Source: Lyophyllum atratum
Lineage: Eukaryota; Basidiomycota; Agaricomycetes; Agaricales; Lyophyllaceae
Reading direction: 5' to 3'
Assembly (NCBI GenBank): GCA_014905825.1
Contig: JACGCN010000036.1
Location: forward strand, 62,001-126,000
Length of the DNA stretch: 64,000 bases
Position numbers and translations under genes: made by a program. Under the pieces are notes generated by a model. The model was not told the origin of the DNA and made no database searches. It worked only from the letters and a program-made list of their open reading frames with translations. Numbering within the stretch: the stretch's first letter is position 1; the number at the start of each line of letters is the position of its first letter. Shown here piece by piece: positions 1-64,000 of this stretch.

Positions 1-278
1 ACGGGCTTGAGAAGCACGGACAGGTCAGGGATCGCAACTTTTGCCCCAAAGTGATCTAGCGCCCCCTCGAAGTATCCCAGTTCGGGTCGAACGCGTTCTG
101 GAAGCTCAGCATCAGAAGTCTTCAAGTGGAGTTGAGATCTTGGGACATGGTTCTTTTATTTGTTTTTGCCTCCGTCCGGTGTACAGCCGGTCTTTTGGAA
201 AACGTATAAAGGCTGCCTTGGCATCCACCGCGTTGAGCCCCAACCCCCCGCCCGTCCCCCAGCCCCCCACGGTGAGCC

Positions 279-1135
279 ATGCCACCACCGCCGCCGTACA
301 TCCTAGAAGACCGTTCGGGATCTCTTACAAACACCGACTTTGACGATTTGTACGACCGAATATTCTTTCGCGTCGCCCGGGTGCCCGATCGGTGCACCAC
401 GATGATCTACAGTATGAACATTCGCGGATCGCGGCACCGCGACTCGCTGCCGTTCAATCGGGAGCCCATCGTTTCCCTCGACTTCGCGCCCGATGAGCGG
501 CTCGGGACGATCTCCTTCATGCAAAAGCCGTATAATGTCTCGCTGCCGATGAATCGGTACCTCCGAAAAATAACTCTCTTTGGGAGGTCAGTCCTGTTCT
601 CCTCATCCATCGAAGTTCCTTTGATAGGCGTCTGACACCCTCCCCCTCTCCGCATCCCCCAGTTCTCTTTTTCGAAAATTCGTCGCGTCAGACGGACGCG
701 AATATAGATGGGGGCACCGTATATTGGAGGGACAGGAATGGTCTGTGAGTCGGCGTGGAGCCCACCCACTGTGTTGCGATGTTTCTCTGACCGAGATCCC
801 GGCGTAACGAGTGTACGACTGCGGACAACCATCTGGTTGCCCACTTCGACCTGAACCCGCCGAATGTGCGGCCCTACGACCCTCATGTATCAGGTAATTA
901 CCTTACAGTGTACGAACATTTCTTTCCTTTGACACTCGGTAAGTTTTGTCGTTCCTGCTGCCTGCCATGATGATACAAGCTCACTACGTACACATATCAG
1001 AATTGCTCGCATCACTTACTATAATGCGACACATTGCACAGCACCATCTCTGAGATGGATTGGACTCTTGCTCTCCCACATGTACCTAGTATAATTGTAG
1101 TATCTCCGTTAGTCGACAAAATAGAGTCTAGATGA
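279..1135 (+). CDS. DUF6593-family protein
   Basis: I recognise the DUF6593 pattern common in mushroom-forming fungi; its function is unknown. Exon 1 (279-586) opens with a Pro-rich stretch and the conserved 'LTNTDFDDLYDRIFF' segment. Exon 2 starts at 663 in matching phase and carries the signature 'SDGREYRWGHRILEGQEW' (about 673-742). A third exon (about 802-948) reads 'NHLVAHFDLNPPNVRPYDPH' and continues to a GTAAGT donor near 949. A last exon ending at the TGA at 1133-1135 gives the usual hydrophobic tail ('PSIIVVSPLVDKIESR'). The first splice is clear. The phase of the last junction could not be fully reconciled, so the C-terminus is tentative. No signal peptide or membrane segment is visible. 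Confidence 0.75.
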
Positions 1136-1217
1136 CTTGTCAATCTTGAAAACACAACCTTTTCGGGTTAGGGTTACCCAATCTTGCCTTGCAACTCTGA
1201 TCATAGACGTCCCTCAA

Positions 1218-2057
1218 ATGTCAACACACCCGTTCGTGCAGACCGGAGAGCCCCTCAACGACTTCCTGCGGTCCTTCTGGCAGCGCCAGGTCGATGCAGC
1301 CGAGCAGGAAACCCCAGATTACCGCCACCCACCGCTCCCGCTGGCGAGGATAAAGAAAGTGATGAAGAGCGACCCGGACGTCAAGGTAAGTGTCGCCAAA
1401 CGAATGACTATCGAACAACTCTAAGGCACCTCTTGCCAGATGATTGCAGCAGATGGTATGCACACCCAGCATACATCATATTCACGCGTTTGAACCGTCG
1501 GTCGTCGCAGCTCCGATCCTCTTCTGCAAGGCTTGCGAAAGTAGGTCTCGCAGCTCTCGTTTCCCAGGCATTCAGCTCACTGGCTTGTGCAGTCTTCATC
1601 TCCGAAATCACGGCGAGGGCTTTCATCGTCGCCGACGCCAACAAACGCCGTACACTCTCCCGCTCCGACATCGCAAAGGCGCTGAGCAAGTCCGACCAAT
1701 TCGACTTCCTCATTGACATCGTTCCAAGAGACGACATACCCTTTGGCGCGACGGCTGCGGCGGGGAAGAAAGCAGGTCCAGGTATGAAGCAGGTGAGCCC
1801 TCGTGAGCACTGGCGTTTCTGCGCAGCCATTCTGACCTCGCCATAGATATCTGATACAAATGCTGGAGAGTCTTCGACGAGTGGGCTGACGCTAGAAGCT
1901 GCGAACGGTGGTGCAGGTGGGAGCGGCGGTTCGCAAGTCTTGGAGCAGGTGAGCTTGAAGATCTTGACCCCATAAGTTCTTGCACCGATTCTTACCCGTC
2001 TCACAGCTGGAATCGTTACTGAATTCTGGGCCAACGGATCGAGGGAACATCTCATGA
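1218..2057 (+). CDS. HAP5: CCAAT-binding factor subunit C (NF-YC/HAP5)
   Basis: Histone-fold subunit of the heterotrimeric NF-Y/HAP complex, which binds CCAAT boxes in the nucleus. Six exons (1218-1385, 1440-1455, 1511-1540, 1593-1792, 1847-1948, 2007-2057) join in phase to about 188 aa. The core reads '[17 protein letters not shown]', then '[20 protein letters not shown]', then '[13 protein letters not shown]', the standard NF-YC histone fold (about residues 43-122). Phase agreement at the 16-nt and 30-nt micro-exons supports the model. The C-terminal tail is short and Ser/Gly-rich, and lacks the long Gln-rich activation region of the animal protein. The start ATG at 1218 leads into '[14 protein letters not shown]', a usual position for this family. 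Confidence 0.93.
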
Positions 2058-2479
2058 CCGTTATGGGGCGATCCACTCACTCTTCCCTTCTACATACGGA
2101 GCTTTACCGATGGAGTTACAGGTCCCTACCATACATAGAAGCGCAGGACGACTTTCACGGGAAGGTCTGGTGGTGGTTGAGGCGGTTCTCGGATTTGAAA
2201 CTACGCCCAAAAACAGCCCATTGCTTCCGCTTGGTTCCTGGAACCATTCCCTTTGCCATGCATGACATGTTGATCATAAGATCATCCTCGCAGATATCAT
2301 TATATTCGATCTACATAACATGCCGTCTATCTTGAACGACAGCGAAGTCCACAGCGACCGGCAAGAGCAGAGCACCTGAGCTTAAGGTGGTAAGCGGCTC
2401 CCCAGGGTTCAAACGTTCATAGCCAGCACCGTCAGAACCATAAAACGGGAATCATAGCCAGATCTAGACCGCACATCGA
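2058..2479. other. intergenic, convergent 3' flanks
   Basis: This is the space between the convergent HAP5 and GRC3 genes. I see no supported gene in it. Confidence 0.6.
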
Positions 2480-4934
2480 TCACATCTGACCCCTCCGCAT
2501 CAAATTCCTCCTTACCCGTCTCCTCTCCCCTCCAAGGCCCCCACCCTTCCCCCACTGCAAATACGGCACCCTACCCCTCTCCACCCCCGCCACCTCCTCC
2601 CCATCGCGCGACCTAAAGTCCAGCATGCCCCAAACCGGAAGATCCAGCTCGCCCTTGACCAGCACCCGGCTGACCCCCAGGAGGCGGGGCGGCAGCGGCG
2701 TGAGGACGTGCATCTGCGCGGAGCCGGGGGCTACGGAGCGGAGGAGGGCGAGGCCGTGGCATGTGGATGTTAAAGGGGAGGGCGCGGGGCTGCCCTGGGT
2801 GTACGGTATAGCGCCGGTCTTGTTCTGCTCCGGTGGTGGTATCGGGTCGTGGGCAAGATCAAGATCGAGGTCGAGTGTTCCGGGTTGACAGGTGACGAGA
2901 CCGACCACGGCACCGTTGAGGACGCGCCCGATCTCGGAGGGCACGATGTCCTCCGACCCGGCGCCCGTGAGGAAGACCTTGTCGAACATCCGGCTGGCGT
3001 CCACTTCGTAGGGCGGCTGCGCGACGAGGGGGAGGGAGGTTCGCCAGCCTGTGGCTGTCAACTGTGGGAGCTCGTCCTCGCCTGGCGATGGGGCGGGGAA
3101 GATGGCGTGGAAGTACGACATGAGCGCGAGGGCGCGGTGGTCTGCGGCGGAGTAGTTCGTTGAGAGGACGGAAGGCGGGATGGGCTGGAGCTTGTGCGTC
3201 TTGGCGGGGGATGTCGACGAGGATGGGTATTGGTATTGGGTCTGCGATGGGGGAGTGGGGGCGGGGGCGGGCCAGGCGGGGTCGAAGGGGGCTTGGATGT
3301 CGTAGACGTCGGTGGGGTCTGCCATGTCCTGGATTTTGAGGGTGAGGTCTGCGCCGAGGCCTTTGTTCCAGCCCATTGTGTTTATCACGAGGGGGATGGT
3401 GTCGGATATCCGGGTGTCGTCGTCGGGGATGGACCATGAGATGGCGGGGGTCTGGATATCGAGGCGGTAGGATTCGAGGAGGGATTGGATGGCGGCGAGG
3501 TAGTGCGAAGGGGTAGAGCGCGGGGTTGTTGCGCCGATGTAGTGGGCGAAGGTTGGGAGGGTTGGGTGGGTGAATGGGGGGCCTACGCGCGAGTATGAGC
3601 GAGTTATGTTGCGAGATGGTGTGATGTTGACATACCGAATAATGTGCTCGAGACGACGTTGAGGGCCACCATCCCACCGGGCGTGAATTCTGACTGCCCC
3701 AAGTCACACTCAAGATACGCGACCTTCTGGTACCTGATAGATCGTCTCAATACAAGCATGCCAAGCAAAGGAGGTTGCACTCACCGACTTAGCAGTGTAT
3801 TGACGAGGGTTCTAGCAAACGTGCTTTTCCCCGACTTTTTGGGTCCCTTGACGAAATGTATAGGTGTCGCCGTGCTCGTAGATGGAGACGCGAGCGCCCG
3901 CTCCCACGAAAACGGCAATTCGAAGGCCTGGATGTCCTTTGTATGCGTCGTTATCTATCACGTGACTTTAACATCGGAGGCAGGCAAAATGGGAGGGTAT
4001 AGAATACCATATGAACGCCGGACACCTGCAGCTCAGAGCTTGCAGCCGACTTCTGCCATCGGGAAGGCTCGAAAAAGCCATCGAAGATTCGGCAGACATG
4101 ACCTAGACCTTGGACGCCCGTATGAAGCTCCTGGAGAAGCACCAACGCGACTGGACTGCCGATTAGGGAGTGCACGGCCTGCGGAAGCTGTGTTATGGAG
4201 GGAATTGAGGTCGTACCGTCCATGCCTTCCAACACAGGCAACGGCGACGAGCGGGGAGCGAATACGTGGTGACTTGTCAGCGAGGATTTAACAGTCACGC
4301 CAGAAAGTGTAATGGAACCCTGTAACACGGAAAACGCGTACGTGCCGAGAATACAGAGGGTCTCCTCCGGGTTAAGAGCGACGAGTGTTGCATTCTGGGG
4401 TAGACCAGATTCCAGTCCCAAGGTCGACACTTCAGCCTCGCCAAGAAAGAATGTATTCTGGTTGGGCATGGGGTGGAAGGTCGACAGAACGTCGGGGCTG
4501 GTTGATTTGAGGGGTGTGGGCGCGGCTGCGAGGACACTGAAACGAACATCTTCACCGTCGTCCTCATCCGACGAGTCGTTCAGGGGGACGCTTGGTGACC
4601 ATCTGCGTTTACTTGTCGTAGGTTCTGGCGTGTCAGAGTCCCCCGACGACAAAACTTCTTCATCTAAGTCGAGAACGATGACATCGCCCTGGTCCTGGAA
4701 GGAATCCTGCACTGGTTCGGCGAAGTATCTGGGTGCCTTGGCAGGCGTCCGCTTCTCCTTCTTTCTCTTTGGTTGGTTTGAGCTTGGAGCGGATGATTTC
4801 CGTTTGGAAGTAGGCTTAGTTGCAGATGGTAAGGCCGCCGGAGGTGGTGTAGGAGATTTTGGTTGGGTCACTGGGACAGCAGGTTCCTGACGAGCTGCCT
4901 GAGCCGCCTTTCGAGCAGCTACGGCGCTGAGCAT
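2480..4934 (-). CDS. GRC3: Polynucleotide 5'-hydroxyl-kinase GRC3 (NOL9 family)
   Basis: Nucleolar RNA kinase that works with the Las1 endonuclease in ITS2 removal from pre-rRNA. The start ATG is at 4934 (the open frame extends further 5' without an ATG). The N-terminal ~130 residues are a basic, low-complexity 'KRKKEKRTPAKAPRYF' region. A conserved beta-rich domain follows, then the Walker A 'KGPKKSGKSTFARTLVNTLL' near 3800-3855. The next exons carry 'YLECDLGQSEFTPGGMVALN', 'PPFTHPTLPTFAHYIGATTP' and 'VINTMGWNKGLGADL', all hallmarks of GRC3/NOL9. The C-terminus 'ERRRVRRNLMRRGQM' is the usual family end. At least three short introns lie between 3970 and 3540. TSR2 starts divergently 248 bp upstream. 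Confidence 0.93.
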
Positions 4935-5182
4935 CGTTGAAAAGGAACTGACCAAGTAGAAGGTGAAACAACTGTAGTTAGTGTATTTCCAACAAAGAAA
5001 TTCTAGCCACGCACTGTTTTCCGAGCTTTCAACGCGTCCCCGCCTCGCTATCCGACGCTGGTGTACGTTCACGGTCAACCCGTGTCCTGGCTCACTTTTT
5101 TCTGATCGGCTGACAAATCACGTATCTTATCTTATCTCTCACAACTCTCGGAATCATTTTTGAACTTTTCATCCCAACCACC
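4935..5182. promoter_or_regulatory. shared promoter between GRC3 and TSR2
   Basis: Only 248 bp separates the two divergent start codons, so both 5'UTRs and core promoters lie here. I see no clear TATA box. Co-regulation is inferred from the arrangement and from both products acting in rRNA maturation. Confidence 0.5.
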
Positions 5183-5752
5183 ATGGACGTGCAGGCTGCC
5201 CCATCGCCGTCATCAGTACTCTTCGCCCGCGGGGTCATCGCGCGTCTGGCCGTCTGGTATACTCTCCGAATCGCTGTCCAAGAAGGCTGGGGCGGTCCTG
5301 GCGCAGCAGAAAAGCGAACATGGCTAGCAGGGGAAATCGTGGATGCGTTCGAGGACCAGGCGCAGACGCCCGACGACCAGTATATTGAGGAACTGCTTTT
5401 GCAGATTATGGCGGATGAATATGAGGCGGTGCTGGAGGATGGGAGTGCGGAGAGTGTTGCGCAGGATATCGTCCGGATTTGGGAGGAGACGAGGGTTGGG
5501 AAGCAGGATAGCGTGCTGAAGTTCGAGGAGCTGGCGGATAAGGTGAAGGGGAAGAAGGCGGAGTTTCAGCAGGCGCCGACGGATGAGGATGAGGAGTGGG
5601 AGGATGAGGACGAAGGTGAATCGGGAGAGGACGATGTTGAAGATGAGGCACCGCAGCTGTTGCAGCCGGCCCAGAATCCACCGAGGAACGAGCCTGAAGT
5701 GGATGAGGAGGGGTTCACGCTGGTGAAGGGCAAGGGAAAAGGAAGGAAATAG
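5183..5752 (+). CDS. TSR2: Pre-rRNA-processing protein TSR2
   Basis: TSR2 is the chaperone/escort of ribosomal protein eS26 and is needed for 20S pre-rRNA processing. This intronless 189-aa ORF begins at an ATG in good context (ACCATGG). It carries the family hallmark 'FARGVIARLAVWYTLRIAVQ' at residues 14-33. An acidic stretch (about residues 130-155) follows, then the C-terminal 'DEEGFTLVKGKGKGRK' motif. The length matches fungal orthologues. It is head-to-head with GRC3. Confidence 0.95.
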   Translation: MDVQAAPSPSSVLFARGVIARLAVWYTLRIAVQEGWGGPGAAEKRTWLAGEIVDAFEDQAQTPDDQYIEELLLQIMADEYEAVLEDGSAESVAQDIVRIWEETRVGKQDSVLKFEELADKVKGKKAEFQQAPTDEDEEWEDEDEGESGEDDVEDEAPQLLQPAQNPPRNEPEVDEEGFTLVKGKGKGRK

Positions 5753-6035
5753 TATATCCACACACCATCGCGTATAGCTGGTGTCTAACGCCCATCTAGG
5801 TACTCACGACAAACTCTTATACCCTCGAAAATCGCACCTTTAACTGGGTGGACACCATGTTATACAGAGACTTCTTGCTCTGCTTCTAATTTCCAGCTAT
5901 GTATGACTACATGGGCGCACATACACATCTACGTATCTAGACATTACCGGGGACCCAACCAGCCCCGCTCGATTCAAATACAATCGAAGCAACATACTAC
6001 TACACCGCGAATGATAAGAAACATCCTTTTCCAAC

Positions 6036-6663
6036 TCAAGCAAACACCACCACAACCTCCTCCTCCATCTCACCTCTCCACCTCCGCCACAAGTCCCGAT
6101 ACTTCGGCGTCCAATCATACCTCCGCCGAAAGACGACTTCATCAGAAAGCATGCGCGAGATCCTGAACATCTCCCTGCGCTCCCGATTACTGAAGTTCCG
6201 CCTGAGCTTAGCAGCCTGCTGCAGCGTCGGATGGACCTGCCACCCACGCAAGAACAGATCGTCAGTCCAAACTTCTTACACTTGGTTTGAGGGCAAGAGT
6301 GGAGGAACGTACGGGGCCTGGGAAGACCATCCGATGCCATTTACAGAAAGTCCTCGCGGATAGATAATATCCCCCCTCTTCCACCTTCGCATGTTCCATA
6401 CGCATTTCGCGGTATAGAGGAAGGAGGGCGGGGGTGTACGATATTATGAGCGGAATCATCGCGATGAGCCCCGCCCTGGCATCTGCCCTGGCGCGCGCGC
6501 TGGTACTGTCCAGCCATCTTTGGGCTGGGATGGCAGAGGCCCAATATCGCTGTTCTTCCTCGGGAGACGCGTATCGCGTATCTTTGTCGCGTTTTAGAGT
6601 TTTTGAAAGGTATCTACGGGTGCAAAGGAGGTGTCGAAGGCTGTGGGATGAGAGATCGATCAA
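6036..6663 (-). CDS. Small conserved-looking protein, possibly mitochondrial
   Basis: I do not recognise this gene. Two exons are likely: about 6663-6325, then after an intron (donor GTACGT, acceptor at 'GTGGCAG') to the stop at 6036. The product is Arg-rich at the N-terminus ('LLCTRRYLSKTLKRDKDTRY'), as in a mitochondrial presequence. It has one hydrophobic stretch ('LIAMIPLIISYTPALLPLY') and a basic C-terminal region ending 'WRRWRGEMEEEVVVVFA'. The frame opens without an ATG at 6663, so the start may be on an upstream exon or at the internal ATG of 'MIPLI'. Frame, composition and splice sites support a gene; the function is unknown. Confidence 0.5.
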
Positions 6664-7629
6664 AGATGGAATGACGAGGGGCGCGCTGACGAAAATTAAG
6701 GCGAAGAATACAGGACAAAATCGGACGTTGAAGGGTGAGGTGTGCCCCTGGATACTGTTTTAAGTGGATGGCCTTGAAAATTGTCGTGACGTACGTGGAA
6801 CGACCAGATGACTTTGAGCATGATAGTTCGAGACGATCAGGGTCGCGGGTTGTGTTCGTCCTTCCAGATCTGTATTAATCTGCAGGCGTGCTCTCATACT
6901 CATGCATCGTGGACATGCATTTCGTGGTACGTATTGCCGACACGAGGCAGGCATGAGGTAGACTGATCGTTATCGGCCATCGCAGGGCGTGGGTCTCGAT
7001 ATCGAGATAATGGGTTCATTGGTGCTGTCTTCGAATGCCTCACTGCGAGGAAAATGCAACCGTGCGACGTCTCGATAGGCTGACGCCAGGTCGAGACGAG
7101 AAAAGAAGGACTAGAATCGAGAATAGCGGAGGTGATACGTTTTTCCGTGCTTGCCAAATTCCAATTGTGCCCAAAAGGCTCCCCGATAGCATGAAAATCG
7201 CATGATCGAAGACGTCCGTAGCTGTGTCCAACGTACACGGCATCATAAGATGAGGTTTATGCGGCTTGGAACGCGTTTCGGGGCAAGACGTGTGTGGTTC
7301 GAGTCTGATAAGATGCTACAACAATCTTATCGCGCAGCACGTGGCGGCCAACTTCGGAAGGTCGACCATCCAGAGTTCCGCCGGGGTCTCCTCGAACCAC
7401 TTACGTGCCTCGTCTCTGTGAACGTCTGCAAACTTGAGGTGCTTGGGATATTATGCGGATCTTCGAACATAGAGATGTCTAGCGGGGGCAAAGTCTCGAT
7501 AATGAAGAAATCGCCGGCCTTCTCAAATGTGAGTCGAGACTCGATTGTCGGTCATGACTGGGAGTCCTTAAGTAGCTGTAGAGTGATCCAACCAGGGTGT
7601 GATGAAGGGTCCGTACAGCCATCCAAATT
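6664..7629. other. intergenic, no supported gene
   Basis: Several ORFs of 60-199 aa overlap on both strands, but none has a recognisable motif. A minus-strand stretch (about 7390-7500) reads smoothly and ends at a GTAAGT donor, so it could be an exon of the LRR-like relic upstream of it on that strand. Confidence 0.4.
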
Positions 7630-7950
7630 ACCGAAGACCCCTGTCCCGAATCATCATCAGCTTGCGCAGTCCGTCGAAAAAAAGGGACAAGCCCGGCGGC
7701 TCCAGCACCACAGCCCGCAAGTGCAATCTCCAGTTCTCCACCATCGACCTACATCCTGCCGCCGACAACGGTGTTCCTTATCCTCTCCCAGGGCTTTCTA
7801 GTTCCCCCAGCAACAACATCAAGATCACACTCCTAGGATGATTGTTCGAAAGTTCCAGCCTGCGGAGGCCGAGTCGCGAGTGTTTCGCTTCTTTGTATAC
7901 TCCATCTCGACGATCCAACAAAGTTCCACCATCTCTAAAACGAAATGGTG
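7630..7950 (-). pseudogene. LRR/F-box-like fragment
   Basis: Minus-strand reading gives leucine-rich repeat-like runs: 'HSRLGLRRLELSNN' (about 7895-7850) and 'ENWRLHLRAVVLEPPGLSLF' (about 7735-7675), the latter ending 'LRKLMMIRDRGLR' and a stop. The two runs are in different frames with a stop between them. They resemble the C-terminal leucine-rich part of basidiomycete F-box proteins, but I find no F-box and no start. It may be a decayed gene, or a gene with an intron I cannot place. Confidence 0.3.
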
Positions 7951-8755
7951 CGTCACGCCCTCACTAGACCCAAACACCGCCTAAGACCCGCTGATCATCG
8001 TTCCCCTCATCGCGTTTCATAGGGATCCACTTGATAGTTATGTACGCCTGGCAGTGCATTCGATTCCGCAAACAATCGGATCGTAAGTACACGGCCATTT
8101 CAGCGTCTTTCATTTTGAGCTCATAGGAGAAATTTCAGAAACCCGTTCGACCTTGTGTAGACGTGCGCTATACGTACATACTTAACCCAATGGCATGTAC
8201 AATTCGGATCAGCTTTCTCTACCGACGTGCAGTCTCTTCGAGACATCAACGACACGCAAAAATCTTGCATCACAGAGCTCGGGCCCATGATTCCTACGTC
8301 AATGGTCTCAACTGGCGTCCTGGCACTGTAGTTACGCTATCAGGTCATCAGATGCTCTTCCAGAGCTTCTGATCTGCACCGAATGCTCATCTACGACGTA
8401 CTCCTATTGTAAATCAGTCATTTTCGCGTGGCACGGCAAAACGTCTCATTTCTCTTATTGCATACCATGTCTCTGGGATTTCCTAGCCGTCTCGATCACC
8501 GGGTGTAAGTTCTACTCACTCGCGATTAACATCGCACGCCGTTTATATGGGCTGCTTATTTTAGCTCGCCTATCATGGCTTCCAGATCAGTATGATGCTC
8601 CGTCTCAACTGAGAATGAGATCGCTGGAGTTCCGAGTGGTATCTTACCGTGAGGAGCCATAGTGATCTGTTGCATCTGCCTGCACTGCCTGCTGGGTATA
8701 AAGGCTTGAATGGCCGGTCTGATGAAGAGACTCTCAAATCTACAACTACCCTCAC
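7951..8755. other. intergenic, no supported gene
   Basis: I see only short unconserved frames. The promoter of the downstream 7TM gene must lie in the 3' part. Confidence 0.5.
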
Positions 8756-10299
8756 ATGTCTACTACAGAACGCTCACTGCTTCAAAATGTTGGCAATGTG
8801 CTATTCCGCAACGTAATGTTGCTCGCGACATCCACCTTGCTTCATGGTATGATGGTGTCATCTTCCATTTTCACTACGCTCAACTTGCCATGTCATCTTT
8901 TCATCAGGAGTGTTCATATTGCTTTTCCCCTTATTAACGATGATGCTTTTGTCAGTCGCTTTCTCTGCTCCTCATATGTCACTCTCACATGTCAGTAGAA
9001 AGCGCGGCAGGACATCCAGAGCCACCCGAGTATCGTTGGCGACGACAACAACCAGCTTCTTACTTGCAACGATGTATTGGATGTGCGGGTTCATAGCTGT
9101 TGCAAGTCAAATTAAGGGAGCTTTTATCGATTCAGACGGGGTGGTGGATCGTGCAACATTTGATAGACTCAATGACGAAATAGCACCAATATTGATACTT
9201 GAGGGGTGGGCGTACCAGCTGCTTGTATGTCCTTTTCATCATCAAGCTGGAGCGTTGAACTCTTGACATACATGGTTGTCTGTTCAGGTTATCATTACTG
9301 ATGGTGTGCTGGTTTGGAGGACCTGGGTCATCTGTCCAGAGCAGCAACGGACAAGGCTAGGCCTGTGCGCTCTCCTTGTTGGCACAATCGGTAAATCATA
9401 ATTTTTCTACATCTGTACCTCGACTCAGTGGTGAGAGAACTTTAGGAACAGCTTTAGCATTCCTCACCCTATCTTCTAGTGTTTCAGCCGTTCTTGGTCA
9501 GACCCTGTCACCCACCTTGGAATTCACTCGTCTCCGCTTCTACACTGCATCTTTGGCTCTTTCATTAGCAACCAATCTAGCCTCGACATTATTAATTCTC
9601 TACAAATTATGGTCAGCCAATGCACCATATCATACATCATCCCCTCATCCTACTTCAGGGATCAACTTCGCTTCACCAGAACGCTGGGAATAAAGCAGAA
9701 GTCAACATCACCTGTGCGAAAAGTCATGCTGGTCCTTGTGGAATCTGGGTTTGTATTTTGCGGGATACAGGTATGTTCTTAGTTTCCTGATCTGACATGT
9801 GGTCTGACTCGGAGGACCCACATTCTTACAGACTATCTATCTGGTGTTAAATTTTGCTCCAAATGCCGCTAATGGTTCAGCCTATGCTGTGATAGGTGGG
9901 ATTATTGCACAAGTGACACAAACGGGGACAGTACGTTCTATATCTTTTAGATTTTCACACTTGCTGATGAGCGAGCCTCATCTATAGGGAATGTATCCCT
10001 CCATCGTCATTCTTCTCGTCAGCAAGCAACGCTCAATCGTTGAAACGTTCGGATTCAGCACACAACTCCGGAACCACAGAGACCCAGACCTCGAGCACAT
10101 GCCATCACATTTGGGAGTATCCAGCCAACCCTTTTCACATATCCCCCCGGCAAACATAAGGCTCGGATTAGAACTCCCAGAACATCTTCCAGTCGGCTCA
10201 ATCGCAGTCGAAGATAGACTTGACAGGCTAGAGAAGCCTTGGGGTACTGCGGGGGCCGCACAGGGTACTATTAACGCGACTGCCAGTGCACCATTCTGA
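8756..10299 (+). CDS. Basidiomycete seven-transmembrane protein
   Basis: Integral membrane protein of a large family seen in mushroom genomes; its function is unknown. Seven exons (8756-8846, 8908-9224, 9288-9390, 9446-9611, 9659-9770, 9832-9930, 9988-10299) join in phase. Hydrophobic segments occur around 'VFILLFPLLTMMLLSVAF', 'TTTSFLLATMYWMCGFIA', 'LCALLVGTIGTALAFLTL', 'SLALSLATNLASTLLILY' and 'KVMLVLVESGFVFCGIQ'. The membrane-face motif 'VIITDGVLVWRTWVICP' and the late 'GMYPSIVILLVSKQRSIVET' are family hallmarks. The C-terminal ~85 residues are hydrophilic and probably cytosolic. The model is intact, with no frameshift. Confidence 0.82.
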
Positions 10300-10495
10300 A
10301 GTCTCATTCGATACATGCATTTATTAACCCTTCCGTTCTTTTCGTTTACCCCATCTCTACTCAATATCCAGTTTTTGATTCCTTTCCGAAATTCTTGGTA
10401 CCTCTGTGTTTACTTACTTGGAATGAATTTGTACAGTAACATTTTCGTCGACCGCACCCACCATCCACGTCTATAAGTTTAATTTTAACACCGCC

Positions 10496-10980
10496 TGTCA
10501 TGAAGAACGAGAAGAAGGCGATGGAAAAGCAAAGACGAAAGAGAAGAAAGCAACGAACAATGAGCTGGAGCAAGCCCTCACCGAGGTCCCGGTGAAGTAC
10601 GTCGTTGCCTGTCTCCGACGAAACCCATCAAGGCCAAGACCACACCCCTGCAGATTTCCTGACCCTCACTCCCTCGCGGCCCTCCTGCCCCTCCCCACAT
10701 CTCGACAGCGAAGCCGAGCTGCGCCAATTCTTCGGCTCCAAAGTCATCCAGGCCGACAAATCTGCATCGTACCCAGTGCGGAGAAACGTAGCAGCGCAGA
10801 GGTCTCATTTGACAAGACCGCAAGCGGGGTGTAGTATGCGAGCCAGAGGGAGGGGCTCTCGATTCTGTTGTCAAGTGACGATGAGAGGCCAGGGACGACT
10901 ACGCAGAGTGGTTGCTCGCTACCGCTACGTCTTCGTCGTTCCGCAACACTGCCCGTCACCGAGATCCGGGGGTTAAATGG
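10496..10980 (+). pseudogene. RQC1/TCF25-family fragment
   Basis: Pieces resemble the ribosome-quality-control factor Rqc1/TCF25. A Lys-rich stretch leads into 'KKATNNELEQALTEVP' (about 10547-10593), then 'LDSEAELRQFFGSKVIQA' (about 10700-10753), the family core. After a frame change comes 'ASQREGLSILLSSDDE' (about 10840-10890). The parts are in different frames, and the large helical-repeat region of the family is absent. A plus-strand frame at 11280-11416 ('STREQLGPVLGQWWWWGAVA') could be the displaced C-terminus. I infer a truncated, frameshifted copy; the functional gene should be elsewhere. Confidence 0.5.
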
Positions 10981-12589
10981 GTATGGTAAGTCCCTCCCTA
11001 TCTCTCTTTCGCTTCGCAGGGGTTCGAGCTGATGGACGTGTTCATGTTTAGGATACCCTGAAATGGTTCGGAGGCGGTGAGGGCCTCCCGGCGACGATGG
11101 AGCAATCGGGGCCGGAGGCGATGATGTGTTGAGTCAGCTGCGGTGATGGCTGAAGGCGTGGGGTGCTGGCGGGCAAGGGATACCTGGGGAGATGCCTAGG
11201 TTGAACGGATCTCGAGGTCGGGGTGGAGGGTCTCCTTTCCGGGATATCGTGGGCGTAGATTGCGCTGGTACCTTGGTCATGCCAGACCATCCAAAGAGTA
11301 CTCGGGAACAGCTCGGGCCGGTTTTGGGGCAGTGGTGGTGGTGGGGGGCTGTTGCTGGGGATGAGACGTCAGAGGATCAGGTCGACGAGGCTATGAATCG
11401 GACTGGTGTTGATTAGATCATTGGCGCTTCGGTTCCTGAGGAAAGGGAGATGAGGAAAGCCTTCACTTACCAGAGATGAGGATGCGATACTCTATGTCGA
11501 CTTTCACAAGATCCATGTCCTTCCATAACATCCGTTCCCAAACCCAGGCCACGAAGCAAGCACACCATCCCATACCAGGCCCTCGGCTCAAGCAGAAGGA
11601 GGCGGTGGCAGCACGGAATGTAGATCGCGAAGGGGCTGCTGGCAGAGGAAGGCTCTGCCGTGTGATCCGCTGCCGCCGAAGACCAACGTGATACTGTATG
11701 GTGGACGGAGGATTTTTCAGGCTCTGCCCGTAGGTGGGCCGGAAAAGGGACGGGGCGAGGAGGGAGGCGGATGCAAGGACCTTGGAGGGTTGTGAGGCGG
11801 GTCTTAACCCCAGTCGATAACCGTGTCACCAGATCAGATTTGAGATGATGTTGTGCGGTGCGGATGCGTCTGTGAAGAATATTAACGATTGATGCATGCC
11901 TATGAATAAGAGAACGAACAACGCACCATCCTGCTCGGGCGTTGGAACACTGGAAGAATTAGAATCCCATGACTTGTCGTTGGTACGTATCTAAGACGGC
12001 GGACAAGCATCAAGCGACTGAGTGGGCGATACATGGCTCAAGCAGCTTGACGTGTCTCTGGTCGGGACTGCGATTCATGAAAAAATGTGTTCTCCTTTGT
12101 CGGATGAATGCACTAGAGTCGCCAGACACGCGAGTCGACCACGTCGCGATTCAGGATTTAGCCTCGCGGTAAATGCCAAAGGTCTGAGTTGGGTGATAGG
12201 GGAAGGTTAATACGAAGCACACGCGTAGCTGTGCGCTTCCAGACCTAACGTTTGCGGTGGTGGAAAGGTGGAGAGCCAAAGGCTGGGGTGGCTGGTGTCT
12301 GATACGATCTCATCGCAACACGTGGCTATCCCACACCCGAGTCCGGATTCAGCACGAGTCCGCGATCTTTCATCATCTCTCGCCACCGTCTCCTTCTCCT
12401 CGAATCCCTCACTAATATTCCTATTCTAACGCTCGGGTACATGAAACAATCTGGCGCGACTGGTGTGTACAAGTTTCGTGATATGTCGTAAGCCGTGCAT
12501 GCTACATCCCACATCCCCACATCACGGACATCATGGGAATTGGCCGCTTTGTAGGGAGCCATCTGAACGGACAACAGGTAAGAGTAGGT
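10981..12589. other. intergenic, mostly featureless
   Basis: Apart from the possible RQC1 tail at 11280-11416, I see no supported gene. A minus-strand frame at 12574-12326 ('MAPYKAANSHDVRDVGMWD' onward) follows a plausible intron acceptor and may be a 3' exon of the neighbouring minus-strand gene. Confidence 0.45.
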
Positions 12590-14050
12590 TTACTTGGAAT
12601 GACTAGTGATAGTACCTTGCTCGTCAGGATTCTGCAGCGACGCCATAAGCGGCTCATTGACGACAGCCTTCTCCGTCTCCACCCTCCTCGGTATCGCCTG
12701 ACTCTGCATCGTCTCCGCCACACCATGCAACCCCACCATCTCCCCCGGCGGCTGCGCATGATAAATAATCACCCCCTGCATCTGTGGCTGCGGCGTCGCC
12801 ACCACACCCGCACCCGCATTCATACCCTGCACAATAGCCTTCGACGGCGGCCTCCCTTCAATCCGCCTCACAAACTCCCCCCAGCACGCCCTCTCATCCG
12901 CCCCCATAGCCTCGAACTGCTCCCTCAGCGGGCCACTCGCCTTCCGCCACACCCCGCGGTGCCGGCACACCGTGCTCTTGACGTACCGGCTCCCGAAAAC
13001 GCGCTCGAACGCGGTGCGTTGCGTCATGGGTGTGGCGGTGCCGTTGGCGCCTGGGGGCGGCTGGCGGATGAGGAGCTCCATGGCGGTGAAGCCTGCGGTG
13101 AGCTCGGCGACGGTGTAGTCGTTCGGCCAGCGCTTGAGCGGGGGGTGGGGGTGGTAGGGTATTGCGGGCGCGATGGCATCGGGGTTTGTCAAGTGCGAAG
13201 GAAGGGTGGCGTCGGGAGTGGAAGTGTGGGCGGGCACAGGAGGTGAGGTTTGGTCGTCGGGTGTGGGGTAGAAGACTGGGGGCTGGTAAGCGTATGAGGT
13301 ACTGGGTGCAATAGGATCTATGGGTGTGTCTTGTAGCGGCTGAGACGAGGGACCGGGTGCCACGAGTCGTTGGGTGTGGGTATAGTAAGTGTTAGGGATG
13401 TGAACTTTCTGGGGTGGCTCAGAAGAGGCGCCCTCGGGCGAGGATCGCTTAAGAGCCGCTGGTTTATGCTGTGGTTCCAGTTTCGGTGCTGGCGGCCGTG
13501 GAACCTTCGATTGTCCATGTACCTCTTCTGTAAGCCCTAGACACTGTTGTTCGCTCAGACCTTCGAGGAGATTGCGACGTGCCTTATACAGCAGTCTTTG
13601 CTGAGTGGCCACGAGGCGGACGGAGCTCATGGTATGTTGCTCCCACTTCCCTGAGTGGGGATCGAAGGCATCAATGTATGAGGCCGGTGTTAATCCCAGG
13701 TCGGTCGTCAGCGACGACAGCTGCAGCAGCTGGAAGTAGGGGAAAGTAGCATTCATATGCTGCAGCCGAATGGGCTCTGTATCCGCCTTGTACCAAATGA
13801 CGATCGTGATCGAGCGATTGTAGTCTTCGAGTTGCCGCTGCATATCTTGGTCACGAGAGGCAGTAAGCACGCCATTCCCCTCGGTGATCGCCACGGCGGA
13901 GGACATGCTGGGGCTCTTTGACAGTGCTGTGGACGAACGCTTCACGTCGGACCCGTTCTTCAGGGCACCTTGCAACGAGTTTTGGCCCGTAGAGACATGG
14001 TGTGCGGCCAAGATCGGTGTCGAACTCATGGAATTGATGTAGAGGTCCAT
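12590..14050 (-). CDS. Conserved basidiomycete protein, possible regulator
   Basis: 486-aa intronless frame with ATG at 14050. The first ~55 residues are Ser-rich. A folded region follows ('SITIVIWYKADTEPIRLQHM', about residues 80-175), then a long Pro-rich linker. A compact C-terminal module (about residues 308-410) contains 'RWPNDYTVAELTAGFTAMEL', 'TQRTAFERVFGSRYVKSTVC' and 'WGEFVRRIEGRPPSKA'. This Trp/Arg-rich module looks like conserved nucleic-acid or protein-binding sequence. I remember similar mushroom proteins but no named function. A donor near 12608 and an acceptor ~52 nt further on could replace the last residues with an exon ending near 12326. Confidence 0.7.
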   Translation of the reverse strand: MDLYINSMSSTPILAAHHVSTGQNSLQGALKNGSDVKRSSTALSKSPSMSSAVAITEGNGVLTASRDQDMQRQLEDYNRSITIVIWYKADTEPIRLQHMNATFPYFQLLQLSSLTTDLGLTPASYIDAFDPHSGKWEQHTMSSVRLVATQQRLLYKARRNLLEGLSEQQCLGLTEEVHGQSKVPRPPAPKLEPQHKPAALKRSSPEGASSEPPQKVHIPNTYYTHTQRLVAPGPSSQPLQDTPIDPIAPSTSYAYQPPVFYPTPDDQTSPPVPAHTSTPDATLPSHLTNPDAIAPAIPYHPHPPLKRWPNDYTVAELTAGFTAMELLIRQPPPGANGTATPMTQRTAFERVFGSRYVKSTVCRHRGVWRKASGPLREQFEAMGADERACWGEFVRRIEGRPPSKAIVQGMNAGAGVVATPQPQMQGVIIYHAQPPGEMVGLHGVAETMQSQAIPRRVETEKAVVNEPLMASLQNPDEQGTITSHSK

Positions 14051-15887
14051 GTGGGCCCGGGTAGCCTACACATGTGGTTCTGGTGGTGAATGCCATGGAG
14101 GTTTGGGAGATGGAGACTTCGCGCACACACCTGGACTCTGGACGGGACGAGGTCTCTTGCACTGGAGTACCTGAGCCGCCGTCCACGGACGTTGATGAGA
14201 AGACGGGTCGGCAAGGTCCGGGACTCTCGTCTCATGTTTGGATCTGATGATGAACAAACAAGGACATGCTTTTTGTCCCTGACGACCCTGTCTGGCATCC
14301 AACCAGGCCGAATTTCACGACGTGGTATTTCCGCTGGTCCATTATATTATCATCGAAGCCTACTAACTACTAAGACGCGAGACTCATCTATCAGTCGGAT
14401 AGCGAAAGACGCAGCCTCCGATGACAATCTTACCATACGTCGTCCGAGGCACTCCTGCAGCGGTATCCTTTGGATAAGTTGAGCTGCTTCTTGACGCAAC
14501 TCAACTGCCATCTGAGCACCCCTCTCGCCCATTCCATACTAGGGCTGCAAATCGATGATGAGTAGGTATGTCCGTAGGTGCTTTATCTCGGTTTAACGAT
14601 TCTGATCCTAGCCGCTTTATAGTCACAGACACTTACTTGATGCATGCAGCTCATCGTATCCTTCGTCCCGGTCTACTTGAATACAGTCGAGCATCCCCTC
14701 ACTCCACGTCTTATCCCTCGTGATCCATTTTTCCACAAGCCATCGATGCCGCTCCAAGATGGACATGCAGGGTAGTCGCGTTACTCTAGCCACTATATCC
14801 ATCGCGGAGTTTTACGCGTCAAGATGCGGAATGATTGCATCCAAACCTCGTTTACGCATACGTAGGACGAGCAGTCTTCTCGAAACTGCGATCTCACCTT
14901 TCGTCGTAACGCCGCAGGCAAGTCCTGCCGATCCTCTGACAACTTCGATTGCAAGAACTCTTGGCTTACCGACGAGCATTCCTTTGACCATGCCCAGGTT
15001 CGTAACTCAGCCGCCGCGAACTTCCGCGCGATGTCGCTGCCAGCCTCATCCTCTTCGGCGTACTGATGATGCAAGCTACACATACTATCAGAGCTTCGAT
15101 AACCTCTCATGCCTCTGGCTTCTCGTGCGTATTATTCCTGCACCCCCGTTCCTGCAGCTCGGAACCTGATCGCTGATGAACCTAAAACTCACACGGCGAG
15201 TTTTGACTTGGTCGGGTCTTCTCTATAAGTATGGGAAAGCATGGATTGGATTGTGAGTAAACGAAGAGGTAGCAAGAAATTCGGAATGAGATATAAAGCT
15301 GGATATCGAGGTGAACCATACTCCATCATCTACTACCCGTCTTCCCCTCGCTCCTGCCTAACTCCCCGATCCTCGACCCTTTCGGCTGTGTGGACTGACC
15401 GCAAGCTGGTGGTGCTCCCGTCAAATGCGACGTGCAGAGATGGCTCTAATGCCCATGAACTGGCGCGGCTCGGCTCGCGGTCGAGCTGGGTATGGGGACG
15501 GCGAGGATGGCAGATAGGGCGGGTGGACTCGGAGGTGGTGCTAACGAAGGAGGAGCCTCTGGAGGTCGGACAATCTGCAGGTCATATTGATGTCGGTAGG
15601 TCTTCACGGGACGAGAGGCTGACGTACATTACGGAGAGCATGTTCGAGCCCATCGTTCCCAGGCTTCTAAGTATGTCGTCTTTGCCTACTTCGGTCCATA
15701 ATTGTCGTTCTTCATGATACGTGGTGTGTGAGATGCGGGCGTATGCTTTGATGCTTGACGTGCTGGCAGCAGTGACGGGGCGTCGGACTTCTTGTTCATC
15801 TGTTGAGAGTTCCTATACTGTAAAATCAGAATGGCAGTTTGGCTGCATCGGGAAAAACAAAATAATCATATCCTGGAATAGGTACAG
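14051..15887. other. intergenic, no confident gene
   Basis: Open frames of 105-158 aa occur on both strands (for example plus 14765-15169 and 15241-15717), without recognisable motifs. A minus-strand Pro-rich stretch near 15585-15455 ('LQIVRPPEAPPSLAPPPSPP') could be a fragment of an unidentified gene. Confidence 0.4.
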
Positions 15888-15961
15888 TGGCCAACGTGGG
15901 GATCGAACCCAAGACCTTCGCGTTATTAGCACGACGCTCTAACCAGCTGAGCTAGTCGGCC
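15888..15961 (-). tRNA. tRNA-Ile (anticodon AAU), copy 1
   Basis: 74-nt cloverleaf without intron. The acceptor stem GGCCGAC... pairs with ...GTTGGCC, followed by discriminator A. The A box is TAGCTCAGCTGG, the anticodon loop contains AAT, and the B box is GGTTCGATCCC. A T-run lies downstream on the minus strand (TTTTGTTTTT) and can serve as a Pol III terminator. By eye it is identical to the three other copies in this window. Confidence 0.97.
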
Positions 15962-16318
15962 TGTGCAGGGACAGGGTCGAGTCAATACTGGACCTGATAG
16001 TTTACCCTGATCTTTCTGTATTGAGTACGTCACTGACATTTACGCGCAACAATTCCAAACAACCTCCACACCAGTCCAACACCAGTCCCTCGACGACCCC
16101 AATTGCTATAAGTTTATAGCTCCATCGCGGCGCAGCAGTCATGAATAGAACTTGGGAGGACACCGCCAAATTCGGACGACTTAGGTCAGCCTCACCCACT
16201 ATTCAAAATTCCATGAATCGCCATTCTCAGTCAGCCTCGGTGCTTTGCATCCTAACCACCGACCGCCACCACCACCACAGCCTATCCGCACCTCTACTCC
16301 AACACTCATTCACCTAGT

Positions 16319-17311
16319 ATGTCATCCATCGGCAAGTTCGTAGCCTACGTACTCTCCCACATCGTCTCCGTCACTCCCGCCTTCACGGAGCCCGAGCCCA
16401 GCGTCAACCACGCCCCGCCCGCGCACACATCCAACGCGAGCCCGCCAAATCTCGGATCTAATCCCCAGGGCTCGATATATGCGATACCAGACCCCGCCCA
16501 CCGGTTGCAAGGCGCGGTCACGAATCCCGAGGACGCGTCAGTCGCCTCCCCACCCGCCTACGACACTAGCTCCGCGTCCTTCTTCGACATCACCCTCATC
16601 AGCGACACCTCCACCTCCACCTCCTCTTCCTCCGTAGGCGTCCTCTCCCTCTCCCCCATCCACGCCTCCCACCAACCCCAAGACCACCCCGACATCTTCT
16701 CCCCCCGCCGCGTCCCCTCCCCTCCCTATCCCCACTCCTACTCCCCATCCACATCCCCGCCCACCACGCCCTCCCCGCTTAGGCTCCTCGGCCTCGGTAT
16801 CTCGGGCATCGAGCGCAAGGACGGGTATAAAGGCCTTGACGGGTTCGGGTTCGGCGTCGTCGGTGTTCGGCGGTCGTACCACCACCACAACCCCTTTCTC
16901 GCAGAAGACGAGGACGAGGACGAAGATGAGGATGGATACGCCTCTCCCACTCCTCGAAACCACTCTCATTGCTATGATGACGGGGAAGAGGAAGAAGACA
17001 TCGGAGCGCTCTCGACGACGTTCATGCAGGAGCTGGTGTTCACGTGGGCGGAGGATCCGCTGCATCTACGTGTGCTTAATACTATCGTGGAATGCGCGGA
17101 TGAGGACGAGGACGAGGAAGGAGAGGAAAGGCGGGGAGCACCTGCGTCGCGTCCGAATCCTTTCCTTGCGAATCCCCCACCCCGCCTACCTCAATTAAAC
17201 TCGGGACGGCGCGAGACAAGCGAATTTATCACGCGGGGTAGGAGCGCGAAAAGGGGCCAGTCGGATCGCTCGTCTTCTGGTGATGGCGTTAGGCTGAGAC
17301 GATGCTCTTAG
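16319..17311 (+). CDS. Low-complexity hypothetical protein
   Basis: 330-aa intronless frame starting at ATG 16319. I do not recognise a domain. It is Ser/Pro-rich over residues ~30-160, with an acidic Asp/Glu run (residues ~198-206) and another acidic run near 270. A short region ('STTFMQELVFTWAEDPLHLR', about residues 231-250) is the only part that looks folded. The length of the frame and the downstream AT-rich region favour a real gene, but composition bias could also keep such a frame open by chance. Confidence 0.5.
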   Translation: MSSIGKFVAYVLSHIVSVTPAFTEPEPSVNHAPPAHTSNASPPNLGSNPQGSIYAIPDPAHRLQGAVTNPEDASVASPPAYDTSSASFFDITLISDTSTSTSSSSVGVLSLSPIHASHQPQDHPDIFSPRRVPSPPYPHSYSPSTSPPTTPSPLRLLGLGISGIERKDGYKGLDGFGFGVVGVRRSYHHHNPFLAEDEDEDEDEDGYASPTPRNHSHCYDDGEEEEDIGALSTTFMQELVFTWAEDPLHLRVLNTIVECADEDEDEEGEERRGAPASRPNPFLANPPPRLPQLNSGRRETSEFITRGRSAKRGQSDRSSSGDGVRLRRCS

Positions 17312-18453
17312 TGGGAAGGGTGGATGATGCGGGTTTGTATATCTACGGTTCTTTTAGGTTTGGGTTTGGATTTGGAATGTATAGTATCTGATCATGAATT
17401 CGGAAGACGTGAAGAGTACCTTGGCCATCCACGCACTTGATTTGAGGGCGATTCTCCGATCTTCGTTCTTTCAAGGTCGTATCGGGGTTGGTAGTCTAAA
17501 CTTCTTACACTCCACCTCGTATATGCGCGTCTCGCTTGGGGTATGCGCTGCCCATCGCCTTTCAAGTTGAGAAGATCCAACCCGCGCCCTCTTTATGGCC
17601 ATGGTGGATAGGATAAGTATGGACCTTGCTCATACGCGTTCTTTATCGATCTCAAGACCAAGTCGGCATGGGCGCTCCGACTCAACAAGGACAACTTGTC
17701 GGAATGGCTGGATTGAACCACTTCTCTGGGCGGCTCACTGATGTAATCATAGTACATACTACGGAAGTGGCTACCCATGCCCCCAGACCGACATCCCGCT
17801 CCTTCCTCCCTCCCTCCGCGTAGTTCATGCACCTCTGAGTTACGCATTCACCGACCCTGCAGAGTGGTGGTGGTGGTCCGCAAGAGAAGGCGGATATGGC
17901 GGCACAGGGTGAGGAGACATGACTTCGGTCACGCAGAAGGTGCGCTGATTGGAACGGCACAGCTGCAGGGCATCGAGGAGGGTGGGGAGGGTGGATCTGC
18001 AGCAGTTTGGGATGGGGTATGATATGGTTTCTGACAATGGCGAAGGACAACTTTATCGCGACGAATGACACGGCATGTAGCAGAACACGTTTCAAAGCAT
18101 CACATCGACCAGAATGGAGGAAGAACAACGGTTTTGAGTAGTACAGAGAGGGACGGAGAGGTGATGTGATGAAGTCGATACTGAAAATCGAAAGAGGCGG
18201 ATGGGGTGTAGAGTCCAAGGGGATAAAGCGGTAGAGGGGCGTGCCTGCGCTATATGTAGAAGGGCAATCGTCTGACGGCGGTGCGAAGGTGAGAAAAGGA
18301 GGGGTGAATAGTGGGCGCACGACATGCATAAGATCAAATTCCGAGAACAGAAATTCCTACCCATGCACCCAGACATCAAACAGCGACCATATGTATCTTC
18401 AGTCCGTTCAAATCACATCCATCCCCTCCCCCAGGCTAGTCTCAGCTAAGCCT
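17312..18453. other. intergenic, no supported gene
   Basis: A 215-aa minus-strand frame (18329-17682) is Pro/Ser-rich, lacks motifs and is probably fortuitous. The 3' flank of the CDC48-like gene lies in the right part. Confidence 0.45.
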
Positions 18454-22018
<3,565 letters not shown>

Positions 22019-23288
22019 GTTGTCGTATATAGTTCTGGAGAACAGGCTAAGAGCACGATCGGTTTATAAAGGAGCGCGAATGCAAAGGGTCTGCGCGTTA
22101 TCTCCAGGAGTTCCTACTGGTAGTCATCTCGAACCAACCTATCATATCAAATCGATGGCAGTTCCTCCGAGATTCAGAAGACCTCGTGACCGTAATTGGG
22201 GAACCTATGACATGGGTTGTGGAGTACTCGGTGAGAAATCAGACGTTCTCGTGCAGTAGGAAATAATGGATACATAGAGAAACGGATTCATGACAACTTG
22301 AAATTTGAAATTGAATTTTGCGCACTGACCCGACGCGATCACGTGATCGGCGAGTAGACGTTGACATCTGAATCAACGACAACTTGGACAACACATGTGG
22401 AAGCTTGAAGCTTGAAGGTCGATGACTCGGGAGTCCGACCTTTTTGGTCTACCGCGTCCACTACCCAAGCTCCCATAGGCGCCCGCCACGCCTAGTCGCC
22501 TCAAATCGCTTTTGAACACCGGGACACGATGACCCATGCCATATTCGACTTGCTTGAGTCAACAAACCTTTGTTGGACCTTTGCAGAACTATCTACCGCT
22601 CGATCTCGCTTGACAATCCTAATCGCGACTCTCGTCCCATCTCTGAACCTTTTTCCGCGAAATTCCGCCAAGTCAGGAGAGGTCGAAGCAGGCATTTCTA
22701 AGAGGCGACCGGCGTGCCTAGCCTGGTCATTGAAGAATATCGCGGATAAAGGTGATATTATCGGGCTAGTTAACATAGTGAAGGGACGGAATAATCTCAA
22801 TACTGTTCATTCTCCAGGGAACGCGCATTGATCACGGACGTCTTGGGGTTGTTTTGGGTGGATGCAGTGCACGCGTCATTTGGCTTTTGCTTGCCTCCCC
22901 AATTCGCTACATACGGCGCTTTACTAAACAGATATTCTCAAAATCGATTCACGCTTCGAACGAGGGGCGTTCCTTTAGCTCTGATACGAGGGTTTTCTGC
23001 AGGTGCAGCAGGGCCATCCCGCTTTTCACATCGAGACATGCTTCAATTCGTGCACTTTCTTATCTCCCGTAGCGGCCGACTGATGATGATTAGATATTTC
23101 AGTCGGGCTAAAGTCACTCGGGCTAAAGTAGATTTGATTGATAGCTGCACATCGTTCTATCCTATAGAATGGCAGATTTCTTCACCAGATCACCCAACTC
23201 CAACCACAACCTCTCGCGAACCGTCAGCAGGGCTACTATCGACTTTTAGCCGTCTGACGGATGGAGAAATTGGCAGCATACCATTCGA
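22019..23288. other. intergenic, no confident gene
   Basis: A 174-aa plus frame (22828-23352) has no motif. A minus frame near 22680-22590 ('FRGKRFRDGTRVAIRIVKRD') vaguely resembles a protein-kinase N-lobe, but it is short and isolated. Confidence 0.4.
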
Positions 23289-23562
23289 CTACTCAACAAA
23301 ACAGATCTATCGAAAAGGAACGAGCGTTATTCAACGAATTCCTGTTTGGTAACGAACGAACACTCACGAAGGGTTCGCCAAGCTCAATGGAACGGTTACA
23401 TGTCAACCCGGTGCAGCACTGGAAGTGAGGGTCACTTAGATCGCAAGTGAACCCCTGCCGCATGCACTGGAATCCGGCCGTATTGGCTTCGGGTAAGGCT
23501 GCGGCGCTAGTAGTACCCGCGACCAGGGTGATCAAAACTAGAGTGTTGAAGAGGAAGCGCAT
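23289..23562 (-). CDS. Secreted six-cysteine (cystine-knot type) peptide SSP1
   Basis: Predicted 70-aa secreted peptide. Exon 1 (23562-23368) encodes a signal peptide ('MRFLFNTLVLITLVAGTTSA') and five cysteines. A phase-0 intron with GTGAGT donor is followed by an 18-nt exon (23306-23289) encoding ICFVE and a stop, which supplies the sixth cysteine. Spacing is C-x6-C-x8-CC-x4-C-x11-C, the inhibitor-cystine-knot arrangement. A nearer acceptor would give a five-cysteine form; the chosen one matches the structure of the six sister genes. A TATA-like box lies ~70 nt upstream. The function is unknown; the fold alone does not show toxicity or effector activity. Confidence 0.75.
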
Positions 23563-23628
23563 TGCTTGGTGGTGTGCGATGTAGGGGCGGGGTAGCTGGA
23601 GGGACCTGGGGATGATTGACCCGGCTCG

Positions 23629-23635
23629 TATTTAA
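23629..23635 (-). promoter_or_regulatory. TATA-like box of SSP1
   Basis: TTAAATA on the minus strand, about 70 nt before the ATG. It is the most divergent of the seven SSP core promoters. The leader shares 'ATCATCCCCAGG' with SSP4. Confidence 0.45.
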
Positions 23636-24002
23636 GATCTCACGGAATTCTTGTCCCTCAACCGGTTGCAACGGGCCTTGATAATCAAGATCCTGCCAGG
23701 TGGACCCCCCAGTTTTGAAGCATCACAGGTTAGTGACAGGGAAAGACAGCCTGCCACGACAGGATACACCGGCTCATGAAAGGCGAACGGCCGGAAGTGA
23801 CGTCGGCTGATTTGACGCGCCAACACGCGCCAACACTTTTACGGCGCATTACGGATTTCAAACGGTCTTTGTCGAGGATTCATCATTCTAAGAGAGAACT
23901 GTAACCCTGGGGTCGAGCAGATGGTTAAATTTCCACGTTTGCTTCATAACGTACTCCTTTCACTACGATTATCGCGTATCAAGAGGCATCTCGGGCCTAC
24001 AT

Positions 24003-24712
24003 CTAATTAAATGCTGCGATGGCACGGTCGATAGCAGCGTCAGACAATGTCTTCAAAGCCTTGGCCCTATCTTTCTGGGAATCCTGAAGGAAATGTATAA
24101 GTTCTCAGAAGACCTGATGATGAGATAGAAACGGTCTAACCGGTGCGACCGAAAGGAATGCATCCGTAAGCTTAGCTCCAGTAGCTTTGACGCTCATTAG
24201 GTGGTATTGCGCGACGGGGTTCACGAGGTTGCCAACAAGTGGGACATTTCGGAACGTGTTACACTTGGCGGCAATCGCCGTCGCGGCCTCGTCAATGATG
24301 GGTTCTACACCCTGAAGAGCGTTCAAGATCTTGGTACCGTCAGCCATAGATAACGGCCCTGGTAGACCCTAGAAGGCAAGATCTTGAGAAAATGGCGTAG
24401 TTCAGTAAAGAGAAAGAGAACTAACGTTGAAATCGGTGATTCCTTTCGTCATGGCGGCGACGACGCTGCTTGCACCAGAGTGAAGAGGCTGCATAACCAG
24501 AGTATTACTTTTAGTAGAGCTACAGAAATAAAGTGAACGATACGGACCAAAGCTCGGAGGAGAGACCCTCCTTTATCAGGAAGAGCGGCGACAGTATCGT
24601 GGAGGCTAGTGACCTGGCCTATGATGTCGTTGATATTGGCTAGGATGTCGGCCACAGATGATGCGGAGGCAACGGCAACGAGAGAGGCGAGCAGAGCGAA
24701 AGAGATTTTCAT
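24003..24712 (-). CDS. HsbA-type cell-wall galactomannoprotein
   Basis: Hydrophobic-surface-binding protein A family, secreted helical proteins that coat or bind hydrophobic surfaces. Four exons (24712-24548, 24488-24426, 24368-24141, 24083-24003) join in phase to about 178 aa. The N-terminus 'MKISFALLASLVAVASASS' is a signal peptide. Family landmarks are 'VADILANINDIIGQVTSL', 'LHSGASSVVAAMTKGITDFN', 'ADGTKILNALQGVEPIIDEA' and the C-terminal 'AKALKTLSDAAIDRAIAAF'. The first donor is GTCCGT, slightly unusual but in frame. It lies 440 bp from the SSP1 gene and on the same strand. Confidence 0.88.
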
Positions 24713-26340
24713 CTTGGACAGACTGACATGACCCGTCGTAAAATAGAGCCGCTTTTATAGCTCGCGCGCTGAACAAGATATAGTTCACTTTGTAAGGGCC
24801 GGAGTGGGGTGCGGCGAACAACGGAATGTAATTTGCGGAATGACGAGGGCGAGCCGAATAAAGGATGTGTGATGTCCGATAGCGTTGAAACCAATGGAAG
24901 GTTCGGTTTGGCTTGACATCTATGATTTTCTGCGGGAGCCAACCTGAAAATGGGAAACCTAGAAGTGCCCATCGGAACGTTTTTAGTAGCTTCAAAGATA
25001 GCGTGAACGAAATGAGCCCATACCTTGTCCGGGGCTTCATAAATCAATTACTGAAGATGCAAGACTCAAAGAAGAACACGCGGCAAGAGTGCTAGGAGGT
25101 CATCGGTCCTGAGTGTGATTTCGACGCTAGAAGGACATTGCAACTCGAAGATCCGCTCTCGCCTTGAACATGGACTTGTGTCGTGTCTTTCCGGGATCGT
25201 GCTCTACAACAACCTGGTCGAGTAAACCTTGATGAATTTTTGCGACCAGCCGCATGTGCAGTACTTGATGTTCTCTCGCATTTTCGCTGGCTAAGCCGGA
25301 AAAGAGGCCTCATCCTCGTCTCTGGGTGATTGGTAGTGTTGGGCGACAGCCTGTTTATTTTCCATCAAAAAACCTTTACAAACAAGAATGCATGGGACTT
25401 GTGGCTCTCCTCGATTCGAGCCACTGTGCTCTCCCGCCTCCTGTTGTCTTCTACACCACTTCGTCAGTCAATAGCATTGAACAGGTTTATAAAATATATG
25501 TCCAAACCTAATGGGTGAACGTCTCATTTGTGCTTACCGAATGTACTACTTAATCAACGCCTTGACAGCTAGAATACTACGGTATGTCCATTTGTGTGCT
25601 GGGTTTTGTGATTCGTCGTGCTGGCGAGATATGCATGTTCAGACTAACCATTTAGGTCATTGGGCTGGCACGAAAATCGCTGATCTTGCTAGGTGCCATA
25701 AGGATAACATTTGACAGGGACGCTTTCTGCTCCAGCTAACGAACGGGGAATGGTTTTGCTCAGTTGTCGATGACTTTTTGAATTGAAGAGTCGAGCGGTG
25801 CGACAAATTGACCTAGAAGTTGAGCAACACTAAAGGTGACAGGACATTAGGCGCTCTAAGTATTCTGGTTTTATACTATGAGATTGAGGGATGAACCGCA
25901 TGTCAACTGGTGATAATCCCGCACATCCGAGCGAAGGTACGAACCCACGTGTTTTGACGCGTATATCCTGATGACCACGCAGATCTCAGCAACTCAACCG
26001 CTTTTCGCTTCAAATGCCGCTAGTTGGGACATGGTACTTGCTACTAACTCCAACATCGTTATTATCATCTGGCAACATGCCGAATGTCACGTTTGGCGTT
26101 CTCTTCATCTCCGAGTTGTTCTTTGCCGAGATAGGACAGTGATATCGCCTCTGTACGTGTGTTCTGGCGTTTTGAACCTCCTCTCACCCTCAGAAGACCC
26201 CGAGAATTCTCGGACAAGTCGGCTGCCCAACACCCGGTCGGTCCTATACATTACCAAAAACTTCTGGTTTCTCATTCTGAACGATTTTCCCCCCCCAGTT
26301 CGGCCACCACTAGCGTGCCCCTAACACTCCTCGACTGTCC
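24713..26340. other. intergenic, no supported gene
   Basis: Only short frames without motifs. The left end holds the HsbA promoter, with a TATA-like 'TATAAAAG' about 50 nt before its ATG (minus strand). The right end holds the promoter of the fusion gene. Confidence 0.45.
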
Positions 26341-28911
26341 ATGTCTCTAGGGACGACGACTTCCCCTTCCAACGGTAGACCAAAAACCTGGACACCGCCT
26401 TTCATTCCCAAGTCTGAGGAGACCGCATCCAATGCGCTTACCGACAACGCTACATTTTTTGCCATCACCCCGACGTCGTTTGACGTGCGAGAGAGCTTCC
26501 CGCTGATTGTGGTACTAATCTTGCTGGGTCCACCGTGTTTAAAGTTCCTCACCTTCCAGGCTTGTGTTGGTATCGTTGTTGGCTCATATGTCATCCCTGC
26601 GATTATTCGGCTGCGGTATCCTCGATTTCTAGAAGCGAATATGGTCGATGAGCTCAGGATCGAATCCGGTTTGCTCAAGAGTGTTTGTGCATCAGTTACT
26701 GCCGTCCTCCTCCAGGTACTCTCCTCACCATGCTGACTTTGGTGCCTCGTATTCATATGATTTTTCTCCTGAAACAGGTGCACAACCCCGGAATATGTCT
26801 CGCTGTACGTTCCTCGGCTAAACTTCACCGAACATTCATTCTCAAGCCGTATTCATTCCCAGGGCAAATTCCACTCTGAATTCCACTCCCGGCCGTTGGT
26901 TCGCCTACTCCGGACATTGCTACTAGTCGAGGTTGCGTCCAACGGCACTCACGAAGAGAGGGAGAAGATGGCGAGTTGGCTGCGTTATATACACCGCCAT
27001 ATCCATGGGGTCATAACCGACGACATGCGCAACGAGCTAGGGATCCCTAGCGATATTGAAGTGTATGGGTATACAGAGCAGCTGAACGTGTATATCGTGT
27101 ACATGCTCACTTGGGCTTCCATCTCCTTTCAGACGCGTTTTGGACGACCGTGCGTACCATACCTCGTATTATCTCTAAGACGTCAGTACTCATCCGCGCA
27201 TCAGCCTCTCGAAACGAGCGAAAGATGCTATCGTACTCGAGTACACCTGTATAGCATTACGCATCGGTATCCCTGAGGAGCTTTTGAGTAAAGACTATGA
27301 GTCCTTCCTGGTGTCATTAGACAAACACCTAGACGTACTGGACTTGGGACACTCACTCGATCTCGCCCGCTCAACTGTTCAAAGCATAGAAACACCGATG
27401 CTGACTTCGAAAATGAGTCTCATCAGCAGACTTCTATGTAGAGTGGGGCTCATGATTGGTTTCGAGTTGCTGCCGCAGAGAGTTCGCGACCAGGGCCAGT
27501 ATCAGCTCAAGGTGCTGAGTACGCCATGGCAGCGCGCAATTCAGAAGATACTGATGGCTGTGCTTTGGTTCTCCTACCCAATGTTGATGTGGCTGCCTTT
27601 GCGCGGAGCAATGTGCCTGATCCTTATATCAGAGCCTCAGTTACGACCCGTCTTCATGGTGCGCTTTTTCCTTTGTTTGTCTATGATATTGTACCCACTA
27701 CTCGAACTTATTCTTCACAGTCCTCCTTGCAAACCATCCACTCCATGAACATTCACTCTGATGAGCCTGTCTTCTCCAAGCCGGCAGGCTACAAGTCGAA
27801 TTCAATAGATATCGAGGACGAACTGCCTTCGTACATACTGTGGCTGGACTCCGGGAAGGAGGGGAGGAGTTTCCTGGGCCGGCTTGTCGTTCGCGTCCTA
27901 CGGGCGCAATTGTTGAGCTCTGCCCGAGCTCGATGGTCTGTCGCCTGGGTCGCGCCCTGGGTCCGCCTTTCTGCAGAACTAGTCGGGCTAACCGCGGACA
28001 TTATTTGGCGGCGTATACTGGACACTGGTGCTCGCTGGAAAACCCAAATCAGGGAGAGCGTGATATTCGGCAACGACGAAATAAAACTACCACGCCATAG
28101 TAAGTTCGCTTCCTCATGATCAGTCTTCTACTATTTTTATACTAACTTCATTCTTACAGTAGGTTTCGTCATGGATGGAAATCGACGATACGCCCGGACC
28201 ATGGGTCAGTCAGTCAGAGTCGGACACCAACGCGGGGCCCTCACCGCAGTCAACGTCCTTCAATGGTGGCTGCGCTTCATGCCCAACACAGCCGCATATA
28301 CTCATCCAGGTCCCGGGCCTCAATATCTCACTTTGTGGGTATTCTCCACCGAGAATTTCAAGCGTCCGAAGGAGGAGGTCGACGTCCTCTTCCGCTTGAT
28401 GACCGTCCATTTCAACAGCCTTGCGTTCACCTCGTCGATTCACCTATTCCAGATCCGCGTTCGCGTTGTAGGGAACCGGGAAAGACTTCCGCGAGAGCTG
28501 CTGGACGCGGTTGAACTTTTGGAGGAAATGACAAGGAAATACTCACGGTTGTTCCTCCAAATCGCGGTGGGCTACGGCGGACGCGACGAGATCGTGCATT
28601 CAGTGCGGAGCTTGATAGCTCGAGGGGTGGAGGTCACTGAGGATAGTATCAGCCAGGGAACTTTTTGCTCTCAGATCAGCGTTCCTCCCGTCGAGCTCAT
28701 CGTCAGAACATCGGAGCGCAGGTGAGTCGGGGGCTAATTACTTCTCGCATTTCTGACGCGTCTATTTTACAGGACAAGCGGGTTCTTCTTGTGGGACACC
28801 CAAACTGCGGAACTGCACTTTCTGGACAAGCTTTGGCCGCAGTTGACTGAAGGAGATTGGTTGGATGCAATCGCTAGCTTTTCTCAGCGGGAGATGCGTA
28901 GCGGCAGATAG
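26341..28911 (+). CDS. MpaB/rubber-oxygenase-like (DUF2236) domain fused to cis-prenyltransferase
   Basis: Seven exons (26341-26715, 26778-26804, 26863-27149, 27205-27658, 27721-28099, 28160-28721, 28773-28911) join in phase to about 740 aa. Residues ~45-90 are two hydrophobic spans. Residues ~110-380 match the ER-bound oxygenase MpaB/Lcp fold (PF09995): 'SRPLVRLLRTLLLVEV', 'WLRYIHRHIHGVI', 'GIPEELLSKDYESFL' and a following LLP-R motif. Residues ~500-740 are a cis-prenyltransferase: 'GFVMDGNRRYARTMG', 'LTLWVFSTENFKRPKEEVD', 'VGYGGRDEIVHSV' and 'LHFLDKLWPQLTEGDW'. That enzyme type condenses isopentenyl diphosphate into cis-polyprenols for dolichol (Rer2/Srt1 role). A 62-nt intron (27659-27720) links the halves. 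If it is retained, the first half stops at 27748, overlapping an ATG at 27745 that could start the second half alone. Confidence 0.78.
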
Positions 28912-29012
28912 TTTGCCAGCCCTTTAAGTAATGTCTGTAAGTGAATTATTTGTTATCACTCAGTCATTTACTAAGGAGTACTCTCTGAACTATGTCTGAA
29001 GCGTATCCACAG

Positions 29013-29111
29013 TACCTCCGATCCATCATAGAACGACTCGGCTATGACATCGTTTGAGCGGTGATCAAAAGGGAGGCATCAATAACAACTACTCACCGTC
29101 TGCCTATTGTC
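29013..29111 (-). repeat. diverged duplicate of the SSP2 3' flank, left part
   Basis: This stretch aligns by eye with 30323-30420, the 3' flank of SSP2: both contain 'GATCAAAAG', then 'GAGGC', 'TCAA' and 'CTCACCG' at similar spacing. The alignment resumes at 29707 beyond the hairpin element, so the duplication pre-dates that insertion. Confidence 0.6.
29103..29111. repeat. 9-bp target-site duplication, left copy
   Basis: CCTATTGTC flanks the hairpin-rich element here and again at 29707-29715. Confidence 0.75.
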
Positions 29112-29706
29112 TAGACTCGAGCCAGTCCGCTCACAAGTTCTACACGATGTCAAATCCTATTGCGACAAACACATACAAATTAGTTGGACATGTGACGAGA
29201 AAGGCAGCGAACTTGTGAGCGGACTGGTATGTCTTGTCGTCTGTTTGGCGGAGCCCCGCCAAAGCTGAGGTTGGGACTTCAAAAAATTGGGACGTCGAAC
29301 CTCAAAAAAAAGTGCGAAAAGTGAGTATACAAAAAACCGTTTTTTGGACCTCTGGATGCTAGTCAGCTAAAAATTAGAAGGGTGATTTTTTGAGTTTGAC
29401 TTAAGCGTCTTGAGAGGATGGCGGGTGACGAGGTGACTTGCACCCGCCATCCTCTCAAGACGCTTAAGTTTTTTCCAAAAATTTGTACTTTATTAAACCA
29501 TGTTTTCGAAATCTATCTACTCTAAAAATCACTTTTTGTATACTCAATTTTGTGACTTTTTTCTGAGATGTGGAAAGCAATTTCGACGAAGTCCCAACCT
29601 CACGTTTGGCGGGGCTCCGCCAAAAAGACGACAAGACAGACCAGCCGGCTTCGCATCTGCGAGTTCCGCGAGTCATGTGATGCGAAGCCGGCTGGGGACG
29701 AGCCTA
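29112..29706. mobile_element. Hairpin-rich DNA transposon (MULE/foldback-like, non-autonomous)
   Basis: 595-bp element between 9-bp direct repeats. Ends are imperfect inverted repeats: TAGACTCG... at the left, and TAGGCTCG... read inward from the right, followed by CCAGTCCGCT and CCAGCCGGCT. Inside are a 19-bp perfect hairpin (29122-29140/29209-29227), a long imperfect fold-back (29231-29280 pairing with 29588-29637), a nested perfect 29-bp palindrome arm pair (29399-29427/29441-29469) and a 16-bp hairpin (29641-29656/29680-29695). It has no coding capacity. The 9-bp duplication fits Mutator-like elements; this classification is inferred. Confidence 0.75.
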
Positions 29707-29715
29707 CCTATTGTC
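29707..29715. repeat. 9-bp target-site duplication, right copy
   Basis: CCTATTGTC, matching 29103-29111. Confidence 0.75.
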
Positions 29716-29775
29716 GCTCAACATCTTGATCACGAGGAGCACACATAGTACCCTCATGCTATGTACTCTTCACTC
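29716..29775 (-). repeat. diverged duplicate of the SSP2 3' flank, right part
   Basis: Continues the homology with the SSP2 locus (compare 30415-30475), including the region equivalent to its mini-exon. The similarity fades further right, and no cysteine-coding exon 1 is visible, so only the 3' part was duplicated or survived. Confidence 0.5.
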
Positions 29776-30041
29776 GGCCGGTACAGTTAGCGACTTGACC
29801 TTCGACATATCCTGATGCCCTCCAAAGCTTGCCTGCGAGTCGTTTCCCAATCTACTTGAACCTAGAAATCAAACTGGAAATAAACATAATTCTTCGAGTA
29901 CAATAAATATTGCGTGAACAAGCATGACTGTTCGCCATAGCGCTAGACGTAGACAAGATGTAGACTGGGTCTGTCATCGAAAGAAATTGGGGATGGATGG
30001 TTCTCGGGCAAGTAAGTGTCCCTCGGCAAACGACACGTACA

Positions 30042-30115
30042 GGCCGACTAGCTCAGCTGGTTAGAGCGTCGTGCTAATAACGCGAAGGTCTTGGGTTCGA
30101 TCCCCACGTTGGCCA
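30042..30115 (+). tRNA. tRNA-Ile (anticodon AAU), copy 2
   Basis: Same 74-nt sequence as copy 1, on the plus strand, with a TTTT run about 22 nt downstream. The flanks do not resemble those of the other copies. Confidence 0.97.
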
Positions 30116-30456
30116 CGCCTGCGAGACGTGCATCTCCGTTTTGTCGCGTGAACTATGCTAGCTTCGACCCCCCGGTACTATATTTATCGACAACATATAC
30201 GCACCAGATACTGTATATTCAAAGACCATCAAGCTCGAGGAATAAGTAACTGTATTATAAACGAAATCACGTCAACCCTGTCTGTACAAAGCCGATTTTT
30301 GAACTACGTTTTAGTTTCAACAGTCCCTCCGATCCAACAATTCTATGACATTGGATGAGTGATGATCAAAAGTGAGGCGTCAACAACTGCTCACCGACAT
30401 CATCCGCCTACTCTCCGTAGCTTTACATTCCGATGACCCAGGGCACAACATCACCC

Positions 30457-30780
30457 TCACGCCATGCATTCCTAAGTAGCAGCAACGATCAAACCAGTCA
30501 CCATCCAACGCCGCACAAGAGGACCCTTGGAAAAGCTTACATTGCCCAAACGACGGGAAAAAGCGCAATTGGACGAGCAGCAGTCGGAATGCTCGCGACA
30601 GTGCAAGCCGTTTGGGCGGCAAGCAACCGCGTCAGCGTCGAGAATGCCTACAAGGCGATCACCGACGCGGAAGCAGACAACGTCGTCAACGTTAGTGCCA
30701 ACGTAGTGGCTGAAGGCGGCGGCAGAGCTAGTACCGGCGAGGACTGCGATGAAGGCAAGAGTGGATAAGGTGAAGCGCAT
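30457..30780 (-). CDS. Secreted six-cysteine (cystine-knot type) peptide SSP2
   Basis: Predicted 84-aa secreted peptide, the longest of the family. Exon 1 (30780-30541) has a signal peptide ('MRFTLSTLAFIAVLAGTSSA') and a propeptide-like stretch with one extra cysteine. Cysteines 1-5 of the motif follow ('CRPNGLHC', 'DCCSSNC'). A GTAAGC donor and TTAG acceptor lead to a 15-nt exon (30471-30457) encoding ECMA. Spacing is C-x6-C-x5-CC-x3-C-x9-C. The TATA box TATATAAGAC lies about 85 nt upstream. The 3' flank has a diverged copy at 29013-29775. Confidence 0.8.
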
Positions 30781-30863
30781 CGTTGAGTGGGAGTAGTAAG
30801 TTCTGGCTGGTTTGCAGACTGCGGGAGGGGATACTGAAGTCAAAGAGCACACCCGTTTCATGT

Positions 30864-30873
30864 CTTATATACC
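30864..30873 (-). promoter_or_regulatory. TATA box of SSP2
   Basis: GGTATATAAG followed by ACATG on the minus strand, about 85 nt before the ATG. It is the same TATATAAGAY core as in SSP3, SSP4 and SSP7. Confidence 0.65.
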
Positions 30874-31486
30874 TTTTCACCTATGCTGCTTACGCGTAAT
30901 GTAACCCGGGCGCAAGGCCAGGAGGCAGATGATGCAGACAGGATTCTAGAATGGGAACGGGAAGGAACGATGCTAATGATAATGGCTCAAAGCTTTCCTC
31001 GAGTTTGATCCTTTACATCCTCGGGACAAGATAAAAGCTTGGAAATCGGGAGAAGGAGAAGGATTTATGCAGTCTTGCATACTATGAGAGCTGTCGGCGG
31101 AGGTGTACAAGACGTACACGAGCTTTTCTAGCATGCCCGTGAAGCCAGCGAATCTGTCGAGTAGTTGGTCATCAGTGTTCTTTCGGGTATACCTACCACC
31201 TTTCTGAGTATAATATGAATAAGAGGCGAAGCTAGCTCGAACGGAACAGAAAGTCGTAGAATGGTCGCGGTTGGCGGACCCGAGTCGGTGCAGGAAGGAG
31301 ACCTCGCAATTCCTCAGCCATGGGACGTCCTGGGTTCGATCCCCGCACTTGCTGATGAGTGTGAATCATCCTTACTTTCGTTCTGGTTGCAGCCTATAGT
31401 ATCTTCCAAGTTGCTCTATTCCTGTGCCATCCACGAATCCTTCAGGACACAGAAATATCTTCCAGTACTTAACCCCACGTCACGGT
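30874..31486. other. intergenic, with tRNA-like B-box relic
   Basis: No gene seen. At 31339-31357 the sequence TGGGTTCGATCCCCGC forms a T-arm/B-box-like element, but no acceptor or anticodon stems could be folded around it. Confidence 0.4.
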
Positions 31487-32677
31487 CTATTCTTCTACCA
31501 CATTCCCCAGATCCGCGCCTTCCTCCCCACTGAAGTATTCTGGTAGGATAAACGCGAGCTTCTTGCGGTCCTCGGGGTTCTGCTTCTCCGACCGCGGCAT
31601 GATGCTGAACTGCATTGAGCCTACCTCCTCGAGAAGCAGGCCCTGCCCCTCCGTGCTGATCGCGATATGCAGGTCCTCCAAAATCGTCGCAGCGACGAGG
31701 CGGGAGGTGTCCGCGTTTGCCTTGAGTGTCTTGAACACTTCAGCAGCGGTCACGGCCTCGGACTGTGGGCGCCAGGAGTCATAGTCCGTCGCCGTCGCGA
31801 CGAGCGCGTAGCTACGCATCCCAGTATCAATATTTTTCCCAAAGTCTGCAACACACGAAGGACGTACCTGATCTCCGCCTCGCGCGCCAGCTTCGACTCG
31901 GGCAGCACGCTCATGTTGATCAAATCCCCACCCCACTGGCGATACATCATGCTCTCCGCCCGCGTCGAGAACTGCGGGCCCTCCATACACACGATACACT
32001 TATCCGTGAACAGCTTCACACCCCTTCCTTCATCCGTCAACACCTTCCTCACGCGCTCCTCCAACCACCGCACGAGTCCTCGGCTGAAAGGGTCCCCGAA
32101 TGCAGCGTGCGCGACGACCGAGGTGCCCTCGAAGAAGGAAGCGGGGCGCACTCCCTTCGTACGGTCGATTATCTGGGAGGGGAGGGCGAAGGAGCCTGGG
32201 GATATCTCTTCGCGGAGGGAGCCGACGGCGGAGAAGGCGAGGATGGCGCGGACACCGAGAGACTTGAGGGCGGCGATGTTGGCGCGGGCGGGGACGGAGG
32301 AGGGCGGGATGGTGTGACCTGTGCCGTGGCGTGCGAGGAAGGCGACTTGCGTACCGGAGGGAAGAGAGGCTATGGTGATAGGTGCGCTGGGGAAGCCCCA
32401 TGGCTGAGGTAAGTTAGTAAGATGGTGGTGCATAACTTGGACGTAGGCAACGCACTGTTTCGGGGTTGACATGTTTACTGTGACGTAAAGAATAATGAGG
32501 TGCTGTTTTCTCCCTATGACTTGTCAGTTGCAACGTACATGAATGTGAGGTTATCAAGATGGTATAAGCCACTCCCGCCAATAACACCGATAAGCACTGT
32601 CATGCACACAGTCAGGAGGGAGCTTTGAAAGAATTTGAAGAGAAGCACAGTTTGAACATACCTTTATCGTTGGCCAT
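31487..32677 (-). CDS. MEU1: S-methyl-5'-thioadenosine phosphorylase
   Basis: Cytosolic enzyme of the methionine salvage pathway; it cleaves methylthioadenosine with phosphate to adenine and methylthioribose-1-phosphate. A 16-nt first exon (ATG at 32677) joins in phase to '[19 protein letters not shown]'. Further exons give 'KHVNPET', then '[19 protein letters not shown]', '[20 protein letters not shown]', '[17 protein letters not shown]', '[13 protein letters not shown]' and, after an intron near 31820-31870, '[13 protein letters not shown]', all family hallmarks. The C-terminal tail is acidic. Four short introns; the reading frame is intact. Confidence 0.95.
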
Positions 32678-33030
32678 TGTCGAAGTGAGAAGGATCCGTA
32701 GCGATTGGGAGAATTGGGCGGTGGTGGTGATAATTCCGAAGAGAGATTGAAAAAAAATGATATCGTGATCTGATAAGATCTTATCAATCTAGATTTTGGT
32801 TAAGATCAGCGCTGATCCCAGTAATTTTTTTCGAGCGACGAGACGAAACTGCTACGCCGAGGTGCTTGTAGCAATAGTATCAGTAGCAGCGAGACGACTG
32901 CACGCTTCAAAATTCGAGCCGATGGTCTTTTCATGGATTTATCTTCCAAGATACTTCGTTACTTGGACTGCAATTGTCAACACTCGGCCTTGCTCCAGGA
33001 CTTGGTCTCCGTAGCTCAGCGTTCAACACC
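32678..33030. other. intergenic
   Basis: MTA phosphorylase promoter side. A tRNA 5'-half-like string (CCGTAGCTCAGCG at about 33010-33022) sits directly before tRNA copy 3. No gene is seen. Confidence 0.4.
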
Positions 33031-33104
33031 GGCCGACTAGCTCAGCTGGTTAGAGCGTCGTGCTAATAACGCGAAGGTCTTGGGTTCGATCCCCACGTTG
33101 GCCA
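33031..33104 (+). tRNA. tRNA-Ile (anticodon AAU), copy 3
   Basis: Same 74-nt sequence as the other copies, plus strand. T-runs (TTTTTGAATTTT) lie about 17-30 nt downstream. Confidence 0.97.
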
Positions 33105-33724
33105 CTAAAACTTGTTGGAATTTTTGAATTTTACCCCGTAGCCGTAGTTCGGTCATATGGATGGGATGCTCCATGTCATTGTAAGAAAGTCGACATCAGA
33201 TATCACCCGCGCTGCTTACATTCATCGAACTTAAATATGCTTTCAGCTCCATGTGGGCAAGACAGGCGAGCGCATGGCCGACGATGATGAAGACAGCTTG
33301 GGTGGTTGCCCCTTTCAGCAGATTGCTACACTGGTATAACCTCTTATAACCTCTGTATATATCGTGGGAGGTCTGGAGTCCACCCGCAATCTGTGATCTG
33401 GATACGACTCTCTGCAATAGGAGGGCACAAGCGACACGACAAAACTGATAAAATGGATATTAATGCAACTCCGGTATCCCAAAAATACAAGGGTTACAAT
33501 GGATGATGGGTGTGTGCAGTCGTACTTACAGAGTGTGAGAGACGCGGAATGGATACAGAGAGAAATGTTGAGGAATAATAGTAAAAAAAGTTCGAGCGAA
33601 ATCCTAGAAACCGCAACTTGAACTGGGACCATCTCCGTGCCGTCGTTACGCTCACGCGCACCGGACAGGGTGAGATGATGGTGGACCAGTCCCGCACAAC
33701 CACAACACACAAACCCCTTCCGCG
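33105..33724. other. intergenic, no supported gene
   Basis: No motif-bearing frame. It includes the 3' flank of the SH3 adaptor gene. Confidence 0.5.
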
Positions 33725-35017
33725 TCAAGCCTCGGCCTCCTCCTCCTCCTCCTCCCCGTCTAGCCTCACCGCCTCCAAGTAACTTTCCGGGACAAGTGCA
33801 TGCTTCTCCGGGGTATCCGCATTCTCATCCAGCACCACCGCCCATCCGACACCACCACCCCGCCCAATCACCCTAACAATCTGATCCTCATCCAAAGCCA
33901 TCTCCCCCGTCCCCTCCGGTTGGAACGCATACATCGCCCTGTACAAGCCCGGGTATAGCGGCTCCTCCCCCTCAGGGTCATAATACACCTCATCCTCCTC
34001 CTCGTCTTCTTCCTCGGCCCCGTCACCGAAATTGAGATCCATCTCCGCCTGACTCGGCCCATCCCCACTACCACCAGCATACCCATTCGTAAAACCCATC
34101 CCCTTCCACCCACCCCGCAGCCGATCCCACGCCGCATCCACCCCTGCATCCTCATCCTCCCCGTCCTCATCCTCGTCCCCATCCTCGCTGCTCTCATAAC
34201 TCCCCACCGACCCCCGCAGCTTCCGGTTCAGCCTCGCGACCCTGTTCGCCTTGGGCACGTCCGGCCCCAGCCCCTCGAATCGCTCGTCTGTCCGTTCATA
34301 AGCATAGTCGCGCACGTGGACGAGTGTACGTGGGACGGATGCGGCGACGCCGGCGTGGGCGGCGGTGAAGGCGAAGGTGCGGGGGGAGGGGAGGGGCGAG
34401 GGGATGATAGTGGTGGATTTCGTGGGCGTTGCTAGCTGCTGTTGCTGGGAAAGATGGGAGAGAACGTTTGATTTTCGGGTCGAGTTGGCGCGGGAGACGG
34501 CGGCGGAGGGCGGGCGCGACGACCGCGAGGACTTGGAGCGGGCCGAGGCGGTGGAGATGGCGGAGACCCGCCGGGAGACGTCGGGTGAGGGTGGTGCCGG
34601 CCGGTTGGGTGTGGGTGAGGGTGTTACATCGGGAGGGTTGGCGTGAAATGATGGGCTTAATGGTGTCGTGGGTGTCCGGGGAGGTTGACACGTGTTTGAG
34701 ATGGAGCTCGCAAAGGAGGTGGACGCGGGCGAGGGGGACTGCGGGAGAGGCGCACTAGTTGGTGTAGGGGTTGCCGTTTGTGATGGCAATGGTGGAGCCG
34801 GCGTGAGCAACGTAGTATCTCGGGGCGTGGGCGTCGTCGGCGATAGCGTCGAGTCATGGTTAGACTGCGCCGTGCCGTTGGAATGCAGCCTGTCGGGCGA
34901 TTTGGGAGACTTCGTATCATGCGAAGGCGCCTCGTCCTCCTTCGGCACGAGACTTGGCTTCCTGCCGTTCCGGCCAGCGGGGGCAGGCTTTACGGCGAAT
35001 TCATGAGCGCCTGGCAT
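33725..35017 (-). CDS. NBP2: Nbp2-like SH3 adaptor protein
   Basis: Nbp2 recruits the Ptc1 phosphatase to the Pbs2/Hog1 stress pathway in yeast; the same role here is inferred. From ATG 35017 the protein is ~430 aa. It has a long Ser/Pro/Thr-rich region, an acidic segment ('EDGDEDEDGEDEDAGVD') and one SH3 domain near the C-terminus. The SH3 runs from 'LYPGLYRAMYAFQPEGTGEM' through 'DEDQIVRVIGRGGGVGWAVV' to 'HALVPESYLEAV', which matches the Nbp2 SH3 closely. The open frame continues 126 nt upstream of the ATG ('RRPLSICLDIPASSSPF'), so an upstream exon may supply the true start. No intron is needed. Confidence 0.82.
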   Translation of the reverse strand: MPGAHEFAVKPAPAGRNGRKPSLVPKEDEAPSHDTKSPKSPDRLHSNGTAQSNHDSTLSPTTPTPRDTTLLTPAPPLPSQTATPTPTSAPLPQSPSPASTSFASSISNTCQPPRTPTTPLSPSFHANPPDVTPSPTPNRPAPPSPDVSRRVSAISTASARSKSSRSSRPPSAAVSRANSTRKSNVLSHLSQQQQLATPTKSTTIIPSPLPSPRTFAFTAAHAGVAASVPRTLVHVRDYAYERTDERFEGLGPDVPKANRVARLNRKLRGSVGSYESSEDGDEDEDGEDEDAGVDAAWDRLRGGWKGMGFTNGYAGGSGDGPSQAEMDLNFGDGAEEEDEEEDEVYYDPEGEEPLYPGLYRAMYAFQPEGTGEMALDEDQIVRVIGRGGGVGWAVVLDENADTPEKHALVPESYLEAVRLDGEEEEEEAEA

Positions 35018-36396
35018 TGGTGGAGGAAGGAACGACGAAGACGGAGAGGGGAATGGCGACGACGATGCTGGGATGTCTAGGCAGATTGAGAGAGGACGCC
35101 GTTCGGGATGTGCTGGGGGCAAAGTGGTCAGCGAAGAAGCCACTTAAAGACGGGGCATGATGACAGGCGTAACCCCTCCCCCTTCGTCCAATACAGGCGT
35201 AGGCCCCTGGATACATCCGCGCCGCCCTCACAGAGTCCCGCCCGTCGCCATAAAGAACAAGTTACTCACAATGTGATTCGGTGTATGCAGCGGGAGCCAG
35301 ATGTGCTGGAGGACCATGATTAGTGACACCATTCGTCAGGAACAAGAGTCAAGCGAAGAATGAATTCCCCTGGATAGATCAACTGTTTCCCATCCCGACA
35401 CAAGTCAAACTTGGGATCCATACCGCACCCCTTTCCGTCACGAATCCCGCACCTCCTCCCGCCCGCCAATATAAGAAATGGAAGACTCACTTTGTGATTC
35501 AGTATACACAGCAGAAGCCATGAAAATTGCCAGGTAATTACCAATCGCAAGATCACTGATGATTTCTTGCAGATCGAATCGTACCACTAGCCCACGAATT
35601 GGGACTTGGTGGGTGATGGGAGTTGCGAGCAGATCCGCCTCGGATATTCCCTTATATACCCAAGTCTGCAGATAAAGGCGCAATATGAACTCCGGATCCA
35701 GTGGTATGGTGTACCCTTTCGACAGGAAGAAAGGGCGGCAAAATGAAGGAAAGGATATCCTGCGCCGTTGGCAAGGCAGCCAGTAGTTTGACTGTGTTTA
35801 CTTCCAGTGGCATCGACGTGATCCCTTGTCTTCGTCACCATCTTTACTTGTCGGCAACGCTTCTCTCATTCCACACAAAGGAGCTAAAGTATATTGAAGG
35901 CGACGGTGAATCCGTATCGCTCTCCTCTAATCTCACTCTTCTCCCATAAACTTGACGGTTTCACACCTCTGTCACGAGACGTTCTGGTGAGGTATGCAAC
36001 TTTCTGTAATCTGTAATCAGATAAGATCCATACGTAGCTCCACACTTTCAATTTGAATTTGCTCTTTCATCATTTCTTGAGGCTCTACCTAGACTGATAG
36101 TAGTCATGCTCTGTGAGTACATGAAAAATGATTCTAAGATACTGTCCGGATATAGAATTCGGACTCTCGGAGCTGCACAGATTCCTATTTTGTCCCATAT
36201 TTCGGTTCATAAATGCAAGGGAATTTCGACGCGAGGATCCTTGAATCTTGGTATGTATACAGGTACCGCAGTGCATGGCGAGCGACCTCCATCATTCCCT
36301 CAGAGTCGCCTAATGAAAGGGGAGGTGACGTGGCCACTGGCAATGACATCGCAGGGTGAATCACAAAAAGTTCAACCACCAGATGAGGGGTCCTAG
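35018..36396. other. intergenic with a diverged internal duplication
   Basis: The segment at about 35234-35304 resembles 35456-35522 (both start TCCCGCCCG and contain TGTGATTC, GTAT and CAGC at matching spacing). No confident gene; a minus-strand frame reads 'FDLQEIISDLAIGNYLAIF' near 35580-35525 without clear family. Confidence 0.4.
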
Positions 36397-36404
36397 ATAG
36401 ATGT
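36397..36404. repeat. 8-bp hAT target-site duplication, left
   Basis: ATAGATGT, repeated at 44689-44696. Confidence 0.85.
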
Positions 36405-36419
36405 TAAGGCTCCAACCGT

Positions 36420-37364
36420 TGTGGTAGTGTACCAAGTTCACGCGAGGACGAGAGGGTTTTGGCGATTTGCTTCGGTATCCTTCCCACGCACCGTTATGGA
36501 CTTAGGGTACCGCTTACCTATGACGCGCCGAACCCCACCCCCTCCCTGAACCGAATTCACGTTTACTTTATTCACAGATTCCGTTATCGACTTCACCAAC
36601 GCTCGCCGCTCCCTCCCCCTTCCTTATCGACACTCCATTCCTGCGTAAGCCGAGTTCGACGGAACGGTTCCGAGGCGTACTTTACCATGCGCACGAGCTT
36701 TATATGTTTACCTTTACCTTTCCCTTTCACGCCAGGTCCAGAACTCGAAGGATCGGACTAGGGGCAGACGGTAGGGATGCACCATCGTTGGTTTTACCGT
36801 CATCACGCGCTGCCTGGGCCACAGCTGCGAACTCCACACGACAGAGTGCATCCCGAGTCATTCCTGCTTCGACGACGATTCCGAGGGTCGAGGGCTTCGG
36901 TAAGCTTGCACCAGTTTTCGTCTTTGTTTAGAGTTTAGCCTTTACCTCCGTCATTTCACCTCTACGACGTCATCTTCCGTATATTTTCGATTCGACCACT
37001 TCGCGTTTGGACTGTTGTGTTTTAAAATAGGCACCTCCAATTTGTATAAAAGGGTAGCAGAATCCCTCTATAAAATCCATCTTGCTCAGGATCCCCCGTT
37101 CTCTCGTCAGTTCTCTCGTGTCTCGCCTCTCATACTCTCGACTCCCCCAACTTTCCGTTCACCGGAGCGTTGAGTCTTGATCGGCTGTTTCTTGTCCGTT
37201 CCGAACCCGCGTGCCTCGGTCCGCGTTTGGTTCCGTTGTGATCGATCTCGGAAGCTTTACCGGTGACGGTCCACTTCCCTCTTTGATACTTCTCACGCAG
37301 TCCGTCGTCTTGTAGCGATCGACCCGACGTCCCTCCCTCCTGTAGACTCAGATCTACTACTACA
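36420..37364 (+). repeat. 5' LTR
   Basis: Begins TGTGGTAG and ends CTACTACTACA. TATAAAAG at 37045-37052 is the likely promoter. It matches 42869-43813 over its length by eye, including two spurious ORFs with the same translation. Confidence 0.93.
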
Positions 37365-37385
37365 AGTGGTGACCACCCGCAGGGG
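37365..37385 (+). other. candidate primer-binding site
   Basis: The sequence directly after the 5' LTR (AGTGGTGACCACCCGCAGG) is where the tRNA primer should anneal. It does not match the initiator Met pattern I know, and I cannot name the tRNA. Confidence 0.35.
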
Positions 37386-37562
37386 TCGGGTATTCCGTTT
37401 CGCACTCCATATTCTCTCCGTACGTGTTTCTTTCACGTTCGACGGCTGATTCTTCAAGTTTCAGCGCATACATACTCCTGAAATCAGATATTCAGGCGCC
37501 AAAACCCTCGATCACGTAAGTGATTCATTTACAACCGTATATTGATCTACTCTTTAGACGAT

Positions 37563-40277
37563 ATGCCCGGATCTGATGACGATGGAATTGGGACCTCTGG
37601 TCTCGGCGTCGCTGGCATTGAGCTGGGAACCCCCGCGACTCCTGCAAGTGCTTTCAGCATTAACACGCCGATGCCGACCCCTCGTACTCCATCAGCCCCG
37701 TACTTCAAAGGAAGACGAGTCCAGGATTTCTTAGACACGCTTGAAGCCTATGCCGACAACGCAGGTGTAGAACATTCATTACTTCCAGGATATGTCCTTC
37801 GCTACTGTCACGAACGTGTTCGCCAAGTCCTCGAGCAATCCGCGGTATTCTCTGGTAACGACTGGGCGGCAACTAGCGCGCATATCATCAAATTTTATGG
37901 CTCCAACGACCCGGTCATCGAACAAAGCCCTGAGCGCCTTCGTCAGTGGGCCGTAAAACATGGAGACCACGGCTCTATCAAGAGTGTCAAGGACGTAGCG
38001 AGATATAGGAGAGAATTCGAGCTATTGTCTTCTAAACTTGTCTCGGGTGGAGAGATGCTTCAGAAAGACGTTAACTTGCTATTTTATAGGGGAATTCCAG
38101 ATCCACTTCGCGGCAAAATCAAGAAGAAGATACCGGTGCCTAACCAAGCGAAGAAATCACCACCAGCAATCGATACACTAGTCACCCTTTTAACCAACTA
38201 CTTCGAACATCAAGACCTCGACGACGAACTCCCATCGCTGTCCTTAATGGTCGAAATACCGTCGGACGAAGAAGATGAGCTAGATGACCTCCCGATACGT
38301 CCCAAGTTTGGAAAGAACGTAACTTTTGACATCCCTACACAGAAACAGGTACCTGCAGCACCGGTGGTCGATCCGACGATGGCCGAGCTAGAACGACAGA
38401 TACGAGAATTAAAGACGGCTAACGCTCAGCTTCGACGGATCCAGAGTATGCCCCCGCTCAACAACTTCCCCGACACGAAATATAACGATCAACGATGTAT
38501 TATGTGCGGCGGACGACACCCCGATCGCCCTGCCGGACTCAGGTTTTGCCCAGAAACTCAGAAACTCATTCACGAAGGGTACATTCAGATCGGAACCGGC
38601 GGGAGGGTGTCTATGTTGGATGGGACGGATCTCCCGAGGGCATATGATACTGAAGGGGGAGTGGCTAAAGTACTGAGGGACAGACGCGCGGCGAAGGGAA
38701 AGGAAAGGGAAGGGAAGGATAGACCCCCTCACCTGTCGGCATTTGCGGGACTACAGTACGACGGCGTCGACTACGAAGAAGACACCTTGTTCGACTATGG
38801 GGTCAGATCGGCGTCTGCGACTCAATCTACCGCCTGGCGTGCTTTCGCGTCGCCTGCCGAACGTACTCAGAAGGAGGACCAGAGACACGATCCCACCAAG
38901 CGCCCTGCCAAGAAAGCACCAGCTGCCCCTCCCATTCTTCCTCATCCCGACGATTTGAATGCTAACCCTCATTTGACTAGGAAGCGGGCGCATTTGGAGA
39001 AACCGCCGAATACGATGCCTGGGCCGACCCGTACCCCTTCGAACCCCCCTCCACGACTTCCTCAGCGCGACGAGCCGATGGATGTGGCAGAACCCCCGCG
39101 AGCACCTTCGACATCACACAACATGCCGCGACCTCCCCCAGTCAATACAGAACAGGCTTTCAAGAACAATCGGAAACGAGTACCCCCCAATCCGCCGAAA
39201 CCATCGAAACCGCCTCAGGACGTCGACATGCGCAACACAGCGAAAGGTCCTAACAAGAATACAGCAGGTTACCATTTCACGTCTTCAGTACAGGAAATGG
39301 TCGACATGGATTCCGTACAGGCGAAGATACTGGAAGCTACAATTAATATAAGCGTACGAGATCTCTTGGGCTGTTCTCCTGAACTACAAAGACGCATGGC
39401 TAACCTCACTCGAACACGCCGAGATTACACAGATAAAACGGTAATGGTTCAGTACGGGGAGCAAGGCGAGAACTCAGGGAGCGAGGATGAATACGACTCT
39501 GAAGAAGAAGACGAGGTTTACGCATCGGCATTCATGGCGACTTATGAAGATAACGTGTCATCGAATCAGGCAGACACCGAGGGTATGATTAACTCTAGAG
39601 TCGCTATGACGTTTGATACCGGTCGAGATACGGAAGATTCAGTACTGGAACGATATGCTCACGCCGTCAAAATTCACTACGAGCCTGTCCCTCTCTTCGC
39701 CATGGTCACAGGTCGATTCAACGGGAAATTCGGTGGAGTCGATGTATCTTTTATGATTGATACTGGTTCAGAACTAAACTTGGTCTCCCGCGACGTTTAT
39801 ACTAGCACGGGATTACCTATCGACCTAGATGGCACGCGGTGGTCCCTGAAAGGGATCAACGGAAACCCTGTTCCCCTAGGGGGATGTGTTCGAGATGTAC
39901 CGATTTTACTCAATGGAACTCGATTCGACCACCATTTCTTTTGTAGCTCGGACGCCTTAGGTTGCGGGAAAGCGAGCGTCATCTTGGGACAGCCATGGTT
40001 ACAGTGGTACGAGGCTGGGATCAACTACACGCGGCGCGGCTTGATGTGGATGAAGATCTGGAAAGACGGACGATTCAAGGGACGGAAACCGGACCTGGTC
40101 ATAGCCCTTTGCAACCCGGGAGCTCCTCGGAATGCGAGCTCGTTGACTCCTGACAACCCACACAGTACACCAGGACGCGACAAAATTCAACAGAAGAATG
40201 CCAACCACCCCAAGGCATGGATCGAGGACGACTCCGATTCCGACGACGACATGGCGGCTGGCGTTTCGAAAAATTAA
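37563..40277 (+). CDS. Retrotransposon Gag-protease polyprotein
   Basis: 904 aa from ATG 37563. The N-terminal half is a capsid-like region ('YFKGRRVQDFLDTLEAYADN' onward). A zinc-knuckle-like 'CIMCGGRHPDRPAGLRFC' lies near residue 312, then a Pro-rich linker, 'ISVRDLLGCSPELQRRMA', and the retropepsin motif 'FMIDTGSELNLVSRD' near residue 730. It ends at TAA 40275-40277 after an acidic tail. The next ORF overlaps it by 61 nt in the -1 frame. Confidence 0.9.
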   Translation: MPGSDDDGIGTSGLGVAGIELGTPATPASAFSINTPMPTPRTPSAPYFKGRRVQDFLDTLEAYADNAGVEHSLLPGYVLRYCHERVRQVLEQSAVFSGNDWAATSAHIIKFYGSNDPVIEQSPERLRQWAVKHGDHGSIKSVKDVARYRREFELLSSKLVSGGEMLQKDVNLLFYRGIPDPLRGKIKKKIPVPNQAKKSPPAIDTLVTLLTNYFEHQDLDDELPSLSLMVEIPSDEEDELDDLPIRPKFGKNVTFDIPTQKQVPAAPVVDPTMAELERQIRELKTANAQLRRIQSMPPLNNFPDTKYNDQRCIMCGGRHPDRPAGLRFCPETQKLIHEGYIQIGTGGRVSMLDGTDLPRAYDTEGGVAKVLRDRRAAKGKEREGKDRPPHLSAFAGLQYDGVDYEEDTLFDYGVRSASATQSTAWRAFASPAERTQKEDQRHDPTKRPAKKAPAAPPILPHPDDLNANPHLTRKRAHLEKPPNTMPGPTRTPSNPPPRLPQRDEPMDVAEPPRAPSTSHNMPRPPPVNTEQAFKNNRKRVPPNPPKPSKPPQDVDMRNTAKGPNKNTAGYHFTSSVQEMVDMDSVQAKILEATINISVRDLLGCSPELQRRMANLTRTRRDYTDKTVMVQYGEQGENSGSEDEYDSEEEDEVYASAFMATYEDNVSSNQADTEGMINSRVAMTFDTGRDTEDSVLERYAHAVKIHYEPVPLFAMVTGRFNGKFGGVDVSFMIDTGSELNLVSRDVYTSTGLPIDLDGTRWSLKGINGNPVPLGGCVRDVPILLNGTRFDHHFFCSSDALGCGKASVILGQPWLQWYEAGINYTRRGLMWMKIWKDGRFKGRKPDLVIALCNPGAPRNASSLTPDNPHSTPGRDKIQQKNANHPKAWIEDDSDSDDDMAAGVSKN

Positions 40278-42337
40278 AGACGGACCCGTACACCGAGCCT
40301 GAACACCATCAGGACGAGTCCGTACCCACTCTCGGAAAATCCTTACATGTCCTCGCCGGTCGATATTCGTATGATTCTCGCCCTTCTCCTTTACTAAATG
40401 TTTTGCCACCTAGCTCGTACGATCATTTGTTGCAACAGTTCATGTTTATAGCGCCGCCATCTTCGATACCCCAAGAGTCTCCATGGGTTGAACGTATAAC
40501 TAATCCTCTACCGCGATTTTCAGCGGCTCTCCAGTCACGTACGAAATATAAAACGGTTGATCGGAAAGTTCGCCCGGTGCCAACATATATGCCCGACCCG
40601 GCGGGGCAAGTATTCGCTCCAGTCATCATTCCTACTCCTTCTCCTTTGTCGTTAAATCCACCGAGTATCTTAGATTTCAAACCAACAAAGCGGTTAACCC
40701 AGGAACGACTAGAAATGATTCTCAAATCGGTACCTGAGGGGTTCTTAAAGCCTCGGGAAATAGACCTTCTGGTTGAAGTCCTGAGAGTTCGCCAAAGCGG
40801 TCTGGCCTTCGAAGACTCGGAACGAGGTACGTTCTCAGACAAATACTTCCCCGATTACGAGATTCCTGTCATAGAACACACCCCATGGGTTCAAAACGAG
40901 ATTCGGATACCGAAAGCAATTGAACACGAAGTTCGGCAAATGCTGGTGGCCCAGAAGAAAGCAGGGAAGTATGAACATTCTTCCGCATCGTACCGCTCAC
41001 GCATATTTGCAGTTGCAAAGAAAGGGGGTATTCGTCTAGTGGCGGATGTACAAGAATTGAATAAAGTTACGGTGCGTGATTCTGGCCTCCCTCCCCGAAC
41101 TGACGACTTCGCAGAAGGATTTGTGGGACGAGTCATTTACGGGCTTATCGATCTCTTCTCTGGATATGACGGTCGGCGCCTGGCAGTGGGCTCTAGGCCA
41201 CTTACTACTTTTGCTTGCGCGCTGGGGCCGCTTCGATCATGTGTGTTGCCTCAGGGTGCGACGAACTCGGTACCAGAATTCCAGCGGTGTACTTCACACG
41301 TTCTACAAGAGGAGATTCCCGACAACGGAGGCGTCTTCATCGACGATATTGGGGTCGTGGGACCGAAGACTTGGTATGGTCAAGTCGAGATATCTCCGGG
41401 TATTCGTCAAGCTGTTTACGAGTTCGCGGTCATTCTCGACCGGTTCCTCCTACGTCTCATCACCGCCGGAGTCACAGCGTCAGGAAAGAAGTTGGTACTA
41501 GCGGCTCCCCGTCTCAACATAGTCGGAACGATTGTATCAGAAAAAGGGTGGCATTTGGAACACGGTTTGGTTTCGAAAGTATTAAAATGGGGACCACTCA
41601 CTTCAGTTACAGACGTTCGAGCTTTCTTAGGTACGGCGGGTGTAGGGCGAAAATGGATCAAGGGCTTTTCATTAATCGCTAAACCGCTCACCCACCTAAC
41701 CAAGAAGTCCCCCGGCGACTTCTACTTCGACGACGATGCCCGGGAAGCCCAAGAGAAGCTCAAGAGCCTGGTATCAACAGCTCCCGTTTTAATTAAGATA
41801 GACTATTCGGCTGCTAAGCTAATTTCGCCTTTAGACCCACAGCCTCGACCATCAGAACACGGCCTTGTAGTCCTAGGCGTGGATTCGTGTACCAACGGAG
41901 CAGGATGGATCCTCAGTCAATTCGTGGAACGAGAGAAACACCCGGCCTTGTTCGGGTCGTGCACTTTCAACGATAGGGAATCTCGTTACTCTCAGCCGAA
42001 GTGCGAGTTGTATGGGCTATTCAGAGCAGTGAAGGACCTTCGTCATCGAGTTTGGGGGATTCATTTCCGAATTGACGCTGACGCAAAGTTTCTAATAGAA
42101 ATGATCAAGCAACCCGATCTCCCGAATGCACCAATGACTCGATGGGTGATGTATCTGACTCTCTCGGAACTTGGGTACTATTGCACGAGACTTGGTTGGA
42201 AGGGCAGAAGGGCAACAAGGGGGCCCTTCGTTGGTCCGGACCTTATATCGTTCACAAGCGACTATATGATACCACTTACCAGTTGCGCGAGTTGGACGGA
42301 GTCCTGCGTCGAGAGACCATCAGCGCTGACCGACTAA
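40217..42337 (+). CDS. Retrotransposon reverse transcriptase-RNase H ORF, truncated
   Basis: Overlaps gag by 61 nt in the -1 frame, with its own ATG at 40217. RT runs from about 'IFAVAKKGGIRLVADVQELN' with the catalytic FIDD ('GVFIDDIGV', near residue 373, in place of Y-x-DD). The thumb and connection follow, then RNase H ('VLGVDSCTNGAGWIL', near 553; 'IDADAKFLIEMIK'). Past 'PMTRWVMYL' (near residue 640) the frame degenerates. No integrase zinc-binding or DDE core follows. The true C-terminus of Pol resumes in another frame (see next entry). Confidence 0.85.
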   Translation: MDRGRLRFRRRHGGWRFEKLKTDPYTEPEHHQDESVPTLGKSLHVLAGRYSYDSRPSPLLNVLPPSSYDHLLQQFMFIAPPSSIPQESPWVERITNPLPRFSAALQSRTKYKTVDRKVRPVPTYMPDPAGQVFAPVIIPTPSPLSLNPPSILDFKPTKRLTQERLEMILKSVPEGFLKPREIDLLVEVLRVRQSGLAFEDSERGTFSDKYFPDYEIPVIEHTPWVQNEIRIPKAIEHEVRQMLVAQKKAGKYEHSSASYRSRIFAVAKKGGIRLVADVQELNKVTVRDSGLPPRTDDFAEGFVGRVIYGLIDLFSGYDGRRLAVGSRPLTTFACALGPLRSCVLPQGATNSVPEFQRCTSHVLQEEIPDNGGVFIDDIGVVGPKTWYGQVEISPGIRQAVYEFAVILDRFLLRLITAGVTASGKKLVLAAPRLNIVGTIVSEKGWHLEHGLVSKVLKWGPLTSVTDVRAFLGTAGVGRKWIKGFSLIAKPLTHLTKKSPGDFYFDDDAREAQEKLKSLVSTAPVLIKIDYSAAKLISPLDPQPRPSEHGLVVLGVDSCTNGAGWILSQFVEREKHPALFGSCTFNDRESRYSQPKCELYGLFRAVKDLRHRVWGIHFRIDADAKFLIEMIKQPDLPNAPMTRWVMYLTLSELGYYCTRLGWKGRRATRGPFVGPDLISFTSDYMIPLTSCASWTESCVERPSALTD

Positions 42338-42726
42338 AAATATTTTATTTTCGCGAGGAACACCAGACTATCCGCAGTGTCAGCGCCTCTCAATTTGCCA
42401 TCTTCTCGGCCGCTAACTCGACTTTCGCCAACGCAACCGGTTTTCTCGAGGCGCAGTTGGCTACGATCAATGTCAAAATCCCTCCATTCCCCTTATCAGT
42501 CCGGCTAGGCTTCACTCGCCCCATCGTCAACTGGCACCTCAAGTATAGGCCGACTTTCATTTCCGCTCCCGACCATCCTCCCCCTGCCGTCGTCGACCTT
42601 GCTCAGAACAACGACTTGACATACTGCAACCACTCTGGACGGTACGAGAAGATGTCGGAGAATGCAACTGTGGTGTCCATCGATGAATTATGCCGTTTGG
42701 CGGAGGAGTTCATGCCTTTACGTTAG
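42168..42726 (+). pseudogene. Integrase C-terminal remnant
   Basis: In a different frame from RT, this stretch reads 'TWVLLHETWLEGQKGNKG', then 'RWSGPYIVHKRL' (the GPY/F module at the integrase C-terminus), and continues to 'LCRLAEEFMPLR' and a stop. The catalytic core, normally some hundreds of residues, is missing between RNase H and this point, with the junction near 42150-42170. Confidence 0.8.
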
Positions 42727-42868
42727 CTACTCGATCCCTCCCAAGCTGCTTGTTATCTCTACCTTCTTCAACCTTTCTCATCATTTTTCTTTGTCCTATT
42801 CGTAACCTTTGCTACACTCCTTTCTTTCTTTTTCACGACGAGGTCGCCGTTATTTTCTTTGTCCTATT

Positions 42869-43813
42869 TGTGGTAGTGTACCAAGTTCACGCGAGGACGA
42901 GAGGGTTTTGGCGATTTGCTTCGGTATCCTTCCCACGCACCGTTATGGACTTAGGGTACCGCTTACCTATGACGCGCCGAACCCCACCCCCTCCCTGAAC
43001 CGAATTCACGTTTACTTTATTCACAGATTCCGTTATCGACTTCACCAACGCTCGCCGCTCCCTCCCCCTTCCTTATCGACACTCCATTCCTGCGTAAGCC
43101 GAGTTCGACGGAACGGTTCCGAGGCGTACTTTACCATGCGCACGAGCTTTATATGTTTACCTTTACCTTTCCCTTTCACGCCAGGTCCAGAACTCGAAGG
43201 ATCGGACTAGGGGCAGACGGTAGGGATGCACCATCGTTGGTTTTACCGTCATCACGCGCTGCCTGGGCCACAGCTGCGAACTCCACACGACAGAGTGCAT
43301 CCCGAGTCATTCCTGCTTCGACGACGATTCCGAGGGTCGAGGGCTTCGGTAAGCTTGCACCAGTTTTCGTCTTTGTTTAGAGTTTAGCCTTTACCTCCGT
43401 CATTTCACCTCTACGACGTCATCTTCCGTATATTTTCGATTCGACCACTTCGCGTTTGGACTGTTGTGTTTTAAAATAGGCACCTCCAATTTGTATAAAA
43501 GGGTAGCAGAATCCCTCTATAAAATCCATCTTGCTCAGGATCCCCCGTTCTCTCGTCAGTTCTCTCGTGTCTCGCCTCTCATACTCTCGACTCCCCCAAC
43601 TTTCCGTTCACCGGAGCGTTGAGTCTTGATCGGCTGTTTCTTGTCCGTTCCGAACCCGCGTGCCTCGGTCCGCGTTTGGTTCCGTTGTGATCGATCTCGG
43701 AAGCTTTACCGGTGACGGTCCACTTCCCTCTTTGATACTTCTCACGCAGTCCGTCGTCTTGTAGCGATCGACCCGACGTCCCTCCCTCCTGTAGACTCAG
43801 ATCTACTACTACA
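42869..43813 (+). repeat. 3' LTR
   Basis: 945 bp, matching the 5' LTR. It is preceded by pyrimidine-rich sequence rather than an obvious polypurine tract. Confidence 0.93.
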
Positions 43814-44368
43814 CCGTACTATCTATTTACCATATATATACAGTAGGTACCGTATATGTTTACGTATATGTATAGGCCTGTTCGAAAAATTGTCCTATAC
43901 AGTAGATATACAGTATAGCATATGGTTATACTGTTAATTTTTCCCGTACAGTAAATCAGTGGCTTTCCTGGGGCCTAGGTTGATTTCGCGATAGGTCGCA
44001 ATCGAGGAGGTGTCAGCAAATGACGAGAGAACGAGGCCTGTTTTTGGACAAGGCGTAACCAAAAACACCTCTCGGATCGGGCTTGGCCTATTTTTAGATC
44101 GTCCACAGCGAGCTACTCCAAAATTGTAACACGTTGTGCGCGTTCTTCTGACACATCTCAGTGACAAGTCTCATTCTTTGTGAGCAGAGCCTTTTAGACT
44201 GTCAGGTCAGACCCTGGACAATGCAGGGAACATGTCCCTTTCATAAGCAAGCAATTTCGAACTTACATGTCCAGGTTGATTGAAGATCGGTCGTCCTTGG
44301 GTCGTCCTCCGCATAATAATTTATTGCTCAAAATTTTGAGGTAGTTTTAGGTAGTTTTACAAGACTTT

Positions 44369-44626
44369 TTGGCCATACCAGCAACAACTGTATCCGTCGA
44401 GCGCACCTCCTCAAAATTACGACACACTGCATCTCAGCGGATCTCAGCAGCCCCTGGAAGGCCGAGACAATCAGTCAAGATTTGTTGTCGAAGGTATGGA
44501 TTCGGTCGGGGTTATTTGATGTCAACGAGCCCAAGGTTCCGGTCGGAAAGCATGGCTCGATCTGACCCTATAACAACTGTCTACATCATACCATATAACC
44601 ATATATGTACTGTATATACACACTAA
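44369..44626 (+). pseudogene. hAT transposase C-terminal fragment
   Basis: The frame opens 'MAIPATTVSVERTSSKLRHT', matching the conserved hAT dimerisation-domain motif ('IPATSVSVER...FS'). The conserved Phe-Ser is replaced by Ser-Ser and the rest diverges. The catalytic part is absent, so the element cannot move on its own. Confidence 0.7.
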
Positions 44627-44688
44627 ATAACTGTATCCGCATATCTAGGCCCTTGGTCGTATACGGATACAGTACGGTTGGAGCCTTA

Positions 44689-44696
44689 ATAGATGT
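44689..44696. repeat. 8-bp hAT target-site duplication, right
   Basis: ATAGATGT, matching 36397-36404. Confidence 0.85.
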
Positions 44697-44809
44697 ATTA
44701 TGTTCGTTGTGTGTGACAGGCACACTATGGTCGCAAACGGGATAACCCCAGCACACCTACCACATTATGTACTAGAGAGTGTAGTCCAAAAACTGAATTT
44801 ACCGTTCTA

Positions 44810-44883
44810 TGGCCAACGTGGGGATCGAACCCAAGACCTTCGCGTTATTAGCACGACGCTCTAACCAGCTGAGCTAGTCGGCC
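44810..44883 (-). tRNA. tRNA-Ile (anticodon AAU), copy 4
   Basis: Same 74-nt sequence as the other copies, minus strand, with a TTTTT terminator about 17 nt downstream on that strand. It lies 114 bp beyond the hAT right duplication. Confidence 0.97.
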
Positions 44884-46847
44884 AATGTAATTGTAGCCAC
44901 TTCAGTGCCTGTCCTTCGACGATCGACTGAAAGGAAGCTACTGGGCTATATCCCGCCGCATTCTGGAGTCTCCAAACTCGTTCGAAACATATAATGTTAG
45001 CTCAAGATCTTTGGGTTCGCGGACCTTTCCATCGTATGCATAGAATGCTCACCTACGCGCCCCTCGTTTCCTACATGTGGATGACATCGTGTTCAAGGTT
45101 TGTCGACCGCGCTATTGCTCGTTTAGACGCTGTGATTACTTCGCGGTCCACAATTTCCTCTTCGGCCCTTAGTCGTGATTATATGCATAATAATGACGTG
45201 TTGTAATTAGCCGCATTTCGTCAAGGAGCGGATGATTCGAAGGATTCTTGAAAGCCATAAGTAGCTGGGGTCCAAGGACACGAATTATTTTGCACAAAGA
45301 ATACGTTCCACGGATGCCGCGATTTGTGATGAGGCTATCGTCAATACCACGCTGGATGACGCGGAGAAACCCAGAAATGTGCACATTGTACCGCCCCCCG
45401 ATGCGAAGATGAAAAAGCTGCTGAACGGAATGCTATCTGCGTTCCTTGAAAGATCAGGAAGATTTTGAGCGCTGTTCAAGCTGTAAATTGAAACGAGTGC
45501 ATGTATAGATGATGAACAAGTACCTTGGGTTGAGTGCACCGCCCGTTCAATACGGGATCATTGATTTGATAATGATGGGCTCCGCAAACGCTCCGTATCA
45601 AACAAAGATTGTCCGTCGTGAGAAGCCTTGACGCTGCACGGCATACGAGAACTTGTCAAACGTGTTCGCGAACGTCGAGACTGCCGAAGTCATGTGGTAT
45701 CTGACATGAGGCGCCCGTAATCATTCTAGCTGTCCAAGCCTATTTATAATGAGATGATGCAATGATAACATACCCTCTATGTTCCGCATAATGAACAGAT
45801 GGGATAGGAAGACCTGATAATAGCTGATAACATCACCACGGCCATAACGCTACGTCTATGGCTCTGCAACGTCCGTAGGTGGGGGCCGGACGAAGAGCGA
45901 TTGGGGCGCTACTCAGAACTCCTGAAAGAAACATTAGAATAACGAATTTCACAGCAGATGACGCGTAAGACATATAGATGAAGCACACGCACCCGCTATA
46001 ACTGAAAGAGACTCGCTGCTAGTGTCTTTTGAGAATAGCGGGAATGCAGGATTTGAATGATTATAAGAAGCATGACTCAGAAGCCCTTCCAGATTTGAGC
46101 GGCTACACGATACGTCTTCAACTTACGGAACATATTTGGATGAAACGCCTCAACCTCGCTCAAACGAATCTGAAACGGGCTCAGGGAGCGGTGCACAAAT
46201 TGCGCCGATGTCGTGGAGATGGTATGGAGTGTGGGTATCGAGTAGATCCTGATCAAAGCTGACAGTTATGAGATGAGAGAACTGTGTATTGTCGGAGGGT
46301 TCAAGATGCCGCCTAGTCTGTAGTATGGATGTAAGTGAGTAGGTGCTCACCTCTATGGCGCTTTCAAGGAAAAATTTGGCGGCGGCCCGATCCATCAGTC
46401 CAAGGTTCAGTTCACGTGAGTTCCTGATTAAAATTTTGATGCCCGAGACCAGTGGCCCTGACGGTCCTGATACCCCCCCTTGTACCTCCTGCGCCCACCG
46501 GCGACAATACCGGCGCTACGAAGTAACCGATCACTTGGTATTTTTGCACATTCACTCCCAGTGGTGTGAAGGAGCACGCACAACTTCCACTATGGCATGG
46601 GTAGGCGTCAGAGATCATATTGACGGACGCCAGATCACAGATTGGATGGCACCGCCTGCAGTTTGTCCTGCTCGATCATGAAACCTGACTTGGCTAAGAA
46701 TGTCCACAAAGATGAGTCGTGCACCGCTTCTTGTAAATTCCCGATCCTAGTGTTCCTGTCAGTTCCTGTCTTAGCGCGTTCCCGTATATATAACACGGCT
46801 GATAACCCGCACCTGGCATCAGATACCCACCTCCACCTTACTATAAC
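44884..46847. other. intergenic, no confident gene
   Basis: A plus-strand frame ending near 45467 ('AIVNTTLDDAEKPRNVHIVP' then 'MKKLLNGMLSAFLERSGRF') looks protein-like but is under 70 aa and has no start. Other frames have no motifs. The promoter of the peroxygenase gene is at the right, with 'TATATAAC' about 60 nt before its ATG. Confidence 0.4.
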
Positions 46848-47698
46848 ATGTCTCTCCCACCAAACCACCCTGCTATCCCCAAACACGCACACAACGGAAA
46901 GAGCTGCCCAGTCACTGGCAAAGGCCATGAATGGTGTCCTCCGCAAAAAGGCGATAGCCGATCTCCATGCCCCGCGCTGAACACGCTCGCAAACCATGGC
47001 TACCTGTACGTCCTCTCTCACTCCGTTCGTGGAACACACAACCGACCTCTTCATCCAGACCCCGCGACGGAAAGAACCTCAGCGTTTTCGACTTGATCTC
47101 CGGTTTAAGAGCCGGTTATAACCTCTCCCTACCTCTCGCAGCCTTCCTCTCCTTCGGCGGATTCGTCCTCCTGCGCCGATTCCGGAATCTTGATCTTTAT
47201 GATATTGGCCGGCATGGATGTATAGAACACGACGCGAGCTTGGTGCACCGAGACGCTTCCCAAGGACAGGAGTTCGCACCCATCAGCATCAACGACCGAC
47301 TCGTGGATCGCCTGCTCGCTGACGCAAAGACGGGTAACGAGGAGGGCGAAGGGCCGGAAGCGGGTGACAGAAGAACATTGATGGACGCGTCTGACGTTGC
47401 CCGGGCCCGTATTCGCAGAGAGAAGGACTCGCGACCTCTGGATGCGATGCATTCTGAGATTGCGAGGGGAGAGATGGCGATCATCCTTGGAGTTTGGGAG
47501 ACGAAAGCTGGAACTAATGTCGGCGTGCCGGTGGAATGGATGAGGGAGTGGATTGGCCACGAGCGACTGCCGAAGGAGTGGAAGGCGACGCATGTGCAGG
47601 GGTTGTTCGACGTGATGAAGCGAGCGAGTTCAATTCGGGCGGCGATGGACAGTCAAAGGGCGGAAGCAGCTCAGGTGGAAGATAAGTCGAAACTCTGA
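46848..47698 (+). CDS. Short unspecific peroxygenase (heme-thiolate peroxidase)
   Basis: Heme-thiolate enzyme of the chloroperoxidase/UPO family, which uses peroxide to oxyfunctionalise organic substrates. Two exons (46848-47005 and 47059-47698) give about 265 aa. 'SPCPALNTLANHGYLPRDGK' contains the PCP heme-ligand cysteine (near residue 43), and 'GCIEHDASLVHRD' the EHD magnesium/acid-base motif. The length fits the 'short' UPO group. No classical signal peptide precedes the PCP motif, so it may be intracellular or the true start may lie upstream. A hydrophobic stretch ('LPLAAFLSFGGFVLL') follows the motif. Confidence 0.85.
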
Positions 47699-48609
47699 CA
47701 CCGTATACAAACTTAACGAGACGTCCCGATCCTGATGACCCCTTTATATATAACATGCACGATGTGTCTAAATGTATTCTACTTACTTTCATACCACCTA
47801 TTCATGCGTTTAATCGTGGCTCACTCTTCGGCTTGTGTTGGTGGTGGCACTGGTTGTGGTAGTTGTCGGAGGCAAGGTTAGGTTGGGTTGACACGTGACG
47901 CTGCTTGAGTTTGCTCTTGGCAACGGTTTGCCCTTGACCTTCGGTCTATCTTCTCGTGTGTCCTTTGCAATCTGCTAAGAACCGAGTAAACGTAAGTACA
48001 CGAGGCGGAAACGGTCTACTTAGGCTACTCACTGTGGGCATAAGTAGTAAAATATGTCATGACGTTATACACATCGAAGTCGGCCCCGATCACCGATTAC
48101 CTTCACGTGGGCAATCCTCAACTTGCTTCTCTTCTTCGGAAGTGCCATTTTCATGAATCGTCTGGTTCGCCCAAGCCCAGGAGTTGCTGTCACCTTTACA
48201 CCGGGATATTTCCAACCTCCAAGGTCGTCTCACCGTCACAACCAGTCATACACCTTACAAACTCTCGTTAATCACACTGGGAACGTCTGACAGTCTCTTT
48301 TTTTGACGCACTATCTCCCGGTAGTTCTCATAAAAGAAGCCATTGTGGAAGAACTTCGGCACGTTAGCTACGGCCCGCTCTCGACCGTCGCACACAACGG
48401 ACAGCTCTCTTGGGTACAACGTATGGCTCGTCGGTCACCTGGCCGCCTTGTAGACCTTTTTTTGGCCCGCCAACTAGTAGTCGCGTCTCGCAGAAATGAA
48501 TCTATTGCCGCTTTCACGCCCTCGCTTGTGGAGGAGGCTTCTTGTATAAAAAGCTCTCGCGAAACCGGAATGGGGAACCTCGTGTCTCTGGTTCCACCTT
48601 CGTCTTAAC
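47699..48609. other. intergenic, no supported gene
   Basis: The 3' flank of the peroxygenase and the promoter of the GH3 gene. A possible TATA-like 'TGTATAAAAAGC' occurs about 65 nt before the GH3 ATG. Confidence 0.5.
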
Positions 48610-51600
48610 ATGGCGGTGCAGAAGAACTTCATACCCTTGTTAGCGCTCGCCACGGCGTTCTTCCTCCCTGCCATTGCAGAAAATACATTCGGGGCGCGCG
48701 ATGGGATGCATTTCAGTCTGGAAGCGCGTGCCGAAAACATCGATGGCTCTGTACCGACATATAAAAACCCCAAGGCGTCCATCGACGCCCGTGTCAACGA
48801 CTTGTTGCCTCGTATGACGTTGGAAGAAAAGGTTTCGCAGTTGTACGTCCCTAGCGCGTAAAACCAATCTTTACAAAGTGTGTTAACAGTCTGTTTTAGA
48901 ATCCAGGGTGACTTGAATGGCTGGATGAACATGAACGACCCTCTGGATGATACCCTCGTTTACAATCAAATTGGTCTCGTGCGTCCATTTTGCGTTAACC
49001 TTCACTCGCCCCTCATATATGGCATATTCTAGCAAGAAATGATGCGTCTCAAGGGCGGCAGTATATGGGGTGGATATCTAGTTCCTTACGAAAAGTTCGT
49101 CTTCGCTGTGAACGTCGGCCAGAAGTACTTGATGGAAAACACGACCCTTGGAATTCCTGCTCTCATCCAATCCGAAGGTAAGGCATTCGTCATTGGACTT
49201 CCCTAACTCGAATGGTTGCTCAAACCTCCTACACAAGGTCTCCACGGCTTCACGAATAACGGGACAATCTTCCCATCCCCCATCGGCCTCGCCGCTTCAT
49301 TCGATGTCGACCTAGTCTCGAAAGTTGCTGGCGTCGCCGGAACGGAGTCTGAGGGTCTTGGGATCAATCACCTTTTCGCGCCGGTTCTTGACTTGGCTCG
49401 GGAGCTGAGGTGGGGACGTGTGGAAGAGGGCTTTGGAGAGGATGAGTTCTTGACTGGGGAGATAGGTCATGCGTTCGTGACGGGAATGCAAACTGGGAAA
49501 CGCAGGAATGCTAGCTCAACTGCTATTGCTCGCGTAGCTGCGACGTGCAAACACTTTGCTGCGTTCGGTAGCCCTCAAGGCGGACTGTGAGTCTTTATGT
49601 TTAACATCGCGAGGTCTTGTCGACTAAGGGTTCTACGTAGGAACTTGGCCCAGGTTTCTGGAGGGGAACGAGAGCTGCGGACAAACTACTTGAAGCCGTT
49701 TAACCGGGCTTGTTTGGACAGTCTCTCGATCATGACCGCGTACTCGAGTTACGATGGTATCCCAGCTATTGCGAACACCCGTCGGTCTCATCTTCCTCAT
49801 GAACCAATATAGTCTCGGCTTACATCTATCATGCTAGACTTGCTGACCGACATTGTATGCATTCCCCCCTCCCGGACGTTCATCGTGGTATTCACTTACA
49901 GATGATTCCTTATTTAGCTCAGGAATGAGTGGGGCTACAAGTACTGGGTCACCACAGATGCCGGCTCCGTCGATCTTCTCATCTCATTACACGGTACCTG
50001 TGACACCAGGGAATGCGCGGCGAAGATCACAGTGGATAACTTCAGCGGAGAAATGGGTGGCGGTACATATTCCATTTACGCTTCGCTTCCACAGTGCTCA
50101 ATCTTTTTTTACTCCATTATAGGAAGCTACACTTTCCTCACTTTGCCAGGTACTCCGTCTAAATCTAAGACAAGGTATTCTTACTGATCTACCGTGGCAG
50201 CCCAAGTCAAAGCTGGAACCGTTAGCATGAATTCCATCGACGGCGCCGTCAAAGGGCTGCTAAGAACAAAATTCGCCCTCGGCCTTTTCGAAAGTGAGCC
50301 GCACATGGGGACAAATCGGGGGCATACCTTTAAGCTGATCATTCATCATAGATCCATACCCGTACACTGACTATCTTTCAATGATTCGGACTCCAGCCTC
50401 GCGCGACATTCTCCACTCCATCGACTCGGAAAGCATCGTCCTCCTCGAAAATAGGCATAGCACCCTTCCTCTGTCTAAAAACATTGGTTCCGTCGCGCTT
50501 CTGGGCCCACAGGCGAACCGAGTAGCCGTACGTGACTTGTCCTCTCAATTCTTCCGCGATCCCTCCATGCTGACAACATACTCGCATAGTTCGGAGACTA
50601 CGTCTTCTTCAACGCAACGAAGAATGCCCTTTCCCCAATGGACGGATTTAAACAGTACCTTGCAAGCGTCTCCAGCTCCACCAAGATCAATTTCGCCGAA
50701 GGCTCCAAATTATGGTCCAACGACGAGTCAGAAATTGCAGCCGCAGTCACCGCAGCCCGCAACTCCGACGTCGCGATCGTCCTTGTAAGATCCATTTCAC
50801 CCGTGTAGTCTCGGACCTTTCTGATATCTACGGCGCGTCCAGGTCGGGACTTGGTCTCTGGATCAAACCCTTCTGTGGACCCCAGGAACCAACGCAACCA
50901 CCGGAGAACACGTCGATCTTTCCGATCTTGGGCTGGTTGGAGCGCAGCTAGCATTGGTAAAGGCGGTCAAGGCAGTTGGAAAGCCCACTGTTGTTGTATT
51001 TGTGAGCGGGAAGCCAGTCGCTGAACCGTGGATTCAAGCCAGTAAGTATTGGCCAACAACCTGGAAGGTTGACACGATGCTCATGAATCACCCAAAGACG
51101 CGGATGCGGTCATCCAGCAATTTTATCCCGGAGAACTTGGAGGTAGGAAACCCGTTCCTAGCAACTTATTTTCCTCGGTATACTTATCCGTTGTTGTCAA
51201 GGACTCGCTCTCGCTGAGGTCATCTTCGGCACTGTAAACCCATCCGGTAAGCTTGAAGCGTTGATGACATCGCGAACAACTCTCGTTATCTACCCGTGCA
51301 GGGAAACTTCCTGTGTCGTTCCCAAGAAGCGTCGGGACCACGCCCGTCTTCTACAACTACCTCAAAGGCAGTCGTCCTCTCGACCCAGGTCGCGTCCTCG
51401 ATGACGGCACGCTGCAATTTGGCCACCAGGTAAGTCTTCTCTTGTGAAGTTCAGTATGTCCACTGATATCATGCGTATGTGTAGTACGTCCTCGATAGCC
51501 CTGTCCCTCTTTGGAGCTTTGGCCATGGTCTCAGTTATACCACATTCAACTAGTGCGTACACCTTTACAGCTCGGAGTCCGGATCGTGGCTGACGATGAT

Positions 51601-52081
51601 GTTTATGAATAGTACGAACCTGAAACTCTCCTCGACGAGCATCGGTAGAACCCAGGACTTCAGCGTGTCAGTGACTGTCAGTAACACGGGGTCCGTCGCA
51701 GGAAAGGAGGTCATCCAGGTCAGTCTTCGTTTCTCATTCCATATTTTCTCACCCGCATCTGACGATCGCCGACAGGTATACATCACGGACGTCATGAGTT
51801 CCGTTGTGACCGCGAACCAGCAGCTCGTCGGCTTCAAGAAAGTGTCCATCCCGTATGTGTCCCTCCAACCCCATGTCCGCCTTGAATCCAGTGTTCATTG
51901 TAACCTATGCTTCTTCTTCTATAGTGCCGGTGGATTGACTACCGTCACCATCCCAGTACTATCATCACAGCTCGCGGTGTGGTCCATCCAGAACAAATGG
52001 GTCGTCGAGCCTGGCAAGTTCACGATCAAAGTTGGCACCAGCGACCAGGCGTTTGCACAGACCACACTGACAGTGACATAG
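48610..52081 (+). CDS. Secreted GH3-family glycosidase
   Basis: Glycoside hydrolase family 3 (beta-glucosidase/beta-xylosidase type), probably acting on plant or fungal wall oligosaccharides. The signal peptide is 'FIPLLALATAFFLPAIAEN'. The (beta/alpha)8 domain includes 'FPSPIGLAASFDVDLVSK', 'LRWGRVEEGFGEDEFLTG' and 'ATCKHFAAFGSPQGGL'. The nucleophile Asp lies in 'WVTTDAGSVDLL' (near 49950). The second domain has 'VALLGPQANRV' and 'VVVFVSGKPVAEPW', and a C-terminal fibronectin-III-like domain ends 'VEPGKFTIKVGTS'. More than ten short introns; checked exons join in frame. Precise substrate not assignable. Confidence 0.88.
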
Positions 52082-52560
52082 GCTGTCAGCTGTAGACTTC
52101 GGAAGTGTGCTAAGGCATTATTTGTCATGTATTGTGACCAAAAATTTGCGATATCCTACGGCTTTCGTGCTGAGAAACGAGTTGACTTGTAACATATCGA
52201 GGAGGGTGAACGGTGAATATAGGTAGGCTACATAGAGAATCCAACTTCCGAGGACTGACTTGTGGTGACTACTGTTATATTGCTCGCTTTCGAGGGGGGG
52301 GCACCAGCCCGTTCAAACCGTTCAGAATGGCTCATCTCCTCACGAAATCTTTGAAGGCCTCCCCCATAGGTTCTCAATCGTGGCAAAAATTCCTGCTGGA
52401 GACAGATATATATATATTGACAAGATAGAGCGGCGAGGAACGAGACGCGAGGTTTCCTCTTGGATATTCCGCACTTCCGCCAGGGTCAATCCTCTTCCTA
52501 TCATCTAAAACGAGTCAGCGCAAGAGAAGTCCAGAAAAGGCCGGCCGAGATTCGTATAAC
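52082..52560. other. intergenic
   Basis: No supported gene. Confidence 0.5.
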
Positions 52561-52878
52561 TTACTTTCTCTTCATCGGCAGACACTGGCTCCTACAACAG
52601 AGGTGGGTCTTCAACGGGAATTTCAACGCAGTACTAAATGCCACAATTAAAGAAAATAGGACTTCTTTGGGTGAGGTTCGGGATGCAAGGAGGAGTAAGC
52701 GTACATTTCTGGGTGGTAACCCGAGAGGCTGGCAACTATTGGAGCAGCAGGCGGACGAGAATAAGCACGGATCTCCATCTTTAATACAGGACAGGGCGAC
52801 CACATCAGGTAGAGAGACGGCGCTGGCGCTGAAAACGAGGGCAAGCAAAGTGAAAATGGTCAACGTGAGTTTGCACAT
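52561..52878 (-). CDS. Secreted six-cysteine (cystine-knot type) peptide SSP3
   Basis: Predicted 65-aa secreted peptide. Exon 1 (52878-52705) encodes the signal peptide ('MCKLTLTIFTLLALVFSASA') and cysteines 1-5. A GTACGC donor leads to a 24-nt exon (52584-52561) encoding CLPMKRK, which gives cysteine 6. Spacing is C-x6-C-x5-CC-x3-C-x9-C, the same as SSP2. The acceptor used (after GGAGCCAG) is one of two close AGs; the other would remove the cysteine. The TATA box is about 65 nt upstream. Confidence 0.77.
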   Translation of the reverse strand: MCKLTLTIFTLLALVFSASAVSLPDVVALSCIKDGDPCLFSSACCSNSCQPLGLPPRNVRLLLLASRTSPKEVLFSLIVAFSTALKFPLKTHLCCRSQCLPMKRK

Positions 52879-52936
52879 TTTTTATGACGGGCGGGTGGGT
52901 ATCCGGGTTTGCTTCAGAAGACACCCCGTTTTGCAC

Positions 52937-52948
52937 ATCTTATATACC
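52937..52948 (-). promoter_or_regulatory. TATA box of SSP3
   Basis: GGTATATAAGAT followed by GTG on the minus strand, about 62 nt before the ATG. Confidence 0.65.
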
Positions 52949-54005
52949 CTCGTGATGGAACGGCTGTAATGAGGCTTTATGCTGCAATGTGGATCGAGAC
53001 GTGACGGCTGATATCGCCATTGGATGAGTGTTGCCGTGACTCGTGGGCCGAACGTCTGATAGGTCCACTTCGTAGGTAAACGCGTAGACTGATGATCGGA
53101 AGCAGGGTGAGGAGACGTGAAGTCGATGAACAGAGCTAGGATTGACCTCTTGGCGGTGGGTCAAGGCATTCATTGTGTGATAGATCGAAGGCTCAGGAGG
53201 TCAACGAGATGATTAGGAGTCCAATGATCTTTCTCCGACCAAGCCTCCTCCAATGATACATACCCCGCGGCCAGGTAAAATAACCGACAATTCGGCGTCT
53301 TTTTCGACGTTTTACGGCTATTCAGGGAGTCAGACTATGGAGGCGGCAATCAGTGAAGATTCTAATTCTGTAATCCTAGAGCGAAGGTGGCAGGCAGAAA
53401 ATGAATTGGGAAAAAAGTTGCCTTCCGACTATCAACGCTATCAGCATCCATGCCAAATGCCCGGGTCGAACGGGAGCCTCAAGGCCGGAATGGGCCTTCA
53501 GTGGGTCCCTTACTACTATTCCGCTGGGATATCACCTGGTGAGGGTATTCCCACTCGAGATTATTGACCTTACCGTAACTGGCACGGGTTTCCTATGCGC
53601 TAGAGTCGATGGATAGTAAAGGTCAGGTGGATCCTCTCAGTGCTCACCAACGTCTCATAATTCTGGATAGTCTGAATTCTGAGGTGTGAGAGATAAGCGA
53701 GTCGGAAAATTCAAGCACTCTTCAGCATGAAGTCTGGGCGCATTTGATTCCATGTCGAAGAGAGATGGGCAGGTGAACATAAAGGTTGGTTCTGCGTGTC
53801 GGAGTCCACGTTCAGACTCAGTTCTTTGGTCTGGGTGACCGTGGGAACGCAACATCCTTACAAGTTATATGACTTGTTGGTGACTTGATGCAGACGTCAG
53901 TCTTCTTGGATAAAGAATTCGAGGATCATTGAAACCACAAGAACGAATCTTTATCAGACTTCAAACCCATGCACCGCCCCAATATCCCACCAGACGGCCA
54001 ATATA
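52949..54005. other. intergenic, no supported gene
   Basis: Short unconserved frames only. Confidence 0.5.
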
Positions 54006-54268
54006 TCAAGTACACTCCTATCATAAATTTGTGAGCATTCAGGGTCCCAGCTTCCCGAAGCAAAGAGTCCAGCCTCGTCACTCACCTCACGGTCAGGACT
54101 AACGCGACGGCACACAGAACCCTTGCAGCAATTGGCGTCGCCGGTGCATTTCCTGCCAAAGCAGGGCGTCCTCAAGCTACTAAAGTTGTCGTCGGTCAAG
54201 GCGGCTGCGGCGGCGCAGGTGCCCAGGATGAGGGTGAGTAGACAGAGCGTGCTAAAGATGACGCGCAT
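54006..54268 (-). CDS. Secreted six-cysteine (cystine-knot type) peptide SSP4
   Basis: Predicted 64-aa secreted peptide. Exon 1 (54268-54086) encodes 'MRVIFSTLCLLTLILGTCAA' (signal peptide) and 'CFGRKCTGDANCCKGSVC'. A GTGAGT donor leads to a 12-nt exon (54017-54006) encoding ECT and a stop, which supplies cysteine 6. Spacing is C-x4-C-x5-CC-x4-C-x9-C. The mini-exon again begins Glu-Cys, as in SSP2. The promoter has TATATAAGACG. Confidence 0.77.
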
Positions 54269-54333
54269 CGTGTAGAATAGACGACTGGTACGTGGGGTTG
54301 GAGAGGATCCTGGGGATGATAGAGCGCATACCG

Positions 54334-54347
54334 GACGTCTTATATAC
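54334..54347 (-). promoter_or_regulatory. TATA box of SSP4
   Basis: GTATATAAGACGTC on the minus strand, about 70 nt before the ATG. The leader shares 'ATCATCCCCAGG' with SSP1. Confidence 0.65.
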
Positions 54348-54870
54348 TCGTTTGCTGATATACTAATACAGGGGAAGAAGTCTTGCACCCGTGATGAGGA
54401 TCAGAATCGTATCGAGCACCGTCGGAAGCCTGCTGCGTGTGCGTAAGAGAACAGTATTTACGATGTGATGGCAGAGCCTCGTGGTCTGTAGTATCGGGGT
54501 AAGCGTGTTTAATGGGGCTCAGAAGAGGGGAAGAAGCCATGGGTGCGGTCAATGCTGGTTAGATATAAGTAATTGCGAGACCATATCCAAGTAAACTCGC
54601 AGTCGTCACAAATGGCAGCTGGACCCTCAAGCCAGGCGAACAAGGTTCATTTCGATGCTTCAAATAACTCAATCGACACAGCACAGAATCGCATCCAAAT
54701 TCGTTACACCCGCATTCCCCTCAGCCCTCTCGGCCCCCTCCAACTGAACCTAGCGCCATTCCACAGATAAGCCTCGATATGATAAAATCCAAAGCACGGG
54801 AATCGAAACGAACCCTCTCTCGCTTACCGAAGCTACACTCTCAAGAACGTCTTGAAGACATTGGTATTCC
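54348..54870. other. intergenic
   Basis: No supported gene; the right part is the 3' flank of SSP5. Confidence 0.5.
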
Positions 54871-55159
54871 TCACATTGGGGCTGATTTAACACAAATCTA
54901 TAACAAGAAGGAAAAGGCCCCTCAGTTTCGATACCTTACCAACCCCGAAACGTAACGAGAAGCTTACCGGTGTATCGACGGTTCCTTTGGGTCTGCAGAC
55001 AAGCCCTTCGCAGCATACTACGAGCCCCACTGTATATCCACTACAAGGCAAGCCCGCCGTTAAGCAAATCGGGCCCGAAGCCACTTCGGGAAAGGCGACG
55101 GCGGCGTTGGCGCCTACGATGAGCGCGAGAAGAGTTAGGGTGCTGAAGACGGAGCGCAT
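54871..55159 (-). CDS. Secreted six-cysteine (cystine-knot type) peptide SSP5
   Basis: Predicted 72-aa secreted peptide. Exon 1 (55159-54968) encodes the signal peptide ('MRSVFSTLTLLALIVGANAA') and cysteines 1-5. A GTAAGC donor leads to a 27-nt exon (54897-54871) encoding ICVKSAPM. Spacing is C-x6-C-x9-CC-x4-C-x10-C, with a longer second loop as in SSP1. It lies about 0.6 kb from SSP4, same strand. Confidence 0.8.
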
Positions 55160-55234
55160 TGTGTGTTATATCTGCTGACAGTCGGTGGTTGGTGGGTGCG
55201 GTGGGAAAGGATCCTAGTGATAACGTCTTACACC

Positions 55235-55248
55235 AGGTCTTTTATACC
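55235..55248 (-). promoter_or_regulatory. TATA box of SSP5
   Basis: GGTATAAAAGACCT on the minus strand, about 80 nt before the ATG. Confidence 0.65.
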
Positions 55249-56739
55249 TGCTCCTCTCAGATACCCAGGTGTTTGATGCATGGGACAAAGGTGGGATACT
55301 GCTGCTTCGGGGGACGTGGTGGCAGGCAAACGTAAAGGAAAGAAAGGAGACCTGAAGTCAAATGTCCACCGCTGAGCGTGTCAACGAGGTATTTGGATGT
55401 ACCAGGGGCGAGTGGCGGTCGAGACGTGACCCTAGCCTCGTGCACGCGGACTGGTATCAGGGGTACACTTGTACAGCGAAATGGTAAATCGGGCACGGTA
55501 GTAGAGTGTGGCGGTGGATATCAATCACACACTGTGCGCAAAGAGAGGCAGGCCCGCAATATTGCCGCGCGACGAGTCCCAACGACGGTCTAGGCGACTT
55601 AGAGACCCAAGGGCGGATTGAGGGCGGAAGTGTACGAGAAGCAGCGAATCGAGATGCTTTAGCTCCCGAACCACCTTCACCGAGCGCTTGTCGTATCTCC
55701 CAGTCACGACGCAACGATATCCATCGCGGATACTAAGGGCCTGATGATGAGAAAAACCAATGAGCGATGGTTCGTGGAAATGGAGGATACGCAAGACAAA
55801 CATATTTCCTGGCCCGAGCATGGGATTGAGGAGCCTCCTGCAAGGTCGCATCCGGTCCGATAAGGAACGGGATGTCAGTGCGTCACGGAAGGCCCGGTGT
55901 TGGCATGTTAACCTTACCTAGTGGCGGCAACTGGTGACCGCGTCAGATGGCACTCGCATTGGCCAAGATAGGTTTGGGAACATACAGGCTCTGATATAAT
56001 GATCAATATCAAATGATCACAGTACGTCTGCCCAACGAGAGAAGAGAATAGCTGATTCGTTGACGCACGAGCTGATCTCTTCGTTTCATCCATTCTGGGT
56101 CTGTGGGCGCATCTGCTTCAGATAGCCAAGGATTCGGACCGTGTATGTTCGGCCCGCTGTGTGAGACTCCCCGACTTGAGTCTCAAGCAGCATTCAAACG
56201 CGCTCGCGAGTCGCGACGACGTGGACAAGACGTTGAAGTCGATGAAGAACTTCGCGCGGCAAGGAATCGGAGATCATGTCTGTGGATTGTGGTCAAGGAC
56301 GAGACTCGTTACCATCCGTCAATCTTACGAGAACATCGATATGACAACTCCAGGTGAACGAAGCTGAGCTTGAGTGCCGCAACTTGAACTTGATCGAAAA
56401 AGCCGTCTCCGAGATGACCGGATAATCTTTTCGGTAAGCGAACCAACTGGGCCTAAGTAGGGCCTAAGGCCTAAGGCCTAAGGACTCGAAGCGGGTAAGC
56501 ACCAACCTCCATTATCACCCACGAAAAAAAATACAAATACTTCAAACCAATGCTTATGCTGATAATATACCATGTCCCCCTCCAAGTCCATATATCCATA
56601 CATCCCTCCCCCACCACTTCTCACCCACCCTCCTCTCACCCACCCTCCTCTCACCCACTCTCCCCCACCCATCTCTCCCCCCACCCGCACCCCTACCCCC
56701 CCACCACCTTCTTCACCAACGCCGAAACCAGAATCCTCA
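55249..56739. other. intergenic, no supported gene
   Basis: No motif-bearing frame. A short palindromic GGCCTAA array is at about 56452-56479. Pyrimidine-rich microsatellite-like CCACCCTCCTCTCA repeats (about 56625-56655) lie near the 3' end of the DnaJ gene. Confidence 0.5.
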
Positions 56740-58851
56740 TCAGTGCTGGAAATGGAACTGAAACCCCCCCTCCCTCCCACCTTGACTCGCAAACCCACCC
56801 CCCCCAGGGAACCCCCCGCCCTGCTGCTGGAAAAAGTGCGCAAAGGGATGCTGCCCGCTCGCGAACGGGTGCCCGCCCTGCTGCGCCATTGGGTCGTTCG
56901 GGTCGTCGCCGGCGTCGACGCGGGCGCGGAGCTCTATCGAACATCGTGAGTGAATAAGTAACTTGGTAAAGTGGAGGGGGGGGGGAGGAAAAGAAGGAAG
57001 TGGGGAGGAAGGAAGGAGAGGGAGGAGAGAAGGGAGAAGGAAGAAGGAGGGGCGAGAAGGGGGGGAGACGTATACGTACCAGGATTAGAAAGAGTCTCAT
57101 ACGCTTCATTGACAGCAGCCATCTTCGCTTCCGAGCCGCCTTTATCCGGGTGGGCCGTTTTCGCAGCTGTGCGGCTGTAAGTGAGGAGGGGAGTGAGTGA
57201 GTATATGCGCGAAGACGGGGGAGAGGGAGGAAGAAGGAAGAAGGAAGAAGGAAGAAGGAAGAAGGAAGAAGGAAGAAGGAAGAAGGAAGAAGGAAGAAGG
57301 AAGAAGGAAGAAGGAAGAAGGAAGAAGGAAGAAGGAAGAAGGAAGAAGGGAGGGAGACGTACAAGGCCTTTTTGATCGCCTTGGTATCCGCGTCCCTCGA
57401 TACGCCTAGAATCTTGTAATAGTCCTTCTGTTTACTCTGTTTCAGCAGCTTCTGCGCACGCTGTAGCCGTTGATGAATCTACCACCGCACCAAACCAACA
57501 AATCAGAGAGAGTCGTCGAGAAAGGGAGAGAAAAACACCACCCACATCCCGACTACTCTGCCCACTCGCCTCCCACGCCCTCTCCAACCACCTCACCCCC
57601 TCCTCCCACTCCCCCCTCCCCACGCACCCCTCCCCCACCCCCACCAACCCATCCACATCCTCCGCACACCCCTCCATCCCCACCAACTCCCCACACCACC
57701 TCTCCATCTCCCGCTTCGTCCCGAGCTGCGTGTACGCCTTGCACAATGCCCTTACGAGCGTCTGCCGCCGCTGCGACACCTTGAACGCATCGGGGAGGGG
57801 GATCTCGGGGGTGTGCTGTCTCGCGGCGAGCTGTGGCGGGAGGAGCTTGTCGCGGGCGGTGTGTTCCCTCAGCGCCTCCTCGAACCGTGGTAGGACCTCC
57901 CCTTTCTTTCCCCCGCCGGGCGCGACGAGCAGTTTGACGACCCCGCGCCAGTCGTCTTTGGCCTGGAGCTCTTCCAGGGCGGCGAAGGAGCGGTCGAAGG
58001 CTTTGAGGAGGCGGTGGAGGGTGAGGCAGGGCTTGGAGTCGGGGTCGTAGTGGAGGCATTGTTTGAGGGTGTTTAGGGGGGCGGGGGAGGGGGAGAGGAG
58101 GAAGTAGGAGAGTCGGAATATGGTCGTCATTAGGGTTGTGGACGGGGGCAGGAGGTGGGAGAGGCGTCTGTGGGAACGGGGCAAAAGGTTAGTGGGGTTG
58201 GTGGAGAGGGGAGGGGGAGGAGACTTACGTGAGATCGCCGACGGCGCTGTCGACGTCCCCGGAAGCGAGCGCACATTCAGCGCGGACGGAGCGGATATCG
58301 ATGGAGTGGCTCGCCACGCGGAGCGCAGCACTGGCGCTCTCTATACACGCATTCCACAGCTGCGCCGCCCTCTCCTTCTCCATCTTCCCCTCCCCTCCCT
58401 CCGCCTCCCTAATACTCCCCTCCAGCTCCCCCGCCTCCTCATTCACCCCCTTCGCCTTCACATACGCCGCCAGCGCCTCCCTCGCGAGCTCAAAATGCCC
58501 GTCCCGCGCGTGTATGCGTGCTTTCATGAGGTTCGCATTGTCGAATGTGCCTGACGTCAGGGCCAGGACTTTGTCGAAGTCGTCGAGGGCGGGGCCGTGC
58601 CGCGAGAGACTGAAGTACGCCGTGGCGCGTTTGTAGTATAGTAGGTAGTCGGTGGGGGATTGGTCTATGGCCTCGGAGTATATCCGGGCTGCTTCGTTGA
58701 ATTGGCCGGCGGAGAGGAGGACGTTGGCCCTGGTGATGAGGGGGAGGAGGCCGGGGGGGTAGAGGCCGCCGGCGCTGGGGTCGGCGTGGACCCCCTTGAG
58801 GGCGCAGCTGGCGAGGAAGAGGAGGAGGGGCGAGAGCGCTGGGAGGCGCAT
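56740..58851 (-). CDS. ER DnaJ/TPR co-chaperone (DNAJC3/p58IPK type)
   Basis: ER-lumen Hsp40 that binds unfolded clients through TPRs and stimulates BiP. ATG at 58851; the signal peptide is 'LPALSPLLLFLASCALKGVH'. TPR-like helices follow ('RANVLLSAGQFNEAARIYSE', 'LLYYKRATAYFSLSRHGPAL', later 'NTLKQCLHYDPDSKPCLTLH'). The J-domain is split over introns: 'KDYYKILGVSRDADTKAIKK', then 'AKTAHPDKGGSEAKMAAVNE' with the HPD triplet. The last exon gives 'ELRARVDAGDDPNDPMAQQG', a Gly/Phe-rich tail and a final FQFHFQH. One J-domain intron holds a (GAAGAAG)n repeat. The reading frames are intact. Confidence 0.9.
57229..57349. repeat. 7-bp tandem repeat (GAAGAAG)n
   Basis: About 17 uninterrupted units in 121 bp, inside an intron of the DnaJ gene. 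On the transcribed strand it is a TTCTTCC pyrimidine tract. A second purine-rich tract (about 56972-57070) occupies the next intron. Confidence 0.9.
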
Positions 58852-59292
58852 GGTGGAGAGGATATGACAATGAGGGGGTAGCGGCACGTCACAGTTCAAC
58901 TTCAAATTGTAAGGACACGTTGCGTTCCCACGATCACCTATTTGTAGACCACTTCCACCGATCATTGACGTATCATCGTCTGCATATTCCTCATCGACGT
59001 GGAATCAAGGATTTATCTCACTTCCAGCTGGAGGTACCTCGGATGCACGCCTGCAGGTTTATGATCAACTCACCTCAAATCTAGCCTCCCAGGCACAGGC
59101 TTCCCATTAGAACACCTTAACTCGCCTTGCCACAACGGTCCTAGGCTCTAGACTTCCGCCTTCCACATTTTCTAGCCACTCTCTAAATTGGATCCGGACC
59201 GCCTTAGGACACCTTGGATCGTCAGTCATCCGATGATTGACACTTCTGGATACCCCCGTCCTTGGTTGGCGTGCGGTTACCGATGGCCGGGG
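58852..59292. other. intergenic, divergent promoters
   Basis: Between the DnaJ gene (minus) and SSP6 (plus). No gene seen. Confidence 0.5.
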
Positions 59293-59305
59293 TACATAAG
59301 ACGTG
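59293..59305 (+). promoter_or_regulatory. TATA box of SSP6
   Basis: TACATAAGACGTG, about 70 nt before the ATG. It matches the SSP7 box apart from one base. Confidence 0.65.
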
Positions 59306-59373
59306 TTGTCGTTGTCGCGCTCCCAGTCTTCAAGCCCTTATTCCCCTAGCCCATTCCTTTACCCGACTCGAAG

Positions 59374-59595
59374 ATGCGCTCCGTCTTAAGCACCCTTATT
59401 CTACTCGTCCTCATCGCAGGTATCATCGCCGCTTCGCCTAACACCATCGCCGACGGCTGTGCCCCCATCGAAGAAAAATGCAAGCGCGACACCGACTGCT
59501 GCGTAGGGCTCCGATGTATCTCCACTGTACGAGCAACTTATCTTGTATACTTTGACATTACTGAGAAGCCTTCGCAGCTGTGCGAAGCTCCGTGA
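59374..59595 (+). CDS. Secreted six-cysteine (cystine-knot type) peptide SSP6
   Basis: Predicted 56-aa secreted peptide, the shortest member. Exon 1 (59374-59526) encodes 'MRSVLSTLILLVLIAGIIAA' (signal peptide) and 'CAPIEEKCKRDTDCCVGLRC'. A GTACGA donor and GCAG acceptor lead to an 18-nt exon (59578-59595) encoding LCEAP. Spacing is C-x6-C-x5-CC-x4-C-x4-C, with a short last loop. The signal peptide is nearly the same as in SSP5, although the mature parts differ. Confidence 0.8.
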   Translation: MRSVLSTLILLVLIAGIIAASPNTIADGCAPIEEKCKRDTDCCVGLRCISTVRATYLVYFDITEKPSQLCEAP

Positions 59596-60281
59596 GGCAG
59601 GATACCCATGATCTTTGGCTTACGGCCTCAGGGTCTCGAACAGGCCGGGGAAGGTAAGTCGCCTTCTTCCATTACCTTAAATTTTACTCAAACTGCACCA
59701 GTACTCGCAAGAGCTGGATGGCGCGCTGGAGTGAAAAAAGCTAGTTCCTCGCGCTTCAATGTGGATGATTCGGAATTTGATACTGCATGATATCATGCAC
59801 TGTGCTACGTTCCAATGAGCCCTCTGCACGGTCACAGCCTCTTTAACAGCACGTCGCTGTTGGTCTTAGACTTCAGACAATGTCGGACCCCTCAAGCTCC
59901 ACGAGAGTACTGCTGAGTTCCGCTGAGCACGGCATGCTTGCCTGCCTGCCCAGAAGATCGTAGTGACAATCAGGAATCGTTGCTTCCAGACCTGTTACGA
60001 ACGAAGCACCGGGCCAGTGTAGACCCCTTGCCAATTTGAATTTGGAGTATGCCGTGCCAGATTGAGGGTCTGGTGACGAAGCCCAGATGCAGACCAAAAT
60101 TCGATGGGGTATCACGCTACCTACAGACTCAACCACGGAAAGGTAGTATGTGATAACCCTCCTTGCTGAACGGGTTTTTTTCCGGGCTGGACTCTACTTT
60201 CTGTAATCCCCTTACTTCGTCCTTCTGACTACAGGACCCATCGATGATGCTCTCGGACGTACAGCGGCAGACGAAAAACGG
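59596..60281. other. intergenic
   Basis: No supported gene between SSP6 and SSP7. Confidence 0.5.
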
Positions 60282-60294
60282 TATATAAGACGTG
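60282..60294 (+). promoter_or_regulatory. TATA box of SSP7
   Basis: TATATAAGACGTG, about 71 nt before the ATG. Confidence 0.65.
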
Positions 60295-60364
60295 TCGTCC
60301 TCACTCCCTCATCCCCCAGCACCCATACAAATTGCCACTACCAATCTACTACTCCTACCGAAAG

Positions 60365-60628
60365 ATGCGCCTCCTCCTCAGCACCGTCTCCATCCTCGCT
60401 CTGATGGTGGCAAGCTCCTTTGCCTCGGCCCTACCCGACGTTAAAGCGGCAACCTGTTTGGCGTCCAGCACGTCGTGCACCTCCGCGGCGCAGTGTTGCA
60501 CGAGGGCGTGCGATTATTACCTCTTGCCTAGTATTCATTACACGGTACGCCCCCGTTTTGCCAGTGCATCGAGCAAGGCGGGCAGTTACTGAGCGATACG
60601 GTTCTCGCCCGCGTAGGTTTGCCGGTGA
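60365..60628 (+). CDS. Secreted six-cysteine (cystine-knot type) peptide SSP7
   Basis: Predicted 63-aa secreted peptide. Exon 1 (60365-60544) encodes 'MRLLLSTVSILALMVASSFA' and cysteines 1-5 ('CLASSTSC', 'QCCTRAC'). A GTACGC donor leads to a 12-nt exon (60617-60628) encoding VCR and a stop. Spacing is C-x6-C-x5-CC-x3-C-x12-C. The short motif LPD after the signal peptide recurs in SSP3 and, as LPE or FPE, in SSP1 and SSP5. Confidence 0.77.
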
Positions 60629-61710
60629 AAGTAGGACTTCAGTGGGAGCGGTCGTTATATAGGTGACATGGGACAAGGAGGAGAGGGTGAGTCGTCTCTG
60701 CTAAGTATGAAGTTGAACATAGTGCTGATGCGCGATGGACAGTGCCGCGCGAAGTTGAAGGAAGAATTTTGTTTGTTGTTACGACACCATTTTGAAGCCT
60801 CGTTTGTTTCCATTGGCGCTATGAATGATTGAAATAAGTATCACTTTGCGAATATGAGAACGAACACGACACACATAAGCCTGGATATATGACTTGACAC
60901 CTTGATGGGTTAGTATAGCGTTCACTACTTCACCTATCTCGGCATCCAAACGAAGAGTGGATAGCGTCCTATTGACATAAAACCCAATCGGATACTGACA
61001 ATTCTCGGTGGGACGCGACGATCTGTCTGGCACCCAAACGCAAGTGTGCGGTTGTCTCGCAGTGCTGCTCTCTTAGATGCGGACGGTTCCTCTCTAGTTT
61101 CCGTTTCAACGTGAGTCGTCTTGCGTCGAGGAAGTTCAGAATGCCTTGATTGTAGTCTTTTGTAGGTCTGCGGTTGAGCGATCGCAATTTTCTGTTCGGA
61201 TACTGATGTTTTGATACTGTGAGTAGGATATGCTCACTAGACATAGAGAGGCTGCTGACGACGTGGCCCTTAGCCGCCGACGAAAAGAGAAGTAGAGAAC
61301 GAAGAGAGCTCCATAGGACTTTGACTGTCTTGCGTTAGTCGACAATATTCACTGTTGATTAGATAGCACCAGCGACAACGACTCCCCGTTGTTTGATCAA
61401 CACCTCATCGTAAAGTGTCGCAAGTCCCAGTCATCACCAAAGGACAGAAAGAAAACAGATAATAGCTTTTGCTAACTCGAGTGCTAACCTGGCAGTCAAG
61501 ATTCCCAGCGACCACGATGCAAGCAACGGATATTCCTGAAGGCGCCTCCATGTTTCCATTGCGTCTAGCGCATTCCGTTAGTAGATACAGGATATCACAA
61601 CTCGCCACGGTGGGTATGATTATAAGCTGCCTGCCCCTCCCCATCCTTCTGCAATCCCTGTTTCTGAACGAAAGCCATAGAGAATTAGCAGCGCTCAAAC
61701 AGTTGGACAC
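60629..61710. other. intergenic, no supported gene
   Basis: Only short frames; the right end is the 3' flank of the GH92 gene. Confidence 0.5.
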
Positions 61711-64000
61711 CTAAGAAAAACTTACGAGAAGCCCATTGCCCCAAGTCTCGATGGTCTCACTCATCTCAAAGACAATCTCGCCTCCATCCGCGATATCCTC
61801 GTGACGAATGATAGGCGTCTCCACCTTGCGTCCGTTCACCGTCAGCGACTTGATATACGGCTTCGTCGGCGCGTCCTTCGCTGTGATAGTCAGCTGCCTG
61901 CTCTTCTTCTTCTGCGGGGTGGGCGGAAGATTGATGGTAATCTTGTCAAAGAACGGTCTACAGTAAAGACGAATCAGCTTGAGAGATGATCACGATGAAG
62001 GATGGGTTAGGACTACTCACGACCCAACAACGTATTCCCCAGAAACGGGGTTGACGGGGTAGAAGCCCATCGCGCTGAAGATGTACCAAGAGCTCATTTG
62101 CCCGCAATCTTCATTCTATGAGAAGATATCAGTAACGTGCGGGAGCGCGAGGATGAGAGGGAACGTACCCCAGTGAGACCCGTAGCGGTGTTACCGTAGT
62201 TGGCCTCCGCGATTTCACGGACTCGCGTCTGCGTTTTGTACGCGGCGCCAGCCAACGCGTAGAGGTAAGGAATGTGATGCGACGGCTATGGGACATGACA
62301 TCTGAGTGACGAAGCAAGGACGCTTCATGACAGACGCACCTCATTAGTATGGTCATTATGACCACCGTTGAAATGGTCGTCAAGGCTCTGTACGAAACTT
62401 GCATTACCGCCACGTTTCTCGATGAGTGCAGGCATATCATGGACAACATCGAACGAATACGCCCATTTGTCGCCTACGCAGTATGGGCATCAGCCACCGG
62501 CCAATAGGTGATATCAAGTAGGCAAATAAGAACCTTCGGTCCAACCAGCATGCTCCCCGGCCCAGCTGCCGTTGGCGTTCCTCGCCTCCATGAAGCCAGT
62601 GTCAGAGTTGAATAGCGTCAAGGCGGCGTGCAGCGAACGCTCCAGGAGAGGCGAGGTTATCTCAGCTGGCTTTCCTAGTGCGACGGCGAGCTTGTATACT
62701 GCGTAATCGTCGTCTAGATAGATGCCAAGTCCAACAGTGAGCAACGGACGACGAGTTGAACAGACAAGTTAGAACGTACAGGCATAGTCAAGAGTCCTGG
62801 AGCCACTCTCCGAGTGTATGTCATCAGCTACCCAGCCCTTTTGGGCGTATACAGACGATAGTCCAGCACGGGCTTCGTAATCGACGTTCTTTTGCACTAG
62901 AGATGAGTACAATGCCATAACCGGAGAGCTGGAGACCCACCTCCTGTCGGTCGAAGTAACTGCAGGAGGGCAAGATGCTAAGTAAAGGAGCACAGCGAAA
63001 TTGAGTCACTCACGATGTCGAGTTATCGTCCTTGGGGGCAACATTAGCATCTTTCCAGACCGCTTCCCAAGCGAGGTCCTTGTCGAAGCCCTCAACGCCT
63101 TTGACGACTGCCTCAGCAATGAGGGAGTCGGCGTGTGTTCCGACCTATGAAAGTTCAAGTCAACAGTAAGCGCAAATAGAGGCAGGCAAACCATGATATT
63201 TGTCTCTGCAGGTTTCGTTAACACTAGTCACAAACGAGAACATGTCCAGGCTTACCGACGATATTTTTCCACATCGGAAGCCATCCACCCTGTCGTAGCA
63301 GCGTAAGTTACGATAAGTATGAAGAAACTCAAGATCTACCTGCTTGTAGTCAGCCAACATGCTCGAGATCATACCCGGCAGGCGTTCCGGTGCAAACAGA
63401 ATGAGGAACGCCCACTCTGCACGATAGGTGTCCCAGATAGAGTAGCCAGTGTAAGACTCGACACCATCACCGCGATGCACCTTGCCGTCGTAGCCGGAGT
63501 AGTAAGCGCCTTGTTCATGTTGTTCCGACGGATACTGAAACCAGAACGTCAGTGCATATCAATTATAGCACATCACAAGAAGTACCTGCAGCGCATGCGC
63601 TACCCCAGTCCAAAAGATGTCCTTCTGCACCTCCGTAGCACCTTCGATCGCAAATCGATCCAGCTTCTCCGTCCACGCAGTACGCGTCTGGAGAGCAGTG
63701 TGCTCCAAGGCCGATGCAGCACCGTCCGGGATTTCCTCGTCGATATTGCGCCGAGCCTGGTCGGTGGAGATGAACGACGTCCCGACGCGCACGTTGACTA
63801 CAGCTTTTCCATTCCGAGACGGGAACAGCGCGTAGCCTCCCAGCAGCTTGCCCTCACCAGCGAGAGACCCCGGGTGCATGGTGGCATTTTGGACGATTCC
63901 AAACGGCTTGACATTGGAGTGGGTATCGGACACGCCATCGTAGTTGAAGCGAGCGCAGTAGTAGCCGTTGAAACCTTTGACGTGGGGAAGAGTCGAGGTC
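61711..64000 (-). CDS. GH92 alpha-mannosidase, 5' end outside the window
   Basis: Calcium-dependent exo-acting alpha-1,2-mannosidase family; secreted forms trim mannans and N-glycans. The gene enters from the right edge ('GFNGYYCARFNYDGVSDTHS') and ends at 61711. Landmarks in order are 'VRVGTSFISTDQARRNIDEE', 'YSGYDGKVHRGDGVESYTGY', 'SIWDTYRAEWAFLILFAPER', 'TNIMVGTHADSLIAEAVVKG', 'NANGSWAGEHAGWTEG', 'DDHFNGGHNDHTNE', 'NEDCGQMSSWYIFSAMGFYP' and 'PFFDKITINLPP'. Exons are separated by many short introns. The last codons (GLLVSFS) could instead be an intron start (GTAAGT), so the exact C-terminus is uncertain. Confidence 0.9.

Follow-up and report, generated by a model that had tools for sequence, protein, structure and literature searches.

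Inhibitor cystine knot (ICK) toxins of spiders, scorpions and cone snails (Toxin_12, Omega-toxin, Conotoxin_I2 and similar) share a C-C-CC-C-C cysteine framework, similar loops and a likeness in profile and predicted fold with the gene family of the agaric Lyophyllum atratum described here. The L. atratum family differs from these toxins in being fungal rather than from venom, in carrying the sixth cysteine on a separate terminal exon, and in having a single gene (g6) above a Pfam cut-off. The resemblance to venom knottins is based on the cysteine framework, and convergence could account for it. Squash inhibitors, which bind proteases via loop 1, and the spinach trypsin inhibitor SOTI-III give the top fold match to the model of a Collybia relative of the family, but loop 1 is not conserved among the L. 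atratum paralogues. Small, secreted proteins with a knottin-like fold are also described from fungi, and include Melampsora MLP124266 (AvrP4 family), Avr9, BAS3-like proteins, and Venturia and Beauveria families (PMC6889267, PMC9632046, PMC8715435, PMC11043172, PMC12099005). These effectors, however, come from plant or insect pathogens, and are likened to the L. atratum family by description, not sequence. One paper draws a comparison between cyclic peptides of mushrooms and knottins of spiders (PMC10356791), and among the matches listed in the open-access literature on knottins and cystine knots, no knottin of an agaric was recognised.

The window analyzed is a stretch of 64,000 nucleotides of L. 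atratum contig C82; a study on pyrophilous fungi (Steindorff 2021, cited in PMC8510539) reportedly included the sequencing of this species. A first-pass annotation had described seven dispersed genes with a six-cysteine frame. All seven were confirmed, with re-derived gene models matching the outer ends at 23,289 and 60,628, and with loops that agree with the frame C-x4/6-C-x5-9-CC-x3/4-C-x4-12-C. An unbiased scan for ATG, 18-70 residues and C-x3-8-C-x3-12-CC-x2-6-C picked out the same seven genes in the window and nothing else; over 60 dinucleotide shuffles it averaged 0.083 hits, with a maximum of 1. The gene models are as follows.

g1, 23289..23562, minus strand: exon 1 23562-23368 (signal and Cys1-5), intron 23367-23307 (61 nt, GTGAGT..CGATAG), exon 2 coding 23306-23289 (ICFVE-stop)
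g1 counterpart, C64:92983, minus strand: structure kept, mature protein identical
g2, 30457..30780, minus strand: exon 1 30780-30541, intron 30540-30472 (69 nt), exon 2 coding 30471-30457 (ECMA-stop); counterpart C64:99728, minus strand
g3, 52592..52878, minus strand: exon 1 52878-52705, intron 52704-52634 (71 nt; 69 on C64), exon 2 coding 52633-52592 (YCVEIPVEDPPLL-stop, 42 nt)
g4, 54006..54268, minus strand: exon 1 54268-54086, intron 54085-54018 (68 nt; 65 on C64), exon 2 coding 54017-54006 (ECT-stop)
g5, 54871..55159, minus strand: exon 1 55159-54968, intron 54967-54898 (70 nt), exon 2 coding 54897-54871 (ICVKSAPM-stop)
g6, 59374..59595, plus strand: exon 1 59374-59526, intron 59527-59577 (51 nt), exon 2 coding 59578-59595 (LCEAP-stop)
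g7, 60365..60628, plus strand: exon 1 60365-60544, intron 60545-60616 (72 nt; 67 on C64), exon 2 coding 60617-60628 (VCR-stop)

Exon 1 of g2 encodes a long pro-region bearing an additional cysteine. "Dispersed" is an imprecise term here: a stretch of about 8 kb holds five of the seven genes, and protein queries of the genome, six in all, placed convincing relatives at this locus and on contig C64 alone.

The proposal that a phase-0 intron sets off Cys6 from Cys1-5 in every gene was borne out in all seven models, with introns of 51-72 nt. In every gene (7/7) the second codon of exon 2 encodes Cys6, a feature absent from the first-pass annotation. The mini-exon length of 12-27 nt given there holds for six genes (12, 12, 15, 18, 18 and 27 nt of coding sequence, stop included) and fails for g3 (42 nt). 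Since exon 2 is the terminal exon, it is the coding part that is small; the exon with its 3' UTR need not be tiny. Taken as a whole, the data support a paralogous family with one conserved gene structure.

C64, probably the other haplotype of L. atratum, bears one-to-one counterparts of all seven genes. In its 110 kb, the pattern of ATG and five cysteines gave eight matches (the seven counterparts and one low-complexity frame), and 90 kb of C82 flanking the window gave none. An initial DNA pattern was uninformative (178 matches versus 189 in the control). A stricter rule, devised with the genes already known and requiring five cysteines, a GT[AG]NG...[CT]AG intron, an x-C tail and a stop, but no ATG, gave eight matches in 154 kb of C82, seven in 110 kb of C64, and none when the C82 stretch was shuffled 60 times.

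The phase-0 intron, the splice sites, the in-frame Cys6 and the stop are conserved in all seven C82/C64 pairs, which suggests that the seven introns are spliced. Divergence between the contigs is 16% in introns and 3' flanks (15.9% mismatches plus gaps in the intron stretches), versus 4.9% and no gaps in exon 2, and net intron lengths differ by 2 nt in g3, 3 nt in g4 and 5 nt in g7. Exon 2 of g3 is identical on C64, with 10 mismatches and 2 gap columns in the intron; the g4 protein is the same in both haplotypes; both differences in exon 2 of g7 are synonymous; and the g6 tail reads LCQAL-stop on C64 (LCEAP-stop on C82), with the Cys codon changed from TGC to TGT.

Among paralogues, mature parts are very different and signal peptides similar, as had been noted (mean non-Cys identity 0.07 versus 0.41). 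The rapid diversification read from this was not seen between haplotypes, where dN/dS is 0.16 for mature parts versus 0.39 for signals, and 0.07 versus 0.29 without g7. Because the paralogues differ strongly while their mature parts are more constrained than the signals between haplotypes, the pattern fits an old divergence followed by constraint, with purifying selection on the mature parts and g7 as the exception.

The assignment to the cystine-knot type draws support from a profile search with a decoy, a predicted fold and a Pfam match. The order C-C-CC-C-C, with loops compatible with the ICK ranges used for comparison, is present in all seven genes on both contigs and in the Collybia relative P0006. 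A profile of the mature parts gave 50 matches in the PDB at E<=1, all of which we take from their names to be knottin-like (inhibitor cystine knot), versus one unrelated chain for the reversed decoy. In Pfam Toxin_12 (PF07740), g6 scored 22 bits against a cut-off of 21; the other six genes fell short of it (best 18.6 bits), and 6/7 are below Pfam cut-offs. Structure prediction, suggested earlier as a check, gave a knottin-like model for the Collybia relative (mature pLDDT 87-90) and a poor model for g5 (mean pLDDT 63). The top fold match of the Collybia model was SOTI-III, tied with all rows within a Z gap of <1, toxins included; neither Foldseek search had a match at E<=0.001, and VIA Z was <=3.4. 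The N-terminus, judged by eye, is short and hydrophobic with an A-rich end in all seven proteins, and a helix spans residues 3-17 or 6-15 in the two models.

Six protein queries of the genome (g1, g3, g5, g6, g7 and P0006; not g2 or g4) found this locus, C64 and two weak matches, on C69 (E 0.23) and C24 (E 0.2), which on reading do not resemble family members. A genome search with Toxin_12 gave nine matches: g6, g4, their C64 copies, and five weak ones below the cut-off elsewhere, of which the one read (C87) is unlike a family member. At the sensitivity used, the family thus seems confined to one locus. Homologue searches of 5.8 billion proteins yielded six distinct proteins. Four are from L. 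atratum and one is from Collybia nuda; the sixth, P0005 (JGI), has multiple cysteines and a precomputed Toxin_12 domain at E 0.11, and was set aside. The Collybia protein (BDZ94DRAFT_1312002, P0006) is like g7, with 47% identity, six cysteines and a VCE end (VCR in g7, VCG in g8). Outside L. atratum, it alone among proteins from named species was found at E<0.1 over three profile searches.

The four NCBI proteins found bear out the expectation that such genes are poorly annotated, one having the conserved 3' end and three lacking it. P0001 matches g5 at 72/72 residues, exon-2 tail included; P0002 (C64 copy of g4) reads through the intron; P0003 (g7) skips 20 nt directly after exon 1, a reading not kept on C64; and P0004 (C64 copy of g3) has a different C-terminal end. 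An intron before the last cysteine can explain gene models that lose Cys6. That no database records were found for g1, g2 and g6 is weak evidence of missing annotation, because the protein searches were not exhaustive (P0002 was recovered in one and missed in another).

A TATA-like core promoter is found in 6/7 genes, the core promoter-like element TATATAAGACGT of g4 recurring with 0-2 mismatches before five others:

54335..54346, minus strand: TATATAAGACGT element of g4
30860-30871, minus strand: element before g2
52935-52946, minus strand: element before g3
55235-55246, minus strand: element before g5
59293-59304, plus strand: element before g6
60282-60293, plus strand: element before g7

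g1 has TTAAATACGA in its place, and the C64 copy of g6 is without the TATA form. The window holds 10 matches (6 gene-linked, 4 elsewhere), whereas 100 shuffles averaged 2.7 and one of them reached 10. The genome has four exact copies of the 13-mer TATATAAGACGTG; because two of these precede a different pair of secreted-protein genes, the core promoter was rejected as a family-specific signal.

Beyond g7 lies the relic of an eighth copy:

g8 relic, 61024..61177, plus strand: Cys1-5 domain 61024-61110, intron 61111-61165 (55 nt, GTGAGT..TTGTAG), exon 2 61166-61177 (VCG-stop)

Its 5' part is absent: the same frame upstream holds a stop codon, and neither an ATG nor a signal. A counterpart was looked for on C64 and not found.

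Judging from these sequence comparisons, L. atratum probably encodes a paralogous family of secreted ICK (knottin) mini-proteins. Exon 1 would supply the signal peptide, a short pro-segment and Cys1-Cys5, followed by the phase-0 intron and a terminal exon starting x-Cys; since Cys6 comes from that exon, splicing would complete the cysteine set. The peptide would then be oxidised in the ER, with Cys3-Cys6 threading the ring of Cys1-4 and Cys2-5, and secreted; expression, secretion and disulfide pairing are all presumed for the L. atratum peptides. Tentatively, they could act outside the cell as stable molecules that block or bind proteins of organisms such as fungivores or microbial competitors. 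Each paralogue would have its own target, because the loops have almost nothing in common between paralogues yet are mostly constant between haplotypes. Mature net charges run from -3 to +2, however, and none of the loops indicates a target.

Apoplastic effectors or signals toward plants or mosses, or signals in fruiting-body development, are rather unlikely: knottin-type effectors do occur in other fungi (Melampsora MLP124266, Avr9, BAS3-like), according to PMC6889267, PMC9632046, PMC8715435 and PMC11043172, but nothing in these data links the genes to a host or stage, and the species comes from a pyrophilous-fungi study. It is quite unlikely that the peptides, with the same genes and fold, inhibit proteases or other enzymes in the manner of squash and spinach knottins instead of blocking channels or receptors, as loop 1 differs in all seven paralogues and the fold match to SOTI-III is tied with toxins. 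Improbable, too, are generic membrane-active antimicrobial peptides. The peptides are small, Cys-rich and probably secreted, their weak matches include tachystatin A of the horseshoe crab and an antifungal peptide from a plant, and a preprint on skin fungi suggests that bacteria may be targets of fungal knottin families (PMC12204505); against this, the mature net charge of -3 to +2 is low for membrane-active peptides. That the intron reading is wrong, leaving five-Cys proteins that continue past exon 1 as in P0002, is barely credible: P0002, P0003 and P0004 have other C-termini and the frame stays open beyond the donor in 7/7 C82 genes (stop at 73-105 aa), but the introns diverge and shift in length between haplotypes while the x-Cys tail is kept, and P0001 and P0006 carry that tail.

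For the secreted mini-proteins favored here, because the intron always lies one codon ahead of Cys6, an unspliced mRNA would give a peptide without Cys6 whose knot could not be closed. As a highly speculative extension, splicing would act as a gate on folding, with regulated intron retention toggling the whole knottin battery between dead and active in step. The g7/g8 segment, with its haplotype-specific eighth copy, offers an opportunity to follow how members of such a family arise and are lost. These results suggest that mushroom-forming fungi have a knottin family whose gene structure, a phase-0 intron followed by x-Cys and a short tail, appears diagnostic. Similar genes in other genomes could be sought simply by combining a five-Cys exon with a canonical intron and an x-C tail.

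A mechanical scan of the 64-kb window (G000:C82:62001-126000; assembly 64.76 Mb, 151 contigs) of Lyophyllum atratum (Lyophyllaceae, Agaricales) returned exactly seven knottin-type genes, g1-g7, against a mean of 0.083 over 60 shuffles, bearing out both the number in the first-pass annotation and its cysteine frame, measured as C-x4/6-C-x5-9-CC-x3/4-C-x4-12-C. For each gene, the positions of its two exons and of the intron were determined and then re-read from the sequence. The same scan had no hit in 90 kb of C82 flank. On contig C64 (70-180 kb) it yielded seven counterparts, arranged and oriented as on C82, and a single further hit in a low-complexity frame. As C82 and C64 are colinear across most of the compared stretches, at roughly 80-95% identity, we infer that they are two haplotypes of a dikaryon. 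NCBI proteins of the species (FPV67DRAFT) match family genes: P0003 is g7 on C82, and P0001 (g5), P0002 (g4) and P0004 (g3) lie on C64. Other features of the window are as follows; ARAGORN reported no tRNAs besides the four listed, with 340 nt between one of them and the end of g2.

15887-15961, 30042-30116, 33031-33105 and 44809-44884: tRNA-Ile (AAT)
37542-42337: between g2 and g3, retroelement-like frames that include DUF4100/aspartyl protease as well as reverse transcriptase/RNase H parts
46967-47698: gene with Pfam Peroxidase_2, presumably of chloroperoxidase/peroxygenase type
56693-58965: between g5 and g6, TPR-repeat gene (Pfam match 58225-58965), as a whole perhaps a DnaJ/ER co-chaperone
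57228-57349: within the TPR gene region, perfect tandem repeat of 7-base AGGAAGA, 17.4 copies

The intron before Cys6 is supported by the agreement of haplotype conservation, tail enumeration and protein ends. Pooled over the seven genes, C82 and C64 mismatch at 7/144 sites of the exon 2 coding part (zero gap columns), 108/1311 of exon 1 (9), 62/389 of the intron excluding splice ends (10), 132/810 of the 120-nt 3' flank (60) and 276/1974 of the 300 nt upstream (252). Exon 2 differs from the intron with Fisher p 4e-4 and from the 3' flank with 1e-4, on sites that are not fully independent (g3 supplies 42/144). Changes within exon 2 are limited to the g6 and g7 pairs, where the Cys6 codon goes from TGC to TGT; g6 also has a stop change (TGA to TAA) and two residue changes (E to Q, P to L). 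Enumeration of every GT[AG]NG donor with every [CT]AG acceptor gave 1-5 models per gene per haplotype. The x-Cys tail, in which Cys6 is the second codon of exon 2 (7/7 genes, likewise in the partial copy g8), is the sole tail common to both haplotypes in five genes and one of two in g5; g6 has no letter-identical common tail, and there it is the only single-Cys tail <20 aa on each haplotype. P0001 terminates exactly at the predicted x-Cys end, and Collybia nuda P0006 ends in VCE at the place of VCR in g7. The mini-exon proposed earlier holds as a tiny coding tail (12-42 nt) carrying Cys6; since the terminal exon also bears 3' UTR, the exon itself is not necessarily tiny. In this it differs from an internal microexon like the one in Trichoderma Xlr2 (PMC11121469).

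The suspected under-annotation is borne out in part. Only P0001, one of the four NCBI proteins found, has the conserved end. The P0002 model continues through the intron, P0004 has a different C-terminal end, and P0003 leaves out 20 nt that by chance run GT..AG, a reading not kept on C64, where TGC is deleted. No records of g1, g2 or g6 were found in protein searches that do miss some proteins, so their absence is a weak sign of missing annotation.

Between haplotypes, dN/dS is 0.39 in the signal and pro-region (0.29 without g7) and 0.16 in the mature part (0.07 without g7); mature peptides of g1, g4 and g5 are identical, and differences in that of g6 are confined to the tail. Paralogues show the opposite pattern, signals being more alike than mature parts, with mean sharing of 0.41 in signals (first 20 residues) versus 0.07 at mature non-Cys positions (simple left-aligned loops). 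Because haplotype dN/dS is low while paralogue mature parts share little, the divergence of the paralogues is probably old, with their sequences kept constant today. The rapid diversification first proposed is thus not seen at present, with g7 perhaps an exception (signal dN 0.31, dS 0.46; mature part 0.18, 0.53), its dN nonetheless below dS.

A search with P0006 matched an eighth copy (E 0.18).

61,021-61,107: P0006 match marking g8, a copy whose five Cys are followed by a 55-nt intron (GTGAGT..TTGTAG) and by VCG and a stop

Upstream, the same frame is interrupted by a stop codon and has neither an ATG nor a signal. The C82/C64 alignment stops just before the g8 domain and restarts past it; no counterpart was found on C64, where translations of the stretch between alignment blocks lack such a domain. 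We read g8 as a putative haplotype-specific relic without its 5' part. Both g7 and g8 sit in a haplotype divergence island (59600-61350). Counted in 250-nt bins, mismatches there amount to 22-37% at 59.6-61.1 kb and to 62% in bin 61,101-61,350, compared with 2-18% at 58.6-59.6 kb and 4-10% at 61.6-63.35 kb.

The exact 13-base core promoter TATATAAGACGTG occurs four times genome-wide: before g7, before the C64 copy of g4, and before the secreted Cys-rich gene pair L049 and L050 (C13 and C78), which we take to be CFEM-like.

The knottin scaffold is already known: passages in PMC6889267, PMC9632046, PMC8715435, PMC11043172 and PMC12099005 place knottin-like proteins in rusts, ascomycete pathogens and Beauveria, and parts of PMC12204505 in skin fungi. 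No agaric knottin was recognised among the matches listed from open-access literature on knottins and cystine knots, and both the family and its gene structure with the split-off sixth Cys appear to be new.

As to role, host or developmental signalling is unlikely, and enzyme inhibition somewhat more so; membrane-active antimicrobials are the most doubtful, a mature charge of -3 to +2 arguing against them. Antagonism of other organisms (fungivores, competitors) is the leading, if tentative, reading. The constant scaffold, unrelated paralogue loops and strong constraint within most paralogues suggest that the family may act on several distinct extracellular targets.
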